From Ditylenchus dipsaci (Eukaryota > Nematoda > Chromadorea > Rhabditida > Anguinidae), in the NCBI GenBank assembly GCA_004194705.1, contig SADC01000443.1, forward strand, positions 54,059 through 118,058: 64,000 bases of DNA, written 5' to 3'. This document shows, in pieces, positions 1 through 64,000 of the stretch (its first letter is position 1; the number at the start of each line of letters is the position of its first letter). Made by a program: the position numbers and the translations under genes. The notes under the pieces were generated by a model. It was not told the DNA's origin and searched no databases. It saw nothing but the letters and a program-made list of their open reading frames with translations.

Positions 1-296
1 TGTCCCTTTCATGTAGGTCGGACACTATCGGCGCCGGAAACCATTGCCGGTGTCCGAACCCTCCATACAGCATATCTTTTCTCCGTGTTCTCGTCGAGTG
101 TCGTAAGAAAAGGGGCAGATTCGCATGGGAACGCTCCGCGAGAATGCGCCAAAAAAATTATCGGATTCCGCTAAATCACAGTCAGGGTCCCTAAACTGTT
201 AAAACTATGTTACCAACTAACACTATATTTCTTAGAGACGACAATTTATTGATTGTAACGAGAGAGCAGAAACGAACAGGCAAAGTAAACATTTCC
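1..296. other. 3' flank of the eL34 gene
   Basis: No coding region is recognised here. On the minus strand an AATAAA (plus-strand TTTATT at about 245-250) lies roughly 47 bases past the eL34 stop and is the probable poly(A) signal. The first 130 bases are more GC-rich and contain short GTCCGACA/GCCGG motifs that I cannot assign. Confidence 0.5.
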
Positions 297-914
297 TCAT
301 TTCTTGGTAGCTTCCATCTTGGCCTTATAAATCTTGGTGGCAATCTTCTGCTCCTCAACCAGGAAGGCACGAATGATTCGCTGACGCACAGCAGCTCCGC
401 TCAGACATCCACCATAGGCCCGTGAAACCGTCTTCTTTCGCTTAGTAAGCTGGGACATCTCTCGTGGACGCGATGGCTGGATCTGTAATGGACAAACAGA
501 TAGATGAAACTCCAATGGATATAAAGCAGGGATGATATATGTACTTTTTAAAAAGATTTGTACTTTTTTTGGGACCCCAAATCTTTTTTATTTTTGAAGT
601 TTTTAGTCAAAATCTTTTTTTTTCGCTCCAAAATAGCAATAAGCACTGGATAAAATTGCACTTTTTGACGAAAAATGACCAAATTGTACTTTTTTTGACC
701 AAATGTACTTTTTTTCGAAATTTTGAGATATCATCCCTGATATAAAGTGTCACTAACCCATGAAGGCGAACTCCGGTATCTCCGCACTTGGGCACCTTGC
801 CGATCTTCTTGCGATAGAGCACCACATTTTTCCTCCGGGAGTCTTCGAAATCTTGGTTTTGTTCGACTTCGTGTTGTAGCAGAGTCGGCGGCGATAAGTC
901 ACGCGTTGCACCAT
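297..914 (-). CDS. RPL34: 60S ribosomal protein eL34, two visible exons, one frameshift
   Basis: This encodes the large-subunit ribosomal protein eL34, part of the cytosolic 60S ribosome. Exon 1 (914-758) starts [20 protein letters not shown] and continues through a [15 protein letters not shown] stretch. Exon 2 (482-297) carries [20 protein letters not shown] and ends EATKK-TGA. These are the family's N-terminal basic segment and conserved C-terminal half, and the total is close to the usual 110-120 residues. The intron (483-757) has a GT donor and ACAG acceptor and contains a hAT-type MITE. In exon 1 a run of five A near 830 should be six for the frame to continue, and the exon joint is also one base out of phase. 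I read both as probable assembly indels; a decayed gene is the alternative. Confidence 0.85.
527..739. mobile_element. hAT-type MITE in the eL34 intron
   Basis: A 213-bp element starts CAGGGATGATAT and ends with the complementary ATATCATCCCTG. It is flanked on both sides by the 8-bp duplication ATATAAAG (519-526 and 740-747). The 8-bp duplication and CAGGG ends are the hAT signature. The interior is T-rich with repeated TGTACTTTTT. A sister copy lies at 47408-47607. Confidence 0.85.
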
Positions 915-2346
915 TTCTACAGCTAAAATCAATCATTGTAAATGAACCACGTTGGCACTGAAGTAGCTATAAGCTAGGCAATGTCTTCTTGGACTGTAGG
1001 CAATTCGTAAAATACTAAATCAGTCTGTTTCGGCTGTAAAAAGAAGTTTCATAATAATTTACAAGGGGAAAGCTTGAGATTATACGAAACCTTACTAAAC
1101 ACCGTTTGCCATAAACAGCTCCAAGTTGCTTTATTGGGAGCAAGGAGCAAAACACAGACTTGACACACAGTGGACTTTCTAGCAGGATAATAGAAATAGC
1201 GTGAGAATTACGCAGCATACGTCTATTCTACAACAGCAGTTACATCAGGAATGAATATTTGAATTTGAACTTTTTTGGTCTCACGCATTAAAGTGGTCCC
1301 CGCCTTTTGAAAATTCAAATTTCACCGTGTCGGGCACGGGCATGCTCTTTTTAAAAGTTTTCGTTATTCAATAAAACAAGATCGTGGTAGCTAAAATTTG
1401 TCTATTGTGCAAAGTCAAGTGTATGTTTCCAAAAGCTGCACATCAAAGGCTTCTGTCATGCACTTAGGCATACCGTATTTCCTCTAATAAGCGCACTCCC
1501 CAAGACCCAGAATTTGCACCCAAACTTCTTTTTCTCGGTTTCACTATTTTTCTTAGATTTTTAAAGCTACACCTGCAAATTTGGTACCTTTGGATAGTTG
1601 AGATTCAAGGATTTATTTGTAAGTTCATGTCACATTAAAACAGGTTGAAAACAGCGTTTAAAACAGGTTTTGGAACATGAAAAACGTAAAAAAATCGCAA
1701 AAAAATTTACTCTCAGTCTGCCTTCACGCTCACTCTCACATTGGGTACACACTGAGGGTGAAAGTGAGAGTCAAAGCCAGAATGAGAGTGAAAGAATTTT
1801 CGTGCACCCAATGAAGAGTGAGAGTGAAGTTAAAATCCGCTTATTGGAAACAAGCCTTAAAAGGCTTTATTTGTAGATGACAAATTTGCTTAGAGCTAAC
1901 CGGAGCAGTGTTTGTTCTTTAAAAGATTGAATCTGTACGAAAAAACTCTGTCAAGTGAAAGTGCGTTGACGAATTTACCGGTTGAGGAATTCATCAGTTG
2001 ACAAATTTGACAAATTTACCGTTGACAAATTCATCTAGAGCCCTTTGACCCCAATTATGCTTATGACTGTTGTGTTATGCCTGTGACTTTTAAGAAGACT
2101 GGTTTACAGCCCAATTGGCCCCTTTGGCCAAATAAAAGAAATCTCGAATTTGAAACTTCAAAGTCTCACGAGGTCAAAAGAGTGTTTCCAAAATTCAGTG
2201 TTCAGAATTTCTGTTGTCGAGCGGGAAAAAACTCTGTGGTTGGCAGATTAGTGTTTCACTCAGAAATAAATAAAATTTAGAAGATCTAGCAGACATTTAT
2301 TACCTTTTTGCGTTTTAACTGTTCAATTTTTAGCATCTCTTCAGCC
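915..2346. other. Intergenic stretch, no gene seen
   Basis: No coding signal is recognised. At about 1640-1860 there is a fragment of the dispersed repeat that reads AAACAGGTTTTGGAACATGA followed by a run rich in GTGAGAGT and its complement. The same arrangement recurs at 16320, 23400, 31220 and 41980. A degenerate TTGACAAATTTACCG repeat lies at about 1965-2035. Confidence 0.5.
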
Positions 2347-4632
2347 ATGGCGAATCTTAACGCCGTCAGTATCCATCAGTTTTTTGCTATTCATCCGGAT
2401 GCAAACGGGAATCTCTGGGGTAAATTTCTGATTCTTGCTTTTTTAGACACAATCACAGTGCTAAACATATTATTTTAGCCATATGTTATTATTGTGTCAG
2501 GCAAATCAGAATGCGCCATGCGAATCACTTCGGGCATCTCTATGCGCACTTAGCTTCTTGTCAACAAGCTGATCTACTACAACACGCTCTCATGTCCATT
2601 CAAAACCCGGCTCCATTTGCGGTGAGTAAATTTTTCAATTGTGCGGTAGTAATTTTATAGATACCGTATTTTCTCTATTAGTAGCCCTCCTCTAATAGTA
2701 GCTCCCACTCGACTTTGAATATATGTATCTCAGCGTAGAGTAATTCCTTTGCAGACCTGCTTAGTTGATTTTCTTAACTCCCGCGAGCTCTACCGATTCC
2801 ACTTTTTAGATCTTGGTTAAGCACCCAAAAATCTCGAGATCGAGTGCAAAATTTTCCGATTTTCGGGGCGGGGGGGGGGGGCTAGGGTTGAACAATAGTA
2901 GCCCATGGGCCACTATTAGAGAAAACACGGTTAGTGGTCAATACTTATTAACGATAGGGTCGTTGCGTTCCAGTATCAACATTTTCGACTTTTTTGGAAA
3001 AGAAACCGTCTATACTGCATCTGTTCAGTTCTCAACAGAGATTTCTGAAGTGGTTTCTTTCATGTTTTTCCATTACACATTAAAAAGTCCCGCTGTTACT
3101 CGACGCTTGTAAATACGTACATTTAAAAGCTGTCAACCAAGATAAGATAGCAATGTTTCTAATTTGCAGCTGGACATTATTTGAACTCATCTTAAACTTC
3201 ACCAGCCGCAGACAACGATATTTCAAATTATGAACTTCAGTGTCTACCCACAGAAGCTCTCTATGAAATTATTGAGTTTATTGATCCTGGACTATGCAGA
3301 GACATTCTTTTCTTGTCTAGAAAAATGTCTCCACTATTTATTTCACGTGTCAACAAATATTGTGAGCAGGTTAGTTGCGCTAATGGACTAAAATTAAGAG
3401 CAAGTATTTAATTACAGTCGAATCTCGCTATAGTGGCACCCCCTAGGACCGGCTTCAGGGTGCCACTATAGCGAGGTGCCACTATATTGGGGTGCCACTA
3501 TATTGGGGTGCCACTCTAGCGAAGGGTGCTGGGCCAAATAATATGACTTTGCTAGTTCTTTTTGGATCTTCAAGACTGGACATTTGAAAACGAAAAATTT
3601 GAAGAAAAATTGAAGAATGAATGGATAAAAGTTTGTCTTACAGGTTTTCTTGTTTGATTTTGAAGGTGCCACTATACCGAGAGTAAATTTATAACCCGGG
3701 AATGAATGAAGTGCCACTATAGTGGGATGTCAGTTTGCCTTATTTAAGGCAAAATCAACCAAATCGGTCCCAGGGTGCCACTGTAGCGGGATGCCACTAT
3801 AGCGAATTTCGACTGTACTGGGATCACTTATCATACTAACTGAACATATACTTTGATTCTTGATTACTTTGATCACTTTGTTACTTTGATTTCTAGTTTG
3901 AAAAATTAACGGTTATTTCACTCTTGAAAGACCTTGAGATTATGTTACCGTATTTCCTCTAATATAACCACCCCCTAAATTCAAAAAACGTGTTTGTGGC
4001 GTTGTGTTTTTGACCCACTTTTCGATCACTTCTCGCAAGCAAGTTACCACTCCTTCTGTAGCTCATCTCACTGGCTACAAAATGGGTCATAACTTGTCTG
4101 AGAGAAGTGACGAAAAAGTGGGTCGAAAACGCAATGCCAAGAACACGATTTTGAATCAAAGGGGGGTGGTTATATTAGAGGAAATACGGTACTCTACTTT
4201 TGCTTTACTTTGAGTTTTGAAAAGACTCGACTTGTCTATGGCAAAAATCGCGATAGACGGTTACCGGGAAATTTTCTGTAAAATGCGCAGATTTTACCGG
4301 TGAAAAAGATGTAAAATAGGTAAAAATAATTTTGAGAATTTAGCGTGTATAATTATCTAGAAAATTATCTAATTATCTAGAAAACAGCTACATTGACCAG
4401 TGTGTTAAATTTATAGGAATTTTAAGAGACTGAGCTGTAATTGCAATAGATAATGTATTGATAAATTTCAGGCAATCAATAATTTAAATGCTCAGCTGTT
4501 GAATGTCAATGCTCAGTTGGTAAATGCGCAGGCTCGTGAGGCTGCTCTTCAAATTCAAGTTCAAACAATGCAGCTGCCATTAACGTTCTCAGAAATCAGC
4601 TCCGTGCTAATCAAATTCATCCAAATGCCTGA
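2347..4632 (+). CDS. BED zinc finger + F-box + coiled-coil protein (four exons)
   Basis: Exon 1 (2347-2419) begins ATGGCGAATC. Exon 2 (2479-2621) joins in phase and gives a BED-type finger: a Trp just before CYYC, then HANHFGHLYAH and a following Cys. The third exon (about 3212-3369) has an F-box-like segment, LPTEALYEIIEFIDP followed by CRDILFLSRKMSPLF. Exon 4 (4472-4632) is a predicted coiled coil with NAQLLN/NAQLVN repeats and ends QIHPNA-TGA. F-box proteins are substrate adaptors of SCF ubiquitin ligases through Skp1, and BED fingers bind DNA, so a DNA-linked ubiquitin adaptor is possible but inferred. The exon 3 acceptor does not fit phase 0 exactly, and exon 4 needs a one-base correction near 4568. 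Introns 2 and 3 hold mobile elements. The poly(A) signal at 4675-4680 is disrupted by the next element. Confidence 0.6.
2663..2931. mobile_element. ACCGTATTTTCTCT-family MITE
   Basis: The left end reads ACCGTATTTTCTCTATTAGT and the right end is its complement, ATTAGAGAAAACACGGT. The interior has the family signature: a stretch rich in ATATATCTCAG, then CGAGCTCTACCGATTCCACT, then AGCACCCAAAAATCTCGA. It sits in intron 2 of the BED/F-box gene. The superfamily is not assigned. Confidence 0.75.
3415..3815. mobile_element. pogo/Tigger-like MITE
   Basis: The ends are CAGTCGAATCTCGCTATAGT and the complementary ATAGCGAATTTCGACTG, flanked by TA on both sides. The GTGCCACTATA motif is repeated many times inside. 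CAGT-ended, TA-flanked elements are typical of pogo-like Tc1/mariner relatives. No transposase is present. Confidence 0.7.
3947..4190. mobile_element. ACCGTATTTTCTCT-family MITE
   Basis: The ends are ACCGTATTTCCTCTAATATA and the complementary TATATTAGAGGAAATACGGT. The central part is itself an inverted repeat (AAAACGTG...GACCCACTT against AAGTGGGTC...ACACGATTTT). It is in intron 3 of the BED/F-box gene. Confidence 0.75.
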
Positions 4633-4674
4633 GTCCAATAATAATTCTGATCTTGTTGGATGTTTCTGTATGTA

Positions 4675-4680
4675 AATAAA
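4675..4680 (+). promoter_or_regulatory. Poly(A) signal of the BED/F-box gene
   Basis: AATAAA lies 43 bases past the TGA. The 9-bp target duplication of the following foldback element begins inside this hexamer. Confidence 0.55.
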
Positions 4681-4684
4681 ATAT

Positions 4685-5861
4685 GGGTACGCGACAATTC
4701 ATCCCCAGGGACAATTCATCCCGGCACAATTCTTCCCCAGGGACAATTCATCCCCAGGGACAATTCATCCCCGGGCTCAATATCACAGCGCCGCAATATC
4801 CCGCGGCCACAATATCTTCGGCCACAATATCCACGCGGTCACAATATGTCACAAGCTCTGACTGTTCTCTACCTTTATCTTTGAAAAGTCACAGTCAACG
4901 TTAGCAAATTCAAATCCTTATTTCTAACGTGAATTGTTTGGCAAATCCTGTTTGATAGGACCGAAACTGCGATTTCACCCACCCGAACCTCAAAATCCAG
5001 AGTGTTTACCTCCTGATCAGGTGGATATCCACCTGACCAGGAGGTACCAAAATCAAAGACAAACCACTTTTCCTGAAGTAAAATTACCCCCAAAGCTGAG
5101 TTGTGAAGACTAAATTGCGATTTTACCGTTTTTACCAGTTCCGCTGGATATCCCGCATGGGCCCCAAAACCAAGTGGTCGACCACTTGGAGCAAAATTTT
5201 TTCATTTTTCGGGTTCCAAAACCCATTTTCTGAACTGATTCGGGTGATTTGATTTCTGATTTCGATAAATCAATCGTTAGCAATAACTCAAAAATTTGTC
5301 GATAAAACGTAATTTTACTATTATCAAACTATCTTCAGAATGATCGAATTAATGCAAAAAATATGTTTTGAAATCCGAAAAGATAAAAAAATTTTGCTCC
5401 AAGTAAACGACCACTTGGTTTTGGTGGTCCAGCTGGCCAGGTGGTACCTACCCGGAATATTGGGATTTTGGTGCTTGAAATCGGAGTTTTTTCTCATTTA
5501 ACCCAATTTCCTACACGATTCCACATATGATAGCATGGTTTGTTTTTGAAATTTGAAATTTTTTATTTTATAGGCGATCCAGCTGATCCACCTGACCAGA
5601 AGGTACCCACTTCCGGTTTTGGGGTCTGGGTAGGTGAAATTGGGATTTTGGTCTTATTAAAGCTTATTCACGTCACGATTTTACATTTGATAGCATGGTT
5701 TGTTTTCGATTTTAATTTTTCAGGTCATCCAGGTGGGTACCCTCGATTTTGAGGTTCAAGTGGGTGAAGGAAAGTTTTTGCTTCAAAATATTCCGTTCGG
5801 GACAAATAAAATTCAAAAAAACCTTTAGGTCATTGTCCTGGGGATGAATTGTCCGTGTCCC
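4685..5861. mobile_element. Foldback element FB1 with 9-bp target duplication
   Basis: The left terminus reads GGGTACGCGACAATTCATCC and the right terminus is the complement of GGGACACGGACAATTCATCC. The perfect 9-bp duplication ATAAAATAT flanks it (4676-4684 and 5862-5870). The left terminus contains about five tandem copies of a unit close to ACAATTCATCCCCAGGG. The interior (about 4900-5760) is made of CCACCTGACCAGGAGGTACC-like and AAGTGGTCGACCACTTGG-like palindromic repeats and has no convincing ORF. It resembles Foldback-type or MULE-type elements, which also make 9-bp duplications. The superfamily is inferred. Confidence 0.7.
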
Positions 5862-5870
5862 ATAAAATAT

Positions 5871-7458
5871 GAGTCACCTATCGTATAACCTCTATTAATG
5901 AACGAGGGTCAACTGCCGATGATCTCAACTTCCGACGAATTGCCAAATTCTGATCAAAATTCAACTTTTAATTTAATTTTTGGCGTTGCGAAATTTTGAC
6001 TTTTTGTCTGTTTTACCATGTTTTTTAACATGGGACTGGGCAAGAAGAACTTTTTATGCATTTTTGATTAAGATTCTTGCTCGGAATATGTCTAAAGTAA
6101 GTGAGTGCGCGTATATCTAACCAACCAAGCCCCCTGTGCCCCCAAAGGGGAACTATAGAGAAATTTTAGAGCAAAAACTATAGAGAAATTGATTAAAATT
6201 ATTTCCAGCACTGCTTTGGGGATAGGTAAAAGGACAGTACGCGTCCGTTTTTTCAAATTTTAACTTTTTTTTATATTTTGCCTTAAAAATTATCGTTGTT
6301 GATTCAAATGCTCATCTATGAACCAACTGGAGTTCTGTCGGATGATTTATGCACCAATAAAACCAGGTGGTCATCCACTTGGAATTTTTTTTCTTTTGTT
6401 TTGAGTATCCAAAACTTGTTTTTGGTAATGATTCGGGGCGGCGGTAAGTTGACCCTCTACAAATTAATCCTCCAATTTTTTTAGGTTAGAGGTTCCAATC
6501 TTGGTGGTAGCAAACATTATTTTTTCTTGACTAACAAGGGACCATATAGAACTGTTCCCCCGCCTAACGTCAATCTGATGCTCTTATCTTGTAGCCTTAA
6601 AGTGATTAAAAATCATTGTCTCCTATCCAGAATCGTGACCTGATCACGATTTGATAATGCTAAAAAAGCGGCTTGATTCACAGATGGAACTTTGATGGAA
6701 GTGTTTTATAATTTCGTCTTGAAAAGTTTACTTGTTAATTTTAAAAAATTGGAGCAAATTGTGATTTACACCCCCACTCAACTATGATTTAGCCCCCCAC
6801 TCAACTTTGAAGTGGTCAGCCACTTGAATCAAAAAAATTCAAATTTTTTTCTTTTTTTCGGGCTCCAAAACCTGTTTTCTCGACTAATTCGGGCACCCTG
6901 AAGATGGTTTGATAATAATAAAATAAGGTTTTGTATGGTATTTTTTGAGTATTGGGATACAATTGATTTTACCAGACTGTCCAAAAAGAACTGGTAGAAG
7001 CTTGAAAAATGGATGTCAAAGGGTGTCGAACCCGGTAACTTGCTCGGTCCATTGAGTTATGCTATATAGAGAGTCGACTATAATCTGTTTTTTGTGTTTT
7101 CTAAGTTAGCACGAGTTTACCTAATTCCACCTTCCAGAGTTTGGTTGAGCACCCAAAAATCTTAAAATCGACCCAACCTTTTTCCGACTTTTCAGGGTTG
7201 AAAAATAAAGGCCCGGGCCTTTAATAGAGAATATACGGCATTAGTACTGGTCAGGCCCTCAACCTAGCCTTACGAGCCTAAGCCTAAATTATTGGGAGTG
7301 GGTGGCGGTTTGATGGCTGACTATACGACACTAGGGTTTTTGCGAGGGCGAAGACATTTTTTTGACATTACATACAAAAAATAAATATTAGGTTGTCCGG
7401 AAACTCCGCAGCTTTTTTTCAAAATTGTATTTCAAGAAATAAAATTCTAAAAATTTAG
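5871..7458. other. Repeat-filled intergenic region
   Basis: No gene is recognised. Pieces of dispersed families are visible: AAACCAGGTGGTCATCCACT at about 6360, the TCCAAAACCTGTTTTCTCGA repeat at 6865-6960, and a half copy of the ACCGTATTTT family ending at about 7240. A fragment near 6610-6660 (ATCATTGTCTCCTATCCAGA) matches the repeat at 23640-23690 and 59750. Confidence 0.5.
6470..6545. repeat. tRNA-like (SINE) fragment
   Basis: It contains GTTAGAGGTTCCAATCTTGG followed by TGGTAGCAAACATTA. This matches the B-box-like block GGTTCAAATCCTGGTGG at 30100, 24290 (complement) and 63270 (complement). It probably derives from a tRNA-related SINE. Confidence 0.4.
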
Positions 7459-7599
7459 GTTTCTCTTAGAAATGTTATTCGTGTCACCCTACATGGTGGT
7501 GACCCACTTCTTGCCCAAACTTACTGCTTTTGGCAAGTGGAAAGCTTGGATGCCACTCATAGCTTTCATGAATACTCTTCCACTGATCTTATACTTTAG
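7459..7599 (+). CDS. Candidate terminal exon, unknown protein
   Basis: After a TTTAG acceptor, 46 open codons begin VSLRNVIRVTLHGGDPLLAQ and end at TAG. The composition looks protein-like, but I do not recognise the family and see no partner exon upstream. It could be chance. Confidence 0.2.
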   Translation, partial: VSLRNVIRVTLHGGDPLLAQTYCFWQVESLDATHSFHEYSSTDLIL

Positions 7600-7696
7600 C
7601 TATGTAAGAGATTTACACGTCCAATACGACCTGGCGGTTTGGTATCTTTTTATTCTATGGAGTATGCCGAAAATTTTGAGTATAGGGTTGCTAAGT

Positions 7697-7948
7697 ACCG
7701 TATTTTTTCTAATTGCCGCACATGTGCGCTTATTTTTCAATCACCCGAAAACCGGAAATTTCTGAATTCGATCTCGAGATTTTCGGGTGCTCAACCAAGA
7801 TCTGAAAAGTGGAATCGGTAGAGCTCGTGGGAGTTAAGAAAACGTATCAAACAGCTGATCAACATATTTACTCTGCTCCGAGATATAAGTCCTCGAAGTT
7901 GGGGGTGTGCGGTTATTAGAGACTGTGCGGCAATTAGAAAAATACGGT
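7697..7948. mobile_element. ACCGTATTTTCTCT-family MITE
   Basis: Complementary ends ACCGTATTTTTTCTAATTGC and GCAATTAGAAAAATACGGT enclose the family signatures: CGAGATTTTCGGGTGCTCAA, then AGTGGAATCGGTAGAGCTCG, then ACTCTGCTCCGAGATATAAG. Confidence 0.75.
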
Positions 7949-8993
7949 AAGTTATATTTTTGAAATGGGTCAAAAATGCGATTGAAAAAAACTATCATTT
8001 TCGGATACATGCTCAACATTCAAGCAGCCATAAATGGCACTTTTCGGTACTTATGTATAATAAAAACGTATAAATGCACTTCCGGAAAATGTTTTTTTTA
8101 CTGAGCACAAGGATTGGGGATATTTTTGGAATATTTGTTGTGCTGGGAAACCTGTAAGGTTATAATATTGGTTGGATTTATAATTTAGTAGGTCTCAGCC
8201 TGTATATCAGCTCCAGATGTTCTGAAATCATTCTCTGGTTATTTTGTTGAATAGCCAGGAGCCTGAGAATCATTTTGACCCCAAACTTATTTTTTAAGAG
8301 GCATTTTTTTAGGATTCTGACGAAAAATATCACAAAGTCTGCATCGATCTTCATTTCCAGACATGACCTTTCGTCATGAAAGTGTTCGTTGACTGTCGCC
8401 CTCGATATGCAAAAGCTGGTGCGTTGACGTTATGTACCTTTTGTCCCATTTTGTCTCAGATCTCTTTTATTATAAAACCTCATAAAATAGCACACAGTTT
8501 CAGATTACCCCGTAAAAAGTGCTTAAGGCATTTAATAGTCGTCCTAACATACGCTGGCCTACCTCTAAGGCCTAAGTAGTTAGAATAAAGGGTGGTTCCA
8601 CAATGGTACAAAAAGTACATAACGTCGATACCCCAAAAAGCTAAGGGTAAATCAAAAACAACTCTAGAAAAGAAAGTCAAGAGTTTTGACAGGTCATCCG
8701 CTACTTAAACATATCTACTGTACACAAGAACATGGTTGCATCTCAAACTTCTGGTAGAATCTGGTTTGGTATTTGATTGATCAGTATGGTTTTCCATTGG
8801 CTGGCAATCTTTCATAAAAAGCCGGTCGAAATACAATTTTACAATACAGAGAATACAGCAATGGAATCAACAACGGTGTCACACTCAACGATAACATTTT
8901 TATTTGTAAAGTAAATAGCGTGCGACAATTTTTATAAGATCCCATGGAACAATCTATGAAAAATATGGGAGATCACATCAACCTTGATTCGTC
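7949..8993. other. Intergenic; 3' flank of F-box gene A
   Basis: No gene is recognised at 7949-8760. From about 8780 the sequence (GGTTTTCCATTGGCTGGCAA onward) is homologous to the 3' flanks of F-box genes B and C near 14990 and 43960, so the paralogy extends past the stop codon. A minus-strand AATAAA (TTTATT at about 8899-8904) is the likely poly(A) signal of gene A. Confidence 0.55.
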
Positions 8994-10529
8994 CTAGTTC
9001 ATCTGATCATTCAACTGGAAACCAGAGCTGTCGGAAGCTACAGGGACTAAAGAAAATCAAGAAATAATCGAAAATTCAGGCAGAAACACATTACCAGTAG
9101 TCACACTCGCAATTCTTTTCTCAGTTTTCAAACACGCCTTGATGGCAACCAGGACTGCTTTCACGCAACTTATTGTAGTCTCCGAATTGCTCAAACGACG
9201 CTTAGCCAGCGCACTGTCATAATTCAAACCATTTTTGAAAAGTAGGCTGACAGTGTCCATGAGCATCTCAAACTTCTTGTCAGAGGTCAATTCTTCAACT
9301 AAAATTTGACTGCTCAGTACAAAAGAAAAAGTTATCAATTACCGTGCCAGCCGAACTTGAATCCTAGATCTGTATTAGCTTCTGCATCCTTCGCTTCTGC
9401 AAAAAAATACCATAAACTGATAAACGAAAAAATACATATTCTGTACCAATCAACAATTTAGTGCGTTTCAGCTCCACCTCCAGTTTCTGTAGATTGATGT
9501 CAATAATTTTCTGGCAGCTTTCTCTCTCGAATTGCATTGTCGCAGTGGGACTTGGCACATCTGAGGCGGTCGGGATTCTGGTAGAGACTTGAGATAAACC
9601 GGTGTCCCCGTCTAAAGAAAAGAAATATGTTTGCTGATAAAACAGAGATAACCTACCATTTTGACGCTGGTAACCAGAATAGTCCGATCCAATACCTTCA
9701 ACAATCGAAAAAATTATTGAGAACATGGTAAAATAAAATTAGTACCCAATGAGTCGATGTGTTTGTGCTCCGTCTTGACAGAACTCAGCATGCAATTTAG
9801 AGTTGATTTCACAAGCATTATAGAAGTTTTGTAGTTGATCAAACGACTCTCTGCAAGATCAGCATCATCAGTTAAGCCATGCGAGTAGAGCTGCCCAACG
9901 ATCTTCTGCAGCAGTTCATACTTTGTATCGAATGGCATTTCACTGACTGAAATTTGACTGATTAGTTTAGATAAAAAAGGACTGCTTACGATTCCAACCA
10001 TAAGCCCAATCGAAGTTTTGAGTAAAACCAGGAAACTTTTCTTCTGCAAAGAGGATATTATTAAGACTGAAAAAACAAACATCCATTACCGAGCAACGTT
10101 GAGCGACGTCGTATCTCAGACTTCAGCCTCCCATCGAAGCAATCAAGGATATTCAAGCAGGCTCTGCACTCTTCCACCAGGAATTTCCACTGGATATCGA
10201 CTTGCTTGATTTGCTCGACACTTCCAGACTGGCGCACTTTATTCACTGTTTGGCCGAAAATCTCGAAATTCATTTTGCAAGAGGAGTCCATCTAGGATAG
10301 ATATATTTTAGAAGTAAATCAGCTGCTATGTCAAGTATGTCAAATGGAACGTTACAACAAAACCAACTTTTTCCAAATTATATTGCAGCCAAAGCCAGCG
10401 CTTTTCTGCTACAAGTATTATTTGATGATTGAATATGGTGTTCATCGTAGCAGAAAGGGTGATCAAATTGTGGCACTCAGCTAGATCCATGAATCCAACA
10501 ATGTCGAAATAAGTTTCGGCAGCAATCAT
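8994..10529 (-). CDS. F-box-like protein A, intact nine-exon gene with internally duplicated block
   Basis: The exons are 10529-10356, 10291-10090, 10043-9990, 9946-9746, 9695-9657, 9611-9447, 9396-9343, 9298-9095 and 9046-8994. They total 1146 nt, exactly 382 codons including TAG, and all introns are GT-AG. Residues 1-45 look like an F-box (MIAAETYFDIVGFMDLAECH, then a Leu-rich helix). The rest holds a duplicated unit: exons 2-3-4 match exons 6-7-8. Each unit has a helix with EEC/ESC and KSEI/VELKR, an 18-residue exon with FDWAYGW or FKFGWHG, and a 67-68-residue exon (KYELLQKIVGQLYSHGL against KFEMLMDTVSLLFKNGL, then LAxxRL and VKTE). Exon joints from exon 2 on are all phase 1. F-box proteins recruit substrates to SCF ubiquitin ligases; the C-terminal module is unknown to me. 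The start is the ATG 48 bases after a conserved AG acceptor, which could be a 5' UTR intron or a trans-splice site. Confidence 0.8.
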
Positions 10530-10716
10530 TATAGAAGACTTGTAAGAATTATGTATGTAATATTGCTGGTAAGTCTGCAAATAATTTCAATGCATAACCA
10601 TTGAAGTAATGAGGACAAGAAAAATAAATTAATAACAACAACACACATCAGTCAAAAAAATTCGGGGCTAATCGAAAATGTTAACATTGAGAGTGTTCGA
10701 TTTTCGGCTTCTATAT

Positions 10717-10947
10717 ACCGTATTTTCTCTATTAATCACACCCCATAGGCACCCTATATCTCAGTTCAACAAAAATTATTTTGCAAATCTGTTTTTTGCG
10801 TTTTCTTAATCACGACGATCTTAGTTGATTCCACTTTTTAGATTTTGGTTGAGCACTCAAAAATTTCAAAATCAAAATAATTTTTTTCCCTTGTTTTTGG
10901 GGTTGAAAAAATAATTACCCCGGGGTAATTAATAGAGAAAATACGGT
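10717..10947. mobile_element. ACCGTATTTTCTCT-family MITE
   Basis: Complementary ends ACCGTATTTTCTCTATTAAT and ATTAATAGAGAAAATACGGT enclose the usual family interior. It lies upstream of F-box gene A. Confidence 0.8.
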
Positions 10948-12874
10948 ATAAGGTTTCGAACTGGTTGTAGACCTTTTTTTGGACTAAAAAGGTCCCGCCA
11001 TATTTGAATTAGCCTTTAGACCTAGGTAGACCAGGCATGAATCTTGGCGCTAATTCGAATTTTTTTAAATTCTAAACAACATTATTACTGTTTTTCGGCT
11101 CTTGAGAAGTGAAAAAGTGGCACCTGGTGACCAACTAACTTCAAACAATTATTACTCGGCTCCTACAGTACCATTTTAAAATAGGTTAACCGTTTTGAGT
11201 TCTCCGGAGTTCAGGCTACAAGTTAGGAAAAAATAAAAATTTAATGTTTCCGTCATGGCCAGGCACTGGTCCATTCTCACAGATTGTGTCTTTTAAGACT
11301 GATTTAATTGTCTCTAATTTGATCCACGCTTGCAGTGGAGTACGCAGGAATTTCTGACATAGGTGTGTCAGAAAGAGCGGCGCGGCCACGGCCAACAGCT
11401 CGTTTATTGGAAAAAGGGGGAATGGAGGGGATATTTGATCCCACTCCCTTTGGACCCGCAGGGAAATGCCTTAACTAGTAGACCACCAAACCCAGACTGG
11501 GAAAGTGAAGAAATTTGCAGACATCACTTGCGTCGAAGACGCAACATAGGCACCAGAATTTTTCAGGTCGTTTTGTCTGCACTGTTGAAAAAAAAAGCTG
11601 ACAGAGGAGGCATGCGCCCGGTTAGATGGTAACCAGGACTCACAATCTGAATCTGGTCAAACCAGTAAATGCTAACTTTTGGCCTCGATTTGCAAGTGGA
11701 AGAGACCAGTGCTCAAACGCAGAAAAAAATGTCCCGATTTTAAAATTTCGATTTTCACATTTCGGGAGGTTTTCAGTTTGGTATTCTATTCAGGACACGA
11801 TTTTACTATTTTTTTATATATTTCAAAATAATAGGTCTGATTATCAGACCTATTTCAGGTCCTTAATCGGAACATTTTGGGTCCGGTTAAAAATCGGATC
11901 ATTATGCATTTGGGCACAGGTCTTTTGGGAGACAAACTAACTTTTTATTTTTTTATTTTTAATCTTCTAACTTTTCTTCTATTCATTCTATTTATCTGTT
12001 TATGAATTCTGTTCATGTATTGTGTCAATTAACAGTCATTCTGGACATTCTCAGTTGTATTTTTTAAAAATTTTCAGTAAAGACAGTTGGTAACTTTAGT
12101 ACAATATTAAAAGTCTGGATTTCACAAGCATTGTAAAGTCAACTTGGATATTCACGTTTAAAATCTTCACAAATTGGCAGAAATGCCAATAAAATAAATG
12201 AAATATTTAAAAATTTTGTTCGTTCTAAAATTTTACTGAAGTCTAATATCTGTACTATTTTTACTGTGTTTTGGAAAAATCTGACGAGGGACCCTCCCGG
12301 GGTGTCATTCTGAGGACCCTATCGCGGTAACTTTTGTATTGCATATTCTTGTAGAGCACCTATGACTTCCTAGAGAAACTCTCCCCATGAGGCGATATTA
12401 CCGCAAAGTGGTACAACGATCAAATCGAAGTTATGGAATGACCATGATACGGGTAGCATGGTTTTTGTTGGAGTTTCATTCAATGTCTTTTGCTCACAAA
12501 ATTTTTATTTTTGAGTTGTGTGCATTTAGTACTTGAAACGACCGCTAGAATCTAGCAAACATTTTGGTAGCAAAAAAACTTAAAGTTTATACGAAAAAAT
12601 TCAGAAATAAGCTAAATCAAGTCGCATGACAGAGTCTTACAGAGATAAGATCACGTAAAACGCTGTTATGTGACTTGGTTATACTGGTCTTGAATTTTTT
12701 TTATTTGAACTTGTAAATTTGGCACAACGGAACCTTTGCCCTACCACTCCGAAAAATAAAAATACCTCCACAGTATAAACATTTTTGTCAAAATTTAGTC
12801 AAGATATTTATTTTTGACTCCCAAATATTTTTATTTTTGACTTCGACTTTTTAGGGGTTTACTAAAGGGCGGGG
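10948..12874. other. Region between divergent F-box genes A and B
   Basis: No gene is supported. An 89-codon open stretch at 11363-11632 has no recognised domain. The rest is AT-rich. At 12843-12890 a GGGGTTTACTAAAGGGCGGG stretch recurs, complemented, near 46720 beyond the other end of the palindrome. Confidence 0.45.
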
Positions 12875-13013
12875 GTTCGATTGGGCGGATCAGAATTCCA
12901 GTCCGATGGGCTTAATCGCTCAGAATTCACGGTTCATGACGGTTTCGAGTGGTTCAGCGCGGAATTCTGAGCGATTAAGTCCATCGGACTGGAATTCTGA
13001 TCCGCCCAATTGA
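12875..13013. repeat. Perfect-stem hairpin at the palindrome border
   Basis: TTGGGCGGATCAGAATTCCA at about 12880 is repeated in inverted orientation ending at about 13010. The arms are about 45-50 bp around a 30-bp loop, and the stem includes AGTCCGATGG and TTAATCGCTCAGAATTC. It sits just outside the outer left end of the large palindrome. Confidence 0.75.
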
Positions 13014-13264
13014 ATTTTCGCAAAAAGTTAAACCCCCCCAATTTAGTAACCCACCAAAAACCAACTTTCAGGGGCTTCTGGGCTAGAAGCCGAAAATCGA
13101 ACACTCTCAATGTTAACATTTTCAATTAGCCCGAATTTTTTGACTGATGTGTGTTGTTGTTGTTAATTATTTTTCTTGTCCTCATTACTTCAATGGTTAT
13201 GCATTGAAATTATTTGCAGACTTACCAGCAATATTACATACATAATTCTTACAAGTCTTCTAAA

Positions 13265-14815
13265 ATGATTGCTGCCGAAACTTATTTCGACATTGTTGGA
13301 TTCATGGATCTAGCTGAGTGCCACAATTTGATCACCCTTTCTGCTACGATGAACACCATATTCAATCATCAAATAATACTTGTAGCAGAAAAGCGCTGGC
13401 TTTGGCTGCAATATAATTTGGAAAAAGTTGGTTTTGTTGTAGCTTTCCACGTTGACCTATTCAATATAACGGCTATTTTACCCCTAAAATATATCTATCC
13501 TAGATGAATTCTTCCTGCAAGACGTATTTCGAGATTTTCGGAAAATCTGTAAACAAAGTGCGCCACTTCGGAAGCAGCGATCAAGTCAAGCAGGCTAATA
13601 TTCAGTGGGGATTTCTGGTTGAAGAGTGCACTGCCTGCCTCAATGTCTTAGAATGCTTCGATCAGAAACTTAAGTCTGAGATAAAACGTAGTTCAATGCT
13701 GCTCGGTAATGGATATTGATTTTAAATCTTAACGTTAGCCCGTTTGCAGAACAAAAGTTCCCTGGTTCTACTCAAAACTTCGGATGGGCGTTTGGACCGA
13801 ATCGTAAGCAGTACTTTTTTTCAGTCCAAACTAATCGATCAAGCTTCAGTCACAGAATTGTCTTTGGATATGAAGTATGAACTGCTAGAAAAGATAGTTG
13901 ACAACTCTACTTGCATGGCTTAGAGGATGATGGTGATCTGGCGGAGAGTCGTTTGCTCAACTGCCAAACTTCTATGGCCGCTGTGAAAACTACTCTCAAT
14001 TGCATGCAGAATTCTGTGAAGACAGAGCTCAAACACATTTGCTCATTGGGTACTAATTTGTATGTACCATGTTCTTAATAATTTCTTTCATTGTTAAAGG
14101 TATTTCTGAGTCTAACAGTTCTGGCTCCAAAGTCAAAATGGTGGGATATCTGTGTTTTAGCAAACATATTTCTTCTGTTTAGATGAAGAAGTTCGTTTAT
14201 CTCAGGTCGCTATCAGTGTCCCGACCGCCTCAGATGTGCAAAGTACCAAGGCAGCAATGGTTTTGAGAAAACCATGACGACAATGCAATTTGAAAAAGAA
14301 TGTTGCCAGAAAGTTATCGATATTAATCTAAAAAGCTGGAAGCTGAGCTGCAACGCACTAAGTTACTGATTGGTACTGAATGCGAATTTTTTTCGTTTTT
14401 CAGTTTTATGTAATTTTTTTCAGAAATGAAGGATGCAGATGCTCTCCGAGAATTAGAATTCAAGTTTGGCTGGAAAGGTAATCAACAGCTTTTTCACCTG
14501 TACTGAGTAGTCAAATTTTAGTTGAAGAAATGACCTCTGACGAGAAGTTTGAAATGCTATCGGAAATTGTTGGCGTTCTCAACAGAAATGGATTGAATAA
14601 GGACAGTAAATTGGCCAAAGATCGTTTGTGCGATTCGGAGACAACAATAGCTTGCGTTAAAGCGATCCTAAGCTCCATCAAGGCCTGTGTTAAGACTGAG
14701 GAGGAGCATGCGATTGGTATTGCGTTTCTGTTTCATTTTGATTAGTTCTTGATTTTCTTCAGTACCTATTGCTTCGTGCAGTTCTAGTGTCCAGCCAACT
14801 TATCAGATCAATTAG
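13265..14815 (+). CDS. F-box-like protein B, paralogue of A, inverted twin of C
   Basis: It has the same nine-exon layout as gene A: 13265-13438, 13504-13705, 13750-13803, 13850-14049, 14100-14140, 14183-14372, 14424-14477, 14522-14716 and 14763-14815 (TAG). The F-box segment is identical in protein to gene A, whereas exons 2-9 follow gene C (MNSSCKTYFEIFGKSVNKVR against MDSSCKMNFEIFGQTVNKVR in A). The duplicated modules are present (KYELLEKI... and KFEMLSEIVGVLNRNGLNKD). One-base losses in exons 4, 5 and 6 relative to C break the frame, and some are bases that C retains, so sequence error is likely. AATAAA at 14905-14910 is the probable poly(A) signal. The A-like 5' end on a C-like body suggests gene conversion. 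Confidence 0.75.
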
Positions 14816-15119
14816 CAAAGAGCAAAGCTACTATAGTCTTCCATATTCCGCATCACATATTCTATTGAACCTTATGAACACTGTTGCAAGCCATTCACTT
14901 CATCAATAAAGATATTTTTATTGTCTGGGGTACCGTTGTATTGTGACATTTTATTGCGACCCGCTTTTTTGTGAAAGCTTTGCAGCCAATGAAAAACCAT
15001 TGTGTGCCGTTGAAATGTTCGAATGTTGTGAAATTTAATGGAAATCCACTGGTTCATTAGTGGAATAAAAAGAAGCTAGTGAAAATCTACCAGTTTTTCA
15101 TTGGATTCAAAAGCATCTG

Positions 15120-15420
15120 GCAGTCGGACGCAGATAAAATTTCGCCGCGCCCAAAATTTTGTTGCATATAGTCATTCGTCCATAACAGATATTTTGACCT
15201 GTTAAAGGGCCATTGCCACCTGTTTTGAATTGTCCCCGCCAATTCAAATTTATCGCCTAATCATTGAACTTCTGTACGGATTTTTCAGCTCGATTTCTAA
15301 CAAACAAGGCCTAGAATTTAATTTTAGGTCTAGTTGTGTTATAAACAAGTTGAAAATCCGTACAGAAGCTCAATGATCAGGAAATTTTTTGAATTGGCGG
15401 GGGACAACCGTTGTCGGGGA
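15120..15420. repeat. Foldback repeat with TGTACGGATTTTTCA
   Basis: AATTCAAATTTATCGCCTAATCATTGAACTTCTGTACGG is followed by its inverted copy CCGTACAGAAGCTCAATGATC. The outer parts mention CGGGGACAACCGTTGTCGGG. A related fragment is at 63050-63180. Mirrored at 43530-43760. Confidence 0.5.
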
Positions 15421-15449
15421 CGGCGATGGCCTTTTAACCATGGTTCTCA

Positions 15450-15950
15450 AAACCTACAAATTTGTAGAGACCTAAAAGACCTACAAAATACCTACAAAAT
15501 TTTCCTATCTTCTTTTGTTTTTTATCTGTACTTTTACCGAAAGTTTTTTCATAGTAAAAAGTAAAGTTGTGCAGAAGCTTCAGCGCTACATCTTTACTTT
15601 TTACCGCAAAAAAGTTTTTGGTAAAAGTACAGATAAAAAGACAAAAGAAGATACCGTATTTCCTCTAATAAGCGCCCCGGCCTCGACTTTGAGGTCTGGA
15701 TCTCAGTTTAGAAGCAATATTTTGCAAAGCTGTTTCATACGTTTTCTTAACTGCCACGAGCTCGACCGATTCCACTTTTTGGATTTTAATTGAGCACTCA
15801 AAAATCTCGAAATCGAATTCCAAATTTTCCGATTTTTGGGATCCAAAAAATAAGCGCCCCGGGGCGCTTATTAGAGGAAAATACGGTAAGAAAATTTTGT
15901 AGGTATTTTGGAGGTCTTGTAGGTCTCTACAAATTTGTAAATTTTGAGAA
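15450..15950. mobile_element. Foldback element with a nested ACCGTATTTT MITE
   Basis: CCTACAAATTTGTAGAGACC at the left is inverted at the right (GGTCTCTACAAATTTGTA). The inner stems contain TATCTGTACTTTTACCG. An ACCGTATTTCCTCTAATAAG MITE (15653-15887) sits inside the right half, so it inserted later. Mirrored at 43010-43510. Confidence 0.65.
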
Positions 15951-16137
15951 GCATGCTGTTAACCATTTTCTTGAATTCACACAACTGAATCGGCATGAGC
16001 TAGCATGTATCGCTTTTTGTGTGCTCAATATTGATTTTTTTTAAGTCACATTCATTTATTCATTCATCCTCGCAATGATATGAAGATTTTTGAACGTTGA
16101 CTAGGCTATGAAATCACACATCTAATCGAAATGCATA

Positions 16138-16206
16138 CAGTCAACCCTCGATTTTACGTCATCCTAAGGCGATCCCCAGGGGTAACGTCAAATCTAGGGT
16201 TGAATG
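16138..16206. mobile_element. Miniature pogo-like element (69 bp)
   Basis: The ends are CAGTCAACCCTCGATTTTAC and the complement of CATTCAACCCTAGATTTGAC, flanked by TA. Mirrored at 42517-42586. It is almost only inverted repeat. Confidence 0.6.
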
Positions 16207-18386
16207 TATCCACTTACCGTATATTCTCTATCAAAGGCCAAGGGCCTTTATTTTTCAAAATACCATACAAAACTTTATTTCACTATTATAAAACCATCTT
16301 CAGCATGCTTGAATCAGTCCAAAAAACAGGTTTTGGAACATGAAAATCGTAAAAAAAGTTTTTGATCCAAGTGGACGACCACTTGGTTTGGTTTGGTTCA
16401 GACTAAAAAATTCAAATTCCCGCGAAATTTTGAGTGAAAGTAAGAGTGAAGTAAGACTGAGAGGCAACTTTTCCTTGTGGGCACACACTTAGAGTGAGAG
16501 TGAAAGTCAGAATGAGAGTGAGAGTGAAGGGAAAATCCGATAATTGAATACGAGGCTTTACTGAAATAAGTCTAATTACTCTCTTCATCAGGTTGCTGTC
16601 CACGATTTCCTAAGTTCGCTTTAAGTTTAGTTTATGTTGCCGGTGCCGATTTTCCGGTGCGAGTTTTCCGGTGCCGAGTTTTCTGGTGCCGAGTTTCGGT
16701 GCCGAGTTTTCCCAACTCCTTATTTTTCAACCCCACTCGGATGGGGGGAGGGTCTTTATTAGAGAGGGGGCCTTTATTTTCCAACTAAAATGAGCGTTTA
16801 ATTTTTTTTGTGTTTTTAAAAAAAATTTCTGGAGTCCCAAACAAAAACAACTTTCCTTTTTTTTTTTCTAATTTTCAGACTGTTCTCTGTTGTGCCATTC
16901 CTTGTGGCATTGGTGCGTTTCGTAACTTTTGGTAATGCGGGAATTCAAATATTTTTTCGTTTTTGCTGTTTATCACAGAATTTTTAATTTTTTTCTAACT
17001 TAGGTTTAGCTTAGGCTAAGGGTAGGCCAGCGCATGTTAGCCGGGACTAAAAAATGTCTTACATAATGCAGAATAAGCGAAAATGAAAAAAATATTTGAA
17101 TTCCCGCATTACCCAAAAGTTACGAACGCCTACGCACCATTCCTTGTCACGCCGTTTTTTTCGTTGCACCCGCTTTAGTTTTTAATTTTTATTTCTGCTT
17201 CTGCAATTTGATGACTAAAAAAGTTTTGATCCGACTGGACGACCACTTGGTTTGGTTAGTACATACCGTAGTTCCTCTAATAAAAACATTGGGGATTATA
17301 TTTTCAGGATAGCTTCTACAGGGGGGCTTGTATATTTTGGATGGCTTCTAAGGGATGCTTAAATTAGAGGGGGTCTTATGATAGGAGGGGATTTTATCCG
17401 AGGAAATACGATATGACGTCCAGCAAAACTGCAGTTGCTTTCTGGAAAAATGGGCGCTACTGTAATATACCCCCCTCCCCAAAAAAAAAAACGCTACTGT
17501 AATATACCACCCCACCCAAAAAATCGACCTACTGTCATATCCCCAATAATTTTTTTGCAACTTTTTTCTGAAATCATTTATAATTTAATTCTCTATTAAT
17601 AAGCCATGGCTAATTATTTTTTCAACCCCTCGAAATTCGGCAAAATTGGAGGTCGATTTCGAAATTTCTGGGTGGTCAACCGAAATCTGAAAAGTGGAAT
17701 CGATAGAGCTCGTGAGAGTTAAGAAAATGCATTGAACAGGTTAGCAAAATATTTACTCTGCTATGAGATATAAGTCCTCAAAGTCAAAGGGGGCTAATTA
17801 TTAGAGAGTGGCTTATTAATACAGAAAATACGGTATTAGCTATATGACAGTAGCGTCCTAGTAGTGTTTCTTAGAGAAAAAAGAGTGTTTGAGCATACTT
17901 TCCTTGCAGGACCTACCGCATAAATGAACTCCGGTATGCATTTTTCATTTAAATTGCGTTTTCGAGTGATTTGTGTCTAAGGTATGTGTGTGTGCGCATC
18001 TCAACTCCAAGCCCCAAGCCTTCATATACCCCCCCCCCCCCCCCAAATCGACTTTTTTAGGAGTGTCCAAAAACCTATAATAATTTTGCCATAATAGGAC
18101 CGAAAAAGCAATTTTAAAGGGATCATGGGCTGTATTGGAAGGGGAAGGAACAAAACAGGGGCCAATTTTTTGCAAAATAAAGGCTGATTGTTTTTTACAC
18201 ATTAAAACTTTTACTTGTTAAAATTCTTATTTACAGTTTGAAAGTTTGTATTATTACATAATTTCGGCTGTAGAAAATTTAAATGGAGATATAATCAAGA
18301 AAAGCATCAAACACATGCAAATTTTCAGCAGTACAATTCAATTTAAATCCAGACTCACAAACATATCCGTATGATTCACAGAGGTT
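16207..18386. other. Repeat-rich stretch, no gene
   Basis: It contains a truncated copy of the AAGTGGACGACCACTTGG foldback family (16290-16420), a CGGTGCCGAGTTTTC tandem repeat (16635-16710), inverted GTAATGCGGGAATTCAAATA blocks (16925 and 17100), and ACCGTA-family elements at about 17267-17413 and 17580-17835. Relative to the right arm about 1.4 kb is missing near 16250. Confidence 0.55.
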
Positions 18387-18659
18387 CTAAACATATATTT
18401 CATTTTGTGTTAAAATGTGCATGGATTTCCTCCTGCTTATTTGTATGGATTCCAAACTGAGTATTATCTGGCAAAGTAATATAAGTAAGGTCTCTTTGTG
18501 TTTGACCATGTTATGTGAAGTTAGATAATAGTCATAATTATTTGCCAAATGGTTCTTCAAAAGTTTATGAGCTGGCCACTCATCCGAAACCAAAACTGTA
18601 TTCTCGTCCACACAAGCCATTACAAAATTATCATTGGTCTCGGCGGTTCTATCCTCCAT
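18387..18659 (-). pseudogene. Possible transposase fragment (weak IS1595-like resemblance)
   Basis: An open stretch reads ENTVLVSDEWPAHKLLKNHL and then NMVKHKE. The VSDEW plus a downstream V-x-H recalls the second catalytic Asp region of IS1595/ISXO2 transposases, but the first Asp region and the conserved C-terminal Asn/Glu segment are not seen. Mirrored at 38802-39076. The resemblance may be chance. Confidence 0.3.
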
Positions 18660-18754
18660 AAGCAGAGCACAACATCTACCTCGGTTACCTCAATTATCTT
18701 GGTGCAGTCTTATGTTTAAATTACACCCTTCCCATGCAGGACAGCGGCAAAAAT

Positions 18755-18900
18755 GAACTCATATAAAAAGGACACTTGTTCCCGGCCTGTGTAAAATGAC
18801 CGTTTGTTCCCGGTGACCGTTTGTTCCCGATGATCGACTGTTCCCGGCTCGTATAAAAAGGACATTTGTTCCCGGTTCATATAGAAAGTACGGGTTTGGT
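18755..18900. repeat. TTTGTTCCCGG repeat block
   Basis: At least five copies of a unit containing TTTGTTCCCGG, some with TATAAAAAGGACA, occur in a row. Mirrored at about 38575-38705. Confidence 0.6.
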
Positions 18901-18926
18901 AAGTCGACCTTATCTTATATTAGGTA

Positions 18927-19216
18927 CAGTCAAACCTCTATATATAACGGCACCTCTATATAGCGGCACCCTCTATATAACACCCCAAAATAAGACCAAT
19001 TTGGTTGGGTTAGACTAAAATTTAGTCAAAGTAAACCTTCTATATAACGGCACCTCTATATAACGGCACCCTCTATATAACGGCACCCAAACTAAGACCA
19101 ATTTGGTTGGGTTAGACTAAAATTTAGTCAAAGTAAACCTTCTATATAACGGCACCTTCTATATAACGGCACTTTTTTGCGGTCCCTAGGGGTGCCGTTA
19201 TATAGAGGTTTGACTG
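18927..19216. mobile_element. pogo/Tigger-like MITE
   Basis: The ends are CAGTCAAACCTCTATATATA and the complementary TATATAGAGGTTTGACTG, TA-flanked. The interior repeats TATATAACGGCACC and contains two copies of a block with CCAATTTGGTTGGGTTAGAC. Mirrored at 38252-38536. Confidence 0.75.
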
Positions 19217-19344
19217 TAATGTAATGTAATGTATTTTTATTATATAATTTAACCTCAGTTATACTGGATGACCACTTGGAAGACCACTTGGTTTTGCTGT
19301 ACCCAGGTTGGGAAACTCAGGTAGTGTAGTGGCGCCCGGGCACA

Positions 19345-21195
19345 GTGTTTCAAAATTCGAATTGGCTCAAATTGAATTCCACCCTCAAAAGTCTGAATTT
19401 CGACCTCTAATTATTTTTTTTCACCCTCTTATTCAAATTTCGATCAAAATACTGAATTTCGCCCTCTAATTTCTGAATTTCACCCTCTAATTTCTAAATT
19501 TCGTCAGCTAATTAGTTTTTTTTATTTCTCATGTTGTTTTTTCTTCTTTCAGATGCAATCACAAGCTATTCAAGTAAGAAGCGAGGACTAGCTCGCAAAT
19601 GGACAACAGTGTTGGTGTGCAAGAGCAAGGAAGATGCTGATCAATGGCTGACCGAAACAAAGAGCTTTGGATATAGTAAGTGATTGAGGTTGAATTGAGA
19701 TGTATCGGATACCTGCCTTTTAGCCATTACAGCAGTGAAACCTTTAAGTATGCCAACCAATCTTCTACTGTGATCATTCCAAGAAAAATCGCCCAGGAAA
19801 TTTTCAGTGCGAAGCAAATATGCGAATTCGTTACGGAAAAGATCTCTCTGCGCCATCCCTGGCATTGATTCAAACAACAGGTGTGCACGATCACAAAAGC
19901 TTGAAGGACAATGGATTGAGCAGTCCCATCAAGAACAGCATCAATGAAAAGGATGAACCATGCAGAGGAATGACTGCCAGGATGATTCAGCAAAAACTTC
20001 AGGTAATTCAGTCAAGTCATCAGTTAAATGAAATCACTATTTTCAGACTGAACCGTGTGTTTCCGGCTTCAGTTACCCACAATCAAGCAAATACAGAATC
20101 AGAAAAGTTGGTAAAGCTCTGGTTGAGCAATATATGCGGGATCGGAGCATGGATCCACAAAGAAAGGTACCTTTTTGGTAATTGTACTTCATACTTTTAT
20201 CATATACTTCAGGAGCCGCTACGGGTGCCAACTGTTCCAGAAGCCTCAATTGCAACATCCGCAAATCTATGGAGAGTCTTAAGAAAGAAAAGCGACCTTC
20301 TCTGTATTTCCAATATGCAAATGAATATATCTGGTTAATTGGTGCTAGCAGCTACAAAGGGAACGCTGAGGGTTTTAAAAAAGCTCTGGTAAGAATTAAA
20401 AGGAGCAACGCGTTCAGAAAACAGAGGGTTTGTCTACACCAATTGGCTCAATACAAGATGTTGCGTTCGTCATTCTAGACAATGAAGAAGTCATCTTGCT
20501 TTGAAGGCTATATATCCTGCACGTGTCCAATTGGAATCAAAGACGAAGTTTGCAAGCACTCTCTAATGATAATAGAGTCTGAAAACCTTATTGATCCTTT
20601 GCCGCAGCCACTGGAGGAAAGACAAAAGAGAGGACGAAAGCGAAAAGTAGGACATGCATTAGAGAGAACATGATTTATCAAGGTTGTTGTTATTTCTGCT
20701 GTTGTTATGTTTTTATTGCTGTTTATAGCTGTTTCTGCTCAAAAGGCATGAATAAATGGAGGATGCAGTCTAGGCTAAGATTTTGAATTCACATACAGGG
20801 ATGGGCACGGCCAGTATCGGAGCCGGGCTATCTGGAAAAAATATTATCAAAAATTAAGTTTCTTTGAAATTAACTACAAACTTCTGAAATTCAGTAATTT
20901 ACTGATGAAATTCAATATTTTTTTGTAAAAATTTGAACCACTGATTCGGTCGTCGCTTTTATGCCTCTTTGACCTCAGATCGTACATAGAGGAAGGAAAT
21001 ATAACTTCATAAACAAAAAATCAGCGAACAAATGATTAGCTGACGAAATTTAGAAATTAGAGGGTGAAATTCAGAATTAGAGGGCGAAATTAGTATTTTG
21101 ACCGAAATTTGAATTAGAGGGTGAAAAAAAATATTAGAGGGCGAAATTCAGACTTTAGAGGGTGCATTTCAGTTACAGCCAATTCGAATTTTAGT
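19345..21195. mobile_element. MULE-like element with tandem-repeat termini (left-arm copy)
   Basis: The termini are inverted repeats of about 170-190 bp. The left side runs AAAATTCGAATTGGCTC, then repeated CTGAATTTCGCCCTCTAATT-type units, to TTTCGTCAGCTAATTA. The right side at 21036-21195 is the complement. Between them lies the ORF with zinc-binding and SWIM regions. The exact outer ends and target duplication are not resolved; both sides contain GGCGCC near the edge. Confidence 0.6.
19553..20673 (+). CDS. MULE-derived protein with N-terminal zinc region and C-terminal SWIM finger; no DDE domain seen
   Basis: Exon 1 (19553-19674) begins MQSQAIQV and includes RKWTTVLVCKSKEDADQWL. The next exon has a Cys/His zinc-ligand pattern of the kind found at the N terminus of MULE transposases: FYCDHSKKN, QCEANMRI, then TTGVHDHK. 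A basic middle follows (YFQYANEYIWLIGASSYKGN). The last part, ISCTCPIGIKDEVCKHSLMI, is a SWIM zinc finger (CxC...CxH), and the end is KRGRKRKVGHALERT-TGA. The catalytic DDE domain that normally separates these two regions is absent in about 330 residues. Several one-base breaks occur; the inverted copy at 36797-37918 repairs some. It may be a non-autonomous element ORF or a retained DNA-binding protein. Confidence 0.6.
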
Positions 21196-21784
21196 ATGTT
21201 AGGAAAATTTGGCGCCAAATAAAAAATGGCAAAATTTTCAAAAATGGTCGATTTCAAACTATTTTTTATTTCGTGTTCCTCATCGAATTTTTTTCTCTTT
21301 TAGCCTTTGCATATTTAAAACCAAATATTCCTTACACTAAGGGCTTTCGAATGAGCCATCACTTGCCATAAGCATGCAAAATTTCAAAGCTATAATTGAT
21401 TTCTGTGAAAATTTCCAAGAAATTTTTTTCATCTAGTTGACTCGATTGAGATTCTAGCACTATTTTTGTCGAGGTTCCCTGAAACGCAACTGGAGGCTTG
21501 ATAGAGGAGTGAATTTGCTGCATTTTGTACCAAGGACGTATACAAAAAATGCAATTTTAGGTGTTTTATGCAAAAGTTAGATGGAAAACGCAAAAACCAC
21601 TATTTTCACTCGAGAAAATGCCAGTTGATGCTGTTAATGGTCTCTCGTTTGTAAAACTCTTGGTTTTGAAAATTCTATTTTGGTTAAAAGATTAGAATAG
21701 ATTCTAACTTTTTTTGTATATAAAGATGCTAAAAAGATACAAAATTTGGAGTTTTCGATACAAATAAATTCGAAATAATTTTAG
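21196..21784. other. 5' flank of the eS4 copy
   Basis: AT-rich, no recognised gene. The site corresponding to the right arm's hAT insertion is empty here (ATGAGCCATCACTTGCC near 21360 reads through without interruption). Confidence 0.6.
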
Positions 21785-22763
21785 ATCTGAAGATGGTTTC
21801 CACCAGAAGGATGTGCGCTAAGTCAAATGGACTGTCTCTCTCCGAAACAAGCAACTGCAGCTTGATGGCGAACAGCGTGCTATCAAAGTGGATGGAAAGG
21901 TGCGAACAGAATTTCGATTTCCTGCCGGTTTCATGGGATGTTCATATTTTCAATTTTCAAAGTCTTATTCAGAAACTATCTTTCAGACGTGATCCGAATT
22001 GTGAAAACTGACGAGATTTTCCGCCTTCTCTACGACATCAAGGGTCGCTTTGCTACTCACAGAATCTCCAAGCAGGAGGGTGCTTTCTAATTGGCTCAGG
22101 CCGTCAAGCAGTCCATTGGTCCCAAGAGTGTGCCATATATCGTGACCCATGATGCTCATACGATCCGTTATCCGGGTCCTCATCTCAAGTGTGTTTCCTA
22201 ATTTCGTTACTTATCAGTATATTCCAATTTAAACTTCTAGGTGGACCATACCGTGGTCATCGAAATTGAGACTGGCAAGATCACCGACTACGTCAAGTTC
22301 GACTCTGGCAACTTGTGCATGATCACTGGCAGACGCAACATGGGAAGAGTTGGAATTGTTGGACATCGCGAGCGCCGTCGGGATCCTTCGACATTGTCCA
22401 CATCAAAGATGCTGCCGGTCACACATTCGTCACTAGGTAAGTAAAATTGGAGTGAGAGTCGGGGCTGTGTTGCCATAAATACCGGCTGAGGTTGGTTGGT
22501 AGCTTAGCTGTGATCAGTTTAATTAAGTGCTTAGGTTAACAAGCTGTTCTTAGGCTGAACAATGTCTTCATCATCGGGAGAGACAGTGCTGCATTGGTTT
22601 CTCTTCCAGCCGACAAGTTATCAAGTTGTCCATTGCTGAGGAGCGTGATAAGCGTCTTGCCAGAAGCAGAAAGGTCTTCGAGAGGTCGAGTCATACTATT
22701 CATTGTCAGATCAAGTGTTTCGTTTGTTGTGATGATCGTCGTCGTAAATTTATGTGCCTTTGA
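21785..22763 (+). pseudogene. RPS4: 40S ribosomal protein eS4, left-arm copy, probably non-functional
   Basis: The exons are 21785-21936, 21987-22189, 22241-22436 and 22554-22763 (TGA), with AATAAA at 22775-22780. Recognisable eS4 segments include [73 protein letters not shown] and [11 protein letters not shown]. The N-terminal exon of eS4 is not found upstream, about eight residues are missing before AIKVDG, and a TAA interrupts exon 2 (GAF-stop-LAQ) where family members usually have Lys. The same TAA is in the right-arm copy, so it predates the duplication. Extra one-base losses here (the CGTC-GGG site near 22380 and GACAAG near 22615) are absent from the right arm. Introns are retained, so this is not a retrocopy. 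Confidence 0.8.
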
Positions 22764-23099
22764 GAAAAGGAATGAATAAAGTTGTTGATCAGTTAATTCA
22801 TTTGCGTGTTTTCTTTGCATTCATCGGTGAGAGTTGCTGTTTATTGGTTAGTCAAGAATATTTATATGTACGGAATGTGTTATATGATGGCGAAGTAAGG
22901 TGCTAAGGTAGTAAATTGCTAAAAAAATTACACGGAAAAGGCAAAAAAAAGAAAGCAATAAATTTTGAAAAGACTCTTTCAAAAATCTTGGCGTTTTGTC
23001 TAAAAATGAACCAAATAGATTTTCGACTTTTGAAACACTGTGCGGGTAGTAATATTTTTGTCTTGCGAAGAACTTTGAAAAATCAAAATGTTTTTCCAT

Positions 23100-23560
23100 G
23101 ATCCAACTTCAGTTCTACCGGATAATCCATGCACCAACTAAACCAAGTGGTCGTCCACTTGGATCCAATTTTTTTTACATTTTTCATGTTCCAAAACCTG
23201 TTTTCTGGACTAACTCGGGCATGCTGAAGATGGTTCGATAATAGTAAATAAGGGTTTGTATGGTATTTTTTGAGTATTGGGAGACAATTGATTTTGTGAA
23301 ACTCGATTGCACCGAAACTCAAAAAATACCTGAGAAAACGGCATTTTACCACTATCAAACCATCTTCAGCATGTCCGAATCGGTCCACAAAACAGGTTTT
23401 AGAACATGAAAAACGTAAAAAAAATGTCTTTAAGTGGACGACCACTTGGTTTGGTTGGTTCAAATTAAAAATTAAATTCTCGCGTAATTTTGACTTAAAG
23501 TGAGAGTCGAAAAAAGTAATTGAGTATACTGAAAGTGAGAGTGCGAGTGCCAGCTCCATA
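23100..23560. mobile_element. Foldback repeat with AAGTGGTCGTCCACTTGG ends
   Basis: The ends contain AACCAAGTGGTCGTCCACTT and its inverse. The inner arms pair CCAAAACCTGTTTTCTGGAC / GCATGCTGAAGATGGTTCGA with the inverse GACCGATTC...AACAGGTTTT. This family recurs at 30850-31330, 41040-41205, 41630-42080 and as fragments at 6360, 6840 and 16300. One edge carries the GTGAGAGTG-rich tail. Confidence 0.65.
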
Positions 23561-23639
23561 CCCCACGTGGATACCTTAGGGAATAAAAAGCTACTCCAAA
23601 ATTGGTTTTACTGCGAGTCAAATCGCTGTTTCAGCATTA

Positions 23640-23760
23640 TCAAACCGTGTTCAGGACACGATTCTGGACAGGACACAATGATTTTCAGCTACTTTCGGCT
23701 AAATCCAGAAATTCGAACTCTGGAGGTGGATACCGATTTAAGGAAGGTACCAGGGCAGGT
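23640..23760. repeat. Dispersed repeat with GTGTTCAGGACACGATTCTG
   Basis: The block contains TTATCAAACCGTGTTCAGGA, CACGATTCTGGACAGG and a CTGGAGGTGGATACC motif. It recurs at 30665-30790, 59750-60050 and partly at 6610-6660. No coding potential is seen. Confidence 0.5.
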
Positions 23761-24215
23761 ATTCAGACCCGGATCAGGATCAAGGATAATCCTTGATCCT
23801 GATCCTAGCCGCGTAGCTGAATACGGATCACGATCAAAGATTATCCTTGATCCTGATCCTGAGTCTGAATACAGGATTATTTCTGATCCAGCGTTTTGAA
23901 GGCTATTTCACCAATACTTTAAGATAGCTAATCTGATCCAGTCTGATACACCCCTGATCCACCTCTGATCCACCATGATCCACCCCTGATCCGGATCATG
24001 AGTGGATCAGACCGGATCGGGCCGGATCAGAGTTCGATCAGACCGGATCAGGAGAGAATCAGACTGGATGAAGTCTTATAAGGCTGGACCAAGGTTCCAA
24101 GATCGAGGATCAAGAATTATCTGTGATCCTGATCCAAAGTCTGAATACGGATCATGGATCAAGGATTATCCTTGATCCTGATCCATGATCCAGGGTCTGA
24201 ATACCTGCCCAGATA
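23755..24215. repeat. GATCC-rich tandem repeat block
   Basis: There are dozens of GATCC/GGATC motifs in both orientations, such as GGATCAAGGATAATCCTTGA and CTGATCCACC, bounded by GGGCAGGTATTCAGACC on the left and its complement on the right. The bounding inverted motif suggests a foldback element. Mirrored at 30205-30665. Confidence 0.7.
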
Positions 24216-24264
24216 GTTACCTTACTCACCATGAGACTAAGTGGTATCCTAAATACCATTTTAT

Positions 24265-24400
24265 GACTCTTAATCTAGAAAAAATTATGTCTGCTACACC
24301 AGGATTTGAACCTGTAACCTCAAAATTTGGAGTGGGAATTTATTGCGGGGGAATTTACCGGAGGGGGAATTTGCCGCCGAACATTTCTTGACACACCCTG
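24265..24400. repeat. tRNA-like SINE fragment (minus)
   Basis: The complement reads GGTTACAGGTTCAAATCCTG followed by GTGTAGCAGACAT. This is a B-box-like motif shared with 30100, 6480 and 63270. The mirrored copy is at about 30060-30140. Confidence 0.45.
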
Positions 24401-24638
24401 TAACAATGTCTGTGAGGGTAGCTCAATGACTTCGAAGTTACATTCAAATTCCCTCCTTTCTCAGAAGCTAGCGGAATTCTGTAAACCTGAATCTATTTCT
24501 GAAAACCATGAATCTCAATTTTTTTATAGGCACATCCCCAATGAGTGCAATGTAGATTGAGATGTAAAATGCAAAAAACGGCTGTGAATTTTTTTCTCGG
24601 CCGATTTTTCTTAGCTGTTAGTACCATTTGTAGCTGAG

Positions 24639-25990
24639 TGGTACTAGTGTTACTAGTGGTACTAGTGTCGAATAGGTCACACCTTCAAAAATTTTGCTGA
24701 CTACCCAAAATACACATTTAATCAATGAAATATTTTATTCTGTTAAATAAATTTCTATTCCAGAGTTCTCGATGGATGAGCTAAGGGGTTTAAGCTTAAG
24801 AACGTTTTTGATCGAGTCCAATGGTCAGATGATCAGTTTCTCGAATGGTTCCAGCATCTTGGCTTATTACATAGCAAGCGTTCCTGTGAATGTGGCTCTT
24901 CTATGCGTCTACGTGAAAAGCCTTCGAAAAAATATCCATTGTGGCAATGCCCGAAAAAGAGGTGCAGAAAAGAAAAAGGTTTTCTAGTCGACACTTTCTT
25001 CGAAGATACACGCCTGAGCTTGAAAAAGGTATAAATGTCTTGTTTCTGTACCAAATATATTTTGTCGGTTGTTTTTTCAGGCGTTTCAGCTGGCTTACTA
25101 TTGGTCCCGAAAAATGACTTCAGTGGATGAATTGATGTTTCAAATACAAGAAGATGAAGCCAGCTCTAATCTTTCACGTCATACTATTTGTGATTGGAAG
25201 TCCTATTTTCGAGAGGTTAAATTTTTTATTTAATGTGTAACAATGATTATATTATCTGAGTTAAGATTTGTCAACGATACTTTGTAGAACATAGGACCAT
25301 TCTTGGAGGACCCGGAAGATTGTCGAAATCGACGAGACAGTTTCAGTACGTAGGAAGTACAATCGAGGACGACTACTCCAACAAAATGGATCTTTGGTGG
25401 TGTAGAGCGCGGAACAAACAAGTAATTATTAGCCTTAATCACAAGTAGCACATTTTAAATGGTTTTTAAATAGGTCTTACATGTTTTGGGTGGAAATCGT
25501 GATACGAATACACTGTTGGATATTATTCAGCAATATATTCTTCCGGGTACTTTTTATGTTTATGATATTTTAATACCAGATTACCAGCTCGGCTGAATTT
25601 ATAGGAACAACAATTATTTCGGACGGATGGCCTTCGTACAGAAAAATAAAACAACTGCCCGAGGGATATGAGCACTTGGCAGTCAATCATTCAGAGCATT
25701 TTGTGGATCCCATTACTGGAGCGCACACCAACAGCATTGAATCAGCGTGGCAGAAGCTAAAGGCCAGAAACAAGAAAGAATACGAACTGCATCGTCTGAA
25801 TTTGGATCCTATATTGAGCAACATTTGTGGTTTCAGATGTTTCTGGTCCGGATTGTTTTTATAATCTGATGTCTCAAATTTGTGATTTGTATCCTTGTGA
25901 GCGAAAATAAAAATATTTCATTGATTAAATGTGTATTTTTTGGTAGTCAGCAAAATTTTTGAAGGTGTGACCTATTCGACACTAGTACCA
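24639..25990 (+). mobile_element. Merlin-type DNA transposon, left arm only
   Basis: The inverted termini read TACTAGTGTCGAATAGGTCA then CACCTTCAAAAATTTTGCTG at the left, with the complement at the right ending about 25990. Flanking copies of TTTGTAGCTGAG (left 24627-24638, right 25992-26003) form a direct duplication of about 12-13 bp, or up to about 20 bp if ACCA is included. This is longer than the 8-9 bp usual for Merlin. The left end has extra GGTACTAGTGTTACTAGT copies. The right palindrome arm lacks it. Confidence 0.8.
24764..25864 (+). CDS. Merlin / IS1595 (ISXO2-like) transposase, multi-exon
   Basis: The N-terminal part has a four-Cys zinc ribbon (CECGSSMRL ... LWQCPKKRC), then FFEDTRLSLKK. 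The second exon gives AFQLAYYWSRKMTSVDELMF. The catalytic core starts at VEIDETVSVRRKYNRGR (first Asp). The second Asp is in IISDGWPSYRKI and the C-terminal catalytic segment is VNHSEHFVDPITGAHTNSIE followed by SAWQKLKARNKK. It ends at TAA near 25864. These are the hallmarks of the cut-and-paste Merlin superfamily. At least two one-base shifts (near 24812 and 25383) break the frame, but all catalytic motifs survive, so the insertion looks young. Confidence 0.8.
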
Positions 25991-26293
25991 TTTTGTAGCT
26001 GAGTTTCAGGGCTACAAAACAAAAAAAAGTTTCAGCCTTATATCGCTCGAAAACTCTTGATAAAATGCGTTCATTTGCACTCTACATCGCACTCTACATT
26101 GCACTCATAGAGTGAGATGTAGAGTGCAAATGAACACATTATTATCAAGATTTTTTAAGCGATATGTGGCTGGAAAAATTTTTACTTTGTAGCCCTGAAA
26201 CTCAGCTACAAAATGGTACTAACAGCAAGGAAAAATCGGCCGAGAAAAAATTCACAGCCGTTCCCGCGCAAACAAGACAAAAAAAACGCTCAC

Positions 26294-26748
26294 TCATTGG
26301 GGACGTAGCTTAAGTGATTTCCAGAATCCAGCCATTCCATCGATGCCGCCACCTCTGGTGACCATCCCTGGTTCAACCCCAATTTTCTGCTATACCAAAA
26401 CTATGCTAAAAATACACGACTTACTTCCAAGAAACTGTTGCTTACTGACTTCCGCATGTTTATGAGCTGCTCGGACCAGGAACGGATTCAGTGATCCCTG
26501 GATAGTCAGAAAAATGAGCGAGAAATTTTGAACTTGTCTTTGTACCTCCGGACTAAGAGTTGTCTATATAAAAAAATCCATACAGTTAACATCAAAAAAC
26601 AAAAAAAGTTCACCTCAATCTGGATAGTATGATCCGAATATTTGCTAATTCCATCAACAGACTCGCTTGTGGACAAAAGCTTGTACTCTTTTTGGTTGAC
26701 ACTTTTGGAAGGCGAAATATTTGGATCGATTTCCAATTTGACGGTCAT
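26294..26748 (-). CDS. Small orphan gene, three exons (left-arm copy)
   Basis: Exon 1 (26748-26614) encodes MTVKLEIDPNISPSKSVNQK, then EYKLLSTSESVDGISKYSD, exactly 45 codons. Exon 2 (26563-26425) begins TTLSPEVQ and includes GSLNPFLVRAAHKHAEVSKQ. Exon 3 (26386-26294) encodes SPEVAASMEWLDSWKSLKL then RPQ-TGA in the right-arm reading. All boundaries are GT-AG and phase 0; the total is about 120 residues with no signal peptide, membrane segment or recognised domain. Each arm has different one-base errors, and combining evidence from both supports a real reading frame. Confidence 0.55.
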
Positions 26749-27169
26749 GCTTTTTTTAGCAATGAAAAAGCTAAAGTTGAGCAAACAATATGGCCACTAT
26801 AGAAAAATATAAAGCTAGTAGAAATAGATCGCCTTTTGCTTCTTCAGCATTTAGCAATAGTTTTTCTTTGAATTCAAACGTGTTTTGATTTGTCCACGAC
26901 GGAAACGCTCACATGCTGCCCACCTGAACATCTATGCCTAAAAAATTTTAAAATATGAAAACTGGAATGAATTTGCATAATACAATTAATCATTCGTATG
27001 ACAGAAAAACAGATGCTCAAAAAGCTGGGATTATTGGTAAAAAGGCAGAGTATAACTTTGATTTATTTGATTTCAAATTTATGAATTTAGACGAAAAAGT
27101 TCGACAGACAATAATACAAAAAAGTTAAATAATAAAAATCAGGAAAAAAGTCTCAACGGATAAGCTATT
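26749..27169. other. Upstream region of the orphan gene
   Basis: AT-rich with no recognised gene; mirrored at about 28623-29038 in the other arm. Confidence 0.5.
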
Positions 27170-27592
27170 GGCTGTGACTATAGTCGAGTTGACCCCTCAA
27201 CTTTTTAGGGTCAACTTTTGTTAAAATTACTAAAATATCAATTTTTTGAAATAAAAGTGCCAAATATGATATTTTTGACCCCCCATCAACTTTTCCATGT
27301 CGACAAGATGGCTTTTTCAGCAATTCGAAATCTTGTTTTCTACAAAATTTTGAAAAATGTTGACCCCAAGTTGACCCCAGTTGACCCCTCAACTTTTTTA
27401 TCCTCAGATTTTTCTGCGTCTAATTTTTATAAATCACTCGAAAAAAACTGCCTATATTTTCGTGTAGAGCTCAAAAAGTTGCCCTAGGGTCATAAATATC
27501 AAAATAAAATATATAGAGATAAATATTTATATTTTTTGAATTTAAGAAAAAGTTGACCCTAAAAGTTGACCCCGACTATGGTTACGGCCATT
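27170..27592. mobile_element. MITE with GTTGACCC inverted termini
   Basis: The left end reads GGCTGTGACTATAGTCGAGT and the right end is the complement of GGCCGTAACCATAGTCGGGG. GTTGACCCC motifs recur inside. Its mirror copy is at 28205-28622, so two copies flank the palindrome centre. Confidence 0.6.
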
Positions 27593-27641
27593 TGGGTTTG
27601 AAGAATGGGTGTAAGTATTCCCTCGCCAAATTATTCTGATT

Positions 27642-28157
27642 CTTATTCCACCTGGTGGCACGCTATTTATTTTGGCCTGTTTGACGAGTTCTAGTCGTAA
27701 ATTGGGTCGCTGATTGCGAATCTGGCTACAAGAAAGTCGAATTGCCTCTATGCATTGGTTAAACAAGCCAAAATAAATGGCATGTCAACACGTGGGATCG
27801 AACCTGTGCACCATTTTGGCGCGAAACACTTACGCGGATCGGAATTTCATAAAGGCGGGTACGAGGTCAATTTAAAAAAAAAATTATTTAATTCGCCAAA
27901 CAATTACTGAGATTTTCTACTGAGATTACTGAGATGAGAATCCTACTGAGATTTTTAAAAGTTGGAGAAAAAAGACTAAAATTGTTGAAAAAATTCGGTC
28001 TATACAAAGACTTTTTTTCCAATTTTCGAATAGCTGAATAATTAATTGATAGCTCGTTAGGAAGCTGAGATTCAGAGCTACACGTCGGTACTAAAACTAC
28101 GAAATATTGAAAGAAAAAAGTGAGAGAGACAAACTTTTACGATTTGGCGAGTAAAAG
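27642..28157. other. Unpaired centre (loop) of the large palindrome
   Basis: About 515 bp that have no inverted partner. A tRNA-like motif (ACACGTGGGATCGAACCTGT, B-box-like on the minus strand) lies at about 27790. A GATTTTCTACTGAGATTACTGAGAT repeat is near 27910. The sequence just outside both edges, TTTGGCGAG and AATACTTACACCCATTCTTC, is inverted. Confidence 0.6.
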
Positions 28158-28204
28158 AATAATTTGGCGAGGGGAAATACTTACACCCATTCTTCAAACC
28201 CAAA

Positions 28205-28622
28205 TAGCCGTAACCATAGTCGGGGTCAACTTTTAGGGTCAACTTTTTCTTAAATTAAAAAATATAATATTTATCTCTATATATTTTTATTTGATATTTA
28301 TGACCCTAGGGCAACTTTTTGAGCTCTACACGAAAATATAGGCAGTTTTTTTCGAGTGATTTATAAAATTAGACGCAGAAAATCTGAGGATAAAAAAAGT
28401 TGAGGGGTCAACTGGGGTCAACTTGGGTCAACATTTTTCAAATTTTGTAGAAACAGATTTCGAATTGCTGAAAAAGCCATCTTGTCGACATGGAAAGTTG
28501 ATGGGGGTCAAAAATATCATTTTTGGCACTTTTATTTCAAAAAAATTGATATTTTAGTAATTTTAACAAAAGTTGACCCTAAAAAGTTGAGGGGTCAACT
28601 CGACTATAGTCACAGCAATAGC
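28205..28622. mobile_element. MITE with GTTGACCC inverted termini (mirror copy)
   Basis: Inverted counterpart of 27170-27592, with ends AGCCGTAACCATAGTCGGGG and the complementary TCGACTATAGTCACAGC. Confidence 0.6.
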
Positions 28623-29038
28623 TTATCCCGTTTGAGACTTTTTCCTGATTTTTTATTATTTTACTTTTTGTATTATTGTCTGTCGAACTTTTTCGTCTAA
28701 ATTCATAATTTGAAATCAAATAAATCAAAGTTATACTCTGCCTTTTTACCAATAATCCCAGCTTTTTGAGCATCTGTTTTCTGTCAATACGAATGATTAA
28801 TTGTATTATGCAAATTCATTCCAGTTTTCATATTTTAAATATTTTTTAGGCATAGATGTTCAGTGGGCAGCATGTGAGCGTTTCCGTCGTGGACAAATCA
28901 AAACACGTTTGAATTCAAAGAAAAACTATTGCTAAATGCTGAAGAAGCAAAAAGCGATCTATTTCTACTAGCTTTTATATTTTTCTATAGTAGCCATATT
29001 GTTTGCTCAACTTTAGCTTTTTCATTGCTAAAAAAAGC

Positions 29039-29484
29039 ATGACCGTCAAATTGGAATCGATCCAAATATTTCGCCTTCCAAAGTGTCAACCAAAAGAGTA
29101 CAAGCTTTTGTCCACAAGCGAGTCTGTTGATGAATTAGCAAATATTCGGATCATACTATCCAGATTGAGGTGAACTTTTTTGTTTTTTGATGTTAACTGT
29201 ATGGATTTTTTATATAGACAACTCTTAGTCCGGAGGTACAAGACAGTTCAAAATTTCTCGCTCATTTTTCTGACTATCCAGGATCACTGAATCCGTTCCT
29301 GGTCCGAGCAGCTCATAAACATGCGGAAGTCAGTAAGCAACAGTTTCTTGAAGTAAGTCGTGTATTTTTAGCATAGTTTTGGTTATAGCAGAAAATTGGG
29401 TTTGAACCAGGATGGTCACCAGAGGTGGCGGCATCGATGGAATGGCTGGATTCTTGGAAATCACTTAAGCTACGTCCCCAATGA
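29039..29484 (+). CDS. Small orphan gene, three exons (right-arm copy)
   Basis: Counterpart of 26294-26748. Exon 2 follows a TATATAG acceptor near 29218 and ends at CTTGAA before GTAAGT near 29353. Exon 3 starts after AGCAG near 29386 and reads KIGFEPGWSPEVAASMEWLD to RPQ-TGA at 29484. The first exon has lost one base after MTVKLE compared with the left copy, while exon 3 reads cleanly here. Confidence 0.55.
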
Positions 29485-29516
29485 GTGAGCGTTTTTTTTG
29501 TCTTGTTTGCGCGGGA

Positions 29517-29837
29517 ACGGCTGTGAATTTTTTCCCCGCCGATTTTCCTTGCTGTTAGTACCATTTTGTAGCTGAGTTTCAGGGCTACAAAGTAAAAATT
29601 TTTCCAGCCACATATCGCTTAAAAAATCTTGATAATAATGTGTTCATTTGCACTCTACATCTCACTCTATGAGTGCAATGTAGAGTGCGATGTAGAGTGC
29701 AAATGAACGCATTTTTATCAAGAGTTTTCGAGCGATATAAGGCTGAAACTTTTTTTTGTTTTGTAGCCCTGAAATCAGCTACAAAATGGTACTAACAGCT
29801 AAGAAAAATCGGCGAGAAAAAATTCACAGCCGTTTTT
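29517..29837. mobile_element. Foldback element, uninterrupted right-arm copy
   Basis: Same element as 24579-26261 but without the Merlin insertion. It has complementary ends ACGGCTGTGAATTTTTTCCC and AAAAATTCACAGCCGT and a nearly perfect inverted repeat about 150 bp per arm. It provides the empty site for the Merlin insertion (GTACCATTTTGTAGCTGAGT). Confidence 0.75.
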
Positions 29838-30059
29838 TTGCATTTTACATCTCAATCTACATTGCACTCATTGGGGATGTGCCTAACAAAAATTGAGATT
29901 CATGGTTTTCAGAAAAAGATTCAGGTTACAGAATTCCGCTAGCTTCTGAGAAAGGAGGGAATTTGAATGTAACTTCGAAGTCATTGAGCTACCCTCACAG
30001 ACATTGTTACAGGGTGTGTCAAGAAATGTTCGGCGGCAAATTCCCCCTCCGGTAAATTC

Positions 30060-30140
30060 CCCCCGCGGTAAATTCCACTCCAAATTTTTTGAGGTTACAG
30101 GTTCAAATCCTGGTGGTAGCAGACATAATTTTTTCTAGAT
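30060..30140. repeat. tRNA-like SINE fragment (plus)
   Basis: It reads GGTTACAGGTTCAAATCCTG then GTGGTAGCAGACATAATTTT. Mirror of 24265-24330. Confidence 0.45.
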
Positions 30141-30204
30141 TAAGAGTCATAAAATGGTATTTAGGATACCACTTAGTCTCATGGTGAGTAAGGTAACTAC
30201 CTGG

Positions 30205-30665
30205 GCAGGTATTCAGACCCTGGATCATGGATCAGGATCAAGGATAATCCTTGATCCATGATCCGTATTCAGACTTTGGATCAGGATCACAGATAATTCT
30301 TGATCCTCGATCTTGGACCTTGGGTCCAGCCTTATAAGACTTCATCCAGTCTGATCCTCTCCTGATCCGGTCTGATCGAACTCTGATCCGGCCCGATCCG
30401 GTCTGATCCACTCATGATCCGGATCAGGGGTGGATCATGGGTGGATCAGAGGTGGATCAGGGGTGTATCAGACTGGATCAGATTAGCTATCTCTTAAAGT
30501 ATTGGTGAAATAGCCTTCAAAACGCTGGATCAGAAATAATCCTGTATTCAGACTCAGGATCAGGATCAGGATAAATTTTGATCCGTGATCCGTATTCAGC
30601 TACGCGGCTAGGATCAGGATCAAGGATTATCCTTGATCTGATCCGGGGTCTGAATACCTGCCCTG
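30205..30665. repeat. GATCC-rich tandem repeat block (mirror)
   Basis: Inverted counterpart of 23755-24215, bounded by GGGCAGGTATTCAGACC and its complement. Confidence 0.7.
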
Positions 30666-30849
30666 GTACCTTCCTTAAATCGGTATCCACCTCCAGAGTT
30701 CGAATTTCTGGATTAGCCGAAAGTAGCTGAAAATCATTGTGTCCTGTCCAGAATCGTGTCCTGAACACGGTTTGATAATGCTGAAACAGCGATTTGACTC
30801 GCAGTAAAAACCAATTTTGGAGTAGCTTTTATTCCCTAAGGTATCCACG

Positions 30850-31330
30850 TGGGGTATGGAGCTGGCACTCGCACTCTCACTTTCAGTATACTCAATTACT
30901 TTTTTGACTCTCACTTTAAGTCAAAATTACGCGAGAATTTAATTTTTTATTTGAACCAACCAAACCAAGTGGTCGTCCACTTAAAGACATTTTTTTTACG
31001 TTTTTCATGTTCTAAAACCTGTTTTGTGGACCGATTCGGACATGCTGAAGATGGTTTGATAGTGGTAAAATGCCGTTTTCTCAGGTATTTTTGAGTTTCG
31101 GTGCAATCGAGTTTCACAAAATCAATTGTCTCCCAATACTCAAAAATACCATACAAACCCTTATTTTACTATTATCGAACCATCTTCAGCATGCCCGAGT
31201 TAGTCCAGAAAAACAGGTTTTGGAACATGAAAATGTAAAAAAAATTGGATCCAAGTGGACGACCACTTGGTTTAGTTGGTGCATGGATTATCCGGTAGAA
31301 CTGAAGTTGGATCATGGAAAAACATTTTGA
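30850..31330. mobile_element. Foldback repeat with AAGTGGTCGTCCACTTGG ends (mirror)
   Basis: Inverted counterpart of 23100-23560, with the CACTCTCACTTTC tail on the left and the GTGGACGACCACTTGG end on the right. Confidence 0.65.
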
Positions 31331-31645
31331 TTTTTCAAAGTTCTTTCGCAAGACAAAAATATTACTACCCGCACAGTGTTTCAAAAGTAAAATCTATTTG
31401 GTTCATTTTAGACAAAACGCCAGATTTTGAAAGAGTCTTTCCAAATTTATTGCTTTCTTTTTTTTTGCCTTTTCCGTGTAATTTTTTTAGCAATTTACTA
31501 CCTTAGCACCTTACTTCGCCATCATATAACACATTCCGTACATATAAATATTCTTGACTAACCAATAAACAGCAACTCTCAACCGATGAATGCAAAGAAA
31601 ACACGCAAATGAATTAACTGATCAACAACTTTATTCATTCCTTTT

Positions 31646-32633
31646 CTCAAAGGCACATAAATTTACGACGACGATCATCAAACAAACGAAACACTTGATC
31701 TGACAATGAAATAGTATGACTCGACCTCTCGAAGACCTTTCTGCTTCTGGGCAAGACGCTTATCACGCTCCTCAGCAATGGACAACTTGATAACTTTGTC
31801 GGCTGGAAGAGAAACCAATGCAGCACTGTCTCTCCCGATGATGAAGACATTGTTCAGCCTAAGAACAGCTTGTTAACCTAAGCACTTAATTAAACTGATC
31901 ACAGCTAAGCTACCACCAACCTCAGCCGGTATTTATGGCAACACAGCCCCCGACTCTTCACTCCAATTTTACTTACCTAGTGACGAATGTGTGACCGGCA
32001 GAATCTTTGATGTGGACAATGTCGAAGGATCCCGGACGGCGCTCGCGATGTCCAACAATTCCAACTCTTCCCATGTTGCGTCTGCCAGTGATCATGCACA
32101 AGTTGCCAGAGTCGAACTTGACGTAGTCGGTGATCTTGCCAGTCTCAATTTCGATGACCACGGTATGGTCCCACCTAGAAGTTATAAATTGGAATAATAC
32201 TGATAAGTAACGAAATTAGGAAACACACCTTGAGATGAGGACCCGGATAACGGATCGTATGAGCATCATGGGTCACGATATATGGCACACTCTTGGACCA
32301 ATGGACTGCTTGACGGCCTGAGCCAATTAGAAAGCACCCTCCTGCTTGGAGATTCTGTGAGTAGCAAAGCGACCCTTGATGTCGTAGAGAAGGCGGAAAA
32401 TCTCGTCAGTTTTCACAATTCGGATCACGTCTGAAAGATAGTTTTCTGAAATAAGACTTTGAAAATTGAAAATATGAAACATACCCATGAAACCGGCAGG
32501 AAATCGAAATTCTGTTCGCACCTTTCCATCCACTTTGATAGCACGCTGTTCGCCATCAAGCTGCAGTTGCTTGTTTCGGAGAGACAGTCCATTTGACTTA
32601 GCGCACATCCTTCTGGTGAAACCATCTTCAGAT
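31646..32633 (-). pseudogene. RPS4: 40S ribosomal protein eS4, right-arm copy, probably non-functional
   Basis: Counterpart of 21785-22763. It reads through more exons cleanly: [20 protein letters not shown] continues to FPAGFM, and [15 protein letters not shown] is in frame, unlike on the left. The shared TAA (GAF-stop-LAQ), the missing eS4 N-terminal exon and the short gap before AIKVDG remain. One substitution gives KDSAGH here against KDAAGH on the left. TTTATT at 31629-31634 is the complement of the poly(A) signal. Because the stop is common to both copies, I call both non-functional, although a functional eS4 must exist elsewhere in the genome. Confidence 0.8.
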
Positions 32634-33064
32634 CTAAAATTATTCGAATTTATTTTGTATCGAAAAACTCCAAATTGTATCTTTTTAGCATCTTTTATAT
32701 ACCAAAAAAAAAGTTAAGAATCTATTCTATCTTTTAACCAAAATAGAATTTTCAAAACCAAGAGTTTACAAACGAGAGACCATCAACAGCCATCAACTGG
32801 CATTTCTCTCGAGTGAAAAATAGGGGTTTTTGCGTTTTCCATCTAACTTTTGCATAAAACACCTAAAATTTGCATTTTTGTATACGTCCTTGGTACAAAA
32901 ATGCAGCAAATTCACTCCTCTATCGAGCCTCCAGTTGCGTTTCAGGGAACCTCGACAAAAAATAGTGCTAGAATCTCAATCGAGTCAACTAGATGAAAAA
33001 AATTTCTTGGAAATTTTCACAGAAATCAATTATAGCTTTGAAATTTTGCATGCTTTATGGGCAA

Positions 33065-33072
33065 GTGATGGC
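33065..33072. repeat. Left 8-bp target duplication of the hAT element
   Basis: GTGATGGC here matches GTGATGGC at 36105-36112; the left palindrome arm has the site once. Confidence 0.9.
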
Positions 33073-36000
33073 CAGTGTTTTCGAAACTCACATTCACACT
33101 CACACTCACAGTGTGATCTCACGTCACACCCTCACAGTCACACTCACACTTGATGTGAGTGTGACTTTGACAAAAACTCGCACTCACATGAGGTGTGAGT
33201 GTGACTGTGAGTGTGAGTTTAGGTGTGATGTGAGTGTGAGGCTCACTGTGAGGTGAGTGTGAGTGTGATATTATTCGGTGTGAGACTCACTGTGAGGTGA
33301 GTGTGAGTTTGAACTGTAGTCTCACTGTGAAATTCGAAATTTGCTGTGAGTTTACGAATCTTATGCTGACTAGCTGCTCAGAGTACTTTTTTTGTGTACA
33401 TTTTGGGCTTCAATTCATTTCACGTCTTTTTAAGTTGATTTTTTGTTCATAGATGTCGTCGCTCAACTCTGAAGGATCGCAAAGCGCAAGTGCTAAAAAG
33501 CGTCGTCATGAACCGATTTGGGACAACTTTCGCAAAACAGTGGAGGCCAGTGGCGAAATAAAATGGAAGTGCACCGAATGTGGAGATGTAATTTTTGTTG
33601 TTGTAGGTTTTGGCTAATCATTGTTTCTTCAGCAACTTAGCAACCATAAAACATCGGTTTCTCGCACTGGGAGTCCAAGCACAAGGATAAAGCAGCAAGC
33701 AGCGGTGAAAATTGGATCAAGAAATCCTGAAGGTGACATTCTGTCTAAAAAAAGGTGAGGATTCAACATTTTTAGTACGAAATATGATATACTATCTTAG
33801 ATCTGTACAAATACAAAATGCTCTATCGGATGTTGTTGCAATTCCATGCTTGTCAATAAACTTGTTGAGGCATCCTCTGTTTCAGAGACTCTTCCATGCG
33901 TTGAACTCAAAGATTCAGGTATTTTCGCGTCTTACTTGTTCCATAATTGTTTGTCTTCAGATCCCAACTAGCTTCTGCACATTGAAAGGTCTGCTCAATG
34001 ATCGCTGTGAAAAAGTGCAAATGCAACTAAAAGATGATCTCAAGAAGATGCCTCAGAGATGCTCGATTACTTGCGACGTGTGACAAGGGATTGAACAATT
34101 CTTATCTTGGTAAAATTTTCATTTTCAAAGCGTGGAAGATGTTAGACTTTTTCGTGCGTTAAGCAGTGACACTTCATTATTGTGACCAGTCAGCTGTTCT
34201 CAGACGAGTTTTTCTTGGCCTCAGCAAGCTGACCAGCTCCCATTCAGGAGATTTGATCCGACGTGAAACAGAAATTATTCTCGACAACTACCGCGTTCTT
34301 CTGCGAAAGGTCTTCAAGGTGGTCACAGATGGTGGTAGCAATATGGTCAAGGGTTTTCGAGATATTATTTCAAGTAAGATTCAATATGATGTTGAAAAAG
34401 TTATAAAAGTTATTAGTTGATGTGTGTCTTCAATGGCTCGATGAAGGAGAGTGCGGAAATGACGAAGAAGATGAAGAAGAGTACCAGTGCAATAATTCCT
34501 CGACCTAAGTATCCAGTAGGTTACAAGACTTACGAATTTTCATTACGAATCGATTCACCTTAGGTCCGCTTTCCCCTACGTGTTGGCTGTTTTGCACACG
34601 CTCTTCAGTTGGTGATAATGTCGATGTTCAAGAAGAATTTCGCTACTCATTCTGGCTATCAAACTTTTTGTGCTCTCACCAATCAATTCAGACACTCTAC
34701 AACTGCCAAGGAGGTATGTCTTTTAGTGTGATAAGTCAACTGTCCGTAACTTCAACTGTATTCCAGGAGCTGAAAAACGCTTGCGGAAAGCAAATCCTGC
34801 TTTCCTCTAGTACCAGATGGGCATCGCAAATAGTGGCAATTGGTCGATTTTTGAAGTCAAAGAATACCTGTCCGAAATAGCTAAGTCAAAGAATTGGGAA
34901 TATCCTACAGAGTCAGAAATAAAAGTAAGTTCCGAAACAGTTTTTTCACGTGATAAAAACAAGGTTTAAGTTTTTGCAAGACTCGTATAACTTGATGAAG
35001 ATATTTGTGGATGTCTTGCGACGAGTCCAGTGTGAGAAAACTGTAACCATTTCTCGTTGCTATGGCTACTTAAAAGCGATTAACAAGTCCGTGGAAAAAT
35101 TGAAGGTTATTTTTTCTTCTGTGGTGCTTCCGGTGCTTAACGTATTAATATAGAGCAGTAACTCTCGGCCTGAAATCGCTCTACAACTCAAAGTTCTTCT
35201 CGATTCTCGGTTGATCATATTATCAACAGTGAGTCTTCCAAGTTCGATCCTATTTTCTTTATGGCAACTGCGCTTGATCCGATTATGGATACGGTAAGCA
35301 AAGTTTTCAAAACAACTTAGGTAACTGTGGACTGGTATTTGAGGAAGCAAGAGCGATTGCCATCTTCGCCTTGGAGGTTTTAACTATTCCGGCTACAAGT
35401 GCACCTATTGAGCGTATCTTTTCTCAGGCGGGTCTGGCAACAACAGCTCACAGAAACAAAACATCCTTTGATTTATTAAATTCACAGCTTGTTGTTTACT
35501 GTAATAGCTTTGTCACGATGTTTGATGTTGTATGAGATAAATCAATGAAATCTGGTTGCTTATCTTATTCATCCGGCTTTTAAAGGTATTGTGGCTTTTC
35601 CTTTAGGTTTTTGGCTTGTGTTCAGACACAGAGCAGGTTAACGTAGATTATTACGTACTCTAAAATGTTTCTCGGCAACTTTGAGTTTGTCCTAGAATTA
35701 AGAATAGCCTGCGAGTAGGCACAAACCGAAAATGACACAAAAGATACAAATTTCAAAAAGTGCACGGAGAAAAGAGTCTGAGTGATGATAGCAGACAGAG
35801 GATCGTAAACTCACAGCAAATTTCGAATTTCACAGTGAGACTACAGTTTAAACTCACACTCACCTCACAGTGAGTCTCACGCCGAATATATCACACTCAC
35901 ACTCACCTCACAGTGAGCCTCACCTCACATCACACCTAAACTCACACTCACAGTCACACTCACACCTCATGTGAGTGCGAGTTTTTGTCAAAGTCACACT

Positions 36001-36104
36001 CACATCAAGTGTGAGTGTGACTGTGAGTGTGAGTTTAGGTGTGTGTAGATGTGAGGCTCACTGTGAGGTGAGTGTGAGTGTGAATGTGAGTTTCGAAAAC
36101 ACTG
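33073..36104 (+). mobile_element. hAT transposon, right arm only
   Basis: A 3032-bp element has ends CAGTGTTTTCGAAACTCACA and the complementary GTGAGTTTCGAAAACACTG, an 8-bp target duplication GTGATGGC, and long subterminal arrays of TCACACTCACAGTGAG-type repeats at both ends (33085-33360 and 35810-36090). Subterminal repeat arrays are common transposase-binding regions in hAT elements. The left arm has an empty site near 21360. The element is complete in structure and carries a broken transposase gene. Confidence 0.92.
33453..35535 (+). CDS. hAT transposase with BED finger, multi-exon, frameshifted
   Basis: It begins MSSLNSEGSQSASAKKRRHE. A BED-type finger follows (WDNFRKT ... KWKCTECGD, then HWESKHKD after an intron and a one-base correction). 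Middle motifs include LRHPLFQRLFHALNSKIQ, ITCDV, VLRRVFLGLSKL and the catalytic-region VVTDGGSNMVKGF, then VGCFAHALQLV with a Cys/His pair. The C-terminal dimerisation domain is LEVLTIPATSAPIERIFSQA then GLATTAHRNKTSF, ending at TGA. At least seven short introns separate the exons. Several single-base shifts interrupt the frame, so activity cannot be judged. Confidence 0.8.
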
Positions 36105-36284
36105 GTGATGGCTCATTCGAAAGCCCTTAGTGTAAGGAATATTTTGGTTTTAAATATGCAAAGGCTAAAGAGAAAAAAATTCGATGAGGAACACGAAATA
36201 AAAAATAGTTTGAAATCGACCATTTTTGAAAATTTTGCCATTTTTTATTTGGCGCCAAATTTTCCTAACATACTAAAATTCGAA

Positions 36285-38140
36285 TTGGCTGTAACTGAAA
36301 TGCACCCTCTAAAGTCTGAATTTCGCCCTCTAATTATTTTTTTTCACCCTCTAATTCAAATTTCGGTCAAAATACTGAATTTCGCCCTCTAATTTCTGAA
36401 TTTCACCCTCTAATTTCTAAATTTCGTCAGCTAATCATTTGTTCGCTGATTTTTTGTTTATGAAGTTATATTTTCCTTCCTCTATGTACGATCTGAGGTC
36501 AAAGAGGCATAAAAGCAACGACCGAATCAGTGGTTCAAATTTTTACAAAAAAATATTGAATTTCATCAGTAAATTACTGAATTTCAGAAGTTTGTAGTTT
36601 AATTTCAAAGAAACTTAATTTTGATAATATTTTTCCAGATAGCCCGGCTCCGATACTGGCCGTGCCATCCCTGTATGTGAATTCAAAATCTTAGCCTAGA
36701 CTGCATCCTCCATTTATTCATGCCTTTTGAGCAGAAACAGCTATAAACAGCAATAAAAACAATAACAACAGCAGAAATAACAACAACCTTGATAAATCAT
36801 GTTCTCTCTAATGCATGTCCTACTTTTCGCTTTCGTCCTCTCTTTTGTCTTTCCTCCAGTGGCTGCGGCAAAGGATCAATAAGGTTTTCAGACTCTATTA
36901 TCATTAGAGAGTGCTTGCAAACTTCGTCTTTGATTCCAATTGGACACGTGCAGGATATATAGCCTTCAAAGCAAGATGACTTCTTCATTGTCTAGAATGA
37001 CGAACGCAACATCTTGTATTGAGCCCAATTGGTGTAGACAACCCTCTGTTTTCTGAACGCGTTGCTCCTTTTAATTCTTACCAGAGCTTTTTTAAACCCT
37101 CAGCGTTCCCTTGTAGCTGCTAGCACCAATTAACCAGATATATTCATTTGCATATTGGAAATACAGAGAAGGTCGCTTTTCTTTCTTAGACTCTCCATAG
37201 ATTTGCGGATGTTGCAATTGAGGCTTCTGGGAACAGTTGGCACCCGTAGCGGCTCCTGAAGTATATGATAAAAGTATGAAGTACAATTACCAAAAAGGTA
37301 CCTTTCTTTGTGGATCTATGCTCCGATCCCGCATATATTGCTCAACCAGAGCTTTACCAACTTTTCTGATTCTGTATTTGCTTGATTGTGGGTAACTGAA
37401 GCCCGGAAACACACGGTTCAGTCTGAAATAGTGATTTCATTTAACTGATGACTTGACTGAATTACCTGAAGTTTTTGCTGAATCATCCTGGCAGTCATTC
37501 CTCTGCATGGTTCATCCTTTTCATTGATGCTGTTCTTGATGGGACTGCTCAATCCATTGTCCTTCAAGCTTTTGTGATCGTGCACACCTGTTGTTTGAAT
37601 CAATGCCAGGGATGGCGCAGAGAGATCTTTTCCGTAACGAATTCGCATATTTGCTTCGCACTGAAAATTTCCTGGGCGATTTTTCTTGGAATGATCACAG
37701 TAGAAGATTTGGTTGGCATACTTAAAGGTTTCACTGCTGTAATGGCTAAAAGGCAGGTATCCGATACATCTCAATTCAACCTCAATCACTTACTATATCC
37801 AAAGCTCTTTGTTTTCGGTCAGCCATTGATCAGCATCTTCCTTGCTCTTGCACACCAACACTGTTGTCCATTTGCGAGCTAGTCCTCGCTTCTTTACTTG
37901 AATAGCTTGTGATTGCATCTGAAAGAAGAAAAAAACAACATGAGAAATAAAAAAAACTAATTAGCTGACGAAATTTAGAATTAGAGGGTGAAATTCAGAA
38001 ATTAGAGGGCGAAATTCAGTATTTTGATCGAAATTTGAATAAGAGGGTGAAAAAAAATAATTAGAGGTCGAAATTCAGACTTTTGAGGTGGAATTCAATT
38101 TGAGCCAATTCGAATTTTGAAACACTGTGCCCGGGCGCCA
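36285..38140. mobile_element. MULE-like element with tandem-repeat termini (right-arm copy)
   Basis: Inverted counterpart of 19345-21195. The left terminal block (36285-36440) carries CTGAATTTCGCCCTCTAATT-type units and the right block (37960-38135) is the complement. Confidence 0.6.
36797..37918 (-). CDS. MULE-derived zinc + SWIM protein (right-arm copy)
   Basis: Counterpart of 19553-20673. Exon 2 is longer in frame here: a stretch from SHYSSETFKYANQIFYCDHS through QCEANMRIRYGKD to RGMTARMIQQKLQ is uninterrupted, which fixes the reading of the N-terminal Cys/His region. The C-terminal SWIM exon (ISCTCPIGIKDEVCKHSLMI) is identical to the left copy. It also lacks a DDE domain. Confidence 0.6.
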
Positions 38141-38251
38141 CTACACTACCTGAGTTTCCAACCTGGGTACAGCAAAACCAAGTGGTCTTCCAAGTGGTCA
38201 TCCAGTATAACTGAGGTTAAATTATAAATAAAAAATACATACATTACATTA

Positions 38252-38536
38252 CAGTCAAACCTCTATATAACGGCACCCTAGGGACCGCAAAAAAGTGCGT
38301 TATATAGAAGGTGCCGTTATATAGAAGGTTTACTTTGACTAATTTTAGTCTAACCCAACCAAATTGGTCTTAGTTTGGGTGCCGTTATATAGAGGGTGCC
38401 GTTATATAGAGGTGCCGTTATATAGAAGGTTTACTTTGACTAAATTTTAGTCTAACCCAACCAAATTGGTCTTATTTGGTGTGTTATATAGAGGGTGCCG
38501 CTATATAGAGGTGCCGTTATATATAGAGTTTGACTG
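38252..38536. mobile_element. pogo/Tigger-like MITE (mirror)
   Basis: Inverted counterpart of 18927-19216, with ends CAGTCAAACCTCTATATAAC and TATATAGAGTTTGACTG, TA-flanked. Confidence 0.75.
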
Positions 38537-38574
38537 TACCTAATATAAGATAAGGTCGACTTACCAAACCCGTA

Positions 38575-38705
38575 CTTTCTATATGAACCGGGAACAAATG
38601 TCCTTTTTATACGAGCCGGGAACAGTCGATCATCGGAACAAACGGTCACCGGGAACAAACGGTCATTTTACACAGGCCGGGAACAAGTGTCCTTTTTATA
38701 TGAGT
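38575..38705. repeat. CCGGGAACAAA repeat block (mirror)
   Basis: Repeated CCGGGAACAAATG/ACGGTCA motifs, inverted counterpart of 18755-18900. Confidence 0.6.
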
Positions 38706-38801
38706 TCATTTTGCCGCTGTCCTGCATGGGAAGGGTGTAATTTAAACATAAGACTGCACCAAGATAATTGAGGTAACCGAGGTAGATGTTGTGCTCTGCT
38801 T

Positions 38802-39076
38802 ATGGAGGATAGAACCGCCGAGACCAATGATAATTTTGTAATGGCTTGTGTGGACGAGAATACAGTTTTGGGTTTCGGATGAGTGGCCAGCTCATAAAAC
38901 TTTTGAAGAACCATTTGGCAAATAATTATGACTATTATCTAACTTCACATAACATGGTCAAACACAAAGAGACTTTACTTTATTTACTTTGCCAGATAAT
39001 ACTCAGTTTGGAATCCATACAAATAAGCAGGAGGAAATCCATGCACATTTTAAACACAAATGAAATATATGTTTAG
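38802..39076 (+). pseudogene. Possible transposase fragment (mirror)
   Basis: Counterpart of 18387-18659. The frame is lost in the middle (one extra G near 38872) and resumes as LLKNHLANNYDYYLTSHNMV. Confidence 0.3.
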
Positions 39077-41207
39077 AACCTCTGTGAATCATACGGATAT
39101 GTTTGTGAGTCTGGATTTAAATTGAATTGTACTGCTGAAATTTGCATGTGTTTGATGCTTTTCTTGATTATATCTCCATTTAAATTTTCTACAGCCGAAA
39201 TTATGTAATAATACAAACTTTCAAACTGTAAATAAGAATTTTAACAAGTAAAAGTTTAATGTGTAAAAAACAATCAGCCTTTATTTTGCAAAAATTGGCC
39301 CTGTTTTGTTCCTTCCCCTTCCAATACAGCCCATGATCCCTTTAAATTGCTTTTTCGGTCCTATATGGCAAAATTATTATAGGTTTTTGGACACTCCTAA
39401 AAAAGTCGATTTGGGGGGGGGGGGGGGTATGAAGGCTTGGGGGCTTGGAGTTGAGATGCGCACACACACATACCTTAGACACAATCACTCGAAAACGCAA
39501 TTTAAATGAAAATGCATACCGGAGTTCATTTATGCGGTAGGTCCCTGCAAGGAAAGTATGCTCAAACACTCTTTTTTTCTCTAAGAAACACTACTAGGAC
39601 GCTACTGTCATATAGCTAATACCGTATTTTCTGTATTAATAAGCCACTCTCTAATAATTAGCCCCCCTCGACTTTGAGGACTTATATCTCATAGCAGAGT
39701 AAATATTTGCTAAGCTGTTCAATGCATTTTCTAACTCTCACGAGCTCTATCGATTCCACTTTTCAGATTTCGGTTGACCACCCAAAAATTTCGAAATCGA
39801 CCTCCAATTTTGCCGAATTTCGAGGGGTTGAAAAATAATTAGCCATGGCTTATTAATAGAGAATTAAATTATAAATGATTTCAGAAAAAAGTTGCAAAAA
39901 AATTATTGGGGGATATGACAGTAGGTCGATTTTTTGGGTGGGGGTGGTATATTACAGTAGCGTTTTTTTTTTGGGGAGGGGGGGTATATTACAGTAGCGC
40001 CCATTTTTCCATAAAGCAACTGCAGTTTTGCTGGACGTCATATCGTATTTCCTCGGATAAAATCCCCTCCTATCATAAGACCCCCTCTAATTTAAGCATC
40101 CCTTAGAAGCCATCCAAAATATACAAGCCCCCTGTAGAAGCTATCCAAAATATAATCCCCAATGTTTTTATTAGAGGAACTACGGTATGTACTAACCAAA
40201 CCAAGTGGTCATCCAGTCGGATCAAAACTTTTTTTAGTCACCAAATTGCAGAAGCAGAAATAAAAATTAAAAACTAAAGCGGGTGCAACGAAAAAAACGG
40301 CGTGACAAGGAATGGAGCGTAGGCGTTTCGTAACTTTTGGGTAATGCGGGAATTCAAATATTTTTTTCATTTTCGCTTATTCTGCATTATGTAAGACATT
40401 TTTTAGTCCCGGCTAACATGCGCTAGCCTACCCTTAGCCTAAGCCTAAGTTAGAAAAAATTAAAAAATCTGTGATAAACAGCAAAAAAAGAAAAAAATAT
40501 TTGAATTCCCGCATTACACAAAAGTTACGTAACGCACCAATGCCACAAGGAATGGCACAACAGAGAACAGTCTGAAAATTTGAAAAAAAGAGGAAAGTTG
40601 TTTTTGTTTGGGACTCCAGAATTTTTTTAAACACAAAAAAAAATTAAACGCTCATTTTAGTTGGAAAATAAAGGCCCCTCTCTAATAAAGACCCTCCCCC
40701 CATCCGAGTGGGGTTGAAAAATAAGGAGTTGGGAAAACTCGGCACTGAAAACTCGGCACCAGAAAACTCGGCACCGGAAAACTCGCACCGGAAAACTCGG
40801 CACCGGCAAACATAAACTAAACTTAAAGCGAACTTAGGAAATCGTGGACAGCAACCTGATGAAGAGAGTAATTAGACTTATTTCAGTAAAGCCTCGTATT
40901 CAATTATCGGATTTTCCCTTCACTCTCACTCTCAGTGTGTGCCCACAAGGAAAAAGTTGCCTCTCAGTCTTACTTCACTCTTACTTTCACTCAAAATTTC
41001 GCGGGAATTTGAATTTTTTAGTCTGAACCAACCAAACCAAGTGGTCGTCCACTTGGATCAAAAACTTTTTTTACGATTTTCATGTTCCAAAAACTGTTTT
41101 CTGAACTGATTCAAGCATGCTGAAATTGGTTCGATAGTGGTAAAATGCCGTTTTGTAGGGTATTTTTTGAGTTTTGGTAAAAATCAATTATTTCCCATAC
41201 TCAAAAA
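39077..41207. other. Repeat-rich stretch, no gene
   Basis: It mirrors 16430-18386. It contains an ACCGTATTTTCTGT-family element at about 39620-39870, another at about 40045-40195, inverted GTAATGCGGGAATTC blocks at 40345 and 40500, a CTCGGCACCGGAAAA repeat (40740-40805), and the start of an AAGTGGTCGTCCACTTGG foldback copy at 41040. Confidence 0.55.
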
Positions 41208-41621
41208 GGTTAAAATTGAAAACACCCGTCAAAATGTATAAATCTCCCGTCAAATTTTTAAAAACTTTTTGTTTTCGGTGTTAACTTCTCAATTTTTTCA
41301 TTTTTTGTGCACCAGCATGTAGCCCTGAATCTCTAGTTTCTGATGAGCTATCAATTGGCTGAGTACAGTATTGAAAAGTGGGAGAACAATTCATTTTGAA
41401 AAAATAGGTGTAGTTTGCAACTCTTCTCCTAATTTTTGATATTGTATTCAGCCAGTTGATGGCTCATCAGAAACTAGAGATTCAGGGCTACATGCTGGTG
41501 CAAAGCAATAAAAAAATTGAGCAGTTAACACGAAGAACAAAAAGTTTTAAAAATTTGACGGGAGATTTCTATATTTTGACGTGAGATTTACACATTTTGA
41601 CGGGTGTTTTCACCTTCAGCC
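41208..41621. mobile_element. Small foldback element with 9-bp duplication, right arm only
   Basis: The termini are GGTTAAAATTGAAAACACCC and the complement of GGCTGAAGGTGAAAACACCC, flanked by ACTCAAAAA on both sides (41199-41207 and 41622-41630). The arms contain TGACGGGAGATTTATACATT-like tandem units. It sits inside a copy of the AAGTGGTC foldback family. Confidence 0.75.
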
Positions 41622-41630
41622 ACTCAAAAA

Positions 41631-42080
41631 ATACTCTAAAAACCTTATTTTACTATTATCAAACCGTCTTCAGCGTGTCCGGATTAGTCCAGAAATAGAA
41701 ATCCAGACTACCTGGGTACAACAAAACCAAATGATCATCCACTTGTATCACAAATTTACTTACGTTTTTCATGTTCCAAAACCTGTTTTCTGGACTGATT
41801 CGGACATGCTGAAGATGGTTTTATAATAGTGAAATAAAGTTTTGTATGGTATTTTTCGAGTATTGTGATACAATTGATTTTAATAAAACTCGATCTTACC
41901 AAAACTTGAAAAACACCCGAGAAAACGGCGTTTTACCACTATTAAACCATCTTCAGCATGCCCGAATTAGTCCAGAAAACAGGTTTTGGAAACCGAATAA
42001 GTAAAAAAAATTACTCCAAGTGGACGACCACTTGGTTTGGTTGGACTAAAAAATTCAAATTCCCGCGAAATTTTCTCAAA
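41631..42080. mobile_element. AAGTGGTC foldback family, remaining part
   Basis: CCAAAACCTGTTTTCTGGAC, GACATGCTGAAGATGGTTTT and the inverted CCATCTTCAGCATGCCCGAA / AACAGGTTTTGGAA are visible, ending in GTGGACGACCACTTGG. The left arm retains only about 110 bp of this block. Confidence 0.6.
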
Positions 42081-42349
42081 ACCGAGGTTGATGGTTCGAA
42101 CCCCTATGGATGCAAAGAATACTGTCCAGGTTTTCGGATACTGTCCAGGTGGGTTAATACTATCCAGGTGGTTTGGATACGACAGCACCCAAGTGCACCA
42201 CGACAATACCAAGGGTATATGGCCGCTTCGTGGCCAAAGACCAGCAGACTGCACATTGCAATGCATTGGGGTAAAAATCAAAGGAACCGAAGTTCATATC
42301 CATGAAAGTTTAGATCAATTTCTTCGATTAGACCAACAGCAGCTTCTAA

Positions 42350-42460
42350 TTCAATTCGGTGCCGAGTTTTCTGGTGCCGAGTTTTCCGGTGCCGAGTTCT
42401 CGGTGCCGAGTTTTCTGGTGCCGAGTTTTCGGTGCCGTGTTTTCCCGTGCGAGTTTTCCC
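42350..42460. repeat. CGGTGCCGAGTTTTC tandem repeat
   Basis: About seven copies of a 15-16 bp unit GGTGCCGAGTTTTCT. The same unit occurs at 40740-40805 (complement) and 16635-16710. Confidence 0.7.
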
Positions 42461-42516
42461 GGCACCGAAAAATAAAGGCCCTTGGGCTTTGATAGAGAAT
42501 ATACGGTAAGTGGATA

Positions 42517-42586
42517 CATTCAACCCTAGATTTGACGTTACCCCTGGGGATCGGCCTTAGGATGACGTAAAATCGAGGGTTGACTG
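42517..42586. mobile_element. Miniature pogo-like element (mirror)
   Basis: Inverted counterpart of 16138-16206; CATTCAACCCTAGATTTGAC to AAAATCGAGGGTTGACTG, TA-flanked. Confidence 0.6.
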
Positions 42587-42689
42587 TATGCATTTCGATT
42601 AGATGTGTGATTTCATAGCCTAGTCAACGTTCAAAATCTTCATATCATTGCGAGGATGAATGAATAAATGAATGTGACTTAAAAAAATC

Positions 42690-42913
42690 GGAGCAAATAT
42701 AGTATACCCACCCCACTGAACTATAGTATACCCACCCCAGAAATTCGCCTTGGTCCCCCAAGCTGATTTTTTTTCACAAATTTTTTTTTACAAATTTTTT
42801 TTTACAAATTTTTTGCAAAAAAAAATTTGTAAAAAAATCAGCTTGGGGACCAAGGCAAATTTCTGGGGTGGGTATACTATAGTTCAGTGGGGTGGGTATA
42901 CTTAAGTTTAGCC
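42690..42913. mobile_element. hAT-like MITE, right arm only
   Basis: The ends are GGAGCAAATATAGTATACCC and the complement of GGCTAAACTTAAGTATACCC, with a perfect 8-bp duplication AAAAAATC (42682-42689 and 42914-42921). The arms include CCCACCCCAGAAATTCGCCT and its inverse around an AAATTTTTTTTTA core. The left arm at about 16030 has an empty site. Confidence 0.85.
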
Positions 42914-43009
42914 AAAAAATCAATATTGAGCACACAAAAAGCGATACATGCTAGCTCATGCCGATTCAGTTGGTGAATTCAAGAAAATGGTTAACAGCAT
43001 GCTTCTCAA

Positions 43010-43510
43010 AACCTACAAATTTGTAGAGACCTACAAGACCTCCAAAATACCTACAAAAATTTTCTTAAGTATTTTCCTCTAATAAGCGCACTGGGCGCTT
43101 ATTTTTTGGATCCCCAAAAATCGGAAAATTTGGAATTCGATTTCGAGATTTTTGAGTGCTCAATTGAAATCCAAAAAGTGGAATCGGACGAGTTCGTGGC
43201 AGTTAAGAAAACGTATGAAACAGCTTTGCAAATATTGCTTCTAAACTGAGATCCAGACCCTCAAAGTCGAGGCGGGGGCGCTTATTAGAGGAAATACGGT
43301 ATCTTCTTTTGTCTTTTTATCTGTACTTTTACCAAAAACTTTTTTGCGGTAAAAAAGTAAAGATGTAGCGCTGAAGCTTCTGCACAACTTTACTTTTTAC
43401 TATGAAAAAACTTTTCGGTAAAAGTACAGATAAAAAGACAAAAGAAGATAGGAAAATTTTGTAGGTATTTTGTAGGTCTTTTAGGTCTCTACAATTTGTA
43501 GGTTTTGAGA
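43010..43510. mobile_element. Foldback element with nested ACCGTATTTT MITE (mirror)
   Basis: Inverted counterpart of 15450-15950. The nested MITE spans about 43065-43302, so its insertion predates the arm duplication. Confidence 0.65.
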
Positions 43511-44142
43511 ACCATGGTTAAAGGCCATCGCCGTCCCCGACAACGGTTGTCCCCCGCCAATTCAAAAAAAAATCCTAATCATTGAGCTTCTGTACGGATT
43601 TTTCAACTTGGTTTATAACACAACTAGACCTAAAATTAAATTCTAGGCCTTGTTTTGTTAGAAATCGAGCTGAAAAAATCCGTACAGAAGTTCAATGATT
43701 AGGCGATAAATTTTAATTGGCGGACAATTCAAAACAGGTGGCAATGGCCCTTTAACAGGTCAAAATATCTGTTATGGACGAATGACTATATGCAACAAAA
43801 TTTTGGGCGCGGCGAAATTTTATCTGCGTCCGACTGCCAGATGCTTTTGAATCCAATGAAAAAACTGGTAGATTTTCACTAGCTTCTTTTTATTCCACTA
43901 ATGAACCAGTGGATTTCCATTAAATTTCACAACATTCGAACATTTCAACGGCACACAATGGTTTTTCATTGGCTGCAAAGCTTTCACAAAAAAGCGGGTC
44001 GCAATAAAATGTCACAATACAACGGTACCCCAGACAATAAAAATATCTTTATTGATGAAGTAAATGGCTTGCAACAGTGTTCATAAGGTTCAATAGAATA
44101 TGTGATGCGGAATATGGAAGACTATAGTAGCTTTGCTCTTTG

Positions 44143-45697
44143 CTAATTGATCTGATAACTTGGCTGGACACTAGAACTGCACGAAGCAATAGGTACTGAA
44201 GAAAATCAAGAACTAATCAAAATGAAACAGAAACGCAATACCAATCGCATGCTCCTCCTCAGTCTTAACACAGGCCTTGATGGAGCTTAGGATCGCTTTA
44301 ACGCAAGCTATTGTTGTCTCCGAATCGCACAAACGATCTTTGGCCAATTTACTGTCCTTATTCAATCCATTTCTGTTGAGAACGCCAACAATTTCCGATA
44401 GCATTTCAAACTTCTCGTCAGAGGTCATTTCTTCCACTAAAATTTGACTACTCAGTACAGGTGAAAAAGCTGTTGATTACCTTTCCAGCCAAACTTGAAT
44501 TCTAATTCTCGGAAAGCATCTGCATCCTTCATTGCTGAAAAAAATTACATAAAACTGAAAAACGAAAAAAATTCGCATTCAGTACCAATCAGTAACTTAG
44601 TGCGTTGCAGCTCAGCTTCCAGCTTTTTTAGATTAATATCGATAACTTTCTGGCAACTTTCTTTTCAAATTGCATTGTCGTCATGGTTTTCTCCAAACAC
44701 ATTGCTGCCTTGGTACTTTGCACATCTGAGGCGGTCGGACACTGATAGCGACCTGAGATAAACGAACTTCTTCATCTAAACAGAAGAAATATGTTTACTA
44801 ATAAAACACAGATATCCCACCATTTTGACTTTGAAGGCCAGAACTGTTAGACTCAGAAATACCTTTAACAATTAAAGAAATTATTAAGAACATGGTACAT
44901 ACAAATTAGTACCCAATGAGCAAATGTGTTTGAGCTCTGTCTTCACAGAATTCCGCATGCAATTGAGAGTAGTTTTCACAGCCGACATAGAATTTTGGCA
45001 GTTGAGCAAACGACTCTCCGCCAGATCACCATCATCCTCTAAGCCATGCAAGTAGAGTTGTCCAACTATCTTTTCTAGCAGTTCATACTTCATATCCAAA
45101 GACAATTCTGTGACTGAAGCTTGATCGATTAGTTTGGACTGAAAAAAAGGACTGCTTACGATTCCATCCAAACGCCCATCCGAAGTTTTGAGTAGAACCA
45201 GGGAACTTTTGTTCTGCAAACGGGCTAACGTTAAGATTTAAAAATTAATATCCATTACCGAGCAGCATTGAACTACGTTTATCTCAGACTTAAGTTTCTG
45301 ATCGAAGCATTCTAAGACATTGAGGCAGGCAGTGCACTCTTCAACCAGAAATCCCCACTGAATATTAGCCTGCTTGACTTGATCGCTGCTTCCGAAGTGG
45401 CGCACTTTGTTTACAGATTTTCCGAAATCTCGAAATACATCTTGCAGGAAGAATTCATCTAGGATAGATACATTTTAGGGGTAAAATAGCCGTTATATTG
45501 AATAGGTCAACGTGGAAAGCTACAACAAAACCAACTTTTTCCAAATTATATTGCAGCCAAAGCCAGCGCTTTTCTGCTACAAGTATTATTTGATGATTGA
45601 ATATGGTGTTCATCGTAGCAGAAAGGGTGATCAATTTGTGACACCCAGCTGGATCTATGAATCCAACAATGTCGAAATAAGTTTCAGCAGCAATCAT
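44143..45697 (-). CDS. F-box-like protein C, inverted twin of B
   Basis: Nine exons mirror gene B, starting at the ATG 45697 and ending at the TAG 44143-44145. The F-box segment differs from A and B at four positions (GFIDPAGCHK against GFMDLAECHN), while later exons match B closely: module 1 KYELLEKIVGQLYLHGLEDD in frame and module 2 KFEMLSEIVGVLNRNGLNKD in frame. Exon 5 is 42 nt and in frame here, against 41 in B. One base is missing in exon 2 near 45430 and a few near 44640-44740. The conserved AG acceptor lies 45-50 bases upstream of the ATG as in A and B. Probable role as in A: an SCF-type substrate adaptor with an uncharacterised C-terminal module. Confidence 0.75.
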
Positions 45698-45860
45698 TAT
45701 AGAAAATTTGCAAGAAGTATGTAATATTGCTGGTAAGTCTGTAAATAATTTCAGTGTCCAACTATTTGAAGTAATGACGACAACAAAAATAAATTAATAT
45801 CAAAAATACACATCAATCGGAAAAATTCGGTGCTAATCGAAAATTTTAATATCAAGAGTG

Positions 45861-47407
45861 TGTGATTTTTGTCTTCTGGATAAAAGCTTTTTGGCGTTCG
45901 AAATTTTTCGGATGATGAAGAATGGCAGCTCGCGACAAATCCGATTCGCGGGATAAGCATTTATTTCTCATTTATATATAATTCAACTTGTTGTTGACTT
46001 TTTTCGGTCTAAAAAAGGTCTCGCCATATTTGAATTAGAATTAATTAGACTTGAAATTTTGACCTAGGTAGACTAGATCTAAATTTTGGCGCTAATTCAA
46101 ATTTTCTTTTTAATTATATACAACATTCGTGCTGTTTTGGCTCTGCCACGTTGGGTGTCACAGTCAGAGTTTCTAAATTTAGAGTGACAGTGACACTGAC
46201 ACTCGAATAAATATTCGAATGTCACTGTCATTTTGATGTCACTGTCAGTGTTATTTTGACAACCCTGGTCACAGTCAATATTTTCTATAACACATCCCTT
46301 GGCTCGGTCCTAAGCGGTATGTTATAGAGAAGTTTGACTGCAGTATGAATGGGGCAGGGACAGATAAGCCAGCCTTCGAGACCTGTGATCCTAAAACGCA
46401 GTAAATGAAGGTGGCCCCGTTTTGAAAAGCACCTGGCTTGGACCACTTCGCATTTTGGCATTTACCGTAATCATCTGTAAGCACGGGGTTTCAAGTGAGT
46501 TTGGTCATGAAAGTAAGTTTGGTCATGAGGTCAGCTGAATTTTTTATTCTTGATGACACCAGATACCCCAAACGAAAGATGAAGATCTCATCTTTCAAAA
46601 AATACAGACCAAATTTTGCAAATCAGAGAATTTAAAAAAGTAGAAAAGGAAAAGGCCTTTAAAATGGAAAATGAACTGACAGCGGAAAAAATAGAGCTTT
46701 TTCTTCCGCCCAATCGAACCCCCCGCCCTTTAGTAAACCCCTAAAAAACCAACTTTCAGGGCCTTTTGGCCACTCCAGGATGGGTTTCTAAGCAATCCAA
46801 GTCATTTTATGAAACATTTGCTGCAAAATTACGAGATTTTGCTGCAAACAAAATTAGCTGCAAAATTACGAGAATTAGCTGCAAAATTCCGTTTTACCCA
46901 AAAAATTCTCCTTTTATTATTGTGAAAAAGGGCGAAAACCGATGAATCTTTTAAATTTTTCTGTAACAGTGTAAAATTTTGGGGATGGCCGAATCGCATT
47001 CACAAAATTAGCACTCGCAAATTAGCACTTGACAAAATTTGCATTCGAAAATTTTGCATTCCACAAAATTCGCAGTCTATTTAAATTCGCTAATTTGCAC
47101 AAGTTAAACTGACATTTGAGTGTTATTCTAATTCGAACAAAACCCTCTACCTTGCAGACTCTCGACAAATTTATCTTTTTTGAGCGTTCTTTACGAGCGT
47201 ACACAAATAAGCATATCCAGTGAGAATGCAAATTTAGTCAAATGTAAAAGTAGCCGAATGCGAATATTTTTAAATAGAATGTGTCGAATGCGAAACGGCC
47301 ATCTCCAATTTTTTGCTGTATTTCTTTCTTTTTTCGCAACTTTTCGCTGCTAACTGCATGTTTATTTATTTTGTCTTCGGCGTTATTTGAAGCTTGGATA
47401 TTAAAAG
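45861..47407. other. Intergenic between the palindrome and the GALNT gene
   Basis: No gene is recognised. A GACAGTGACACTGAC repeat lies at 46170-46255 and a degenerate CAGTCAA...TTTGACTG pair at 46268-46350 (possible pogo-like remnant). TCGAACCCCCCGCCCTTTAG at about 46713 repeats sequence from 12860, outside the opposite end of the palindrome. A run with AAATTAGCACTCGCAAATTAG follows at 47000-47100. Confidence 0.5.
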
Positions 47408-47607
47408 CAGGGGTGCCATATGTCCTTTTTTAAAAAGATTTGTCCTTTTTTAGGGACCCAAATCTTTTTTAATTTTTGAGGTTTTAGTCAGAATCTTTTT
47501 TTTTTCGCTTCAAAATGGCAATAAGCACTAGATAAAATGCACTTTTTCCATCCAATTCCTTTTGTTTGCGAAAATGTCCTTTTTTAAATTTTGAGATGGC
47601 AGCCCTG
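47408..47607. mobile_element. hAT-type MITE, second family member
   Basis: A 200-bp element with ends CAGGGGTGCCATATGTCC and the complementary AGATGGCAGCCCTG, and a perfect 8-bp duplication ATTAAAAG on both sides. The interior matches 527-739 (AAAAGATTTGT, GGGACCCAAATC, CGCTTCAAAATGGCAATAAG). Confidence 0.85.
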
Positions 47608-47983
47608 ATTAAAAGCCATTTTTAATAATAAAAAAATCAATTGTTTTGAACGGATTTCGTATGTTTGGTGAATTTTATATAAAGAATTTAAATACCCCCT
47701 TTTCGATTTTTTTTATTGCCGAAAAAAAGAGAGAAGAAAAAGGGGCATCTTATAAATGCCCCTTTTTTGAGATCACAGGCCCCTTTTCTCAAACAAATGA
47801 TATGGCCACCTTGGATACTGTGCCGGAAAAAAAACCCTTTAAACCACATTCAAAGCAAATTTTGTCTTGATGTGAAAGCAAAAAATAATTTCACGTTTAA
47901 TTCAACTTCAAATATGCATTTCTCTCTGCATTGCTCATTTATGGAGAGGAAATGTCTCTTTTTGCGGTTTCCACTCTACAATA

Positions 47984-50900
47984 ATGCAGGGGCACAGGCT
48001 GGGTAGAAAAGTGTCTCGTGTTTCTCGATACATTCCACGCAAATTCTTCTATTTTCTGACTTATTTAGTGTTTCTATCCTTTTTGTTAGTTTTCTATGTC
48101 TTTATTACATCAGATCCAGAACACAGTTTACCTCAAAAGTTGGAAGTTTCACAAATAATTGTAGGCTTAACAATTTTCACAAATTTATTTTACTCTAAAA
48201 ATTTTAGATGGAAAAGATGGTGCTGACCCGTTTATTGCTTACAGGACACTCTCGAAAAAAGACTGGCATGATTACGACGCATACGAAAAAGATCAGAAAG
48301 AACTGGCAATGGAGAGCAAGGAAAAGCTGTAGTTATGTCCAAGGACAATGAGACGCTCAATAAAATCAGGGTAAGCTAATGAGGCTTTTCTATGGTTGGT
48401 CCTCCCACCCCTCATTTTTTTTCAATTTGACCCGGAATAACTTTCTAAACTGCACTTTTCTGCTTCTAGTGTTTTCAAAGTGATTTCGGCTGGATTTTAG
48501 TTAAATAAGTCTGAAAATGTTTTGAAAATATATTCTAACTGGAGTCTATTGCATAAAAAACTCTGGTGTGCATGCTTTTTCATGCATCCTTAGAAGTGGT
48601 CTTCGACTGCTAAAAAGCGAAAAAACTATTATGACACATTCCCCTCATCAAATTTCTCGCCTACCAGGGTCATTTTTGAGTAATTTGTGTCCTAGGTCTG
48701 TGTGTGTGCGCATCTCAAACCTAAGCCCAAGGCCTGAGGAATAGAAATGAACACACACACATACCGTAAATGGTCTAATACGGCCTTCGGGGGCTCTATT
48801 TTTCGACACCCCGAAAATCGGAAAAAAATTTGAGGTGGGTGTCGAGATTTTTGAGTGCTCAACCAAAATTCAAATAGTGGAATCAGGAGAGCTCGCGGGA
48901 GTAAAAAAATTCAATGAACAGTTTTGCAAAATGTTGTCTCTGCTCTGAGATACAGATACTCAAAGTCAAGAGGTGAGCTCTATTAGGAAGAGGGCTTTAT
49001 TAGGACCTTTATGGTAACTGAGACATGAATCCGAGCAAGACTCTTGGTGGAAAATGCATTTAAAGGGGCATACCAGCGCGTTACACTGTAATTTAGGCGA
49101 GGAACAGCAATTCATTTATCTCATGACCGTTTTCTATAAGTGTTCTAGCTGATCCGACAAAGGTTTTTTGGTGTTACTCAGTTTTACCCCTCCCATTGGG
49201 AGGGGTAATTGGGAGGCTCCCAATAATTTTTAGCTTAGTCCTTAGGCTTTGGCCCTTAGGCTCAGGGCCAAACCATTACTAATTCCAGCTTTTTTTTAGG
49301 CTTTTAGGTACCCTAAAAGATCATTGGGAGGGGTAAAACCGAGTAGCTTTTTTAGGAGGGGTAGTTTTTAGGAGTAGCGTTGGTTTTCTGCCTACTATTT
49401 AAAAATAGGATAAGGTCATAAATATCAGATTTGTGATGAAACGAATAAAAACAATGACGATTTTTCAAAAATTGTTGTTCCCCGCCTTAATTTGCGGTGT
49501 AACGCGCTAGTATGCCCCTTTAAAGCAGGGCTCGAAAACATCCCTTATTTAAAAATTTGTGAAAGAGGCAATGTCAGATCAATTTTTATCAGATTGGGAA
49601 GGGTTTCACCAACCATGAAAGTGACGTCAATTATTTGTAATTGTCATTTTTTCAAAATATACAGGATGATCTGTATCGACAAAACGGGTATGACGCCTAT
49701 ATCAGTGATCAAATACCGTTGGATAGATCAGTCAAGGATGTTCGTCATAAAGGTGGTTTTTTCTGTTTTTACAGAAGTTACAGACTTTTTTACGATAACT
49801 ATTAGTGCTTTAGGTTGCAAAAATCAAAAATATATTGAAAAGCTGCCCAGTGTATCTGTGATTTTCCCGTTTCACGATGAGGTTTTTTTTTTAATTTAAA
49901 CCCTAATGTTAATTTCCAACATTTGTTGTTAGCATTTTTCGACTTTGTTGCGCAGTGCCTACTCAATAATCAATCGCTCACCTCCTGGTGTTGTCAAAGA
50001 AGTTATTTTGGTAGATGATGCGAGTACAAAATCTTTTCTAAAAGAGCCACTGGAGGTACTTTGAAGATTAGTTTGTTTGTACTTTTGAAGTTGCACTTTT
50101 AGGAGTTTTGGAAAAACAAAAAACTTGATCACATTGTGAAGGTAGTTAGAACAGAGTAAGTATTTGACACGTAATTTGATTTTTGGAAATTTTTTGCGTA
50201 ATTTCACAAGTAGTATAAAAAAATTCATATCAGATTTGATGCAAAATTAATAAAAAACGAAATGATTCAAAAATTGCTAGTATGCTCCTTTCTTTACAGT
50301 GTTGCACACGGGCATGTCCATAATTGCAAGACCAAAAAAAACGGCACCGGGGACCGATCAAGGCTCCAGGGTCCTAAAAAACAGGCACCAGCACTGGCGC
50401 CGATATGTCTCAAAATTTTCGTCGGCGCACACTGACGCCTGTGCAACTATGAGCATGCCTTTTAAGCAACCATATTTTTTCTGATTGAATTCTGTAAGCG
50501 CTGACTTACTTAAAATTCATTGGATATCACAGTCAAAGAAGAAATACTTATAAGATTTCGAAAAGTTGCTTGGTTTATAAGTTAAAATCAGTCAGACTCT
50601 AAATTACCTAGTCTAGAGAGTTTTTTTTATATTTTTCGTAGCAGTCGCTAATGGATTGGCCTGGTTCTACCGTTCAAAAGTGTTATTAATTTTTGACCCA
50701 CCTGTAATGTATTTATAGCAAACGAGAAGGTTTGATCCGAGCCAGAGTCATCGGTGCAAGAGCAGCCACCTCCGAAATTATTGTATTTTGGATGCACATT
50801 CTGAAGCGAATTACAATTGGCTTCCACCTTTAATGGTGAGCTTGATTTTTTAAAATTTTGTTGATAGATTTTTTTAAAAACCAATCGCTTTAAATTACCG

Positions 50901-53900
50901 GTTAGTTTAATTAAAAAATAATTTCATAAAGTTTTATTTCCATTGGAACAATTACAGCACTGTTGTTTGTCCTTTTGTGGATGTGATGACTGTGATAACT
51001 ATGAGTACAGGCCACAGGATGAAGGAGCCAGGGGTATATCTGACTCCTTGAATCAAATATTTCATATCTAAAATATTCTAGGCTCATTTGACTGGGAGTT
51101 CAACTACAAAAGACTGCCAATAACAGATGAGGATCAGCGCAACCCCACCCGTCCATTCAAAAGTCCAGTGATGGCGGGCGGTTACTTTGCTATAAGGTTG
51201 GATATTCAAGTTCAAACCTAAAAAAGTGCCACTACCGTATTTCCTCTAATAAAAGACCCACCCCTAAACTTTGAGGGTTTGTGCCTCAGGCCAGAGTCAA
51301 TGTTTTGCAAAGCTGTTTATTGAGTTTTCTCAACTGCCACGAGCTCCACTGATTCCGTTTTTTAGATTGTGGTTAAGCAGCCGAAAATTTCAAGATCGAC
51401 CCCAAATTTTCCGAATTTCGGGTGGTTCGAAAATAAAAAAAACCCTGGGTCCTTTATTATAGAATATATGGTATTTGTTTGCTTCAGCACAAAATGGTTT
51501 TGGGAGTTGGGTGGCTACGACGAAGGCTTGGACATCTGGGGTGGAGAGCAGTATGAGCTTAGTTTCAAAGTAATTTTCAACGTTTTAAAATGGAGTTTGA
51601 GTTTATGCATTCATTTAGGTGTGGCAATGTCATGGCCAAATGGTGGACGCTCCTTGTTCCAGGTTTTAGCAACTTAAACATCCGGGTTGACGATTTATTA
51701 TTTAAGAGTCGGCCATATTTATCGCTGCAAATATGTCCCTTTCCCAACCCAGGTGTTGGTGACTTTATCTCAAGAAACTACAAACGAGTGGCTGAGGTTT
51801 GGATGGATGACTATAAGCAGCATCTATACAAAAGAAGGTCAGCTATGGCCAGAGCAGACGCAGGTAGGCCGAAATTTATGCTCGAAATGGTAGGGCCGTG
51901 ATGGTCCATGTAACTAGTAGGACCACACATTCGTCCATAATGCATCGCGTTTTTTCAAAGCTACAGGTATAATCTGTTGCAAGACGAGTCACGCAACAAA
52001 CTTCCCGATTTTTCCAGACAAACATTTTCGATTTTAACTTACAGATATTTACAATCAAAATTAAAGCTAGAGGTGGTAAGGTGGTAAACGTCAAATTTTG
52101 TGACTAAAAAAAGGGCAATACTTTTTTTTGCCCAAATATACTTTTTTTTGCCGCAAATATACTTTTTTTTGCCGCAAATCTGCTTTTGCCGCAAATATAC
52201 TTTTTTTTGCCGCAAATTTACTTTTTTTTGCCGCAAATATACTTTTTTTTGCCGCAAATCTGCTTTTTGCCGCAAATATACTTTTTTCTGCCGCAATATA
52301 CTTTTTTCTGCCGCAAATTTACTCTTTTTTGCCGCAAATTTAATATTTCTGCCGCAAATATAGATTTTACAGTTGCCAGATGCCTTTACTTTAAGTCTGT
52401 CTTTTTTTAGGAATATGGGTAAAAGCTTGGGTTTTTCACTGGTCTTTAGCCAATATACACACCTTTTACAGCTATTTTCAGGTAGATGTCGCAGACTTCA
52501 CTGGAAGGACTTTCAAAGCTTTATATTTGTGATTTTAGGTTAGCTAGAAAGGTAAGTTTTGATTTTTCACACGTATAGAAATGCGACTTCATGCGGCTGG
52601 ACAGGTTCATGAACTAGTGTAACGTCACGTCAATTTTTTTTTCAATATGTGTCAACAGTTGATTTGTCGGGCTGTATGTTGTCGAAATGCGACTCTCTAT
52701 GTGCCTTCGTGCTCCACCCCCCAGACAGTATGGCTAGGCCGTTGTAACATAACTGTCGGGGCACGTTAACTTCAAGAGGCTGCCTAGCGAGAGTTAGGCT
52801 CTTCTCAGATCCACTTCACTCATTTTTAGGTCTTATCATAATCATACAGATTATTATCTACAGGTGTCTGCAACCAACCATAAATCAATGGATCAAGTTC
52901 AGCTTTGAGTTCGCTTGAGTTCAATTTCCAAGAAAATCTGAAAATGAGTGAAGTGAATCTGAGAAGAGCCTAACTCTCGCTAGGCAGCCTCTTGAAGTTA
53001 ACGTGCCCCGACAGTTATGTTACAACGGCCTAGCCATACTGTCTGGGGGTGGAGCACGAAGGCACATAGAGAGTCGCATTTCGACAACATACAGCCCGAC
53101 AAAATCAACTGTTGACACATATTGAAAAAAAAAATTGACGTGACGTTACACTAGTTCATGAACCTGTCCAGCCGCATGAAGTCGCATTTCTATACGTGTG
53201 AAAAATCAAAACTTACCTTTCTAGCTAACCTAAAATCACAAATATAAAGCTTTGAAAGTCCTTCCAGTGAAGTCTGCGACATCTACCTGAAAATAAGCTG
53301 TAAAAGGTGTGTATATTGGCTAAAGACCAGTGAAAAACCCAAGCTTTACCCATATTCCTAAAAAAAGACAGACTTAAAGTAAAGGCATCTGGCAACTGTA
53401 AAATCTATATTTGCGGCAGAAATATTAAATTTGCGGCAAAAAGAGTAAATTGCGGCAGAAAAAAGTATATTTGCGGCAGAAAAAGTATATTTGCGGCAAA
53501 AAGCAGATTTGCGGCAAAAAAAAAGTATATTTGCGGCAAAAAAAGTAAATTTGCGGCAAAAAAAAGTATATTTGCGGCAAAAGCAGATTTGCGGCAAAAA
53601 AAAGTATATTTGCGGCAAAAAAAAGTATATTTGCGGCAAAAAAAAGTATTGCCCCTAAAAAAACACTTACGCTTCTTTTTCGTTATCTAGGCCTCCTCTT
53701 AATAGGTCTAGATTCTTCTTAGGAGGTCTAAAACTATGCTTCGAAAACATACCTGGCCACGTAGTCAACGGATCTGCCCACCTACCGACCCCACCTGGCC
53801 ACCTACTTACCCTACCTACCCACCTCACCTGACCACCTAATCTAACTGGACACCATACACAAAAAATTAAAATTGCATGGTGAAGTTTCAACTCCTTTTC

Positions 53901-56900
53901 GAGACAAAAATTTTAAATTTACTGAAGTTCCGTGTTTTCTGATGTCCTGATTTTCTGGATCCTAACCTTAAAATCGGTATAATTCTAACCATAATCATCA
54001 TTTTGAAATTTTCTCCAACGATAGCCAAGATTCAGGGCTCAACGTAACAGAAAGTTTTTTCAAATTTGATCGAATAACGGCGGAAAACATCAAAAAAAAT
54101 GAAAAACGTGACGGAGAAACACAGTCCAAATACTATTGAAGGCGCATTCACAATGAGGAGTCTGTTTGAGGATGCTCAACCAGAAATTATTTTTTTGGTG
54201 CCATCTTGTAGCTAAGATTTAGGACTACCAGATGAGCTAATGATAAAGTAGATGCTGTTGAAAAAATTGAGTTTAAAAAGAAAGACTCCGCTTAAGCATC
54301 CGCACTCGAATTTGCGTTAGGATTCTTGGCGGAGTCTTAAAATTTTATCTGAGTTTTTGTAGCAACTTTTACTCAGTCAATAGCTCATTTGGTAGCCCTA
54401 AACCTCAACTATATGATGTGAGAAGCTAAATAAGGAACTGGAAAATAAAAAAACCACACCAACTGAAAAATTTTCGGAAAACAGTGAAAAAAAAGCGAGG
54501 ATTCTGTTTCGCAGATTCTTAGTGAGTAGTCTGTTTCAGCATCCGCAAACAGACTCCTTATTGTGAATGCGCCTTTAGAGATTTGCAAATAAGTGAAAGT
54601 ACAGGGTGGCGCAATTTTTCGGTGCTTTTTATTTTGGCCATAACTTTGGCTAAAGACATCATTTTCTTGACATCTTTTTTTTTCAAATTCTGGTAATATG
54701 AATCACAGTATATAAATGCCAGTTTTTTTTTCTGCGCGAAAAAAATTATTTAAATCATATATTTCTAAGCTAAGTTATATATTTATATCTCGTGATAATT
54801 TTAGGCAATCTTGACAAACAGCTTGAGGTTCGACAACGACTTAACTGCAAATCTTTTGACTGGTTATGAAAGGTACTCTTTACTTCCAGCTCTTAGGAAA
54901 AAATTTCTTTTGCAGAAATAGCCTTTGATCAAGACCGTTTCTACCCGGCAATTGAGCCTCCAGATGGTGCAAATGGTATATAAATTGTAAATTATACTTT
55001 TGCAAGAAAAAATAACAATAGGTGAGCTTAAAAATGCGGCAGCCAACAAGTGCGTTGACACGAGGTTTAAAAAGTTCGGGTGACAGAATTTCTTTGCGCA
55101 AATGTATGAGCGAAGACCCAAGTGAAGGAGGAGAGCAGGTCTTTTTTATTTTTCTAGATACTTTCTTTAATATAAATTTGCTTGCAGGTCATGCGAATGA
55201 GTTCTGGAGTGATATTCGACCGAAAAGCAGAAATATGTGTTTTGATGTGTCACGTTCCGACAACAAGAGCCCCGTTACACTTTTTGCTTGGTAAATTATT
55301 ACGTTTGTTTATTTATATAAGAAATACGTGTATGAAATTTAGTTTTTGTGTAACTTTTAGGGAAAGGGCTGATTCGCCGTCGCCGAATTCGCCGTCGCAA
55401 AACGGCATTTTACGCCAGTTTGCACTGAATTTACCGAATTCAGCGACGGCGAATCAGCCCTCTCCAACTTTAGTCAGATTTAAAAAGTGCATATAATTAA
55501 ATTTTAATACTACAAGGTATCAATTTGTCTCTTTTTTTCAAAAAGTTGTCCTTTTCGGGTCATCTTTCCGGGTCACATCTTTTTTGTTTCTAAGATTTTG
55601 AGTCAATTTTTTTGCTTCCAAATGAGAATAATTTATTTGATATAATGGCATTTTTACATGAAAACTGGTAAAGTTGAATTTTTAGCCCAATCTCTTTTTA
55701 TAAATTTATAGGGCAAAGCTTTTCCTTGCTGGTAAAGGACTTCTTTTTGCTCCCAAAGGACTTTTTTTTGCTGCTAATTCTTTTTGCTGCAAAAAGACTT
55801 CTTTTTGCTGCAAAAAAGACTTTTTTTTGCTGCTAAATTACTTTTTTTTGCTGCTAAAATACTTTTTTTGCTGCAAATATTGTTTTGCTTCACATGCCTT
55901 CTTCGCAGCATTTTCACTAGAAATATCAATTATTATACAATTATATACTATTTTGTGGTCAATTCGTCCACAGTCGATCCGTCCACGGTCAATTCGTGCA
56001 TTCGCCAATTCGTCCAGACGTCAATTGTCCACAGGTCAATTAATCACACTTTCGAAACCTAGGTAGTCCCTTATTCTCCAGATGGGGTCCGGCTGGACAA
56101 CTTGAGTACAGTCAAACCTCTAAATAGCAACCCTCTATATTGCATTCACCTCTATGTTGCTTCCGCTTTTCTTGTTTTGGTTAGCCGGAAAATAAATAAC
56201 CTATTATCTACCCTCTATATTGCATCCGGGCAGGACCGGTCTCTTGCGAGATGCAATATAGAGGTTTGACTGTACAGCCTGAAAATTTCGCGACAAAAAC
56301 CGATTTTTCATATACACTTAAGTACTCGAGGCACTGTTCTAGGCATGATATAATTATTTATGAGCTCAATCTGAATGATTCCTTTAATTTTAACGTCGAC
56401 TGCCTGTACTTATTCATTTCAGGGGCAAAAATTAAATAAAAACTTAGAAACTTGCGTAAAACAATTACTTAGAAGATGTTTAAACACTCTTCTCAAATTA
56501 TTATAAAATGCGCACATATATCTGCCTCCCCCCCCCATTGAATTGCATAAGTGCCGACTACCTTAAAGTGGGTACTGTTTTTTCATAAATAACACAGTGT
56601 ATTGAGATTCTAGTTAGTCAAAACAGGATTTTGATCTCAACAGACTGTTTTTAGCACACAATTTTGGGTTGAATAGCATGGTTTATTCGTTCCTAAGTGA
56701 TAGTAAAATTTTGTAGACAAAATGACCACAAAATATCTATAATAATTGATATTTCTAGTAAAAAATGCTGCGAAAAAGGCATGTGAAGCAAAACAACATT
56801 TGCAGCAAAAAAAAATATTTTAGCAGCAAAAAAGTCTTTTGCAGCACGAAGAGTCTTTTTGCAGCAAAAAAAAGTATTTTGCAGCAAAAAGAAGTCTTTT

Positions 56901-57503
56901 TGCAGCAAGCAAAATTAGCAGCAAAAAAAGTCTTCGGGAGCAAAAAAAGTCTTTTTGCAGCAAAAAAAAATAGCAGCAAAAAAAGTCCTTTGGGGGCAAA
57001 AAAGAAGACTTTTTGCAGCAAGGAAAAGCTTTGCCCAATTTTATAGATAGGTACTTTGCTTTAATAGTTTGATTGCTGGTAAATAGTTTTATGAGATATA
57101 AAATCGAACAAAAACCTTTAGACTTATCAATTAAAGTAATACATGACATCATTTTGTTTAGTCATGGCATGAAAGGCAATCAGTATTTCAAGTATCGTCT
57201 AGCCACTCATCAGATATGGCACAAAGTACAAAATTAGTTCTGAAAATAGAAAAATAGGTTCTTAAATTTTTTTTATCTTTATAGGTTAGCAACTTGTGCA
57301 TGGTATACTTCATACATTTTATAAAAAAAAGTCAACATCTCAAAACTTTTTCAGGATTGCGATGTTGAATCGGGTGAAATTTACATGATGCCTTGCGATG
57401 AAAAAAGTCAAACACAGAAGTGGGAATGGAACACCTGGATGCCAAGGTCATTGAAGAATGGGAGAAAAGAAGGAACAGAAATTTGTTTGATTACGCAAAC
57501 TAG
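47984..57503 (+). CDS. Polypeptide N-acetylgalactosaminyltransferase, GALNT10-like, about 17 exons
   Basis: A Golgi type II membrane enzyme that transfers GalNAc from UDP-GalNAc to Ser/Thr. Exon 1 gives [20 protein letters not shown], the signal anchor. Other exons: 48208-48370 ([14 protein letters not shown]), 49665-49752 ([20 protein letters not shown]), 49814-49881, 49933-50055 ([18 protein letters not shown]), 50103-50155, 50719-50835 ([12 protein letters not shown] and the DxH metal site DAHSE), 50958-51033, 51082-51196 ([10 protein letters not shown]), 51488-51569 ([20 protein letters not shown]), 51619-51662, 51717-51863 ([19 protein letters not shown]), 54805-54872, 54916-54975, 55022-55138, 55188-55290, 57162-57225 and 57355-57503. 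The last ones form a ricin-type lectin domain (CVDTR, CFDVS, CHGMKGNQ, QKWEW). GEQYE, SRVGHIYRKYVPF and the lectin spacing favour GALNT10/GLY-9. At least seven one-base shifts occur with intact splice sites, which fits assembly error better than decay. An alternative last frame ends at 57549. Confidence 0.85.
48763..49016. mobile_element. Degenerate ACCGTATTTT-family element
   Basis: ACCGTAAATGGTCTAATACG at the left and TAGGACCTTTATGGTAA at the right, with the GGAGAGCTCGCGGGAGT and TTTTTGAGTGCTCAACC signatures between. It is in GALNT intron 2. Confidence 0.55.
49070..49510. mobile_element. Inverted repeat flanked by AAAGGGGCATACCAGCGCGT
   Basis: AAAGGGGCATACCAGCGCGT at 49070 and its complement ACGCGCTAGTATGCCCCTTT at 49502 enclose a foldback with TTTTACCCCTCCCATTGGGA. 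It is in GALNT intron 2, probably a small element. Confidence 0.55.
50156..50718. other. GALNT intron 6
   Basis: No gene. A GC-richer stretch (about 50305-50455) contains CGGCACCGGGGACCGATC and CTGGCGCCGATATG inverted against AGTGCTGGTGCC-like sequence, possibly a short unrelated insertion bounded by CATACTAGCA/AAAGGCATGCTC-like motifs. Confidence 0.4.
51234..51472. mobile_element. ACCGTATTTTCTCT-family MITE in a GALNT intron
   Basis: The ends are ACCGTATTTCCTCTAATAAA and TTTATTATAGAATATATGGT. The interior carries CCACGAGCTCCACTGATTCC and AGCAGCCGAAAATTTCAAGA. It lies between exons ending 51196 and starting 51488. Confidence 0.7.
52113..53654. mobile_element. Foldback element FB2 with perfect 9-bp duplication
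   Basis: A 1542-bp element in a GALNT intron. The ends are GGGCAATACTTTTTTTTG and its complement, flanked by CTAAAAAAA (52104-52112 and 53655-53663). The outer part of each arm is an array of about ten units TTTTTTTGCCGCAAATATAC (20-24 bp). Inside, the arms continue as a nearly perfect 450-bp inverted repeat around a spacer of about 115 bp (52829-52941). No ORF besides the repeat itself. It closely resembles the architecture of Foldback elements. Confidence 0.85.
54139..54575. mobile_element. Foldback MITE in a GALNT intron
   Basis: AAGGCGCATTCACAATGAGG then AGTCTGTTTGAGGATGCT at the left is complemented at the right (AGCATCCGCAAACAGACTCC then TTATTGTGAATGCGCCTT). The middle has a second inverted pair with TCATCTGGTAGTCCTAAATC-like sequence. 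The target duplication is not clear. Confidence 0.65.
55366..55460. mobile_element. Short GC-rich foldback (95 bp)
   Basis: GGGCTGATTCGCCGTCG...GAATTC pairs with GAATTC...CGACGGCGAATCAGCCC. It is in GALNT intron 16, and the GC content is much higher than in the surroundings. Confidence 0.6.
55711..57036. mobile_element. Foldback element FB3, sister of FB2
   Basis: A 1326-bp element with ends GGGCAAAGCTTTTCCTTGCT and its complement, and 9-bp flanks AAATTTATA / AATTTTATA (one mismatch). Each arm is an array of units like GACTTTTTTTTGCTGC (left 55740-55885, right 56800-57015). The centre differs from FB2: it has TCAATTCGTCCAC repeats (55965-56040) and a pogo-like MITE (56109-56272). It is in the GALNT intron before exon 57162. 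Confidence 0.8.
56109..56272. mobile_element. pogo/Tigger-like MITE nested in FB3
   Basis: CAGTCAAACCTCTAAATAGC to the complementary ATATAGAGGTTTGACTG, TA-flanked. The interior has CTCTATATTGCAT repeats. Confidence 0.75.
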
Positions 57504-57549
57504 ACACCTGGCATTTTCCACTTCCTATTTCATAACAAACGCTTTCTGA

Positions 57550-58098
57550 ACATTGATTCGCTGTTTTTTACTGGTCTACGCTAAAAAATTTATTTCCAAT
57601 ATCTTTATGCCGCTTCATTGTACATTGCCTTATCTTTTTTTGGCTTGCTTCTCGATTTTTCCAACGAATTTTTTCACTAATGAGGATATTTAACTTAAGC
57701 GAAGCAGGAAACTTGTGTGACTAGAAATTTCTTTGATTCATGGCGTAGCGGTTGAATGTGAGTGTTTCCTGGCCCGCAATGATTCACAGGTTCGACACTG
57801 ATCGGGGGCACTCTAGTTTTTTGGTTAATTCTTAAAATTAATTTGATCTTTTGACGCCACATTTAAAATCAGCGGCCCAAATTACCCATACACATTGGTC
57901 ATGCAATCCAAAAAAAGTGGAGTGCGTGGGTCGAACCTGCGCAACATTTGGCATCATTTTACAAAAAATAAAAAAAATACAAAAAATTTATTAGTGGGAA
58001 ATTCTTATATAATCTAGAAGCAAGCCCTTTTTTCTTGCCTGTTTTTTTATTTTTTACAAATCGGGGACATTTACAAATCAGATTTTTTTTCATTAATA
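57550..58098. other. 3' flank of the GALNT gene with a tRNA-like fragment
   Basis: No gene. At about 57910-57950 the minus strand reads a B-box-like GTTGCGCAGGTTCGACCCAC, probably SINE-derived and related to the motif in the palindrome loop at 27790. Confidence 0.4.
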
Positions 58099-58842
58099 CA
58101 GTCAACTCTCAATATAGTAAGACTTCATCATGCTCGTTTAGCTAAGATATGAAGGTTTTTCAGGTTTTTGCTGAATTTGATTTGTCAGCATCGTTTTTTA
58201 AGTCGCGAGAATTCCGATTTGACCGGTTGTTTTTTTAAATGGCTTTTCAAGATATAACTCGACCTGTTCTGAAAATAGGCGTCATCTAGTAAACTTTAGT
58301 GAACATTTACAAAACAACTAGTCAAAGGAAAAGAGGGCGTGGCGACATTTGCGGTTCTCAATTCGCGGACGGACATTGGCGGACTTGATATTTTGCGGAC
58401 CGACATTAGCGGCCCGACTTTTGCGGAACGACATCGGCGGACGCGACATTGCGGACCGACATTTGCTGCCCTACAAATGACGCGTCCGCTAAAGGCGTGT
58501 CCGCTAAGGACCGTCCGCATTTGTCGGGCCGCAAATGTCGCGTCCGCTGAGTCGCGCGCAAAATATCGGGCCGCAATTGTCCATCCGCATTTGTCGTGCC
58601 GCCTAAACCCGTCCGCCATTTGTCGCTTCCGCAAATTGAGAAGCGCAAATGTCGCCATGCCGAAAAGAGATTTAAAAGAATGCAAGAAAAGAATAAATGC
58701 GAACATGTGGTCAGATTTTTCGAATTTTGCGCCAATTCAAATTTTTAAATGTCTTTTAAAGTTCTACTAACAGAGACTGCCCAACCCTGCACTTAAATTA
58801 AAAATGAGTTTTATTGAATCGCGTTATATTGATAGTCGACTG
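58099..58842. mobile_element. pogo-like element carrying a nested insertion
   Basis: CAGTCAACTCTCAATATAGT to the complementary TTATATTGATAGTCGACTG, TA on both sides. The 326-bp insertion at 58336-58661 accounts for nearly half of the length. Confidence 0.6.
58336..58661. mobile_element. GC-rich hAT-like MITE with GCGGACCGACATT repeats
   Basis: The ends are GGCGTGGCGACATTTGCGGT and the complement of GGCATGGCGACATTTGCGCT, with a perfect 8-bp duplication GAAAAGAG (58328-58335, 58662-58669). The whole interior is GCGGACCGACATTTG-type units, direct on the left half and inverted on the right half. Long apparent ORFs on both strands are products of this repeat. Confidence 0.85.
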
Positions 58843-59144
58843 TAGCTATTGTGATAATTAAAATAGTAGTCTGGCTGAAGTATTGTATTACAATTGCAAA
58901 TAATTTATTCCTATTGTTAACGACAGTTCTACGCCCACTTACAAGCACTTTTCCTCTTTTTTACTTATACATATCACAAAAACCGTTGTGCATTGTCAGC
59001 TAATTTTTGTCATTGTTGTGATAAGAGCCACTAAATAAGATATTATTATTATTATTTTTCATGTTTGAATAAAGGTCGAAAATAAAGCACAAATGAAAAA
59101 TTTGAAAAGTAAAGAAAGAAGAATGGAGTGGAACGGATATTTTT

Positions 59145-59320
59145 TAAGTTCATTCATACTTCGCCGAAACACCGGAACAGAACACGTGTTTCGCCAGAAC
59201 ACTAACCGAACATTCATGTTCTGCCGGAACAAAAATGTTTCGGTCAGTGTTTCGGCAAAACATGAAGTTGTCTCGGTCGAAGTGTTTTGCCGGAACTGGG
59301 TTCCGGAACAATGAGTTCAG
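59145..59320. repeat. TTTCGCCGGAACA repeat block
   Basis: Repeated motifs such as TTCGCCGAAACACCGGAACA and their inverses occur about eight times. The arrangement is partly palindromic, probably another foldback element. Confidence 0.55.
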
Positions 59321-59479
59321 GTGGCTAATTTTGGATTTTTGGAGGTATACATTGGCATGCGATCGCAATAGAGGCTAAAAGCGACGAATCAAGGCAAAAA
59401 GGCTTTATTTAGCCAACTGTTAAAGCGGAATGACAGTCGCCAGTGAGATAATAAAAATTTGATAAAAATAGGCAAAGCA

Positions 59480-59550
59480 AATTAAGCGCCTGTGGTGGGA
59501 CTCGAACCTATCTTTCATTGGCTCCACTGCAGTAATATTGAGCTATCGGG
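59480..59550 (-). repeat. tRNA-like SINE head
   Basis: The minus strand reads ATAGCTCAATATTACTGCAG (A-box-like) then GATAGGTTCGAGTCCCACC (B-box). The T stem and acceptor stem do not pair well, so I call it tRNA-derived and not a tRNA gene. Confidence 0.45.
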
Positions 59551-59806
59551 AATTTCAGTTATTAGGTATCCATTCAACTAAAGATATATTCATCCACTTA
59601 GGTCACCTAAGCATCGGGTAGCACTTCACCTGAGTACCGATAGTTAGGCAATGCCCTTGTACTAACAACCTGGGTGTATCTGAATACCTTACAGGGTACG
59701 CAACTACTCCAGCACTGGAATTTCTAAGCAAGTAAAGTCGCTGTCCTCGCATTATCAAACCGTGTTCAGGACACGATTCTAGATAGGGTACATTGATTTT
59801 GAATTA

Positions 59807-59991
59807 CAGTCTACTCTCGTTAAACTGGCACTCCAATAAACTGGCACCCTCGATAAACTGGCACTTTGAAAAAGCCCTATTTGGCTGGCCGACAGAGAAA
59901 TTAGGCAAAGTAACATCCCATCAAACTGGCACCCACGATAAACTGCACCCAGGCTGGTCCCCAGGGGTGCCAGTTTATCGAGAGTAGACTG
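59807..59991. mobile_element. pogo/Tigger-like MITE
   Basis: CAGTCTACTCTCGTTAAACT to the complementary TTTATCGAGAGTAGACTG, TA-flanked. AAACTGGCACCC recurs inside. It lies inside the dispersed GTGTTCAGGACACGATTCT repeat (59750-60050). Confidence 0.75.
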
Positions 59992-60329
59992 TAGTTTCAG
60001 CTAAATCCAAAATTTCAGGTTCTGGAGGTCGATATCCATTTAAGAGAGGTACGAGGTAATTCCCATACCTGCTAAGACTTACTGCTCCAACAAACTTTTA
60101 TTGGTCCTATAAAAACATTCATCCTACACATAAAGAGAGAATGTGACAAACGGCACAATACCAAAAATTTGAATTCGAATTAAATTCCTTCTGAAGTGTT
60201 TGAATTTGTGTAGACTCTAGTGCAATAACTTTTTTCTCAATTAGAAGTGCTTTAAAATGGAGCTGTGCGGTAAGTGTTCGTCTCTCTTGTTGCATTCTTA
60301 TGATTGTCTCTCATATTCTTGATTTTAGA

Positions 60330-60865
60330 CATCCGGATGTTCCTCTTCGATGGTTGTCTCCGCGATTATATTCTCTTCGATGGTATTCTCTTCTTTGGTA
60401 TTCTCTTCGGTTGCATTCTCTTCGATGGTATTCTCTGCAATGGTGGCTATTCGATGGTTGTCTTTTCGATGGTAATTTCTCTCCTCAATGTACTCTCCTC
60501 AACGGTTGTCTCTTCGATGTTATTCTTCTCGACGGTGTTCTTTTCGGTGGTATTCTCTTTCATGGTTTTTTCAGTAGTATTTTTCTTCGTTTGTACTTTT
60601 TGCGCTGGTATTCTCTTCGATGGTTGTCTCTTTGATGGTTGTCTCTTCGATGATATCCTCTTCGATGGTTGTCTCTTTGATGGTTGTCTCTTCGATGATA
60701 TCCTCTTCGATGGTTGTCTTATCGAGGGTATTCTTTTCGATGGTATTCTCCTCGGTGGTATTCTCTTTAATGGTTTTCTTTTCAGTGGTATACTCTTCGA
60801 TTGCACTTTTTTGGACGGTATTCTCCACTATGGTTGTCTCTTCGATGGTTGAAGTAAATTGAAGT
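60330..60865. repeat. Degenerate 15-bp tandem repeat, TCTTCGATGGTTGTC
   Basis: More than thirty copies of a 15-bp unit TCTTCGATGGT(A/T)(T/G)T(C/T) occur. The period is a multiple of three, so several frames remain open on both strands: FDGCLFDG-like on the plus strand and TTIEETTIKE-like on the minus. Confidence 0.85.
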
Positions 60866-60879
60866 GTAGCAAGAAGCAT
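60571..60879 (-). CDS. Possible Thr/Glu-rich repeat protein
   Basis: An ATG-led frame starts MLLATLQFTSTIEETTIVEN and continues for 102 codons with ETTIKETTIEEDIIE repeats, then the repeat goes on in a shifted frame to about 60440. A Thr/Glu repeat could be a low-complexity secreted or structural protein, but the frame may simply reflect the 15-bp repeat. No splice-linked partner exon is identified. Confidence 0.25.
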   Translation of the reverse strand: MLLATLQFTSTIEETTIVENTVQKSAIEEYTTEKKTIKENTTEENTIEKNTLDKTTIEEDIIEETTIKETTIEEDIIEETTIKETTIEENTSAKSTNEEKYY

Positions 60880-61339
60880 CGAAAAAATTCCGACAGAGGT
60901 GGAAGTGTTCGACTGATAACCAAGAGAAAATAGACAATAAAAGATGAGAAAACTGAAATATTATCAGTGCCATTAATGAGTTTTATGTGCGAACTGAAGT
61001 TTGATAACGGGAAATAGGTTTCTAACCAATAAATGTTGCTATTACGTAACAAAAATAGTCGAATGTAGTACAGAAGCTCTTGATATACACGAAAATATAC
61101 AAAAAACAGTCCTATTTTTTTTAATCTGATGCGAAAAAATATTCGTCTCAAAAATTTCGGTGAAACGGAGTGGTATAAAAATCTAAAATATTCTTACTGT
61201 TCTTTGAAGCACAAAGTTTGCCTCATTGCTCTTACAACTATACCGGGTCAAATTTTTTGAGCGTTTAGTGACGAAAAGAGCTTTTAAGATAGAAATCATG
61301 ATGACATTTTTACGGATATGATCACTATTAAAATTAACT

Positions 61340-62276
61340 TTTATATACTCTCAAATTTTTTGCTGATGATCTTAAAGCTTACGTTACTTATTCTGATCCC
61401 AAATCTTCAGCTAATCTTCAAAAATTTATCAATTCCTTTTCAACATATTGCATTCGAAATGAATTAAAAATTGCTACAAACAAATGCTTAGTGTTATATC
61501 TTGGTCGAAATAACCCTCACACTAACTACCAGTTAAATAATTTAGCATACCGGCAGTTACCGACTCTGTTAAGGACCTAGTATCAAATTACTCCTGACCT
61601 TAAATGGAAATTGCACATTGATTACTCTCGAAAAATTGCTTCGATGAAAATTATTTTCTTTGTTCAAGGCTATTCGCTCAAATAACCCAAAATTTCTCAG
61701 CCAAATGTATGTATCGTATGTCGACCAATACTTGAATTTAACTCTATTATCTTTAATCCGAGCTATGCTAAGGAAATAAAAAAATTAGAAAAAGTTCAAT
61801 CGATGGCAGTTAATATAATATATTACCGATCATTAAGAGTCAATTACCCCGAAAAACCATCTTATGAAAAATTGCTAAAAATATTAGGTTTAAAATCTCT
61901 TCAATATAGACGAACAGTACTTGACTTAGTTTTTTACCACAAAATGTACTTAAACTTGCCATTGTTAATTTAAGTCATATGCCAGTCTTTAAACCTTCTA
62001 TAACTAGAGGGTTAGATTCTAAATTATCTCTTCCAGTGTGCAAAACTAATGTTAGATTCAACCACTTCTGTATTAGAGTCTCTAAGCTTTACTATAAATT
62101 ACCTATGGATGTTATTTCTTCCGGAACTATCCAATTGTTTAAAATGAATTTAGAGAAAATAGATCTTATGAAAATCGTTGATTTGTAATAGTTGCGTGAT
62201 TGTATGTTTGTTATTGCTGTGTGCTTAACTTACTTTTGCGTAAACAAATAAATAAAAATAAATAAATATACTATCC
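61340..62276 (+). mobile_element. 5'-truncated LINE (non-LTR retrotransposon) with broken reverse transcriptase
   Basis: The sequence enters at the catalytic FADDLKAYVTYSD motif and continues SSANLQKFINSFSTYCIRNE, LKIATNKCLVLYLGRNNPHT, ITPDLKWKLHID, YVRPILEFNSIIFNPS and KLEKVQSMAVNIIYYRSLRV. These are the C-terminal reverse-transcriptase and thumb segments of CR1/Jockey-type LINEs. Frames shift several times. The 3' end is an AAATAAATAAA tail at 62245-62270. The 5' truncation is typical of LINE insertion. Confidence 0.85.
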
Positions 62277-62631
62277 CGAAAAAATTGTTTTAGTAGACGT
62301 AGATTTTGTAAGACCGAATTTTGGTAAGGAAGTTTTATCGTTCTGGTAATTCTGCGGATCAGTGATGTCATTTTTAACTGTTTTTTAAATTCTTACGAAA
62401 ATTTCTTCTCAGAAAAGCTTCTCACAAAAAATTTCTTACGAAATTTCTTTCTTACGAAACTTCCCTCTTACGCAGGTCCTCCATATCGAGATTTAAAAAT
62501 AAAGGATATTCGGTCAAAAGTGCCATTTTATCCAGTGATTGTTGGGTTTTGAGTGCCGAAAATAAAGATTTTGACGTGAGATCTCAAAATTTCTAAAGGT
62601 TTCAAGTCCAAATAAAGAACAAATCTTTAAT

Positions 62632-63032
62632 TGCTCATTTATAAACGTTGTCGTTGTCGTCGTCGTTGTCGTTGGAAAATTTTTTTATAAAACACTTTTT
62701 TCCGCCAACGACAACGACGACCTATTTATAAAAAAATCCAACGCCAACGAGTACGACGACGCCAAGGACAACGAAATTTTTCATTCAAAATCGGACAAAT
62801 TCGCATTTTCAGCCGAGATTTCGAGGGAAAACGTGTGGTGAAAATAGTTAATCCTTAAATTCTGACTTAAAATGCAAAACTTCTCCAACTTGAGAGAAAA
62901 AAATGCGTTGTCGTTGGCGTTGTCGTTGGATTTTTTACAAATAGATCGTCGTTGACGTTGTCGTTGGCGTAAAGTGCCTTTATAAAACATTTTTTCCAAC
63001 GACAACGACGACGACAACGTTATAAATGAGCC
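62632..63032. mobile_element. Foldback MITE with GTTGTCGTCG hexamer-like arms
   Basis: CTCATTTATAAACGTTGTCG at the left is complemented by CGACAACGTTATAAATGAG at the right. Each arm has trinucleotide-like CAACGACAACGACGAC runs, and similar runs occur twice in the interior (62700-62770 and 62905-62965). No ORF. Confidence 0.7.
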
Positions 63033-63044
63033 ATAACAAAGCAA

Positions 63045-63185
63045 AGCCTACAATTTAATTTTAAGCAAAGTTTTGTTTAGAAATAAAGTGAAAAATCGTG
63101 TAGAAGTTCAATGATTAAGAATGTTTTTTCTAATTGGCGGGGGACAACCGTTGTCGGAGACGGCAATGGCCCTTTAAAAAAATAT
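63045..63185. repeat. Fragment of the TGTACGGATTTTTCA foldback
   Basis: AGAAGTTCAATGATTAAGAA and GGCGGGGGACAACCGTTGTC match the right half of the repeat at 15120-15420 and 43530-43760. Confidence 0.5.
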
Positions 63186-63261
63186 TTTTTATGTAGAAAA
63201 CTATCACAGTGCAACATAGCGCCCAACGGGCGCAGCTACGCTCGTGACTATTATTCAAAGA

Positions 63262-63330
63262 AAAAAATGTCTGCTGCCACCAGGATTTGAACCTGTAACC
63301 TTAAAAATTTACCGCCGCCGCCATTTGGGT
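63262..63330 (-). repeat. tRNA-like SINE fragment
   Basis: The complement reads GGTTACAGGTTCAAATCCTG then GTGGCAGCAGACATTTTTTT, the best preserved copy of the motif at 24290, 30100 and 6480. Confidence 0.5.
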
Positions 63331-63393
63331 AAGCATCATGACCATATCTATTCGGACGCCCACATTACTGGTGAACAGATTGCGGTGCACAGA

Positions 63394-63867
63394 TTACGCA
63401 AAACCGATTCCGCAGTGTTTGGCCGCAAGTGGTAGCATACCGTCAAATTTAGGATCCTCTTTGGATACGCCAAACTGAATACTTAGGATCGACCCTAAGT
63501 AGCAATCAAATGTGCATTTTATTACCGGAAAAATTAGTTTGGTTAGATGAGCTTTGCACATTGACTGTATCTCACATTGAAAAAGACACGTTGCACCGGA
63601 ATCCACGTTGGTATTGTCACGATCTAGGAATTTTTTCCAGATCGATAGAGCATTAAAATATGATTTTACATAAAAATCCGAATTTACCAAAGGTTGATTT
63701 ATGAAGATAGTTATTCTTTTGAAAGTTGAGCATAAACAATATGTATTCGACGTGGTTGAATGGCGCAGTAGGCAGTGAGTTCGAGTGTAAGTAATACAGT
63801 CAACCCCCGCTATAGGGAGGAGGTAGGCCAACCCTACTAGGTATGGCGTTATTGTTGATAAAATCAC
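63394..63867 (-). CDS. Unassigned 157-codon ORF
   Basis: This is the longest non-repetitive open frame in the last 6 kb. A plausible core reads SYFNALSIWKKFLDRDNTNV, then GATCLFQCEIQSMCKAHLTK and FDGMLPLAAKHCGIGFA before the stop. It has varied composition and six Cys, and might be an exon of a longer gene, but I recognise no family. The N-terminal third overlaps an ACAGTCAACCCCCGC pogo-like end at 63797, so the true start is probably downstream of the first Met. Confidence 0.3.
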   Translation of the reverse strand: MILSTITPYLVGLAYLLPIAGVDCITYTRTHCLLRHSTTSNTYCLCSTFKRITIFINQPLVNSDFYVKSYFNALSIWKKFLDRDNTNVDSGATCLFQCEIQSMCKAHLTKLIFPVIKCTFDCYLGSILSIQFGVSKEDPKFDGMLPLAAKHCGIGFA

Positions 63868-64000
63868 TTTTTTGTAATTGTCAAATCATTTTTACATGTT
63901 CTAAGTAGAAGACTATAGTCTTATTATTTCAGATTCTAATAAAGTTTATGCTCTTCCAGGGTGAACACTAGCGGTTTTCCTTACCCTTTCATACCCTTTA
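63797..64000. other. Possible pogo-like terminus and window end
   Basis: CAGTCAACCCCCGCTATAGG preceded by TA looks like a left end of the pogo-like family; no matching right end is seen before the window stops. No gene is recognised in the last 130 bases. Confidence 0.35.

What the first reader, a model, noticed from the sequence alone, without database searches (positions are those of the whole stretch)
13080..45860. A 33-kb imperfect palindrome around a 0.5-kb loop
Genes, pseudogenes and mobile elements appear in mirrored order on opposite strands around about 27.9 kb. It could be a genuine inverted duplication, or two alleles joined head to head, as has been reported for some asexual or rearranged genomes, or an assembly foldback. 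A single misread hairpin molecule would give identical arms; these arms differ by whole transposons, which argues against a simple one-molecule artefact.
Basis: partly seen in the sequence, partly recalled or inferred. Interest (0 to 1): 0.85.

Follow-up and report, generated by a model that had tools for sequence, protein, structure and literature searches.

The report
Worm DNA stretch copied in reverse
In the genome of a plant-feeding nematode, a stretch of about 15,000 bases sits beside a reversed copy of itself; the sequence fits a real copying accident during DNA repair better than an assembly error, but only the raw reads can settle that.

Summary
The palindrome is present in the assembly: left arm 13085-27637, loop 27638-28155 (518 bp), right arm 28156-45877, blocks 96.4-98.6% identical, 0.82% substitutions at clean sites of 13442-27637. 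The window is the last 64 kb of a 118-kb contig, probably of Ditylenchus dipsaci.

Contig C161 carries left flank, loop parts and inner right arm in the same order, without a left arm. So the left arm looks like an inverted copy inserted between left flank and loop, not an allele joined head to head.

The left arm's outer end is a hybrid gene copy: 37 of 37 informative sites follow neighbour U1, then 121 of 124 follow the right arm. The loop's edge truncates a dispersed element that continues in C161 and in 5 of 5 copies examined. Insertions in one arm only show later divergence.

Best reading: a true inverted duplication made by homology-primed, template-switching repair. Assembly error is not excluded: no reads were available, and the consensus is weak in the right arm beside the loop and at 21.0-22.5 kb. 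Known kind; modest interest.

The parts
8786..10713 (-). U1: neighbouring copy of the gene-like unit U (orphan), same orientation as the right-arm copy; 95% identical to C161 (23328 onward), 76-78% to the arm copies
10714..12720 (.). left spacer, mostly shared with C161 (pieces at 90-95%); ends at the central loop of a 940-bp inverted-repeat element that is complete in C161 (26973-27907)
12848..13080 (.). dispersed MITE-like element that abuts the outer end of the left arm (query positions 159-391)
13085..27637 (+). left arm (inverted copy); hybrid unit U at its outer end
13085..13327 (+). U1-like patch of the left arm; the switch to right-arm-like sequence lies in 13328-13441, where no informative site occurs
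24640..25989 (.). insertion in the left arm only; its ORF matches DDE_Tnp_IS1595 (E 8.2e-08); imperfect direct repeat of about 15 bp at the ends, one copy in the right arm
27162..27592 (.). dispersed element present in both arms (mirror copy 28203-28621), absent from C161, where the flanking matches overlap by 6 bp; so inserted before the duplication
27638..28155 (.). single-copy loop; left part (27645-27906) inverted relative to C161 and truncating a dispersed element, then 3 extra ACTGAGAT copies (27906-27935), then sequence collinear with C161 across 28156
28156..45877 (-). right arm; inner end in the same order and orientation as in C161 (29240-30005), so taken as the original copy
28657..29407 (+). 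inner right-arm stretch with 14 one-base deletions against C161 (left-arm counterpart has 4): weak consensus beside the loop
33073..36104 (.). insertion in the right arm only; ends CAGTGTTTTCGAAACTC, 8-bp target duplication GTGATGGC, empty site in the left arm (hAT-like; label recalled, no Pfam match in two of its ORFs)
42690..42913 (.). small inverted-repeat element in the right arm only, with target duplication AAAAAATC

Best explanation
A true inverted duplication on a chromosome of the nematode, made by repair synthesis that changed template. The starting chromosome ran U1 - spacer - loop region - right arm - U2 (the right arm's U copy) - right flank. After a break left of the loop, the left end (ending in a U1-like piece of unit U) paired with the inverted paralogue U2. 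Synthesis then copied the right arm back towards the loop and was joined by end joining at the loop, leaving small scars. Later the arms gained separate transposons and about 0.8% substitutions. Shown in the assembly: hybrid U copy, C161 order without the left arm, truncated element at the loop, one-arm insertions. Inferred: the break, the direction of copying, and that a U1-like piece stood at the left end beforehand.
For: C161:23179-30017 has U1, spacer, loop parts and inner right arm in C442's order, pieces 90-96% identical, with no left arm. Unit U has long copies only in both arms, U1 and C161; all 8 candidates were scored, the other four matches being 59-189 bp. Sharp switch in the left arm's U: 37 of 37 informative sites U1-like, then 121 of 124 right-arm-like (sites where the left arm matches neither parent are not counted). 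Where U1 and C161 differ in the patch, the left arm follows U1 at 8 of 8 sites. The loop's left edge cuts a dispersed element that continues upstream in C161 and in 5 of 5 copies examined, of 36 other places listed (in L007 only a shorter part continues). Three extra ACTGAGAT copies stand at the next junction. An element shared by both arms but absent from C161 predates the event; one-arm insertions with target duplications postdate it. Derived substitutions in U are balanced, 7 left, 7 right, 5 unresolved.
Against: No reads: no single molecule is shown to cross 27637/27638 or the 13085 junction, and C161 does not corroborate those two joins. The right arm beside the loop has a poor consensus (14 one-base deletions in 767 aligned columns against C161, versus 4 in 780 in the left arm), as at thin coverage; the left arm has another weak spot at 21.0-22.5 kb. 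A U1-like piece at the left end before the event is assumed; later gene conversion from U1 gives the same hybrid. The loop needs more than one junction. No allele without the left arm was found (only the 40 best candidates were scored). C161 shares only about 6.8 kb with C442 in the 80 kb read, so it is a paralogous block, not a clean ancestor. The flanking direct duplications of the human relatives are missing.
Confidence: 0.55

Rival explanations
1. Assembly error: reads from two haplotypes or loci of a pooled, heterozygous culture were joined wrongly by Canu/Quickmerge, so that the left arm is real DNA placed in the wrong spot.
For: Published assembly 227 Mb against 160-170 Mb by flow cytometry, DNA of about 7,500 worms, 42x PacBio RSII, two Canu runs (one with corMinCoverage 0) merged by Quickmerge. 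Many residual one-base indels between the arms, 195 in 12,716 aligned bases, rising from 5.9 per kb at the outer end to 22.1 per kb near the loop, and weak consensus beside the loop and at 21.0-22.5 kb. Palindromes in draft genomes have been suspected as scaffolding errors.
Against: It needs two wrong joins (13085 and 27637/27638) that happen to put the left arm between sequences that are neighbours in C161. No N in the window. The hybrid U switches within 114 bp, too short for a long-read overlap join (inference). The loop is 518 bp of local DNA, also found in C161, with scars, not a zero-length foldback.
Confidence: 0.2
2. True inverted duplication by another route (plain fold-back or end joining); the U1-like end of the left arm is a later gene conversion from U1, 2.4 kb away.
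For: A conversion tract limited by the homology of U would end where it does. A single-copy loop with fold-back is the anatomy of the sequenced human inverted duplications. A substitution-poor tract, 8 of 4,126 clean sites in 18490-24056 against 55 of 3,949 in 13442-18489, suggests conversion between the arms too.
Against: It leaves unexplained why left-right homology ends just where the paralogy of U ends. The poor tract may also come from reads of both arms mixed in the consensus.
Confidence: 0.17
3. Two alleles of one locus joined head to head, as proposed for some asexual animals.
For: Arms differ by transposons and about 0.8% substitutions, a plausible allelic distance.
Against: Flanks outside the arms share only short dispersed-repeat stretches; the left flank is next to the loop in C161; the species is entered as m/f in a karyotype catalogue.
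Confidence: 0.06
4. One giant mobile element with 15-kb terminal inverted repeats.
For: Inverted-repeat anatomy; many small inverted-repeat elements in the window.
Against: No target duplication outside the arms (only two 4-bp shared words in 20 bp on each side); the outer unit has long copies only in the arms, U1 and C161; no second copy of the whole among the candidates scored (14 and 38 capped at 40).
Confidence: 0.02

Closest known systems
Inverted-repeat-primed rearrangements of the DUP-TRP/INV-DUP type (PLP1, MECP2; PMC4352052, passages read)
   Same: One junction inside inverted paralogues giving a hybrid repeat, a second junction with short scars; inverted copy placed next to the original.
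   Different: Far smaller (about 15 kb), no flanking direct duplications seen, in a nematode, old enough to have gained transposons.
Fold-back inverted duplications with a single-copy spacer (PMC3907307, passages read)
   Same: Single-copy spacer between inverted copies; hybrid repeats at some junctions; insertions at others.
   Different: Spacer 518 bp against 766-70,466 bp there; no terminal deletion known here; the hybrid is at the outer end, not at the spacer.
Palindromes reported in asexual genomes: Adineta vaga, Folsomia candida, Meloidogyne incognita and M. arenaria (passages read)
   Same: Mirror-ordered copies on one scaffold.
   Different: Those are collinear blocks of genes, some suspected as scaffolding errors; here the species is probably sexual and the outer flanks are not allelic.
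Y-chromosome palindromes with arm-to-arm gene conversion (recalled; described in passages)
   Same: Large, nearly identical arms around a small spacer; a substitution-poor tract.
   Different: Arms 0.8% apart with one-arm transposons; no evidence of a sex chromosome; conversion not proven.

Membership tests
Inverted-repeat-primed template-switch duplication (DUP-TRP/INV-DUP type) | junction inside inverted paralogous repeats, producing a hybrid copy | tested here: met
   37 of 37 then 121 of 124 informative sites switch parent across 13328-13441; that a U1-like piece stood there beforehand is inferred
Inverted-repeat-primed template-switch duplication (DUP-TRP/INV-DUP type) | second junction with microhomology or templated insertion | tested here: inconclusive
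   truncated element and about 10 extra bases at the arm-loop edge, three extra ACTGAGAT copies at the next edge; origin of the repeats unproven
Inverted-repeat-primed template-switch duplication (DUP-TRP/INV-DUP type) | flanking direct duplications | tested here: not met
   contig self-comparison at 300 bp and 80% identity or more shows none beside the arms; so it is said to work like this type, not to be a member
Fold-back inverted duplication | single-copy spacer between inverted copies | tested here: met
   518-bp loop, present once in the window; other long matches only in C161, the rest being dispersed-element pieces (40 candidates scored)
Fold-back inverted duplication | adjacent terminal deletion or translocation | not testable with these tools
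   contig ends 18 kb beyond the right arm
Head-to-head alleles (A. vaga-type palindrome) | homology of the arms continues into both outer flanks | tested here: not met
   outside the arms only short matches of dispersed-repeat type, under 250 bp
Missed-adapter or fold-back read artefact | near-zero loop and identical arms | tested here: not met
   518-bp loop, insertions in one arm only
Terminal-inverted-repeat mobile element | target duplication and other copies of the whole | tested here: not met
   (14 and 38 scored the 40 best candidates only)
Palindrome with arm-to-arm gene conversion | tracts of arm identity beyond expectation | tested here: inconclusive
   8 of 4,126 against 55 of 3,949 clean sites, Fisher p 1.7e-10, boundaries chosen after seeing the data; mixed reads would give the same

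The most novel reading that the evidence does not exclude
A genuine 15-kb palindrome in a sexually reproducing nematode whose arms are still exchanging sequence by gene conversion (the 18.5-24.1 kb tract) and which was born by homology-primed template switching through a hybrid orphan gene. That would make such palindromes ordinary repair products rather than a mark of asexuality.
Probability: 0.3. Interest if true: 0.5.

Novelty: new member of a known kind. Interest (0 to 1): 0.35.

Why it matters
Large palindromes have been read as signs of lost meiosis in rotifers, springtails and root-knot nematodes, and doubted as misassemblies. A case with a readable order of events (element shared by both arms, then duplication, then one-arm insertions), a relative without the left arm in the same genome and a hybrid gene at one junction gives a concrete, testable example of how such palindromes can arise in a probably sexual species. 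It also warns that gene models in the arms of this crop-pest assembly might be counted twice (not tested).

Tried and rejected
Pfam searches of 10 and 10 proteins (single ORFs of arms and flanks, and one database protein; E up to 1) gave above the curated cut-off one match only, DDE_Tnp_IS1595 in 25574-25861. Below the cut-off were a second IS1595 match (18390-18689), Glyco_transf_7C and Glyco_tranf_2_2 (51366-51674), and weak DUF5823 and ATPase_2 matches in U1's ORF 9717-10085. The U ORFs of the right arm, the inner-arm ORF and the other proteins matched nothing. A protein search with the inner-arm ORF found nothing. Rfam at gathering thresholds and the tRNA scan of the window were empty. I looked for allelic contigs of pieces of the left and right flank and saw only short dispersed-repeat matches among the 40 candidates scored in each, so the no-palindrome allele could not be shown.

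Substitution counts depend on the aligner: 253 mismatches in the whole-arm MAFFT alignment, 215 at clean sites in block-wise MAFFT, 140 in the BLAST blocks, of which 101 lie at clean sites; I use the BLAST clean sites. A three-way MAFFT count of the inner arm gives 5 left-only and 6 right-only substitutions and 18 left-only against 13 right-only gap columns; its ends are unaligned, so it does not show the imbalance of one-base deletions seen with BLAST. I first took the left arm's U1-like end as simple proof of gene conversion; the end of paralogy at the same place made a homology-primed switch at least as good. The 7-bp inverted repeat at the left outer edge (seen by eye) and the break at the centre of the C161 inverted-repeat element may be clues to a hairpin-type break but carry no weight alone.
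Full report
What was checked. Self-BLAST of the window gives five collinear inverted blocks covering 13085-27637 and 28156-45877 around a 518-bp loop. The unaligned remainders are about 0.23 kb, about 1.3 kb and about 3.0 kb present only in the right arm and about 1.35 kb only in the left. For the 1.3-kb piece I did not settle whether it was gained by the right arm or lost by the left. No N occurs in the window.

Where it lies. The window is positions 54059-118058 of contig C442 (118,058 bp) in an assembly of 226,978,389 bases and 1,359 contigs. An ORF of the outer arm unit is 97% identical, over 59% of the query, to a Ditylenchus dipsaci protein; only two proteins were found, both of that species. 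Size and GC (37.9% in the window) are close to the published D. dipsaci draft, whose whole text I read (PMC6929663): 227,234,012 bp in 1,394 scaffolds, 37.5% GC, PacBio RSII at 42x, DNA of about 7,500 worms, two Canu assemblies merged with Quickmerge, scaffolded, haplotigs purged, haploid size 160-170 Mb by flow cytometry. The totals are close but not equal, so the identification is an inference. A karyotype catalogue enters the species as 'm/f', 2n=24, with many variant counts (PMC11555361, passages).

A relative without the left arm. A genome search with the loop finds, besides itself, contig C161 at 94-96% identity as the best match; the rest are pieces of dispersed elements (40 candidates scored). 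In C161:23179-30017 the order is unit U1, spacer, loop parts, inner right arm, in pieces of 90-96% identity, with no left arm. Outside this 6.8-kb block, the 80 kb of C161 read and C442 share only short repeat-type matches, so C161 is a paralogous block rather than an allelic contig. Unit U has long copies only in the two arms, U1 and C161; all 8 candidates were scored and the other four matches are 59-189 bp. Searches with 45878-51233 and 2900-8786 gave only short dispersed-repeat matches besides C442 itself, among the 40 candidates scored in each.

Outer junction. In the left arm's U copy, 37 of 37 informative sites in 13084-13327 follow U1. From 13442 to 13997, 121 of 124 follow the right arm. 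The switch lies in the 114 bases between. Informative means that U1 and the right arm differ and the left arm matches one of them; sites where the left arm matches neither were not counted. At the 8 positions of the patch where U1 and C161 differ, the left arm follows U1. So the left arm ends in a hybrid gene copy, and its first 243-357 bases are only paralogous to the right arm. A dispersed MITE-like element abuts this end.

Inner junctions. The right edge of the loop is collinear with C161 across 28156. The left part of the loop is inverted relative to C161. Its edge truncates a dispersed element that continues upstream in C161 and in 5 of 5 other copies examined (L004-L008, of 36 other places listed; in L007 only a shorter part continues). 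So C161 looks ancestral here and C442 derived. Between this part and the C161-collinear part stand three extra copies of ACTGAGAT; the window holds 7 copies against 1.88 expected, and none of 100 shuffles reached 7 (the word was chosen after seeing the sequence). I read these as end-joining scars; that is inference.

Order of events. A dispersed element at 27162-27592 and 28203-28621 is in both arms but absent from C161, where the flanking matches overlap by 6 bp: it came first. Then the duplication. Then one-arm insertions: 33073-36104 with target duplication GTGATGGC and 42690-42913 with AAAAAATC in the right arm, 24640-25989 with an IS1595-type transposase ORF in the left. Derived substitutions in U are balanced, 7 left and 7 right, 5 unresolved.

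Divergence. At clean sites inside 13442-27637 the arms differ at 78 of 9,565 (0.82%), against 82 of 2,282 (3.59%) between C442 and C161 in the largest shared block. Differences are uneven: 55 of 3,949 in 13442-18489 and 8 of 4,126 in 18490-24056 (Fisher p 1.7e-10, or 3.2e-07 without the dense 16250-16500 stretch; boundaries chosen after seeing the data). This suggests conversion between arms, or reads of both arms mixed in the consensus.

Warnings. One-base indels between the arms are frequent (195 in 12,716 aligned bases) and rise from 5.9 per kb in 13442-15150, close to the 5.7 per kb between U1 and C161 in the same unit, to 22.1 per kb in 25983-27637. In the count over the whole arms 182 of 199 lie in runs of two or more equal bases, and the deletions split 99 left, 100 right. 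These look like unpolished PacBio errors. Beside the loop they sit in the right arm: 14 one-base deletions against C161 versus 4 in the left arm. The left arm has its own weak spot at 21.0-22.5 kb, and against other copies of the repeats at 19.4-21.2 kb the two arms are alike. Thin read coverage near a palindrome centre would give this whether the palindrome is true or false. No reads could be examined.

Reading. Allelic head-to-head joining is disfavoured because the outer flanks are not homologous and the left flank is next to the loop in C161. A simple foldback read is disfavoured by the loop and the arm differences. A misassembly would need two wrong joins that happen to frame the inserted arm correctly, one of them within a 114-bp stretch. 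A true inverted duplication by homology-primed template switching accounts for both junctions and resembles the two-junction scheme described for human inverted triplications (PMC4352052, passages) and spacer-bearing fold-back duplications (PMC3907307, passages). It lacks the flanking duplications of the former, so I claim likeness of mechanism, not membership.

Literature. Palindromes in asexual animals and doubts about them were read in passages of PMC5490193, PMC7953838, PMC5465968 and PMC5916493. A search for Ditylenchus with palindrome gave 4 papers, of which I saw the listing only, none evidently on this; a search for Ditylenchus dipsaci with inverted duplication gave 0. The library holds open-licence papers only.

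Noticed in passing
window 52113-53654: A 1.54-kb inverted repeat aligned to itself over its whole length (94%), carrying 21-bp tandem repeats (ATACTTTTTTTTGCCGCAAAT) at both ends.
   Followed up: no
window 60343-60849: About 34 copies of a 15-bp tandem repeat, open in several frames.
   Followed up: no
window 51366-51901: Exon-like ORFs resembling polypeptide N-acetylgalactosaminyltransferase (PDB best E 2.6e-06; Pfam Glyco_transf_7C below cut-off) in the right flank.
   Followed up: partly
window 27645-27830; C161 about 28330-28640; L004-L008: Dispersed element whose two ends look like inverted tRNA-type promoter heads (GGCGCAGTGGATAAGCG ... GGTTCGATCCC); 36 other places among the 40 candidates scored (the tRNA likeness is recalled, and ARAGORN finds no tRNA in the window).
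   Followed up: partly
C442 contig positions 18349-19023 and 20431-21106 (outside the window): An inverted repeat of 676 bp at 99.6% identity with 1.4 kb between the copies.
   Followed up: no
C161:26973-27907; window 12281-12720: A 940-bp inverted-repeat element, of which C442 keeps only the left half, broken at its central loop.
   Followed up: partly
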